A DNA stretch of 25,576 nt, taken from the IMG/VR virus record IMGVR_UViG_3300006484_000048, positions 1 to 25,576 of that record; one strand, given 5' to 3'. Below, in pieces: positions 1 to 25,576 of the stretch. Source of the stretch: a virus. Numbering within the stretch: position 1 is the stretch's first letter; every line of letters begins with the position of its first letter. Both the position numbers and the translations under genes were made by a program. The notes beneath the pieces were generated by a model that did not search any database, was not told the DNA's origin, and saw only the letters and a program-made list of their open reading frames with translations.

Positions 1-108
1 TATGTCGTAAGCCTCAGCACCAGTTAAGGCATTAACCGATTGAGATACGTGTTCCGCCTCTACTGGTAACCCTGTAACTATGCCTGCATTTGATAGTATC
101 TTAGCCAT
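1..108 (-). CDS. partial structural (tail fibre-like?) protein, N-terminus only
   Basis: An open frame of 36 codons starts with ATG at 108 and runs off the left edge, so only the N-terminus is present. The visible residues include NAGIVTGLPVEAEHVSQSV followed by NALTGAEAYDI. This wording resembles the first residues of phage tail or fibre proteins in marine T4-like phages, but I cannot name a family. It lies downstream of the two paralogous baseplate/tail proteins and has its own copy of the late-promoter-like motif 16 nt upstream, which fits an abundant late virion protein. The start is set by the first ATG after the stop of the upstream gene at 145. Function is inferred from position only. 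Confidence 0.6.
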   Translation of the reverse strand, partial: MAKILSNAGIVTGLPVEAEHVSQSVNALTGAEAYDI

Positions 109-124
109 TGGTTTTATTTGATAT

Positions 125-135
125 ATTATAAATAC
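125..135 (-). promoter_or_regulatory. late-promoter-like motif (copy 1)
   Basis: In the coding direction the sequence is GTATTTATAAT. It sits in the short gap between the stop of the 360-aa gene (145) and the start of the partial gene (108). It matches the 11-base consensus RTATTTATAAY shared by eight intergenic sites in this window. The promoter role is inferred from this placement. Confidence 0.6.
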
Positions 136-144
136 TAAACATCC

Positions 145-1227
145 TTAGTGCCTATCGATGTTTATTAAAATAGTTGTGTCTGTTGTTTTAGATGTCGGTA
201 AAGGTTTCGCTAACTTACCAACAGCTAGTAATTCATGTGCATCATTATATAAACCTACAGTTGAAATATAGGGTGTAAAATATGAGCCTGTTATATAATT
301 AAAAGGGATTCCGTCATTCCCTGATGTTATGGTTGGGTTTTGTGAGTAATTAAATTCACTTTCACCTATTGTTACTTTATATTGTGTCTCATAAAGTGTA
401 TACGATGATGATAATGATACTTCTAAGTCGGATCCAGATATGAATCCTTTAAAAAAGTCTCTACTAACCTGACCACCATCTCCATAGTTACTATACTTAT
501 AGGGATTTTTACCATAACCAAATTCATTAGAAAATGGATTAGTTATTGTAGCTACTCCATGAGTGTATATTATATTACCCACTACATCACCAAATAATGA
601 TATTAATCTACCTTCCCCATCATCTGTAAAAGTTCCTCCTGATGATTCTTCATATACCCCAAAATCAAACTTAAATGATCCTGGTTGTATTTTATCACCA
701 AATATATTGGAAGGGATAGATAATACAGCTATATCAGAAACACCAGGTTTAGTTTTCTGAGTGGGGATTGATTTTTGTTCTAGTAAATCTGTTTGTCTGT
801 AATTATCGTATATTGTATTATACTTAGAACCTTCTACAACTCCATCAGATCCAAAATATGGTAGACTAGCATCGGACATTGTAAAATCTCCATTACTATC
901 TACACTCCCTGAGATATAGTTTGTATAGTATAAATGTTTTACAGAATTGTATATAGATGATTCTTTGAAAGAAGAATAAAGACCAGATGAATAATTATAT
1001 TCACTATTGTAATCAATATTTTTACCTACATATCTTTCTATTTGACCACCAAAACCATAATCATCAATTCTCTCTAGACTTTCTGAATAACTACCAGTAC
1101 CAAAAGATATAAAGGAATATCCTCCAGATGAGGAAAATATTGGTATAATATTAAATTTATACCCCTTGTTTACCTCTAATGGTGAAACAATTATGTCTGA
1201 TGAGTTGAATTGTTTGTATGCGCTCAT
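145..1227 (-). CDS. structural protein with C-terminal domain shared with the upstream gene (360 aa)
   Basis: This is probably a virion (tail or baseplate) protein of unknown exact role. Its last 80 or so residues (SEFNYSQNPTI, then STVGLYNDAHELLAVGKLAKP) match the C-terminus of the preceding 350-aa protein nearly word for word, so the two are paralogous at least in that domain. A similar 'EFNxSxNP ... TIGLYNDxxxLLAVxKLxKPL' ending is, as I recall, common in structural proteins of marine T4-like phages. The N-terminal two thirds are Ser/Gly/Tyr rich and differ from the paralogue. The gene begins 4 nt after the stop of the 350-aa gene, so they are co-transcribed. No signal peptide or membrane segment is visible. 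Structural role is family knowledge plus context; function is not known. Confidence 0.8.
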   Translation of the reverse strand: MSAYKQFNSSDIIVSPLEVNKGYKFNIIPIFSSSGGYSFISFGTGSYSESLERIDDYGFGGQIERYVGKNIDYNSEYNYSSGLYSSFKESSIYNSVKHLYYTNYISGSVDSNGDFTMSDASLPYFGSDGVVEGSKYNTIYDNYRQTDLLEQKSIPTQKTKPGVSDIAVLSIPSNIFGDKIQPGSFKFDFGVYEESSGGTFTDDGEGRLISLFGDVVGNIIYTHGVATITNPFSNEFGYGKNPYKYSNYGDGGQVSRDFFKGFISGSDLEVSLSSSYTLYETQYKVTIGESEFNYSQNPTITSGNDGIPFNYITGSYFTPYISTVGLYNDAHELLAVGKLAKPLPTSKTTDTTILINIDRH

Positions 1228-1231
1228 TCAT

Positions 1232-2284
1232 TTAGAAATCTAACTTTACTCTAACAAGTGATTCTTTTGTAAAATCCTTTAAAAGCGGTTTTGACAACTT
1301 GGCTACTGCTAGTAAATCGTTTTGGTCATTATATAATCCAATCGTTGTTACATACGTTTGTGGTGCATTTATGTATGAATCCCAATACACCTCACCTGTA
1401 GCTCCTTTAATGAACGATGGATTTTCTGAGTAGTTAAATTCTGAGTTTCTTGATCTGACAAATATAAAATCTGATGTTAGGGTTTCTTCACAGTTTACTC
1501 TAAACGATGAACCTCTTACAATAGCACCAAATAGTTTTGAGTTATTTTCCCCATCAACATCTAAGTTTCTATTAGTTTGTAAATCTATACCTATATTAGG
1601 ATTATCTGTAGTTGCTATAGTTGTAGTTGAAGGTTGATCTAATGCTGAACCATTTAGTAAAATTAATCCTGTGTCAGGTAAAAATAAACCATATGATCCT
1701 GAGTTAGTATAACCTGCGTTGATTCCGTCTGATGTACCTGGTATAGCTCCTTGTCTTACTATTTGATAAGCTCTTTGAGTACCAAAATATGATGGTATAG
1801 TTACATCGTTTGAGTTATCTGTAAGTGTAAGAGCTTTTCCTGTTGCTCCTTGTAGTGTTAAAGATAAAGTTCCAGGTAATAGTTTTTCTTTATATCTAGC
1901 TCTTTCGATTGATAGAGCATAGATGTATCCTGGTGTGTAGGATGAACCGAATTGAAAATCTTTATCTTCATCTTCTAATACTAAAGTACGATATTGACCA
2001 TAGATAGTTGATGTTGTAGATTTATTAGGAACAGCATCATTAAAGTAAACCCCACCACCTGATGTTTTATCACCATAGGCTATATCAAACTGAGGAGTAG
2101 ATCCTGCAACTGTTGTTTCTGATTGGTTTACTGCTAAATAGTATTCACCTGAAAGAGAGGCTACTCGTTGTGCTGATGAAGTGAAGAAGGTAGATAACTC
2201 TACAGTCTCGTTACTCCATACGGTTTGTGATACAGAATCTGCACTTACTAAAAAATCTTCTGGATCTAATCTTTTGAATCCCAT
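1232..2284 (-). CDS. structural protein with conserved 'GLYNDxxxLLAVxKLxKPL' C-terminus (350 aa)
   Basis: This is a probable tail/baseplate component. The C-terminal region contains NSEFNYSENPSF and later VTTIGLYNDQNDLLAVAKLSKP, and ends in RVKLDF. It is shared with the 360-aa neighbour and with a widespread but poorly characterised class of marine T4-like structural proteins. The N-terminal part opens MGFKRLDPEDFLVSADSVSQ. The middle is rich in Ser/Thr/Gly and predicted beta structure, as expected of virion appendages. It starts 3 nt after the stop of the 222-aa gene and ends 4 nt before the 360-aa gene, so it is an inner member of an operon started by the promoter near 2974. Whether the paired proteins form a hetero-oligomer cannot be told from sequence. 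Confidence 0.82.
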   Translation of the reverse strand: MGFKRLDPEDFLVSADSVSQTVWSNETVELSTFFTSSAQRVASLSGEYYLAVNQSETTVAGSTPQFDIAYGDKTSGGGVYFNDAVPNKSTTSTIYGQYRTLVLEDEDKDFQFGSSYTPGYIYALSIERARYKEKLLPGTLSLTLQGATGKALTLTDNSNDVTIPSYFGTQRAYQIVRQGAIPGTSDGINAGYTNSGSYGLFLPDTGLILLNGSALDQPSTTTIATTDNPNIGIDLQTNRNLDVDGENNSKLFGAIVRGSSFRVNCEETLTSDFIFVRSRNSEFNYSENPSFIKGATGEVYWDSYINAPQTYVTTIGLYNDQNDLLAVAKLSKPLLKDFTKESLVRVKLDF

Positions 2285-2287
2285 ATC

Positions 2288-2956
2288 TTATTTTGTTGAT
2301 GTTTTATTAATAGTAATAGGAACAGTAATACGAGCACCTGAGTCTAAACCAATGATAGTTAGAGTGGTTGTTATTGATGAGTTAGACCCAAATAACGTAT
2401 TAATAGTAGTTGCTCTTAGGTTGATTTGTGTTCCAATAACAGTTTTGGATACGTTTGTACCTATAGTTGTTGTTGAGTTAGCGTTTGCGGATGTTGCTGC
2501 TTCTGTATTAATACCAACACCGTTGAAGTTAGATAATAATCTAATATCAGCGATTGTTGCTGCGTATCCACTTGTTTCAAATGACTGAGCTGCGTCAAGA
2601 TAGTTAAGTGTTTGAGGTGTAATAGCAAGTTGAGCACCTTGTTTTAAAGTGATTGCTGTATAACCAACATCTAATACTGGAAGTTTAGCTGTTCCCCTTG
2701 GTAGAGTTACTAACTTATACTTCATGATTTGTGATTCATCAGGAAATGCTTCTAATAAAGGCATATTGTCAATAGCTTCTCCATAATATGAAGAACCAGA
2801 TGGGTGATTTGGATTATATTGTGTATAATCGATTTCGTCATCTGCTAAAGCGAACTGAGTAATTTGGAATGATCCGTCGTTTTTAGCTAACGATTCTCTT
2901 CCTTTTTTTGTTAGAATAGCGTCAACTGTTACAACGCTGTTATTTAAATAGCCCAT
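2288..2956 (-). CDS. conserved structural-module protein (222 aa)
   Basis: The N-terminus, MGYLNNSVVTVDAILTKKGR followed by ESLAKNDGSFQITQFALADDEIDY, is of a type I associate with T4-like phage structural modules. It reads as a small domain that positions a variable beta-rich part. The C-terminal 70 residues are Thr/Ile rich and low in charge (for example TTLTIIGLDSGARITVPI). It is the first gene of a short operon with the 350- and 360-aa genes, and has a late-promoter-like motif 17 nt before the ATG, separating it from the 688-aa gene. No catalytic motif is visible. Virion protein is an inference from context and resemblance; the exact role is unknown. Confidence 0.8.
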   Translation of the reverse strand: MGYLNNSVVTVDAILTKKGRESLAKNDGSFQITQFALADDEIDYTQYNPNHPSGSSYYGEAIDNMPLLEAFPDESQIMKYKLVTLPRGTAKLPVLDVGYTAITLKQGAQLAITPQTLNYLDAAQSFETSGYAATIADIRLLSNFNGVGINTEAATSANANSTTTIGTNVSKTVIGTQINLRATTINTLFGSNSSITTTLTIIGLDSGARITVPITINKTSTK

Positions 2957-2973
2957 TTTGTATGTTGTATTTT

Positions 2974-2984
2974 ATTATAAATAT
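2974..2984 (-). promoter_or_regulatory. late-promoter-like motif (copy 2)
   Basis: The coding-strand sequence is ATATTTATAAT, followed by AAAAT. It lies in the 30-nt gap between the 688-aa gene stop (2987) and the 222-aa gene start (2956), and probably drives the 222/350/360-aa operon. The identical 11-mer occurs upstream of five other genes here. Confidence 0.65.
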
Positions 2985-2986
2985 GA

Positions 2987-5053
2987 TTATATTAAGTTCT
3001 TTTCAATAAGTGATGTTATAATATCGTCTGGGTTTTTCCTTAGTGCATCTACTCTATATTGGGGTGTGACTATACCCGGTGATGATGATGCCGAAACAGG
3101 AAATCCATATGGTTTTTGCTCGTTCAAGATAACGAAGCCTGGGTTATAGGCCAACCTCCTTATTAAAAAGAAGTTAGGATTTACGCTTGCGTCTACTTCT
3201 TTGTCTAAAGTAACGGTTAACGATACTGAAGATGTGTAATTCACGTTTACTACTTTGTAACTATAGTCTTCGTTATTTTCAAATCTAAACTCATCTCCTG
3301 GTGTTGATAAACTTTGAGATACTAAAGACCAAGGTGATGTAACAGGATCAAACTTCGTAAACGATGGTTCTACACCTGAAGGGAAATCTGTATTTTCACC
3401 TGGATTGTATGGTAGGTCTCCCATATAGTAGTTTGAATCATATGTATTAATCAAATCAGATGATACACAACGAAGTTCTTTTCTATTAGATACGTTTACA
3501 GACCACCAAGGACTTATTGATGTAATATTAGTAGTTCCTAATAGTGGTATTGTATTAGAGTTAGTAGTTGATGAGTTTTGTGAAAATAAAATAGGGTTAG
3601 GATAAGTACCTACAGAATAAACTGATGGGGTAACTGATTCTAATTTCTTTAATTCTTTAGCTTCATCAATATTTTGTATACTTACTATAACGTTAGTTGG
3701 AGTACTATTTGAATCTTTTAGTTTAAACGTATTCTCTAAGTTATTAAAGTTTATATCAGATAATGATGGATCATATAGTGTTGATGATGCGTCAATAAGA
3801 TATTTTACAAATAAAGCGGTTTTATTATTTAAGTTAGGATATGGATCCACAACTTTACTAAAGTATCCTAAATAAGCGTTTAATGATTCAACATTAGGTA
3901 TAGATCCTAAGTTATTAGTAGGTTCACCTTCTTGATATTGGTTTACCTCTTTACGTGTTGTTTTAGTTCCTATATATCTAATACCAGTATGTGATGTTTG
4001 ACTGTAGTTCGAATCAGGTGTTGCTGCTTTTTCAGCAGAATTTTGACGTAATAACTCAATATTTTGTGGTAATAAAATACCAGACCCACTTAAGTTAGAT
4101 GAGTTTGAGTAATCTACATCCTCTATAAATAAAGATTGTCTAGATGATATTACGTTATTTAAAACAGGTTGACAATCGGGGTTATTTTCTAAGTCTAACC
4201 CTGTTGTTAACCCTAAATATGATTCAGTGTCAATAGCTTCACCGGGTGTTGAAAATGACATTGAGTATTCAGTTACTATTAAATGATCATATGCTGTAGA
4301 ATCATCATCAACTGATACTGATAGTTTTACAGTATCGTTAATTTGGATATTAGATGAATCGAAAGTTGTTTTCATTTCAATACTACCTGATTTAGTAGTT
4401 GGAGATAAAACATAAGATGATGTGTATATCGTATTATTAAGATACATATTCAACGATGCCTTACCCCAAGTATCTAACCCATTAGGTGATTCAAATGTTG
4501 CTGATGCTGTTACTGATACATCCACAACGGGTTGTGCTGAAAATGTATATATACCATCATTAGGGTCTTGTGAAGCGTCTTTATAAACTATATAAGCATT
4601 GGAAACTTCCCAATTATAATATAATTGACTATTTATAGTGCTAACTTCAGTATAGGATAATACAACATATATTTTATATGCCCTATGTGCTTGAGTATCA
4701 TACCACCAACTATTAGCAAATTGTTGAGAGTTATAATCTCTACTTATATTTTGTGATCCAAAGTAGTTAGATGAAGCATATATCTCATCATCAGAGTTAT
4801 GTGGAATACTTTCACCTTCAGGAGTAATAAATATACCACCATTTATAATAGGATCAGTTTTTGCCTTTATGAGTGTTGTTTTACTTCTAGTAGATGGATC
4901 TAGGTTTACAAATTTAGGTTCAAATAGGTTTTCAGTACCAGTAGCCCAAATCCTACCTTCTCTATAGTAATATTCTAAATCATTATTACCTTGAAGGGTG
5001 CTAGCATTTGTAAGCCTTAAAAATATGTTATCTGGTTGTATGTCTCTTGCCAT
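2987..5053 (-). CDS. large virion structural protein (688 aa)
   Basis: I do not recognise a named family. The protein opens MARDIQPDNIFLRLTNASTL and is Ser/Asn/Thr/Tyr rich throughout, with alternating hydrophobic patterns suggesting mostly beta structure (for example SVTASATFESPNG and VTLDKEVDASVNPNFFLIRR). It has no signal peptide, membrane segment or evident enzyme motif. It starts 11 nt after the giant 1560-aa protein ends and is transcribed with it. Position after gp25, gp6 and the giant protein suggests a baseplate-peripheral or fibre-connecting protein, comparable in place (not demonstrably in sequence) to the T4 gp8–gp10 group. The next gene has its own promoter-like motif, so this is the last gene of the preceding transcription unit. 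Confidence 0.8.
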   Translation of the reverse strand: MARDIQPDNIFLRLTNASTLQGNNDLEYYYREGRIWATGTENLFEPKFVNLDPSTRSKTTLIKAKTDPIINGGIFITPEGESIPHNSDDEIYASSNYFGSQNISRDYNSQQFANSWWYDTQAHRAYKIYVVLSYTEVSTINSQLYYNWEVSNAYIVYKDASQDPNDGIYTFSAQPVVDVSVTASATFESPNGLDTWGKASLNMYLNNTIYTSSYVLSPTTKSGSIEMKTTFDSSNIQINDTVKLSVSVDDDSTAYDHLIVTEYSMSFSTPGEAIDTESYLGLTTGLDLENNPDCQPVLNNVISSRQSLFIEDVDYSNSSNLSGSGILLPQNIELLRQNSAEKAATPDSNYSQTSHTGIRYIGTKTTRKEVNQYQEGEPTNNLGSIPNVESLNAYLGYFSKVVDPYPNLNNKTALFVKYLIDASSTLYDPSLSDINFNNLENTFKLKDSNSTPTNVIVSIQNIDEAKELKKLESVTPSVYSVGTYPNPILFSQNSSTTNSNTIPLLGTTNITSISPWWSVNVSNRKELRCVSSDLINTYDSNYYMGDLPYNPGENTDFPSGVEPSFTKFDPVTSPWSLVSQSLSTPGDEFRFENNEDYSYKVVNVNYTSSVSLTVTLDKEVDASVNPNFFLIRRLAYNPGFVILNEQKPYGFPVSASSSPGIVTPQYRVDALRKNPDDIITSLIEKNLI

Positions 5054-5064
5054 TTATTTAATAT

Positions 5065-8000
5065 TTAGAAGCAATATGCTATTTGTGTAATCGTTTGTCT
5101 TCCATTAACTGTTTCAACCTGTACAATCATCTTATCTTCGTTTTGAGCTGAGTATTTGTATACTCCATACTTACCAGTAGGTAAGTTAGCGGCTGTTGAT
5201 GTTGGGTTACCAGGTGATGTAATAGAGGAAGATGTCCAATCTACATTATCATCTGCTGAGTTGTATAGTGTTATATCTTTTACCACAGCGAATCCATTTC
5301 TTCCCTCTTTTAGTATTAGCTTATTTTTATTAAGAGGTGTTGTTCCTAACACAAATAACTCTTCATTACCTTGATATCGCACAGCAACAGTAAATTCATT
5401 TAAACTATTATTTAATGTAGAACAATTAGTAGTTATAGGAGTTAAATATATAGCACACACTACAATAGATCTAGGTATAACATTTGGATCTTGATCCTTT
5501 ATTAATGCCGATGGGTATGATACCATTTGTTGTGGGGCATTCATAAACCAAGGTGTTTTTGGTGTTTCTGCTAATCTTCCATATACAGAAGAGAGTGATG
5601 ATGTAAATGCTGTGTTTACTTCTCCTGTACCTGTATCAAAATTCCCTATACTATCAACTATAATCCCCTCTGATTCTATATATTCGTTTGGTTCTATTAG
5701 ATAATCAGCACCATCCCATCCTCTAAAAAACTGTTCTCGTGGGTAAGTAGGTGTTGTTGGGAAATACCCTTGAGGTATTGATTCATATATCCCATCTAAT
5801 CTAAGAGGGTTTGAAGGTGTTCCTGATGATGAGGCATACCATATAAAGTCTCCAGTTGAATCAAACTCTATATCAAATATATTAGCATCTTCTGATGTTA
5901 ATATAAGTGGGGATTGGGCTATGTCTATTTCAAAATACACATAATCATCAAAAACTTGCTTACTAGTTACTTCCCAAGTGTAGAAACCTGATTTTAGTTT
6001 TGGTAAACTAGGGGGGATTGGATTTTCTGATGGGTTGTTTAATAAGATAGGAATTGATGTCGCTTGAGATAATTCTCTTAATATACTAACACCCTCTCTA
6101 GATCTACTAGCTACCTTAATATGTTTAACGTTAAACCCATCATGCCATAACCAAACAATACCCTTATTAGGTGTGGTATCTCGAGATAAAAACTCATCTT
6201 CTGTAAAGTTATTAGATGTTAAAAATACAGGTGTTACTTGAGTATCTTGGAAATTAGGATTGGTAAATTCAGAACAATCTACCCCACCATCTCCCTTTAC
6301 TACATTAATAAACGATGCGTTATCTAAAGTGGGATTACCATATTCCCCATTATAAAATCCAGATTGGTCTTTAGTTGAAAGAGTAGTTGGACCTTTTAGG
6401 GTTTGAATTATTTCTGACCAAGATTGGGTTATATTGAAAGTTGGTTTACTTTGATTTTGATATCTATTTACTTGACCACCAGCACCACCTGAAAACGTTT
6501 CTACTTGACCTATTGATCCAGTTAGAGTTTCGTTAGTAGATGATACTAAAGTTCTTCTATGTTTATTTCTTTCTAAAATATGTTGTTTTACTACAACACC
6601 TGATGATAATGATACGTTAGATGGAGTAAAATCTTTAACCATCTTAAATAAAGAGTTATCATAAAACTTTATTAGTCTTACAAAATCATTTAAATCATAT
6701 GACTTAGTATATTTAGCAAAGTATTCATCTCTTAATATATCCAAACTAGGATAACTATTGGTGTCAGTTGATCTAGTTGATAGATTACCTAAATAATCAC
6801 CTAAGTTAAAATATCCTACTTGACCAACAATATCTTTATTGATTTGGTTAGCAGGTGAAAATGCGACTTCAACATACCCCGAGTCTACATCTCTTTGATT
6901 ACTATAATCTTTTTGTTGGATACTTCTCATAGGTGACAACGTTGTCGATTCTAATTTAGAAGTATCTATAATAATCTTATTGTTTATTTCTGAACTAATA
7001 CCTGCTGGTATTTGGTTTCTAGCTATCTTTTCTCTATTTACCCCAAAAGCAGAAGAAGAAATGTTGAATTTACTATCATTCTCAAATGAATTTATACCTG
7101 ATTTGAATTTATCAATAGGGTGTAATGCTATCAATCCTGAGTCTTCTAATAGTAAACTATACCCAGTTTCTAATAGAATGTGGGGTGGGATAGAAGGAGC
7201 AGGTGGTGTTTTTGGGTGGATACTTACTGAACCTGTGTATAATTCACCTCCTAAAGATGCTCTAAAAGCTAATTCTTCAGGAGCTGTATTTACTCCAGTA
7301 CCAACATATGATTGTGGGTTTAAAGTAAAATATGAAAAAACATTATCAGGTATTTCTGATGTGTAGTATCTTATTTCTTGTAACCCTCCTGAAAAATGTG
7401 ATGCAGGTGATAACGCTGTCCCAAAATCTGATGATGTAGCCGAAATCCATTCTGTAGACCCTGTTAAAGGTAGTGTACTAATACTACTATGTTGAATAGC
7501 AGATGTGGATACATATTCGCTATTTTTATTTTTAGCTGTTAAAGTATAACCTGATTGTTGATTATGGTTAACCATAACACTCCACCAATCCCCATTAAAA
7601 AATGGTAAATATACTGATGATGAAAGTGGTGTTCCCTGACCATTAGGGAATAATTTCAAATTACCAAATTGGTATTCAGGATCAACTACTGATCCACTAT
7701 ATGAACTTACAATCCCTGATGATCCAGTGTATTCTAATGTTAATGTAAGTCCAGTATCTAATGAAAGTACTTTTTGGATATTATTTGTAGGACCTAAAGA
7801 TGAAGAATGAACAGTTTCAGGTTTTATCCTAAACATTACTGTTTGAGGTCTATCATAAGAACTACTCCAATCAGAATTTAATTTAAACTCAGTTTGTACT
7901 GATTGAGATCCAGTCATACCTAAATAATAATCATAGATATTTTCTTGAGTTTTATATACAGCTGGTTTTTTAGGTGAACCACCATATTCTTTTACATCTA

Positions 8001-9747
8001 ATATAGTATTAGATATACCAAAAGTTGATATTAACGCTCTTAAACCTGCTTTAGTACCTTTAGTTTTTAATAAGTAAGGTATGTTATGGTATATTCGTTT
8101 GTAAACACGCTTTAAAACGTCGTTCTGAGCTATTACAGCGCTTGATGCGCTTATGGCGTTTGTCACTAGATCAATACCCTCTGAAGGAGAACTACCAGTA
8201 ATATTTGCTACTGGGAATGTTGAACCTTCTGATGTTATACCTAGGAATGCTTGATATAAATCATCTTGATCATAGTTATTTGAATATAGTTTTATACCAA
8301 ACTCTCTAATAGCATCTGCTACTAAATCCTTTGATATACCATAGTCTAATCTATTGTCAGCATCGAATCTATTAGTTACATCTTTAGTATAAGTCCAAAC
8401 GTTATCAAAATGTTGACCTATCATCTCTATAAACAACTGATATTGTTCATTTGCTGGGTCTTCAACTAAGTATTCTGGTATAGTGTTTAATAAAGCATCA
8501 TTATTGTTTTCATCATATAAAGATGCTGATGATATTTGACCACCATAGTAAATAGACCCTTCGTTAAGTGAACCAAACCATTCTGCTACTTGGGTTGAAC
8601 CAGTAGGATATAAAGTGTAAGGTAAAGTAGAAGTAGATTTAGGCCAAGATGCCGATGATCCACTATTAAAATATAAAAAATATTCATATCCATCAAAGTT
8701 ATCTATTGTACTATCTACGATAGCCTCTAAAGTAGCTTTGGATGATGAGAAAGCGATTGAACTAGTAGCTGAACCAGTTATTGAATATATGTCTTGTTCA
8801 AGTTGGTTATGTGTTGCCTCTAATAAAGATGCTTTATAATAAAAGTTTTTTAAACGTTCCCCTGATGTTGAAAACTTAATAAACTGATTGTATTTAGAGT
8901 AATCAATATTAATATTAATACTCTTTTCAGCTAAAAGTGATTTTAGTTGTTGTAGTGAAGATGTAAGAGGTGTTTCAAGTATTGAACTGTATGTGAAAGT
9001 ATCTGATGCTACACCTACTTCGTTATTTACGTTTAGGTTAAAGTTAGGTCCTTTAATAAATTCAAAATCATCATCGATTTCAACTTCTTCAATAGCGTAT
9101 TCTACTTTATATGCTTGTGGTGTTGATATTTCTTCAACAATCCATAATGTATCCTTTACTAAAAAGTTTGGTGGTAAAGGTTCGTATAATTTTATTAATA
9201 CTGTTATTTGTTGATCTATTGTTGTTGGAGTAACATCAATATTATTAGCAATAACTTGTTGGTTATTACCAAAGTTAAGTTGAAAATCAACAAAATACGG
9301 TCTTGTTTCTCTATATTCTTGGAAATTAACAAAAGTATTGAATACTTGTTGGTCATCTAACTGATTAGTTTTTAATCTAATCTCTGTTCTAGATGGTGAT
9401 ATTTCATCAATATAATATCTATCCTTAATGGATGATCCTAATCTACGTCTGTATGTGTTATATACTGTATAATAGTTACCCTCTGTAAATCCTAGTTCTT
9501 TAAGATTTTTAGTTGGGTTTAATACTATGTCCCCTTCTTGTACTTTATATTGTTTTAACTCATAAGTTTCATCTGGTGAAACTATTTGTTTATTATCATC
9601 GTAAACATAAAGTTCGATGTAATCAGAAGATTCAATAAAATTAGTATCAAAGGAGGAAGATGGTATTAACTGCTCATCAGCAGTTTTATACTCCTGATAT
9701 TCAAAAGTAGTTGGATCAACTTGGGTTAGTATAGTATTTTCTTCCAT
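5065..9747 (-). CDS. giant tail/baseplate protein (1560 aa) with P2 gpI-like motif and LamG-like region
   Basis: This is the longest gene in the window. Residues 1-250 are beta-rich. Around residues 430-530 is a helical segment (FIEMIGQHFDNVWTYTKD, then NRLDYGISKDLVADAIREFG). At about 555-585 comes NIPYLLKTKGTKAGLRALIS followed by TFGI and KEYGG. The KGTxxGLRxLxxxFG pattern recalls the P2 gpI family of tail proteins, whose T4 counterpart is within gp7. Residues about 620-800 read like a concanavalin/LamG-type sandwich (FRIKPETV, GDWWSVMVNH, GGLQEIRYYTSE). Near 855-875 is an ILLETGYSLLLEDSGLIAL motif typical of phage tail proteins. The rest is beta-rich. Placed after gp25 and gp6, it is plausibly the gp7-equivalent wedge protein fused to adhesin-like modules. 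That identity is inference; virion protein is near certain. Confidence 0.85.
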   Translation of the reverse strand: MEENTILTQVDPTTFEYQEYKTADEQLIPSSSFDTNFIESSDYIELYVYDDNKQIVSPDETYELKQYKVQEGDIVLNPTKNLKELGFTEGNYYTVYNTYRRRLGSSIKDRYYIDEISPSRTEIRLKTNQLDDQQVFNTFVNFQEYRETRPYFVDFQLNFGNNQQVIANNIDVTPTTIDQQITVLIKLYEPLPPNFLVKDTLWIVEEISTPQAYKVEYAIEEVEIDDDFEFIKGPNFNLNVNNEVGVASDTFTYSSILETPLTSSLQQLKSLLAEKSININIDYSKYNQFIKFSTSGERLKNFYYKASLLEATHNQLEQDIYSITGSATSSIAFSSSKATLEAIVDSTIDNFDGYEYFLYFNSGSSASWPKSTSTLPYTLYPTGSTQVAEWFGSLNEGSIYYGGQISSASLYDENNNDALLNTIPEYLVEDPANEQYQLFIEMIGQHFDNVWTYTKDVTNRFDADNRLDYGISKDLVADAIREFGIKLYSNNYDQDDLYQAFLGITSEGSTFPVANITGSSPSEGIDLVTNAISASSAVIAQNDVLKRVYKRIYHNIPYLLKTKGTKAGLRALISTFGISNTILDVKEYGGSPKKPAVYKTQENIYDYYLGMTGSQSVQTEFKLNSDWSSSYDRPQTVMFRIKPETVHSSSLGPTNNIQKVLSLDTGLTLTLEYTGSSGIVSSYSGSVVDPEYQFGNLKLFPNGQGTPLSSSVYLPFFNGDWWSVMVNHNQQSGYTLTAKNKNSEYVSTSAIQHSSISTLPLTGSTEWISATSSDFGTALSPASHFSGGLQEIRYYTSEIPDNVFSYFTLNPQSYVGTGVNTAPEELAFRASLGGELYTGSVSIHPKTPPAPSIPPHILLETGYSLLLEDSGLIALHPIDKFKSGINSFENDSKFNISSSAFGVNREKIARNQIPAGISSEINNKIIIDTSKLESTTLSPMRSIQQKDYSNQRDVDSGYVEVAFSPANQINKDIVGQVGYFNLGDYLGNLSTRSTDTNSYPSLDILRDEYFAKYTKSYDLNDFVRLIKFYDNSLFKMVKDFTPSNVSLSSGVVVKQHILERNKHRRTLVSSTNETLTGSIGQVETFSGGAGGQVNRYQNQSKPTFNITQSWSEIIQTLKGPTTLSTKDQSGFYNGEYGNPTLDNASFINVVKGDGGVDCSEFTNPNFQDTQVTPVFLTSNNFTEDEFLSRDTTPNKGIVWLWHDGFNVKHIKVASRSREGVSILRELSQATSIPILLNNPSENPIPPSLPKLKSGFYTWEVTSKQVFDDYVYFEIDIAQSPLILTSEDANIFDIEFDSTGDFIWYASSSGTPSNPLRLDGIYESIPQGYFPTTPTYPREQFFRGWDGADYLIEPNEYIESEGIIVDSIGNFDTGTGEVNTAFTSSLSSVYGRLAETPKTPWFMNAPQQMVSYPSALIKDQDPNVIPRSIVVCAIYLTPITTNCSTLNNSLNEFTVAVRYQGNEELFVLGTTPLNKNKLILKEGRNGFAVVKDITLYNSADDNVDWTSSSITSPGNPTSTAANLPTGKYGVYKYSAQNEDKMIVQVETVNGRQTITQIAYCF

Positions 9748-10100
9748 TATTCAATTGTGGGATTAGACAATGTAACTATTTCTTGTTCTAATTCCAAGTT
9801 ATTTTCTCTAAGTGTTGTTATTTCCTTTCTTAATGCTTCTATTTCAGCGTCTGTTTCATCAAACGAAATATACTCACCTGACGTTTTTACTAAAAACTCA
9901 TGGGAATTACTTTCACCTTCAGCAGGAATATCATAAAATAACTCGTTGTAAAGGTTAAAAAAATCTTCAACTGTAACTTGTGTCTCTAAGTCATCATTGA
10001 CTGTAGGGACACTTAGTTCAGTGAATGTTGTTTTAATAGTTCTTGGATAATCAAGTTTATTAAATACTTCTTTTTGAAGGTCTACTCTCTTTTCTGACAT
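9747..10100 (-). CDS. small acidic coiled-coil protein of the baseplate operon (117 aa)
   Basis: This is a small, strongly acidic protein (MSEKRVDLQKEVFNKLDYPR at the N-terminus). The last 35 residues form a heptad-like coiled coil (EIEALRKEITTLRENNLELE). The middle contains VTVEDFFNLYNELFYDIP. It begins 2 nt after the 418-aa gene ends, and its stop overlaps the start of the giant gene by one base (TAATG), so translation of the two is probably coupled. I recognise no family. The tight coupling suggests a small wedge component or a chaperone for the 1560-aa product, but this is inference. The coiled-coil tail is directly visible. Confidence 0.75.
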   Translation of the reverse strand: MSEKRVDLQKEVFNKLDYPRTIKTTFTELSVPTVNDDLETQVTVEDFFNLYNELFYDIPAEGESNSHEFLVKTSGEYISFDETDAEIEALRKEITTLRENNLELEQEIVTLSNPTIE

Positions 10101-10102
10101 AA

Positions 10103-11359
10103 CTATCCATTTTTAACTTTAAAGTTAAAGTTATTATCTTTGTATACTATTATTTCGTTACCTACAAATGTTTTAATCAATATTTGATATTGACGTTCTG
10201 GTTCTAAACCATTCATATAAACTGTAAAATATGATGATTGTGGGTCCGCAGATATCTTAGTATAGTTTTCGTCAAAATCTACAACGTATTCATTAGTATC
10301 TAAATCTTTAATAGCGTAGTATGAACTAGATGGTAAAAGATAGTTTTGAGTATATGATGATGCGGTTTGGAAAGTACGAACTGGGTATTTAGGTCTACAG
10401 TTGACTCTAAAACGGTTAATACTATCTTCATAAAACACACCTGGGTTTTCATCTAACGCCATATAAATATCTGTGTCGTCTATAACGTTTAACGATCCAG
10501 TAGTAAAATCTGAATCATCCCACTTAACACAAAGTTCAGGTGGGTATATAGTATATGTGTCTGATGAATAAAACTTAATTTGGGGTACTATAGAAGATGA
10601 AGGTTCAAACTCTAAACTTCCAGTCCACTTAACTATAAATCCGTTGTTGTCTATAGTTGTATATGGATTAATACCTTTAGATTGTGAATACCAAACATCA
10701 ACTATGTCAGTTACTTTAACATCTAAATCTTTTTTAGTTCTAACATCGTATGATTGTGATGCAGATGATAAATCTATATTTGGGTTTGTTGAACCTGTAT
10801 ACCAAACTCCACCTCCTGGTGTTGCTTCGATAGATTCATAGTGTTGGTAATCAGGTAGTGAACTTGAAGGCCATAAATTATTTGAAAAATTATCGTTTCG
10901 TTGTCCCCAACTTACACCATCGGTTGTTTCAGGTTTATTTCCATAATGACCAGTACCATTAGTCCAATCATATGCTATGGGAAATACCTCTAACTTTGAT
11001 TGTTGAGCTATACCTTGAGCTGTTGCTACATAAGATTTTAAGTGAACATCATAAGGATCGTCTTTAACTATATTATCAAAAACATAGTTAATATCATCTT
11101 GATCAAATTTTATTAGGAAACGAGATACTGCTGTTGTAGTATATCCTTCTAAAGATTCTGTATTATATGTTATTGAACTACTAACCCAAGTTTCTCCTAC
11201 ATCACCCCATAAATTAGGGTGGTATACTGGGTTAGATAAATCTATTAATGGATTTTTCCAATTACGAGACTCATTCATAGCATCTAACCCTGTGTTCATT
11301 AAGGGGTATTCACTATACATAGTGGCATCGTTTACCGCAAAGATTTTATATACTGCCAT
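10103..11359 (-). CDS. virion structural protein next to gp6 (418 aa)
   Basis: The opening, MAVYKIFAVNDATMYSEYPL then MNTGLDAMNE, and the later SRFLIKFDQDDINYVFDNIV are hallmarks of a structural protein found next to gp6 in marine T4-like phages. I recognise the type but not an assigned gene number. DVWYSQSKGINPYTTIDNNG and the ICVKWDDSDF-like stretches point to a beta-sandwich of the kind that binds neighbouring tail proteins or carbohydrate. The C-terminus (VYMNGLEPERQYQILIKTFV) resembles a fibronectin-type beta domain. It starts 1 nt after the gp6 stop and is followed after 2 nt by the 117-aa gene. No signal peptide. Probably a baseplate wedge/peripheral component. Confidence 0.8.
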   Translation of the reverse strand: MAVYKIFAVNDATMYSEYPLMNTGLDAMNESRNWKNPLIDLSNPVYHPNLWGDVGETWVSSSITYNTESLEGYTTTAVSRFLIKFDQDDINYVFDNIVKDDPYDVHLKSYVATAQGIAQQSKLEVFPIAYDWTNGTGHYGNKPETTDGVSWGQRNDNFSNNLWPSSSLPDYQHYESIEATPGGGVWYTGSTNPNIDLSSASQSYDVRTKKDLDVKVTDIVDVWYSQSKGINPYTTIDNNGFIVKWTGSLEFEPSSSIVPQIKFYSSDTYTIYPPELCVKWDDSDFTTGSLNVIDDTDIYMALDENPGVFYEDSINRFRVNCRPKYPVRTFQTASSYTQNYLLPSSSYYAIKDLDTNEYVVDFDENYTKISADPQSSYFTVYMNGLEPERQYQILIKTFVGNEIIVYKDNNFNFKVKNG

Positions 11360-11360
11360 A

Positions 11361-13199
11361 TTAGAATGTTACTACTCTACCACTAATATCTCTATTGGGA
11401 TACTTTATCTCAAATATAGATGGATCGATTGAGGGGTATATTACACCACTTTGTGTAGCTCCTTCAATGTCATAGCCATATTGAGAATATCCTTCAGATA
11501 CACCAGCTTTGTTGGTTATTGTTACTTGTTTAACTGTCTGTACTCCTGTTACTTGATCTAATAAAACATTTATATTTCTTAAAATAATAGGTTGGTTTAT
11601 TTGCCATTTATCTACGTTAAAGAAATCTATTAAAGCAGTTAAACAGTTACGTATTACTTCGTTGTTGTTATAGTTAGGTAATGTTATGATTTCAAAATCA
11701 ACAGCTATGTTTACTATGTAAGCATCTTTGATAGTGATTGAATCACCTATCATTTTATATTGATTTAGATATGTTGATAAGTTTTCTTTTAAAGCTGATG
11801 ATGCTATTCTTAGATTTTTATTTATATCATAAGATAAAGTGTAAATCTCTAATGTTGTATTTGAGTTAGCGTTTAGTGGTTTTTGAACATGCGCTTTAGA
11901 TATTGATCCAAAGTTAGAAGGCATAGATAAAGTACGTACTAAGTAATCATCTGCTGTTACGTTTCGTAACTGAGTACCATAACTAGATATTGTGTTTTGT
12001 CTTAGTTCTTCTGTTGAATCCCCATCTGCCCCTCCAGTTGCTGCTCCAGCATTATTTACTGCTACAGAATCGAAAACATATTGAGCTAACGATGCGTTTA
12101 GTGTTGGTTGTATAAACGTCGTATTTGTAGTGTCAACGTTGGTTAACGTATTTGCAGCGACGTTAGACGCAACACCACCGCCAGTTATGTATCGAACTGT
12201 TAGTGTAGTATTTGATGGTGCTATACCATAGGTATTTGTAAAAATAAAGTTAGTAGGTGAATAAGCTGTTGTAAGTTTATCTTGAGTATAAGGTAAACCT
12301 AAACCTACGTTATGTGGGTTTGGTATAATCTCTTCGTCATTTGCTTCAGCGTTACCTGATCCAAACTGGATTTGGAGTGTTGTATTATCTATAAATCTAG
12401 TAGCAAAACGTCTTTGTACTTGCTTTAGTTGTAAAATATAAGGTGTATCTTCTTGACTATTGGAGTTATTAGGATCGTTTACGTTTGTGTTTTTAATCTT
12501 ATCATAAACTGAATCTTGCCCTAGAGCACTAACTTGATACCATTCGTTACCATCAGAATCAAATACATCTAATATTTGAGCTATATTTTCTCCTTGTAAA
12601 TCAACTGTTGGAAATTCTTGATGTATTCCAAACGAAAAAGTTGTTGTTTGAATATCACCTGATGTTGCATTACGTTTTTTATTTAATAAGTAATAAGTTG
12701 GTGTAGCACCGTTTACTTGAGCTATAGTTACTAGTGTAGGATCTTGAGATGATGATACTGTAAAATCAATATTATCTTGGATAGTGAAAGTTTGACCATC
12801 TCCTGTAACTTCTGTATTCTCTGGAAAATCGAGAGCGTATGTAAAATCAGGTTGTGATCCTGTACCTACAGTTTTAGCAGGTACTATTTGAAATATATCT
12901 AATTCGGTTGAAGATAAAGATGTTACTTTAGGAGTGTAACCAAACATATATGCTAAATCGAATAAGTTATTCGTTTGTCTAGCATATTGTATGAATGTTT
13001 CTTGTAGTTGGTTATCTAAATAAAAACTTAAAACATCCCCTACATAAGATGCTTGTTCCATAAACATCATACCGGGTGATGCTGGAGAAAAGTCTGTATA
13101 GGTTGTTGGGAAGTATGTTTTAGAAAAGTTTATTAACTGATTTCTAAAATCTCCAAAATCCTTATTTAAATACGATATGTCTCTTTTTACTTTTGCCAT
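11361..13199 (-). CDS. gp6: baseplate wedge protein gp6 (baseplate J family)
   Basis: This is the T4 gp6/P2 gpJ-type baseplate wedge subunit that forms the ring of the baseplate inner wedge. The N-terminal region is diagnostic: residues 30-90 contain FPTTYTDFSPASPGMMFMEQ, then SYVGDVLSFYLDNQLQETFI and NNLFDLAYMFGYTP. This is the conserved 'D(F/Y)SPxSPGxxFxExxAYVGDxLxFYxDxxxxE' block of gp6-like proteins in far-T4 and cyanophages. Residues about 380-470 (GGADGDSTEELRQNTISSYG, then RNVTADDYLVRTLSMPSNFG) match the baseplate J core, and the C-terminus (residues 500-570) carries the expected IKDAYIVNIAVDFEIITLP and VDKWQINQPII segments. Length 612 aa is close to T4 gp6. It overlaps the gp25 stop by one base, the standard 25–6 pairing. 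Confidence 0.93.
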   Translation of the reverse strand: MAKVKRDISYLNKDFGDFRNQLINFSKTYFPTTYTDFSPASPGMMFMEQASYVGDVLSFYLDNQLQETFIQYARQTNNLFDLAYMFGYTPKVTSLSSTELDIFQIVPAKTVGTGSQPDFTYALDFPENTEVTGDGQTFTIQDNIDFTVSSSQDPTLVTIAQVNGATPTYYLLNKKRNATSGDIQTTTFSFGIHQEFPTVDLQGENIAQILDVFDSDGNEWYQVSALGQDSVYDKIKNTNVNDPNNSNSQEDTPYILQLKQVQRRFATRFIDNTTLQIQFGSGNAEANDEEIIPNPHNVGLGLPYTQDKLTTAYSPTNFIFTNTYGIAPSNTTLTVRYITGGGVASNVAANTLTNVDTTNTTFIQPTLNASLAQYVFDSVAVNNAGAATGGADGDSTEELRQNTISSYGTQLRNVTADDYLVRTLSMPSNFGSISKAHVQKPLNANSNTTLEIYTLSYDINKNLRIASSALKENLSTYLNQYKMIGDSITIKDAYIVNIAVDFEIITLPNYNNNEVIRNCLTALIDFFNVDKWQINQPIILRNINVLLDQVTGVQTVKQVTITNKAGVSEGYSQYGYDIEGATQSGVIYPSIDPSIFEIKYPNRDISGRVVTF

Positions 13200-13606
13200 T
13201 ATTGAAATGTTAACTCAACGTTATCTGTTAATCCAGTTTGAGCAATACTATATTTTAGTGATACTGTCACTGTATATTGATCAGGATTTGATGCTACTTC
13301 TAAATCATCTATAATAACGTTAGGGATATTTTCGTTTATACCTTGTTGTATAGTTTCTTCTAGACCTTCTAGGTTATCGTTTTCTATTTGTTCAAATATA
13401 AAGTTTTTTAAACCTGCTCCAAAAGTAGGATTAGCGATTCGTTCTCCTGGGTTCGTTAATAAATAGTTAACTAAGTTGTATTTTATAGCATCCTTAGTTT
13501 GATAGGTTTGGTTAAAGACAGCCGGAGCACTAAAGGGTAAAGCTACACCTATAGCGACTCTAGGTCGTAAATCGTTAGGAAATATTTGTCTTTCTCCGAA
13601 TGCCAT
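13199..13606 (-). CDS. gp25: baseplate wedge protein gp25 (gpW/gp25 family)
   Basis: A 135-aa gp25-like baseplate wedge protein, the small lysozyme-like-fold component that binds gp6 and initiates sheath attachment. Visible family features are the YNLVNYLLTNPGERIANPTF block (residues about 44-63), GAGLKNFIFEQ just after it, and a C-terminal beta pair ending YTVTVSLKYSIAQTGLTDNV. These match the PF04965 pattern 'xxLxxLLxTxxGERxxxPxFG'. The length is typical. It shares a one-base stop/start overlap with the gene on each side (13606 and 13199), indicating a tightly coupled operon. The family is known to lack lysozyme activity in virions despite its name, so an enzymatic role should not be assumed. 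Confidence 0.93.
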   Translation of the reverse strand: MAFGERQIFPNDLRPRVAIGVALPFSAPAVFNQTYQTKDAIKYNLVNYLLTNPGERIANPTFGAGLKNFIFEQIENDNLEGLEETIQQGINENIPNVIIDDLEVASNPDQYTVTVSLKYSIAQTGLTDNVELTFQ

Positions 13607-13956
13607 TATTTATTCATTATACCCATTATTTGATCCATTGATACTTCACCTTCAGGTAACTTACCATTTGGAGAAGTTGTATCAACCGGACCGTTTATTT
13701 GTAGACCTTGTCGTGGTGCTACGTCTCCTGATGTAAACTGTGCTTTCATATCACCTAAAACATTCATATAGTTTTCTCTGATATTTTGTTTAACTTCTGG
13801 GGTAGCATGTGGTGCTGTTGGGGTTGAATAAGTTGGTTGTTCGATTATTGGTTGTTTATTTGACTTAATTGCCTCCAATAAAATGTCCTTTAGTTCCTCT
13901 TGGATTACTTCCTTTACTACTTCTTTTAGTGTGTTTTTAAGTTCTGTTAGTTTCAT
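13606..13956 (-). CDS. small helical protein upstream of gp25 (116 aa)
   Basis: This is a protein of unknown function with two parts. Residues 1-35 form an amphipathic helix or coiled coil (LTELKNTLKEVVKEVIQEEL). A Pro/Thr linker (PTYSTPTAPHATPEVKQ) follows, and the C-terminal half has EVSMDQIMGIMNK at the end. It sits between the 536-aa baseplate protein and gp25, sharing the TAATG-type one-base overlap with gp25. The start is unusual: the late-promoter-like motif ends only 3 nt before the ATG, so a transcript from it would be leaderless or nearly so, and translation may instead depend on a longer transcript. No other in-frame ATG exists before residue 63, so the start is likely right. Role could be a baseplate assembly factor; this is a guess from position. 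Confidence 0.75.
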   Translation of the reverse strand: MKLTELKNTLKEVVKEVIQEELKDILLEAIKSNKQPIIEQPTYSTPTAPHATPEVKQNIRENYMNVLGDMKAQFTSGDVAPRQGLQINGPVDTTSPNGKLPEGEVSMDQIMGIMNK

Positions 13957-13959
13957 ATG

Positions 13960-13970
13960 ATTATAAATAT
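13960..13970 (-). promoter_or_regulatory. late-promoter-like motif (copy 3), abutting a start codon
   Basis: The coding-strand 11-mer ATATTTATAAT is followed by CAT and then the ATG at 13956, leaving a 3-nt gap. It lies between the 536-aa gene stop (13975) and the 116-aa gene. The very small spacing distinguishes it from most other copies. Confidence 0.55.
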
Positions 13971-13974
13971 AACG

Positions 13975-15585
13975 TTAGTTTGGTTTTAAATCGTTTTGTT
14001 CAATAGTGAATATAAGTTCGTTTATTAGTATTTGATCTGATGAAGCGTATGATGGTTCTCCTTTAACTACCACCACACCTTGGCTATCTTTACCAACAGC
14101 ATAGCGACGTTTTAGGTCTTTATTAGTTTCACCTTCTTGTGTTTCTACACCTAAAATAAACCCGTTATATTCTGTTTGTATGGTTTCACCAGCATCAGCT
14201 GATTCTTTAGTAATATTTGTAAGTTCCTCATCTAGTTGTACTTGTAGATAGGTTCCTGATAATAGATCTTGGATATTAAAGTCGGCGTTAGGTGAAATAC
14301 CTAATATTCTTCTTATTCTAGAGTCATCTACTTTTGAAAAATCAACATCTTGAATAGTTAAACTACCAGGTTGGATAGTTACCCCGTTTGTAAGGTTTTT
14401 ATCTATTTCTTCTTCCTTATTTAACTCATCTACTACTGCTTGTCTGGATTCATCTAAACACTCCCCTATTAAACCATCTATTGCGCTTAGTATGTTTAAT
14501 ACCTTAGTTAAAACGGATACAAGTGGTATTGTTGATGGAGTTAGTATACCTACAATATTACCAAACTTATCTACTAGTTTAGTAAGTTTATCTTTTTTAT
14601 CTTCTATTACTGATATTTTACCTAAGGAAGTTGATATAATAACACCCCCTGCTGGTCCTGGTGGTAAACCTATGGTTGATGGTATTGGGTTTACTGTTAT
14701 TATTTTTCTTACTACCTTAAATGCTATTACTAAGGCTTTGAGTATAGAAGAAATAGTTTTTACTTTACTTGCTATTTTTAGTATATTATTTAACTGTCTT
14801 GTTAGTTTATTCTTTTTACTAATAAGTCTAGGTATACCTCCTATAGAGGGGCATGATTTTTTTGCTAGTTGGTTTAAAGCAGTTATACCAAACTGTGCTA
14901 ATAGGTTTAAAGCAAAAGGTATTACTCTTTCATTTATTTTATTTACCTCTTTATTAATAGTTTCGGTTATAATAGCCTCAGCTGATTTAAGGTTGAAGGA
15001 GTTCATTTTATTAACATCACCCTCATCCATAACTAAAAGTTTAGATTCTTCTTTTTCTAAGGATTTCTTAATAGTGTTTAACTCAATAACGTTAATACGA
15101 GTTTTAAGTTTACCATCTAAAGTTGTGGATGGTGCGTCTTGGGGTTCATATTTATTTTTAGAAAAATCTATATTACTTTGAGGTATTTCTTCTCCTACGG
15201 GGACAGTTATTCGTAGTGTAAAACCACCTCCTGGATTTGTTGTTGTGTTAGATTTATCTAAACTAACTTTAACTCCCCTTAATCCCTCTTTAGTTATAGA
15301 ATCTATTACTCTACCTTTTATTTGAAACTTAGTAGGTTTTGGTGCTACCTCTTCCCTAACTACAGTTGGAACGTTTATCCAGTTACTAGTGTCATTTTTC
15401 CTACCTGTTGGTGTGTAGTCATTAACTACTTGCTTAACTAAGTTTAAAAGGGCATCTGAGATGGTTTTTGGGCCTTCATTTACTTTAAATCCAAAAGGAT
15501 CATACAGTATAGCAAAATTTTGGGGACCAAAGGTTTCAATCTCTACATAGTAATCATTCGATAAAATATATTTGTCGTTTGCCAT
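13975..15585 (-). CDS. baseplate-module protein with carboxypeptidase-regulatory-like domain (536 aa)
   Basis: Residues about 87-150 form a carboxypeptidase-regulatory-like (transthyretin/CarboxypepD_reg type) beta-sandwich: FQIKGRVIDSITKEGLRGVK then VSLDKSNTTTNPGGGFTLRI. This is the classic 'xxGxVxDxxTxxPLxGVxVxxxxxxxxTxxxGxFxL' layout. Residues about 200-400 are unusually hydrophobic and helical for a virion protein (LLAQFGITALNQLA, SILKALVIAFKVVRKIITV, STIPLVSVLTKVLNILSAID), separated by a Gly/Pro stretch (GLPPGPAGGVII). The C-terminus (residues 430-536) is polar. It overlaps the spike gene stop at 15585 by one base, so it is probably built with the spike or hub. The beta-sandwich is recognised; the helical region could pack in the hub or interact with membrane, and I cannot decide which. 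Confidence 0.8.
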   Translation of the reverse strand: MANDKYILSNDYYVEIETFGPQNFAILYDPFGFKVNEGPKTISDALLNLVKQVVNDYTPTGRKNDTSNWINVPTVVREEVAPKPTKFQIKGRVIDSITKEGLRGVKVSLDKSNTTTNPGGGFTLRITVPVGEEIPQSNIDFSKNKYEPQDAPSTTLDGKLKTRINVIELNTIKKSLEKEESKLLVMDEGDVNKMNSFNLKSAEAIITETINKEVNKINERVIPFALNLLAQFGITALNQLAKKSCPSIGGIPRLISKKNKLTRQLNNILKIASKVKTISSILKALVIAFKVVRKIITVNPIPSTIGLPPGPAGGVIISTSLGKISVIEDKKDKLTKLVDKFGNIVGILTPSTIPLVSVLTKVLNILSAIDGLIGECLDESRQAVVDELNKEEEIDKNLTNGVTIQPGSLTIQDVDFSKVDDSRIRRILGISPNADFNIQDLLSGTYLQVQLDEELTNITKESADAGETIQTEYNGFILGVETQEGETNKDLKRRYAVGKDSQGVVVVKGEPSYASSDQILINELIFTIEQNDLKPN

Positions 15586-16853
15586 TATACAGTTCTACTA
15601 ACTTTAGATATTAGTTTATCGTTTTTAACTAGGTTAAGAATAGATTGGGATACTGCTTTAGTATTAGATGCTGCTGCGCTAACGGGAATATTAGGTACTG
15701 GAGAACCACCAGGCCAGTTTTGACTTTTTTCTAAAGCACCACATACATTTTTTATACCTTTTAATAATGATTCAAACTGCTGCATAAAATCATCACCTAA
15801 GATTAGGGCTTGAGCTGCGTTTTTTGAACCTAGGTTTACTTTAGGTGCAACAAGGTTAATATCAGAATCTGATGCTATACCTACTGTACCTATAGATGTT
15901 ATTGCTATTTGTTTATTAGCAGATATTAATAATGAGTCTGTTTTTGCGTTAAGTACTAATCTACCACTATTTAATACTATTTGATTTTCTAAATATTCTG
16001 GGGTTGTTGTAGGTGGTTCTTCAAACGCTTCATATAACTCGTTATCTAACTCTAAAGGTATTTTTTGATCTTTGGTTAGATAAATAGACGATAAATCTTT
16101 ATTAATATTTTCAGTTACAGGTAACCATCCTAACTCAGATGAGTCTTCGGGTTGGCCGTTTCTAATAATAGTAATGGGTGAACCATTTTCTCCGTTTTCA
16201 GACCAATCGTTAGTATATTCTGAGTCTGTTTTTGATGTATTACCTAATCTTATACTGTTACCAAATCTACCTTCAACTATATTATCACCAGCAAAGGGTA
16301 AAATAGGATGTATGTTAGTTTCTTCTACAAAAGTACCACCTGATTCTCCGTTTAAATCTATCTCAGTTGAACCATCCTTAACTCGTCTAACGTTCCCACC
16401 TGATGTTTGAGCGTAATCTTGTGTTTGTTCGTCTGATTGTGGTTTTAGTGGGTTTGGATATGCGTTGTGGTGTGGGTGGTTCCAAAGTGAAAGTGTATTT
16501 AAATAATAAAACTTCTCTGAACCAGTACGTGTCCCTAAACCTGTATCTGGTAGTTTAAATATTAATACTAACTCGTTTATTAAAGGATATTTTTTACTAT
16601 TAGATAATAGTGGGGTTGCTATAGCTTTATTTTCCCCTCTTGATGATTGATAATTTACTAACTCGAACTCAATAGTTCCTATACCATTCCATTCACCATA
16701 ACTCTCAAAGTTACTTGAGTTTTCATCCAATATAATATTTAATACTCTACCAGTTTGGAAGGTATTATCTAAGTTATTTGCTCTAACTGCTAAGCCAGAT
16801 ACATCAACTTGATTTAAGTTATTATTTAATGCAGCAAATCCTAATGTAGACAT
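15585..16853 (-). CDS. baseplate central spike / gp5-like protein (422 aa)
   Basis: Probable tail-tip spike. Residues about 85-125 (YPLINELVLIFKLPD, KFYYLNTLSLWNHPHHNAYP) and 182-205 (HPILPFAGDNIVEGRFGNSI then RLG) form the pattern of an OB-fold hub domain that ends in 'EGRFGxSIRxG'. Residues about 295-345 show the short repetitive beta strands of a gp5/VgrG-type needle (LNSGRLVLNAKTDSLLISAN, then INLVAPKVNLG). The C-terminal 75 residues are helical with NVCGALEKSQNWPGG. No lysozyme catalytic domain like that of T4 gp5 is visible between the two, so cell-wall digestion must come from elsewhere. One-base overlaps with both neighbours place it in the hub/baseplate operon. Spike identity is a fold-level inference. 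Confidence 0.82.
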   Translation of the reverse strand: MSTLGFAALNNNLNQVDVSGLAVRANNLDNTFQTGRVLNIILDENSSNFESYGEWNGIGTIEFELVNYQSSRGENKAIATPLLSNSKKYPLINELVLIFKLPDTGLGTRTGSEKFYYLNTLSLWNHPHHNAYPNPLKPQSDEQTQDYAQTSGGNVRRVKDGSTEIDLNGESGGTFVEETNIHPILPFAGDNIVEGRFGNSIRLGNTSKTDSEYTNDWSENGENGSPITIIRNGQPEDSSELGWLPVTENINKDLSSIYLTKDQKIPLELDNELYEAFEEPPTTTPEYLENQIVLNSGRLVLNAKTDSLLISANKQIAITSIGTVGIASDSDINLVAPKVNLGSKNAAQALILGDDFMQQFESLLKGIKNVCGALEKSQNWPGGSPVPNIPVSAAASNTKAVSQSILNLVKNDKLISKVSRTV

Positions 16854-17194
16854 TACTTAGTTGATTCTGGAAGGTTCTTTATTTCTCCTAAAAGTTGTGC
16901 TTTTTCCTCTTCAGTTAATAGTGTAGTTTCAACATCACTACCCTTATTTTGAGTTGCTCTTTGGACTATAGTAGCCATTTTAACTAATACTTCATCGTTT
17001 TTGATACCCAATTCCATATATTCTTTGATTAGTGGTACTATAAGAGTGGCATCACCAATGTCCTCGATTAATGGTTTTAACTCTGAGATTAAACCTATGA
17101 TTTGGGCACCTCTAGTATTTTGATTTTCGTGGATTTCTTGGAGTATATCGGAGAACTTCTTCTTACCGAATATTTTATCGTCAAACTTACCCAT
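16853..17194 (-). CDS. small helical protein leading the baseplate operon (113 aa)
   Basis: A predominantly alpha-helical protein beginning MGKFDDKIFGKKKFSDILQE, with IIGLISELKPLIEDIGDATL in the middle and TLLTEEEKAQLLGEIKNLP near the end. I know of similar small proteins beside the spike gene in T4-like marine phages but not their function. It is the first gene after the late sigma factor and is preceded by a full copy of the late-promoter-like motif (8 nt upstream of the ATG). It then overlaps the spike gene by one base, so it probably opens the late baseplate transcription unit that runs through spike, gp25 and gp6. A role in tail assembly is inferred. Confidence 0.75.
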   Translation of the reverse strand: MGKFDDKIFGKKKFSDILQEIHENQNTRGAQIIGLISELKPLIEDIGDATLIVPLIKEYMELGIKNDEVLVKMATIVQRATQNKGSDVETTLLTEEEKAQLLGEIKNLPESTK

Positions 17195-17202
17195 AATATT
17201 TT

Positions 17203-17213
17203 ATTATAAATAT
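17203..17213 (-). promoter_or_regulatory. late-promoter-like motif (copy 4), baseplate operon
   Basis: ATATTTATAAT on the coding strand is followed by AAAATATT and the ATG at 17194. It lies in the 25-nt space between the sigma factor gene stop (17220) and the 113-aa gene. It is positioned to drive the whole baseplate operon. Confidence 0.65.
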
Positions 17214-17219
17214 TAGATA

Positions 17220-17924
17220 TTAAAATCTTGCGTATCCATTATCTAAATAGAATAAATATTCTGATTTGAATATGGTATGTAGTTGTTGAGCTATTCGTGT
17301 GATTTTTGGTGTTTTAACATCTACCATTTCTCTGATGTAGATGTATAGTGCCTTTTTGTTAAAGATCTCTATATTTTCTCTCTTACGAAATAACTCTAAA
17401 ATAGCATCTGCGATTTGAGCATCATTACCTTTAGGAAATAAATCAAAAATATTTGATGATACATGCTCCACATATAAATCCATATACTTATCCAAATCAC
17501 TTTTCACATACTCTTCATCCTGATTATATCTAAAATCATCGTTTCTGTCTAACTCGGAAGCATCTACCTTTTGGATTCGTTTCTTATAGTTTTTAGTATT
17601 ATATAAGATTAACCATCGTTTTACAATAGTACCAAAATAAGAATATGCCTTAGCACCCCTAGATGGATCAAATAAGTGAATTTTAGAGAGTAGATATGTT
17701 ATAATCTCATGTTGGAGATGTTCTATTTGATCTACTTCAGTATAATAAAATTTAAATGTGTGAATGATATTCTGAGTTAATTTGAAGAATGCATAGTGTA
17801 TCTCTTCTCCATAAATCTTAGAACGTTCATCGAAATCAGAAGACGCATTGTATCTTACTATAGCGTCTTCAGTTTCGTCTGTAAAGTAGTATCTAGAACT
17901 ACCTGGTGCTGCTTTTCTTGGCAT
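17220..17924 (-). CDS. gp55: late-transcription sigma factor, T4 gp55-like (234 aa)
   Basis: A minimal phage sigma factor that would direct host RNA polymerase to late promoters. Residues about 65-125 contain the region-2-like core: DQIEHLQHEIITYLLSKIHL, then FDPSRGAKAYSYFGTIVKRW and LILYNTKNYKKRI. This is the 'FDPxRGxKAxxYFxxIxKRxL' pattern of gp55-like proteins, which interacts with the polymerase clamp and recognises the -10 element. The C-terminus (KTPKITRIAQQLHTIFKSEY) is suitable for binding the beta flap. There is no region 4 -35 reader, as expected. It lies downstream of the HD and membrane-protein genes, immediately before the structural operon. Gene placement and motif together make the call strong, although sequence identity to T4 gp55 itself is probably low. 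Confidence 0.85.
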   Translation of the reverse strand: MPRKAAPGSSRYYFTDETEDAIVRYNASSDFDERSKIYGEEIHYAFFKLTQNIIHTFKFYYTEVDQIEHLQHEIITYLLSKIHLFDPSRGAKAYSYFGTIVKRWLILYNTKNYKKRIQKVDASELDRNDDFRYNQDEEYVKSDLDKYMDLYVEHVSSNIFDLFPKGNDAQIADAILELFRKRENIEIFNKKALYIYIREMVDVKTPKITRIAQQLHTIFKSEYLFYLDNGYARF

Positions 17925-17933
17925 GTTGTAGGT

Positions 17934-18227
17934 TTATTCCTCGACTCTAAAGTTAGTTAATGAGTCTTGGATTTTCTTTAATTCGTTGAAAAAATAGCCT
18001 ACTTCATCATCACTTTTGAATGTACCCTTAGAATCGATTTCTTTGATTCGTTTGTCTGATTCCTTTACCTGTTGCTGGAATCTAAGGATGAACACTCTAT
18101 ACCCTTCTACAAGATCCTCATATTTCTCATTTTTCATAAGTAGATTACGAGTAACATAAAGTAAAACAATTACAATAGTAACTAAAATTGATACGATTAT
18201 GTATAGTGTTGTTGGGTGAAAATTCAT
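17934..18227 (-). CDS. small single-pass membrane protein with helical tail (97 aa)
   Basis: Unknown function. The first 30 residues (MNFHPTTLYIIVSILVTIVI then VLLYVTRNLL) are a transmembrane helix close to the N-terminus. The rest is charged and helical (YRVFILRFQQQVKESDKRIK). The start at 18227 is chosen because the HD gene ends at 18229, one base upstream; an ATG 15 nt earlier would overlap it. The topology (short N-terminus, one helix, coiled tail) resembles phage holin-accessory, spanin-like or membrane-anchored assembly factors, but nothing decides among these. It ends 9 nt before the sigma factor gene and is probably co-transcribed with it. Confidence 0.75.
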   Translation of the reverse strand: MNFHPTTLYIIVSILVTIVIVLLYVTRNLLMKNEKYEDLVEGYRVFILRFQQQVKESDKRIKEIDSKGTFKSDDEVGYFFNELKKIQDSLTNFRVEE

Positions 18228-18228
18228 G

Positions 18229-18996
18229 TTATAGGTTATCAAGCATATTTTTTAACCCTGCTGATTTAACAGATGATAATGCTTTTGATTTATTATTGTT
18301 GGTAGTGAAGTTACGTTTACTATTTGGCTTAGCCAAGTTACTTTCTCCTATAGTAGGTAAATATTGTTGTTCCCACTCAATTCTTGCTGAACGCATATCG
18401 GCTTCATGTATGATTAATGCTAAAGGTGTTCTAAATCTATTTTCTGGAATGAATGATTTAAAATATGGTGTATTTGCTTCATCAAAAAGCCCATCATGAG
18501 TTTTAATAGCGATAAACTCATCTTGAGACATAGGTATCCCAGCTTCCTGAAGTAGAAATAATGAACGGTCGGGCACAGTCATATAAGCTAGATTAGTATT
18601 AAACTTATATAATTCACCTAAATTCTTCTTACGCCACTCATCCTGGGAAGGGTAAACAGCATCCTCATCTTTAGTACCTAGTTTACCTAAATCATGGTTT
18701 AATGCGCAAAATACAACATTATCCAACGTGATACCTTCGAGATTACTACCAGCTCGACGCCACACATCAAGTGATACAATAGCGTTTTTAATCACATTTA
18801 AAACATGAAATACATAACCACCAGCAAATGCAGAATGGTAAGCAGCTTTATGGGCCGCAGGTAATAATATTAGACGTTCTTCATGTTGTTTGTAAAAATC
18901 TAGTACTTTTTCTTTACGAGGTGATTCAATATATTTTTCAATATACGAAATTAACTCATCATAGTTCGATTGTAATTGTTGTGCATTCATTTCCAT
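18229..18996 (-). CDS. HD-domain phosphohydrolase (255 aa)
   Basis: This is a metal-dependent HD-superfamily phosphohydrolase. The full ligand set is visible: H54 and H64 in YHSAFAGGYVFHVLNVI, the H101-D102 doublet in CALNHDLGKLG, H167 in AIKTHDGLF and D200 in HEADMRSAR. Substrate cannot be told. Phage HD proteins of this kind have been linked to nucleotide (dNTP, ppGpp or cyclic nucleotide) hydrolysis. The C-terminal 45 residues (ARIEWEQQYLPT onward) are polar and probably flexible. An ATG at residue 3 is an alternative start. It precedes the membrane protein and sigma factor genes, so it may be expressed in the middle phase with them. The catalytic residues are seen directly; the substrate is unknown. 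Confidence 0.85.
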   Translation of the reverse strand: MEMNAQQLQSNYDELISYIEKYIESPRKEKVLDFYKQHEERLILLPAAHKAAYHSAFAGGYVFHVLNVIKNAIVSLDVWRRAGSNLEGITLDNVVFCALNHDLGKLGTKDEDAVYPSQDEWRKKNLGELYKFNTNLAYMTVPDRSLFLLQEAGIPMSQDEFIAIKTHDGLFDEANTPYFKSFIPENRFRTPLALIIHEADMRSARIEWEQQYLPTIGESNLAKPNSKRNFTTNNNKSKALSSVKSAGLKNMLDNL

Positions 18997-19014
18997 AACT
19001 TTTATTTATTTAAT

Positions 19015-19215
19015 TTATCTTACTTTATTCATTTCATGGCCATCTAACGGTTCACGTTGCACCATATCATCAATACCTTGTCTTAGAACTTCAATCTCAT
19101 CTAATAACTTGACAAAATCCGAAACAGGATATTGCTGTTGTACGGCTCTTTTAGCCATTTGGATTTTGGCTCGCATACCTTCTAGGTTGCGATCGTATAA
19201 ATCTCTATTTCTCAT
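19015..19215 (-). CDS. small charged helical protein (66 aa)
   Basis: A short basic/acidic helical protein beginning MRNRDLYDRNLEGMRAKIQM and containing AVQQQYPVSDFVKLLDEIEV. Unknown function. The open frame continues 36 codons upstream, but only to a TTG, and the extra sequence is low-complexity Lys/Ile/Asn as expected for translated AT-rich spacer, so I choose the first ATG (19215). It ends 18 nt before the HD gene. The 167-nt spacer upstream, 19216-19382, has no clear gene and no copy of the 11-base motif; it holds only AT-rich sequence and probably a promoter or leader. Confidence 0.6.
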   Translation of the reverse strand: MRNRDLYDRNLEGMRAKIQMAKRAVQQQYPVSDFVKLLDEIEVLRQGIDDMVQREPLDGHEMNKVR

Positions 19216-19382
19216 AGGGTTATTGTTTAGTATTATTTGTTTTATTTTTGTATTTTTATACCTTGATTTTTCTATATATTTGTCACTATTTATTTTTAAT
19301 AGTTTATCATATATTGTTATCAATATTTCGATATGTTTTTATTTATGTTGGGAAGGTAATAAACTTCTCTCTGGTATCCAAG

Positions 19383-19823
19383 TTATTTTAACCAATTCTC
19401 AAGAAATCTTTGGATTTTAAGTAAGTGAGCGCACTTTTCATACTCTTCTCCACTCTCATGGAACTTAATAGCTAACTGGAGTACGTAAGCTAAATCGTAT
19501 GGGTTGAATAAAGTTAAATCTAAAACCTCTTCCTTATTGTCTAAATCAAAATCCTTAATATAATACCAAGCACGATTATAGACTATGAACGATGCTTGTC
19601 TCTTGGTTTCCTCGTGATCATAGTTCTTAGCATCTGCTTCTTTCATCCCACGTTTAAAGTGTTCAAAAAATAGTTGATGATTTTCAATCAACTTCTTAAA
19701 CTTACCAATCTTAAAGTGAGTTGATGATGATACCTCAATTTCAATCTCATCATCATTCATTTCTACCTTACCTCTATCTTCAGGTTGGGGAAATAAGTTA
19801 AATAAGTCGTTCTTATCAATCAT
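19383..19823 (-). CDS. unknown acidic helical protein (146 aa)
   Basis: I do not recognise this protein. It opens MIDKNDLFNLFPQPEDRGKV and has a KIGKFKKLIENHQLFFEHFK segment. The C-terminal half is helical and aromatic (NRAWYYIKDFDLDN, LAYVLQLAIKFHESGEEYEK). The overall pattern suggests a soluble alpha-helical protein, possibly TPR-like in its last 60 residues. There is no signal peptide. Its start codon is only 2 nt from the late-promoter-like motif, and a terminator just upstream insulates it from the H1-like operon, so it appears to be transcribed independently and late. It could be a virion or assembly protein, but only regulation supports this. Confidence 0.7.
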   Translation of the reverse strand: MIDKNDLFNLFPQPEDRGKVEMNDDEIEIEVSSSTHFKIGKFKKLIENHQLFFEHFKRGMKEADAKNYDHEETKRQASFIVYNRAWYYIKDFDLDNKEEVLDLTLFNPYDLAYVLQLAIKFHESGEEYEKCAHLLKIQRFLENWLK

Positions 19824-19825
19824 AT

Positions 19826-19836
19826 GTTATAAATAT
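19826..19836 (-). promoter_or_regulatory. late-promoter-like motif (copy 5), abutting a start codon
   Basis: ATATTTATAAC on the coding strand is followed by AT and the ATG at 19823. It is downstream of the terminator at 19863-19888, so the 146-aa gene is set up as its own unit. Upstream of the motif, TTTTTTCGTATATT partly resembles the 27-bp element found at 20568 and 22078. Confidence 0.55.
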
Positions 19837-19862
19837 ACGAAAAAAATATCGCTTCTCCAAAT

Positions 19863-19888
19863 AAGAAAAGAGGCACTTATGTGCCCCT
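19863..19888 (-). terminator. Rho-independent terminator after the H1-like gene
   Basis: On the minus strand AGGGGCAC, loop ATAA and GTGCCTCT can form an 8-bp stem with one G-U pair, followed by TTTCTT. It is 26 nt downstream of the stop of the H1-like gene (19914) and separates that operon from the 146-aa gene. It is the clearest intrinsic terminator in the window. Confidence 0.8.
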
Positions 19889-19913
19889 TATTAATAGATA
19901 TTCTATAAGTATC

Positions 19914-20081
19914 TTATTTATCTTCAGCTACAGATGCCTTACGATATTCAGTAACTAGGTTTTTAATACTACCTATAGCTTTACGAGCACGTTGGTGTGC
20001 TGCTTTTGATTTTGCATTGTGTTCTGTTGAAAACGTTTCATACAACGCATCTAATTGTTCTTTAATTTCTTGTGATGTCAT
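19914..20081 (-). CDS. histone H1-like (Hc1-type) DNA-binding protein (55 aa)
   Basis: A short basic helical protein: MTSQEIKEQLDALYETFSTE, then KSKAAHQRARKAIGSIKNLV and TEYRKASV. The second half has the layout of the small Bacteroidota histone H1-like (Hc1, PF07432) proteins, in which 'KAAGxRxRKAxxxLKxLxxxxRKxxx' follows an acidic helix. In bacteria such proteins bind and compact DNA. Here it could package phage DNA, displace host nucleoid proteins or modulate transcription. It begins 6 nt after the stop of the 149-aa gene, so both form an operon started near the 27-bp element at 20568, and it is closed by the terminator at 19863. It lies in a gap that ORF finders with a 60-aa cutoff would miss. 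Family assignment is by eye. Confidence 0.72.
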   Translation of the reverse strand: MTSQEIKEQLDALYETFSTEHNAKSKAAHQRARKAIGSIKNLVTEYRKASVAEDK

Positions 20082-20087
20082 TTTAAT

Positions 20088-20537
20088 TTAAATTTTAGTT
20101 AATAACTGTTTTAATACACGATTGTGTTTATTCGTGGATAAATACGCACAAAATTCATTAAAATCGATGTTACGTTGGATTTTGCTGGATCTGTATCTCT
20201 CTCCTTTTTCAAATTTAAAACCCGCATTAGTATCATACCATTTATTATCTATGGTTTCAACATATTGTCTATTATAGATATTATTGGGGTTGTCTTCAAA
20301 AAACAAACAAAACGTTTGATTTTTATCAAATATAACTGCTGATTCCTCACCCTGACTCTCAATATCTTCTTCTAGCATAAATACATGATTTTCACCAGCG
20401 GTTTTGATTTTAGTATTATAATAAAAATTTCTAGATGGTTCTAACACCTTACCATTTTCATCAACAACTGGCTCAGTAAACCATGCTGGGTTTTCAAAAT
20501 AGGGTGTTCTTGTAAATCTTTGTGGATCTTTGTTCAT
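20088..20537 (-). CDS. unknown protein in the H1-like operon (149 aa)
   Basis: Unrecognised soluble protein. It opens MNKDPQRFTRTPYFENPAWF and is rich in Asn, Tyr, Phe and Glu. It contains NQTFCLFFEDNPNNIYNRQY and ends FNEFCAYLSTNKHNRVLKQL. No membrane segment, signal peptide or enzyme motif stands out. The upstream region carries the 27-bp conserved element about 30 nt before the ATG, and a divergent promoter for the plus-strand gene lies just beyond. Being co-transcribed with the H1-like gene and lacking the late motif, it is more likely to be an early or middle protein, perhaps host-takeover related, but that is inference. Confidence 0.72.
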   Translation of the reverse strand: MNKDPQRFTRTPYFENPAWFTEPVVDENGKVLEPSRNFYYNTKIKTAGENHVFMLEEDIESQGEESAVIFDKNQTFCLFFEDNPNNIYNRQYVETIDNKWYDTNAGFKFEKGERYRSSKIQRNIDFNEFCAYLSTNKHNRVLKQLLTKI

Positions 20538-20567
20538 ATATTATATTTTTATGTTTATGTTACCCAT

Positions 20568-20594
20568 AATATACGAAATATATCTACGGTAGCC
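20568..20594 (-). promoter_or_regulatory. 27-bp conserved upstream element (copy A), probable early/middle promoter
   Basis: 24 of 27 bases are identical to the element at 22078-22104. In the coding direction it contains GGCTACCGTAGATATATTTC, then GTATATT. It ends 30 nt before the ATG of the 149-aa gene. TATATTTC differs by one base from the Bacteroidota -7 consensus TAnnTTTG, but a correctly spaced -33 box is not obvious. Its conserved placement before two operons argues for function. Confidence 0.55.
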
Positions 20595-20633
20595 AAATAC
20601 TTACTATAAGATAGGGTGGAGTGGTTAAAACCT

Positions 20634-20644
20634 TTATTTATATT
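20634..20644 (+). promoter_or_regulatory. degenerate late-promoter-like motif for the plus-strand gene
   Basis: TTATTTATATT on the plus strand matches 9 of 11 positions of the minus-strand motif ATATTTATAAT and lies 25 nt before the ATG at 20670. That it is oriented with the only plus-strand gene supports the orientation of the motif as a promoter reading in the coding direction. Confidence 0.4.
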
Positions 20645-20669
20645 ATATATACACACTAAAAAACAAACT

Positions 20670-21059
20670 ATGGAATTAGCAATATTTTTTATAAGCGGAA
20701 TTCAACTTACACTATTAGCGATACTTTTATACCAATATGGTTCAATCAATAAAAACTATAATGTTATAAAGAAAAATCAAACCACAACAGATGATAGTTA
20801 TGAAAAGTGGATTCAAATGACCACTAAACAATTAGATGAAATAAGAGAACACATTTCTACATCTGATTTCGCTGACGCTGCCACATTTAACCGCGAAATT
20901 ACCGCATTTTCTGAGCGTTTAAACGCGGTTGAATCATCAATCACCATACTCGCTAACAAGGAAGATAACGACGTTAAAACGCTAAAAGACAGCATTAAGG
21001 AAATTAAGATATACCTACATGGAGTAATATCTGGTGAGGCAAGTAATAAAGGTTATTAG
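20670..21059 (+). CDS. small membrane-anchored coiled-coil protein (129 aa)
   Basis: This is the only plus-strand gene. The first 25 residues (MELAIFFISGIQLTLLAILL) form a transmembrane helix. The rest is a charged helix (KWIQMTTKQLDEIREHIST, then NREITAFSERLNAVESSITI) with coiled-coil periodicity. Unknown function; the layout suits a membrane-tethered scaffold, spanin-like protein or holin regulator. An open frame extends upstream to a GTG at 20616, but it would put polar residues and promoter sequence into the protein, so the ATG at 20670 is preferred. It converges on the 105-aa gene with an 8-nt gap. Part of the reading frame (20870-20990) is richer in CG than its surroundings. The divergent pair at 20537/20670 shares a regulatory region of about 130 nt. 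Confidence 0.75.
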   Translation: MELAIFFISGIQLTLLAILLYQYGSINKNYNVIKKNQTTTDDSYEKWIQMTTKQLDEIREHISTSDFADAATFNREITAFSERLNAVESSITILANKEDNDVKTLKDSIKEIKIYLHGVISGEASNKGY

Positions 21060-21067
21060 GTAAGGTA

Positions 21068-21385
21068 TTAGGAGTAAAGAGAAGAATCAATTTCATCATC
21101 TAAATCGAAACCATCTCCAGCTTTAGCAGCTTCTTCTTTTCCAATCCAGTATATTACTTTACTAAAACCATCATCGTTTGGTTTAGTAATTGTAAAATAA
21201 TTCATATACTTTTCTTTAACTTTTCTAGTTGTTCTTTTACTATCTATTGGTAATAGACCCAACTCTTTTGCTTGTTTAAAAGTAATGGCACTATCATATT
21301 CCATTTCTTCAGCACCTTCCCCAACCATCTTCATCACTTTGGCTACGTTAAGAAACTTCTTAAATCTACTTTCAAATAATTCCAT
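21068..21385 (-). CDS. unknown small protein (105 aa), late-class promoter
   Basis: An unrecognised soluble protein opening MELFESRFKKFLNVAKVMKM. It contains ITFKQAKELGLLPIDSKRTT followed by basic RKVKEKYMNYFTI, and has an acidic C-terminal tail (AGDGFDLDDEIDSSLY). The basic middle followed by an acidic end is a common arrangement in phage DNA-mimic or scaffold proteins, but nothing firm can be said. It has the full 11-base motif 13 nt before its ATG, which insulates it from the micro-gene operon upstream and suggests late expression. It is convergent with the plus-strand membrane-protein gene. Confidence 0.7.
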   Translation of the reverse strand: MELFESRFKKFLNVAKVMKMVGEGAEEMEYDSAITFKQAKELGLLPIDSKRTTRKVKEKYMNYFTITKPNDDGFSKVIYWIGKEEAAKAGDGFDLDDEIDSSLYS

Positions 21386-21398
21386 ACTATTATATTTT

Positions 21399-21409
21399 AT
21401 TATAAATAT
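21399..21409 (-). promoter_or_regulatory. late-promoter-like motif (copy 6)
   Basis: ATATTTATAAT on the coding strand is followed by AAAATATAATAGT and the ATG at 21385. It lies between the stop of the 36-aa gene (21412) and the 105-aa gene. It shares the AAAAT extension with copies 2 and 4. Confidence 0.62.
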
Positions 21410-21411
21410 GA

Positions 21412-21522
21412 TTACTTAACGGTAGATACAATCTCCCTAACTTTTTCCCCTAACTCCATATTATTAGGTGTGGTTTTTACTAAATCTAAAATCGACTTTA
21501 AAAGTATTAAATCTTCCATCAT
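21412..21522 (-). CDS. micro-gene (36 aa) ending the small operon
   Basis: A 36-codon open frame, MMEDLILLKSILDLVKTTPN then NMELGEKVREIVSTVK. It reads as one amphipathic helix with balanced charge, and its codons are like those of its neighbours. It follows the 83-aa gene after 16 nt and stops 2 nt before the motif copy 6, so it fits exactly in the space. Function unknown. It is shorter than most gene finders accept, and I rate it on spacing and composition. Confidence 0.5.
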   Translation of the reverse strand: MMEDLILLKSILDLVKTTPNNMELGEKVREIVSTVK

Positions 21523-21538
21523 AACTGTTTTTTAATTA

Positions 21539-21790
21539 TTATTTTTTTATCCAATCAAACCTATCTTCAAGTTTACTAACTACTTCTTTAACTTCATCAC
21601 TAGACCAATCTAAACAATCTAATGTTAATCTAGACTTATGAAACGATACGGAGTTATCACCAATACCATCACTAAAAAAGTTAATATCCATATATTGCCC
21701 TTCATCAAACATATCTGCTTGTGGGTATTCACTCTCAATAAACCTATAAAGTTCTGAGTGTAGTTGTCTTAGTTGTTCTCTTTTTGTCAT
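21539..21790 (-). CDS. small acidic protein (83 aa) in micro-gene operon
   Basis: Unknown. It begins MTKREQLRQLHSELYRFIES, then has GQYMDINFFSDGIGDNSVSF and a helical C-terminus (EVKEVVSKLEDRFDWIKK). The acidic middle and compact alpha/beta pattern suggest a small folded protein. Its ATG overlaps the stop of the upstream 38-aa gene in an ATGA (4-base overlap), so translation is coupled. The MTKR start is shared with the 47-aa gene two positions upstream. Confidence 0.68.
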   Translation of the reverse strand: MTKREQLRQLHSELYRFIESEYPQADMFDEGQYMDINFFSDGIGDNSVSFHKSRLTLDCLDWSSDEVKEVVSKLEDRFDWIKK

Positions 21791-21903
21791 AACCCTTTAT
21801 TTTTTCTTGTATATTTCTTTTTATTTTTATATATATTAGGTCTTGACGCTTGCCATATTTTTATTAAAGTTTCTTTACTAAGTTTTGGGGACTTGGTTTT
21901 CAT
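21787..21903 (-). CDS. micro-gene, very basic (38 aa)
   Basis: A 38-codon frame, MKTKSPKLSKETLIKIWQAS then RPNIYKNKKKYTRKNKGL. It is strongly basic (about 14 Lys/Arg), so it probably binds nucleic acid or acidic surfaces. It starts 5 nt after the 47-aa gene stop and overlaps the 83-aa gene by four bases (ATGA). The overlap and close spacing support it as real. Function unknown. Confidence 0.55.
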   Translation of the reverse strand: MKTKSPKLSKETLIKIWQASRPNIYKNKKKYTRKNKGL

Positions 21904-21908
21904 AACCT

Positions 21909-22052
21909 TTATTTATTAAACCATTCTTTCATCATCTCTCTCATCTCTTGAATATTTTCATCTACAAGACTTTGTTCATACTCATCTAACTTAGAGTATT
22001 TTACACCTGTGGTGGATTCTGATAATTCGTTTTTTAATTGTCTCTTTGTCAT
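21909..22052 (-). CDS. micro-gene (47 aa) opening the small operon
   Basis: A 47-codon frame beginning MTKRQLKNELSESTTGVKYS and continuing with an acidic helix (EYEQSLVDENIQEMREMMKE) ending in WFNK. The MTKRxQL start is like that of the 83-aa protein in the same operon, hinting at duplication or shared initiation context. The 27-bp conserved element lies 25 nt before its ATG. Unknown function. Confidence 0.58.
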   Translation of the reverse strand: MTKRQLKNELSESTTGVKYSKLDEYEQSLVDENIQEMREMMKEWFNK

Positions 22053-22077
22053 ACCTTTATTTTTAATATTATACGTC

Positions 22078-22104
22078 AATATACGAATAATATCTACGGT
22101 AACC
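22078..22104 (-). promoter_or_regulatory. 27-bp conserved upstream element (copy B), probable early/middle promoter
   Basis: The coding-strand reading contains GGTTACCGTAGATATTATTC, then GTATATT. It is 24/27 identical to copy A at 20568-20594 and similarly spaced from the following ATG (25 nt against 30 nt). It probably drives the four micro-genes. Confidence 0.55.
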
Positions 22105-22118
22105 TAACAAGTCACATA

Positions 22119-22730
22119 TTACTTTTCAGCGTATAGGTAAGTACTTAATAAAGTCCCTATAGTAATAGATTTAGTACGAGCATCATTAAGTTGTTCTTCA
22201 CTTAGTTTTTTAACTCTAGAACAATATTCGATTCCTAACGTACCAATAAACTCATCGTTAATAGAGTTTAAAGCAAATAAATATGATGATTTAGACCCAG
22301 TCCCCTCAGCAAATATTTTTAAACCAAAGTGATTTCCCTTTTTATAGTTGGGGATTAATATTTCACCATCACTATATAGATGTGAAATCGGTTTACTAAA
22401 CAGGGAAACAGGAATATTTTTAAAGGTATCACTTATAGGACTAACACCTGGAGTAAACATTTCATGAAATATAGAAAACTTTTGTATCGACTTACCAGTA
22501 GGGTAGAAGTTTCCACCATTATGGAATTGAGATATCCATACTCGACAAGCGTCTAACTCATCCTTAAGTTGTTCTAGTTGATCATCCACTAACATATTAG
22601 TTTGTAGGGCGGATTTTATAGGGTCGATTTTAGTTTTATTATTAAGATAATGACGGTAACGAGTTACCAATAAGGGACCTACTACGGCACTTATGATGAC
22701 CACTAAGATTGCTAATTCCAATTCAAACAC
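22119..22730 (-). CDS. membrane-anchored GAF-like sensor-type protein (203 aa)
   Basis: Residues 1-24 (FELELAILVVIISAVVGPLL) form a transmembrane helix right at the N-terminus. A linker or coiled coil follows (QTNMLVDDQLEQLKDELDAC). Residues about 60-200 read as a GAF-like domain: CRVWISQFHNGGNFYPTGKS, QKFSIFHEM, GLKIFAEGTG, SSYLFALNSIND, EFIGTLGIEY. The 'RxxIxxFHNGGxFxxxxxxxKxS' signature recurs in phage and bacterial GAF-like proteins. GAF domains bind small ligands such as cyclic nucleotides, but no output domain is fused here. The start is a GTG at 22730; no ATG is available in frame before the membrane helix. A late-type motif lies 37 nt upstream. The GAF assignment is by fold pattern and is moderately sure. 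Confidence 0.7.
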   Translation of the reverse strand: MFELELAILVVIISAVVGPLLVTRYRHYLNNKTKIDPIKSALQTNMLVDDQLEQLKDELDACRVWISQFHNGGNFYPTGKSIQKFSIFHEMFTPGVSPISDTFKNIPVSLFSKPISHLYSDGEILIPNYKKGNHFGLKIFAEGTGSKSSYLFALNSINDEFIGTLGIEYCSRVKKLSEEQLNDARTKSITIGTLLSTYLYAEK

Positions 22731-22767
22731 AATTTAATTTTTAAACATTTATAAACAACCCTATATA

Positions 22768-22778
22768 GTTATAAATAC
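22768..22778 (-). promoter_or_regulatory. late-promoter-like motif (copy 7)
   Basis: GTATTTATAAC on the coding strand overlaps the stop codon of the lipoprotein gene by one base. It is 37 nt before the GTG start of the GAF-like gene, the longest spacing among the copies. Confidence 0.5.
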
Positions 22779-23305
22779 TAATTTTTCCTCCCAATAACAT
22801 TAGAACTATTACTTCCCCTTCTGGTAGTTGGTCTAACTCTACGTGGTGGGGGAGAAGGTGGATTAACTCTCCTAGGTGGATTATTAGAAGGTATTATTCT
22901 AGGTCTGTTTGGTGTCCTTGGTCTTGGTTCATTTGGTCTAATCCTTGGCCTAGGTCTAGGTTTTGGTTTAACCTTTGGTCTAACACTCGGGCGATTAGGA
23001 ACAATATACCTATTATTAGATACTCTATACTGACTCCAGTATCTATAGTTGTCCCAGTTATAGTATTGATTCCAGAAGTAAGGATCGTTGTATCTCCAGT
23101 TGTTCCAGTACCAGTTATTATTGTGTCTATATCTAAGAAACTCAGTGTCTCTATATTTGACAAACTGTCTATAGGGGACACTAATGGTATCTCCAACTTC
23201 TGTAATGGCGAGTATACTTTTAACTTCATATCCTTTGTTTGTTGTGAATGTATAAGACCCACATGATTGAATAACTAAATAAAATAAGATTAATAATTTT
23301 TTCAT
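22778..23305 (-). CDS. predicted lipoprotein with aromatic segment and Pro/Arg-rich tail (175 aa)
   Basis: The N-terminus, MKKLLILFYLVIQSCGSYTF, is a lipoprotein signal peptide with a relaxed lipobox before C15, as is usual in Bacteroidota. Residues about 60-95 are extraordinarily aromatic and Asn rich (NNWYWNNWRYNDPYFWNQYY). From about residue 105 the chain is a Pro/Arg/Asn-rich repeat (RPKVKPKPRPRPRIRPNEPR and similar) up to the C-terminus, which would be extended and highly positively charged. It follows the DUF285 gene after 8 nt and is probably co-transcribed with it. It could coat or alter the host envelope, for instance for superinfection exclusion, or bind peptidoglycan/LPS. This is inference; signal peptide and composition are seen directly. 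Confidence 0.75.
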   Translation of the reverse strand: MKKLLILFYLVIQSCGSYTFTTNKGYEVKSILAITEVGDTISVPYRQFVKYRDTEFLRYRHNNNWYWNNWRYNDPYFWNQYYNWDNYRYWSQYRVSNNRYIVPNRPSVRPKVKPKPRPRPRIRPNEPRPRTPNRPRIIPSNNPPRRVNPPSPPPRRVRPTTRRGSNSSNVIGRKN

Positions 23306-23313
23306 ATTTTTTA

Positions 23314-25161
23314 TTATATAGGACCACCATCAGTTATGGTCCACGGTGTATTTACTAAATTTGTATGTGCCACTCCAGATACACTGGAGTTATATTGTAA
23401 GTCATTACTAAACTCTACCCCTGCTAAACGTGTGCTATTTACCCACCCATTAAGTAAATTATCATAGTTAGTTGTAGTCATATCACTACTAACAAACATA
23501 TTAATTGCTGTAGTTAAAGCTCCAACATCCCATGCCCCAATATCTTGATTGAAGGATGTTGATTCATAAAACATTTCATCCATATCTGTAATAGTACTTG
23601 TATCCCATGCTGATAGATCTCGGTTAAATAAGGTAGCATTTTTGAACATTTCGTTAGTTCTAATAACACCATTCATATCCCAAGTAGATAAATCTTGATT
23701 GAATACATCAGCCCCATTAAACATTGCTTTCATAGTAGTTACGTTAGGTATATTCCAATTCCCAATAGGTTGGTTAAATACTGTTGAATAAGCAAACATA
23801 AAGTCTGTATCCTGAAGTTGTGGGGTTTGCCAATTACTTATGTCCTGATTGAAGGAAGTTCCATAAAACATAGAATCCATAGTAGTAGCTGATCTCACAT
23901 CCCAATTAGAAATGTCTTTATCAAAAACTGTATTATCCTTAAACATATTTCTAAAAACTTGGACATTGCCAGTATCCCAATTACTTAATTCCTGATTGAA
24001 GTTTTCAGCAGCATTGAACATCTGAAACATTGTAAGGACATTAGAAGTATCCCAATTATTTAGAGGTTGATTAAATACAACAGCATTTCTGAACATACTA
24101 GACATATTAGTGACACTACTAACATCCCAGTTAGTTAGGGGTTGATTAAATGCTGGGGTAAAACCAAACATATTATTCATATTAGTAACACTACTAACAT
24201 CCCAATCCTTAATACTATCACTCTCACCATTATTAAATTTTGGCATAGAACTAAACATCCCCGCAGTTCTAACAACATTAGACATTCTCCAAGCACCAAT
24301 ATTTTGATTAAATATTTCAGCACCACCAAACATTGCTTGCATATCAGTCACATTGCCCACATCCCAACTATCTAATGGTTGATCAAAGGCATCTGCTCGT
24401 CTAAACATTTGTCTCATATCTGTAACATTACCCACATCCCAATTATTTAGGGGTTTATTATATGAGTCTGTATTAAAAAACATACTCTCCATATTAGTCA
24501 CATTAGAAACATCCCAATTAGATATATCATAATCAAAGTTGATGGCAAAAGTAAACATCATCCTCATATTAGTTAATAGACTTGTATCGGGTAAATCTTT
24601 AGCTGAAAAACCAATTAGGTTGACACAACTACTAAACATCTGATACATTGAAACCCACTTAGTATCTCCCCAGTTTAAAATATCAACTACAGTAGCTCTT
24701 ATCGTATTATTCATCCCAGTATAATCTTGGGTGTACGAGTTAAAACCACCACTTTCGATTTCAACATCATAAATTCCAGCTACGGGCCAAGTGCGAGTAG
24801 GAACACCAGTTCCACTTTCAGTAGTACCATCACCCCAATTAATAGTCCAAGTAGTAGGATCACCACCATCTTGTTGAAGAGCTAATATAGTTTGAAAACC
24901 AGCAGTAGGTATATTAAGTTGGATAACAAACTTAGTACCATAACCATCAATAATAGCTTGGGCAGCTTTCTCTTCTTCACTCCCACCTGCAGCCCTTTGA
25001 GCAATCATTAACTTGTGTTGGTCAAGGTTAGTTATATAGTTTTCAAATAAGATTTTCTCATCTCTATATTTTTCCTTTAACTCCAATATAGTTAAACCTT
25101 CATTATCTTCCCTTTCTATAAAGTGTAACCACTCTCCAGGATTTTCTTGTGCTATTAACAT
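23314..25161 (-). CDS. DUF285 (BspA-like) repeat protein with PKD-like domain (615 aa)
   Basis: Residues 1-60 are a polar helical region (EWLHFIEREDNEGLTILELK). Residues about 77-140 are PKD-like (TWTINWGDGTTESGTG, then TWPVAGIYDVEIESGG). Residues 209-561 hold about 14 repeats of 25 residues of the type FNQPLTNWDVSSVTNMSSMF, the DUF285/PF03382 'mycoplasma lipoprotein/BspA' repeat. The C-terminus (NYDNLLNGWVNSTRLAGVEF, ending WTITDGGPI) is the normal ending of this family in Bacteroidota. No signal peptide is visible, unlike the host surface versions, so it is likely a virion adhesin or receptor-binding protein, or is released at lysis. A late-type motif lies 16 nt before the ATG. Its neighbour downstream is the lipoprotein. 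Family is certain; role is inferred. Confidence 0.9.
   Translation of the reverse strand: MLIAQENPGEWLHFIEREDNEGLTILELKEKYRDEKILFENYITNLDQHKLMIAQRAAGGSEEEKAAQAIIDGYGTKFVIQLNIPTAGFQTILALQQDGGDPTTWTINWGDGTTESGTGVPTRTWPVAGIYDVEIESGGFNSYTQDYTGMNNTIRATVVDILNWGDTKWVSMYQMFSSCVNLIGFSAKDLPDTSLLTNMRMMFTFAINFDYDISNWDVSNVTNMESMFFNTDSYNKPLNNWDVGNVTDMRQMFRRADAFDQPLDSWDVGNVTDMQAMFGGAEIFNQNIGAWRMSNVVRTAGMFSSMPKFNNGESDSIKDWDVSSVTNMNNMFGFTPAFNQPLTNWDVSSVTNMSSMFRNAVVFNQPLNNWDTSNVLTMFQMFNAAENFNQELSNWDTGNVQVFRNMFKDNTVFDKDISNWDVRSATTMDSMFYGTSFNQDISNWQTPQLQDTDFMFAYSTVFNQPIGNWNIPNVTTMKAMFNGADVFNQDLSTWDMNGVIRTNEMFKNATLFNRDLSAWDTSTITDMDEMFYESTSFNQDIGAWDVGALTTAINMFVSSDMTTTNYDNLLNGWVNSTRLAGVEFSNDLQYNSSVSGVAHTNLVNTPWTITDGGPI
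23479..24537 (-). repeat. 14 tandem 75-bp coding repeats of the DUF285 protein
   Basis: Units encode F(N/D)QPLxNWDVSxVTxMxxMF plus about 5 variable residues. They diverge at the nucleotide level but remain in frame; two units differ in length (one has 28 residues, one 24). They are protein-level repeats, not CRISPR or mobile repeats. Confidence 0.88.
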
Positions 25162-25177
25162 ATGCGATTATTCATTT

Positions 25178-25188
25178 ATTATAAATAT
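25178..25188 (-). promoter_or_regulatory. late-promoter-like motif (copy 8) before the DUF285 gene
   Basis: ATATTTATAAT on the coding strand, 16 nt before the ATG at 25161, the same spacing as copies 1 and 2. It suggests late expression of the DUF285 and lipoprotein genes. Confidence 0.65.
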
Positions 25189-25265
25189 TAACAATAAAAC
25201 CAGCCCGAAAACTCTTTTTTACACACATCATCCTCCTTATCGACTACACGCCTTGACGTATCCAT
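25188..25265 (-). CDS. possible micro-gene (25 aa)
   Basis: ATG frame reading MDTSRRVVDKEDDVCKKEFS then GWFYC, with its TAA touching the late-type motif at 25188, as several real stops in this window do. It starts similarly to the candidate at 25543 (MDTYVDKE). It is very short, and codon use is unlike the rest of the phage. Weak evidence. Confidence 0.28.
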   Translation of the reverse strand: MDTSRRVVDKEDDVCKKEFSGWFYC

Positions 25266-25288
25266 ATATACTTGACACACCTAAAAAC

Positions 25289-25399
25289 TTACCTATATTC
25301 CCACACATATACATTTTCTTCGTATGTGGGTGGGGAGAATCCGTCGGTGGATGTACTGGTGTTATTTTTAAAGTCGTCTACATCGTTATATATCCACAT
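25289..25399 (-). CDS. possible micro-gene, acidic/aromatic (36 aa)
   Basis: ATG frame reading MWIYNDVDDFKNNTSTSTDG followed by FSPPTYEENVYVWEYR. It looks protein-like (Asp, Tyr, Trp, Ser), but its codons favour C and G at third positions, unlike neighbouring genes, and there is no homology I recognise. The open frame continues 18 codons upstream without a start. Could be a foreign or host-derived fragment. Confidence 0.35.
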   Translation of the reverse strand: MWIYNDVDDFKNNTSTSTDGFSPPTYEENVYVWEYR

Positions 25400-25471
25400 A
25401 TCGTGTTGATTAACGTTGGGAAATGCTGGATATAACGTGGATACGACGTGGGTTTAGGGTGTATAACGTTT

Positions 25472-25543
25472 TACCCAACTACGATTCCCGATTCGATTGC
25501 CGCTACTATAAAGTTATATTCCTTATCGACGTAGGTATCCATC
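25472..25543 (-). CDS. possible micro-gene (23 aa)
   Basis: ATG frame reading MDTYVDKEYNFIVAAIESGI then VVG and TAA. It is short and its start region repeats 11 bases (GTCGATAAGGA) found in the frame at 25265. I list it because it lies in a region otherwise without genes; weak support. Confidence 0.22.
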
Positions 25544-25576
25544 CAATCCCACTCTCTTCCACTATTAATCATATTA

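Follow-up and report, generated by a model that had tools for sequence, protein, structure and literature searches.

A probable late promoter motif read in the direction of the genes in phages encoding a gp55-like sigma factor

The 11-mer RTATTTATAAY, with the core octamer TATTTATA, is in our estimate, at a probability of about 0.8, a late −10-type promoter element, read in the direction of the genes by a gp55-like sigma factor of the phage acting on the host RNA polymerase. This octamer appears to be the signal from which a large and little-studied group of phages activates its virion genes. The estimate comes from sequence comparison, starting from one viral contig and extending to related loci and reference phages.

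Results

Copies of the motif in the window

The window is the whole 25,576-nucleotide stretch of IMG/VR record IMGVR_UViG_3300006484_000048. The elements relevant to the analysis are the following:

125..135, minus strand: candidate late-promoter motif GTATTTATAAT, 16 nt before the start codon, an ATG with its A at 108, of a gene cut by the left end of the window
2974..2984, minus strand: candidate late-promoter motif ATATTTATAAT, upstream of gene 2288-2956 at a distance of 17 nt
13960..13970, minus strand: candidate late-promoter motif ATATTTATAAT, upstream of gene 13606-13956 at a distance of 3 nt; the message of this gene is predicted to be leaderless
17203..17213, minus strand: candidate late-promoter motif ATATTTATAAT, upstream of gene 16853-17194 at a distance of 8 nt
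17220..17924, minus strand: gene of a gp55-like sigma factor (234 aa) that is proposed to read the motif
19826..19836, minus strand: candidate late-promoter motif ATATTTATAAC, upstream of gene 19383-19823 at a distance of 2 nt and overlapping a host-like TCGTATATT element
19832..19840, minus strand: host-like (probably early) promoter element TCGTATATT, the one overlapping the late motif
20568..20576, minus strand: host-like (probably early) promoter element TCGTATATT, before gene 20088-20537
20635..20642, plus strand: sense octamer TATTTATA ahead of the lone likely plus-strand gene, 28 nt before an ATG at 20671
21399..21409, minus strand: candidate late-promoter motif ATATTTATAAT, upstream of gene 21068-21385 at a distance of 13 nt
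22078..22086, minus strand: host-like (probably early) promoter element TCGTATATT, at the called TTG start of ORF 21909-22079
22768..22778, minus strand: motif GTATTTATAAC, 37 nt before the GTG of gene 22119-22730, the weakest site
25178..25188, minus strand: candidate late-promoter motif ATATTTATAAT, upstream of gene 23314-25161, which has DUF285 repeats, at a distance of 16 nt

The window contains eight exact copies of RTATTTATAAY, compared with a mean of 0.66 and a maximum of 3 in 100 shuffled sequences. All eight are on the minus strand, which is the gene strand, and none on the plus strand. A preliminary description had located each of them correctly and, as it also noted, no gene of the window contains a full copy. 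The distances from the end of the 11-mer to the start codon are, in coordinate order, 16, 17, 3, 8, 2, 13, 37 and 16 nt; the last base of the copy at 22768-22778 overlaps the stop codon of the upstream gene. Upstream regions (n = 27, up to 55 nt) contained the 11-mer eight times in sense and never in antisense orientation, whereas simulation (two background models, 3000 runs each) averaged about 0.05 and never exceeded 2. With one mismatch allowed (15 found, 14.5 expected) or two (128 found, 140 expected) the motif was not enriched in the window: only the exact 11-mer carries the signal.

The lone likely plus-strand gene of the window is ORF 20616-21059. The 9/11 match reported earlier on its coding strand is TTATTTATATT at 20634-20644, and includes an exact sense TATTTATA at 20635-20642: the octamer has turned with the gene.

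Direction of reading

The late promoter octamer of T4, recognized by the sigma factor gp55, is TATAAATA; it is also known from KVP40, and the cyanophage S-PM2 form is NATAAATA. TATTTATA is the complement of TATAAATA. Read in the same direction the two octamers agree at six of eight positions; the only exceptions are T4 positions −10 and −9, with TT instead of AA in TATTTATA. The preliminary description had called the motif the T4 late octamer reversed. TATAAATA does stand on the strand opposite to that of the genes, but the expression is misleading, since the apparent reversal arises from the near-palindromic nature of TATAAATA.

The literal presence of TATAAATA on the opposite strand also underlies the suggestion that T4-type promoters at these sites fire antisense. 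We consider this extremely improbable, because the motif keeps close to the start codon of the sense gene, an A-rich extension is found on the sense side only, and in three loci the motif has turned along with turned genes; placement at the head of operons tracks the sense gene as well. Among the options of the preliminary description, the one with the best support is a gp55-like factor that reads TATTTATAA(T/C) along the genes, although it is by inference that we connect the motif with the factor.

In ten records the motif kept to one strand per contig, with 103 copies on the majority strand and 3 on the other. Ten minority-strand copies have no explanation and were counted against the late-promoter reading. 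A control pattern, the motif read backwards, was also strand biased (12 to 0 in G005), probably because TAATATTTATA overlaps true copies; no weight was given to this control.

Conservation in loci encoding the sigma factor

The family set comprised 96 dereplicated loci, gathered solely by the presence of the same sigma-like gene. The 11-mer was present in 85 of the 96 loci. Its 214 copies were distributed as follows: 180 were in gene sense within 60 nt upstream of an ORF, 4 were antisense, 18 were in ORFs and 12 elsewhere. The scattering of copies through genes, which had been named beforehand as evidence against a promoter, was thus checked and not found. The bare octamer TATTTATA gave a less clean picture (236 sense upstream, 67 antisense upstream, 228 inside ORFs); TATAAATA occurred upstream in sense only 72 times, as against these 236.

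A sense TATTTATA preceded the orthologues of gene 13606-13956 in 62 of 66 phages and those of gene 16853-17194 in 77 of 81. For four other orthologous genes the corresponding numbers were 0/59, 0/31, 0/29 and 0/79. The immuto orthologue of gene 2288-2956 also has a sense TATTTATA, 19 nt ahead of its start. TATTTATA was found within 45 nt in just 18 of 70 orthologues of gene 19383-19823 and in two of three aligned orthologues of gene 23314-25161. The motif was kept in the single orthologue of gene 21068-21385 with an aligned N-terminus, and TATTTATA was absent within 45 nt in the single aligned orthologue of gene 22119-22730. Of nine relatives from MAGs, five had the 11-mer upstream, one had TATTTATA alone, and three (L187, L188 and L190) had neither upstream. 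The motif is placed at operon heads (median gap 28 nt versus 3 nt), and is missing before most family genes, even before 432 of the 587 with a gap of at least 25 nt.

The flanks were analysed at 165 sites, whose statistics are blurred by shared ancestry. No conserved −35 element was seen in the 45 nt upstream, where the information did not exceed 0.61 bit at any position (1.48 in the core). The four positions after the 11-mer are A in 62-90% of the sites. This A-rich zone, 3-6 nt past the octamer, is in keeping with an octamer located at −13 to −6 from the RNA start.

The motif resembles a Bacteroidota sigma-A promoter in being an AT-rich element about 10 bp ahead of the start, and could be a variant of the host promoter (−7 TAnnTTTG, −33 TTTG) that needs no phage sigma; it includes TATTT, and one window copy overlaps the host-like TCGTATATT. 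It differs from sigma-A promoters, however, in sequence and in its short distance from the start codon. Only 27% of the 165 sites have, immediately ahead of the 11-mer, the T required by the −7 box, and no clear −33 box is seen. The promoters that do resemble the sigma-A type form a separate, probably early TTGG...TCGTATATT class in the same genomes. Moreover, the 11-mer was absent upstream of 368 ORFs in five unrelated Bacteroidota phages, and the host of Microcystis phage Mel-JY01, discussed below, is cyanobacterial. A host promoter variant is thus improbable.

Reference phages

In Flavobacterium phage immuto TATTTATA occurred upstream in sense 20 times and TATAAATA 7 times. The immuto genes preceded by a sense TATTTATA include those of the tail sheath, the tail tube, the portal and gp117. 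K-mer enrichment against a Markov background rediscovered the motif de novo in the late region of immuto. In the whole genome early-type words came first, and TATTTATA words led in the late region only. Lateness is only partial in immuto, because 7 of the 21 genes with an upstream TATTTATA(A/T) fall in the first 80 kb. The exact octamer was absent from the 50 nt preceding the major capsid gene.

Mel-JY01 has 13 sense copies of TATTTATA and one antisense copy, as against a single upstream-sense TATAAATA. Nine of the 13 are 22-42 nt from the start, like the 14-28 nt of T4. The T4 control recovered its own octamer (TATAAATA 10 sense, 0 antisense; TATTTATA 4 sense). In the pooled family sample k-mer enrichment put the TCGTATATT class first and the TATTTATA class just below; in Mel-JY01 and LR756508 other words were on top. 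An EM motif search in the upstream regions of immuto, Mel-JY01 and LR756508 returned A-rich composition only. The upstream motif was absent from the one 40 kb stretch of LR756508 and the one 20 kb stretch of RM378.

Spacing to the start codon

At one promoter, that of the gene 13606-13956 orthologues, the spacing between motif and ATG is bimodal: 20 of 63 sites are at 1-4 nt, 43 at 9-18 nt and none at 5-8 nt. From this spacing we predict mRNAs that are leaderless or have a very short leader. The exact T4 register does not accommodate sites 1 nt from the ATG.

Bacteroidota ribosomes do not use a Shine-Dalgarno site. In the family such sites are nearly absent (3% of 1291 genes), and the motif lies close ahead of start codons, as would suit an RNA-level translation-initiation element of the phage mRNAs rather than a promoter. 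A bimodal spacing would be odd for a ribosome site, however. In Mel-JY01 the octamer is mostly at the larger distances given above, and in 5 of 12 genes a Shine-Dalgarno core follows it. The absence of the motif before most family genes, including those with long gaps, and from the five unrelated Bacteroidota phages also argues against a translation element, which we regard as unlikely.

The gp55-like sigma factor

A profile of the sigma matched a profile of seven gp55 proteins with an hhalign score of 79.6 (E = 1.5e-5). The best VIA-align match was 7d7c_F (T4 gp55) with Z 10.5, other sigmas being tied at 10.4 and 9.9; according to the tool's warning, Z values below about 13 can be unspecific for helical bundles. 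The sequence did not reach the Pfam and PHROGs cut-offs, and the sigma alignment had no match among PDB sequences. Foldseek alone gave no match with E < 0.001; its best rows were nevertheless sigma factors. The predicted product combines a sigma region 2 fold with profile similarity to gp55, and by profile and fold its assignment to gp55 itself, rather than to sigma factors in general, is of moderate strength.

One IMG/VR scan gave at least 586 encoded sigma relatives. Scans of IMG/VR with the Mel-JY01 and RM378 proteins added no new relatives, the RM378 query meeting only RM378. The probable sigma gene, whose product in immuto is gp118, is annotated as hypothetical in the immuto and Mel-JY01 records. 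An in-frame stop noticed in the LR756508 sigma proved to be ordinary: it sits before the start codon.

A promoter read by some other phage protein is conceivable, as most of each genome is unannotated and the link between sigma and motif is one that we infer. Yet the gp55-like sigma was the sole criterion for gathering the loci, 85 of the 96 contain the 11-mer, and the fold of this protein is that of a promoter-reading domain. Another reader is, on this evidence, very unlikely.

Discussion

We propose that the promoter consists of RTATTTATAAY, usually followed by A-rich sequence, and that the sigma factor encoded at 17220-17924 would read it in the gene direction on the host RNA polymerase. 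Laid on T4 positions −13 to −6, the octamer would carry TT in place of AA at −10/−9, with no −35 element, and the first base of the RNA would be an A some 4-6 nt past the octamer. Late messages would have no leader where the 11-mer ends 1-4 nt from the ATG, and otherwise mostly a leader of about 5-15 nt. Such leaderless or short-leader messages may suit Bacteroidota ribosomes, which work without Shine-Dalgarno sites.

The similarity to T4 late promoters lies in a lone 8-bp AT box without −35 element, AT-rich downstream sequence and location before virion operons, and in a genome that encodes a short one-domain sigma of similar fold. Unlike in T4, the central AA of the sense strand is TT, the sigma is only remotely similar to gp55 (profile match), and the ATG is mostly 1-14 nt after the 11-mer, compared with 14-28 nt after the T4 octamer. 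Profiles of the gp45 clamp (PF02916, PF09116), searched in 13 records including the complete immuto and Mel-JY01, matched in T4 only, although a diverged clamp could escape them. Aeromonas phage Aeh1 is a precedent: two papers (PMC1524935, PMC2988020) describe a diverged gp55 and an altered late consensus, CTAAATA. Aeh1 alters −13/−12 and keeps AAATA, whereas here −10 and −9 are altered.

Leaderless mRNAs are rare in comparable hosts: they make up 5.5% in F. psychrophilum (PMC9723704), and about 3.7% of the 5′ UTRs of B. thetaiotaomicron are under 10 nt (PMC7366714). A broader picture, to which we give somewhat less than an even chance, is that of a widespread T4-related clade, mainly of Bacteroidota phages, whose late gp55-type sigma has its −10 code moved to TATTTATA and which has no recognisable sliding clamp of the T4 kind. 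Its virion mRNAs would be of two discrete kinds, one truly leaderless and one carrying about 5-15 nt of leader, in hosts that seldom make leaderless messages. Searches of one open-access library gave no description of the TATTTATA motif, which is no proof of its being unpublished.

If correct, the proposal would give a simple rule for finding late promoters in a large phage clade that is almost unannotated, and would name a probable sigma gene in immuto and Mel-JY01. It would also be a natural case of altered −10 specificity, affecting the middle of the octamer and involving a small sigma factor. The split spacing makes the use of leaderless phage mRNAs by Bacteroidota ribosomes directly testable, immuto being a cultured phage that infects Flavobacterium sp. 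LMO8.

Motif copies in the window and its relatives

The eight copies of RTATTTATAAY listed in the preliminary description, which allowed one-base variants, all proved to be exact and to lie on the minus strand. This strand also holds all 26 listed window genes; one further likely gene lies on the plus strand, with a sense TATTTATA (the octamer core of the 11-mer, read gene-sense) on its own strand. Placement just upstream of minus-strand starts was borne out, with seven copies ending 2-17 nt and one 37 nt before the start codon. Chance would give 0.66 exact copies in the window, and simulation about 0.05 in its upstream regions (0 of 3000 simulations reached eight). With one or two mismatches the motif occurred in the window at chance level; the excess is confined to the exact form. 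One copy precedes the gene of a 615-aa protein (23314-25161, minus strand) with DUF285 (PF03382) repeats in seven stretches.

Relatives of the gp55-like sigma factor (gene 17220-17924, minus strand) were collected from IMG/VR in one scan (at least 586 encoded, 80 kept) and a second, which added 70. The window and these 150 loci (151) were dereplicated by dropping any locus with at least 20% of its 25-mers already present (55 of 151), which left 96 loci and 1,156,445 bases; ORFs were called by a simple script, their start positions being approximate. RTATTTATAAY is present in 85 of the 96 loci. Of its 214 copies, 180 stand in sense orientation no more than 60 nt ahead of an ORF; 4 are upstream antisense and 12 lie elsewhere. 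Scattering inside genes, named earlier as counter-evidence, was limited to 18 of the 214 copies (7 sense, 11 antisense). Before dereplication 191 of 205 copies in 81 loci were sense within 100 nt. The octamer TATTTATA by itself is less confined to such sites: in the 96 loci 236 copies are upstream in sense orientation and 67 upstream in antisense, with 228 within ORFs and 62 elsewhere.

Orientation of the motif

The motif had been described as the T4 late octamer, TATAAATA, reversed. Its presence on the opposite strand was confirmed, but the site can equally be read as a same-strand octamer with two changes: TATAAATA and its complement TATTTATA are identical at six of eight letters, so both descriptions fit one stretch of DNA, and only its surroundings can tell which applies. 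An A-rich extension follows the 11-mer on the sense side (A in 69, 90, 86 and 62% at four positions; 165 family sites), and upstream of it no position exceeds 0.61 bit at these sites, with no clear -35 box.

Counted over ten records, the strand that carries most copies in a record has 103 in total and the opposite strand 3: one before a turned gene, one antisense at a plus-gene start and one inside a gene. In this test Mel-JY01, a Microcystis phage, had no 11-mer, and T4 had two, antisense to late genes, which is what a phage using TATAAATA should show. Across the 96 loci 201 copies share the strand of most genes, and 13 do not. Three of these 13 stand 11, 18 and 21 nt ahead of a gene on the minority strand (L046, L029 and L127); the remaining 10, not accounted for by turned genes, may be chance matches.

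Conservation before orthologous genes

Orthologue starts were set by protein alignment, and the sense octamer was sought up to about 48 nt from them. For gene 13606 (genes are named by their lower coordinate), 62 of 66 orthologues have sense TATTTATA there; for gene 16853, 77 of 81 do. It was absent before orthologues of the sigma gene (0/22) and of genes 15585 (0/9), 13975 (0/1), 13199 (0/59), 11361 (0/31), 9747 (0/22), 5065 (0/29) and 18229 (0/79). Gene 10103 has it in 8 of 51, gene 19383 retains it in only 18 of 70, and the single aligned orthologue of gene 22119 lacks it. Sense TATAAATA was found before 2/66 (13606), 5/81 (16853) and 6/79 (18229). By this pattern, the motif marks the heads of some operons. 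The median gap ahead of a gene is 28 nt with TATTTATAA (195 genes) versus 3 nt without (1404 genes); among genes with a gap of at least 25 nt, 155 of 587 have TATTTATAA.

Comparison phages

The sigma protein matched six phage records: four entries of the Flavobacterium phage immuto (50.5% identity), LR756508 and Mel-JY01. The control, a 40 kb late stretch of T4 read with the identical script, gave 10 upstream sense TATAAATA and 0 antisense, 14-28 nt from starts. Immuto has 20 upstream sense TATTTATA and 7 antisense, and k-mer enrichment in its late region also yields TATTTATA. The octamer precedes the terminase, portal, tail sheath, tail tube and tape-measure genes; no exact copy was found in the 50 nt upstream of the major capsid gene. 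Of 21 immuto genes with upstream TATTTATA(A/T), 14 lie in the 80-160 kb half.

Mel-JY01 (179 of 190 kb read) has 13 upstream sense TATTTATA, 9 of them at 22-42 nt, and 1 antisense, with 39 further copies inside ORFs. A Shine-Dalgarno core is present in 5 of 12 Mel-JY01 motif genes, and in the family in 3% of 1291 genes and 0 of 220 motif genes. The distance from motif to start is thus greater where Shine-Dalgarno sequences are used, which fits promoter behaviour.

The 11-mer is not a general trait of AT-rich Bacteroidota phages: in five phages of Cellulophaga, Flavobacterium and Polaribacter, unrelated and similar in base composition, it precedes 0 of 368 ORFs (bare TATTTATA 3, TATAAATA 4), and in the family it stands before 178 of 1717.

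Register, spacing and leaders

The T4 late octamer lies at -13 to -6, according to PMC1524935. If s is the number of nucleotides between the end of the 11-mer and the ATG, this register predicts a leader of s minus 3. At the 143 sites where s is at least 8, A stands at the 4th and 5th positions after the octamer in 97% of cases and at the 6th in 66%, plausibly the start zone of the predicted transcripts.

Before gene 13606 the octamer is found in 63 of 67 rows, one of them the window's and the rest from 66 loci; the other four carry TATTTATT or TATTTATG. Spacing in the 63 rows is 1-4 in 20 (window, 3), 9-18 in 43 and 5-8 in none. On the sigma tree (64 rows, 63 labelled), a stand-in for the history of this promoter, the short or long state has to change 5 times, and starred branches force at least 4 of the changes. 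Exact 11-mers before gene 16853 number 0 at s 1-4, 1 at 5-7, 54 at 8-14 and 6 beyond; for all other genes, recounted gene-wise, they number 14, 3, 33 and 10. Of these 14, 4 arise where a start overlapping the motif was shifted to the following in-frame ATG, and in one (L080) the true spacing may be longer. We read these spacings as two working forms, with predicted leaderless and short-leader mRNAs. F. johnsoniae mRNAs are mostly leadered (87% over 10 nt, mean 33; PMC6847099). Strict T4 register puts the start inside the AUG at s = 1, so there the start must be nearer, or the register is not exactly that of T4. In L083 the motif ends 1 nt before the ATG of the gene 19383 orthologue and lies, by eye, a few bases past an apparent tRNA-gene 3' end.

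The gp55-like sigma factor

In Pfam and PHROGs no family can be assigned to the protein with a usable E-value: Sigma70_r2 reaches 0.019, and phrog_234, a late sigma family, 0.13. When 30 relatives were combined into a profile, it aligned with seven gp55s of the T4 type over a stretch of 126 columns, with a probability of 79.6 and E of 1.5e-5. The profile also reached 93.9 (hhalign) against a Rhodothermus phage RM378 protein, an unannotated distant sigma relative (L176:2716-3510, NP_835607.1).

The AF2 model is poor (mean pLDDT 52.6), with residues 11-110 fair (54-87 by block). Its best VIA-align match among 994 chains pre-ranked by Foldseek was 7d7c_F, T4 gp55 in the open complex (Z 10.5, 125 residues, rmsd 5.9), and the best 50 are all sigma or RNA polymerase entries by title. 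These model-based matches are good support for sigma region 2 but weaker support for gp55 itself, because matches within 1 Z are tied and Z below about 13 may, by the tool's warning, be unspecific for helical bundles.

Profiles of gp45-type clamps (PF02916, PF09116), which match T4, had no match in immuto or Mel-JY01, and DnaN (PF00712) had none in six records; diverged clamps could be missed by either search. Immuto, Mel-JY01, G004 and G005 have a gp55-like sigma without a profile-level gp45-type clamp or DnaN.

A second promoter class and the proposed late promoters

The motif-bearing phages also carry TTGG-spacer-TCGTATATT, at 94 unique sites in the 96 loci. This class is similar to the host promoter and probably represents early promoters. 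The window sites, with others in L009-L011, are:

19832-19840, minus strand, element of the TTGG-spacer-TCGTATATT class
20568-20576, minus strand, element of the TTGG-spacer-TCGTATATT class
22078-22086, minus strand, element of the TTGG-spacer-TCGTATATT class
19826-19840, minus strand, overlap of TCGTATATT and the late motif before gene 19383-19823

The overlap, kept in L018 and L021, may serve as an early and a late promoter in one. A related TTTAGGTAT form in immuto is concentrated at 60-80 kb (11 of 12), amid small hypothetical genes.

MAG contigs with both sigma and motif were binned, among others, as Flavobacteriaceae, Winogradskyella and Flavobacteriales, and motif-less relatives (44% and 42%) as a gammaproteobacterium and as Nitrosopelagicus, although bins can be wrong. 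From these bin names and the Flavobacterium host of immuto we infer the hosts of the sigma-carrying phages. By sequence and position, we propose that the RTATTTATAAY sites are late promoters, and that the gp55-like sigma factor is their reader.
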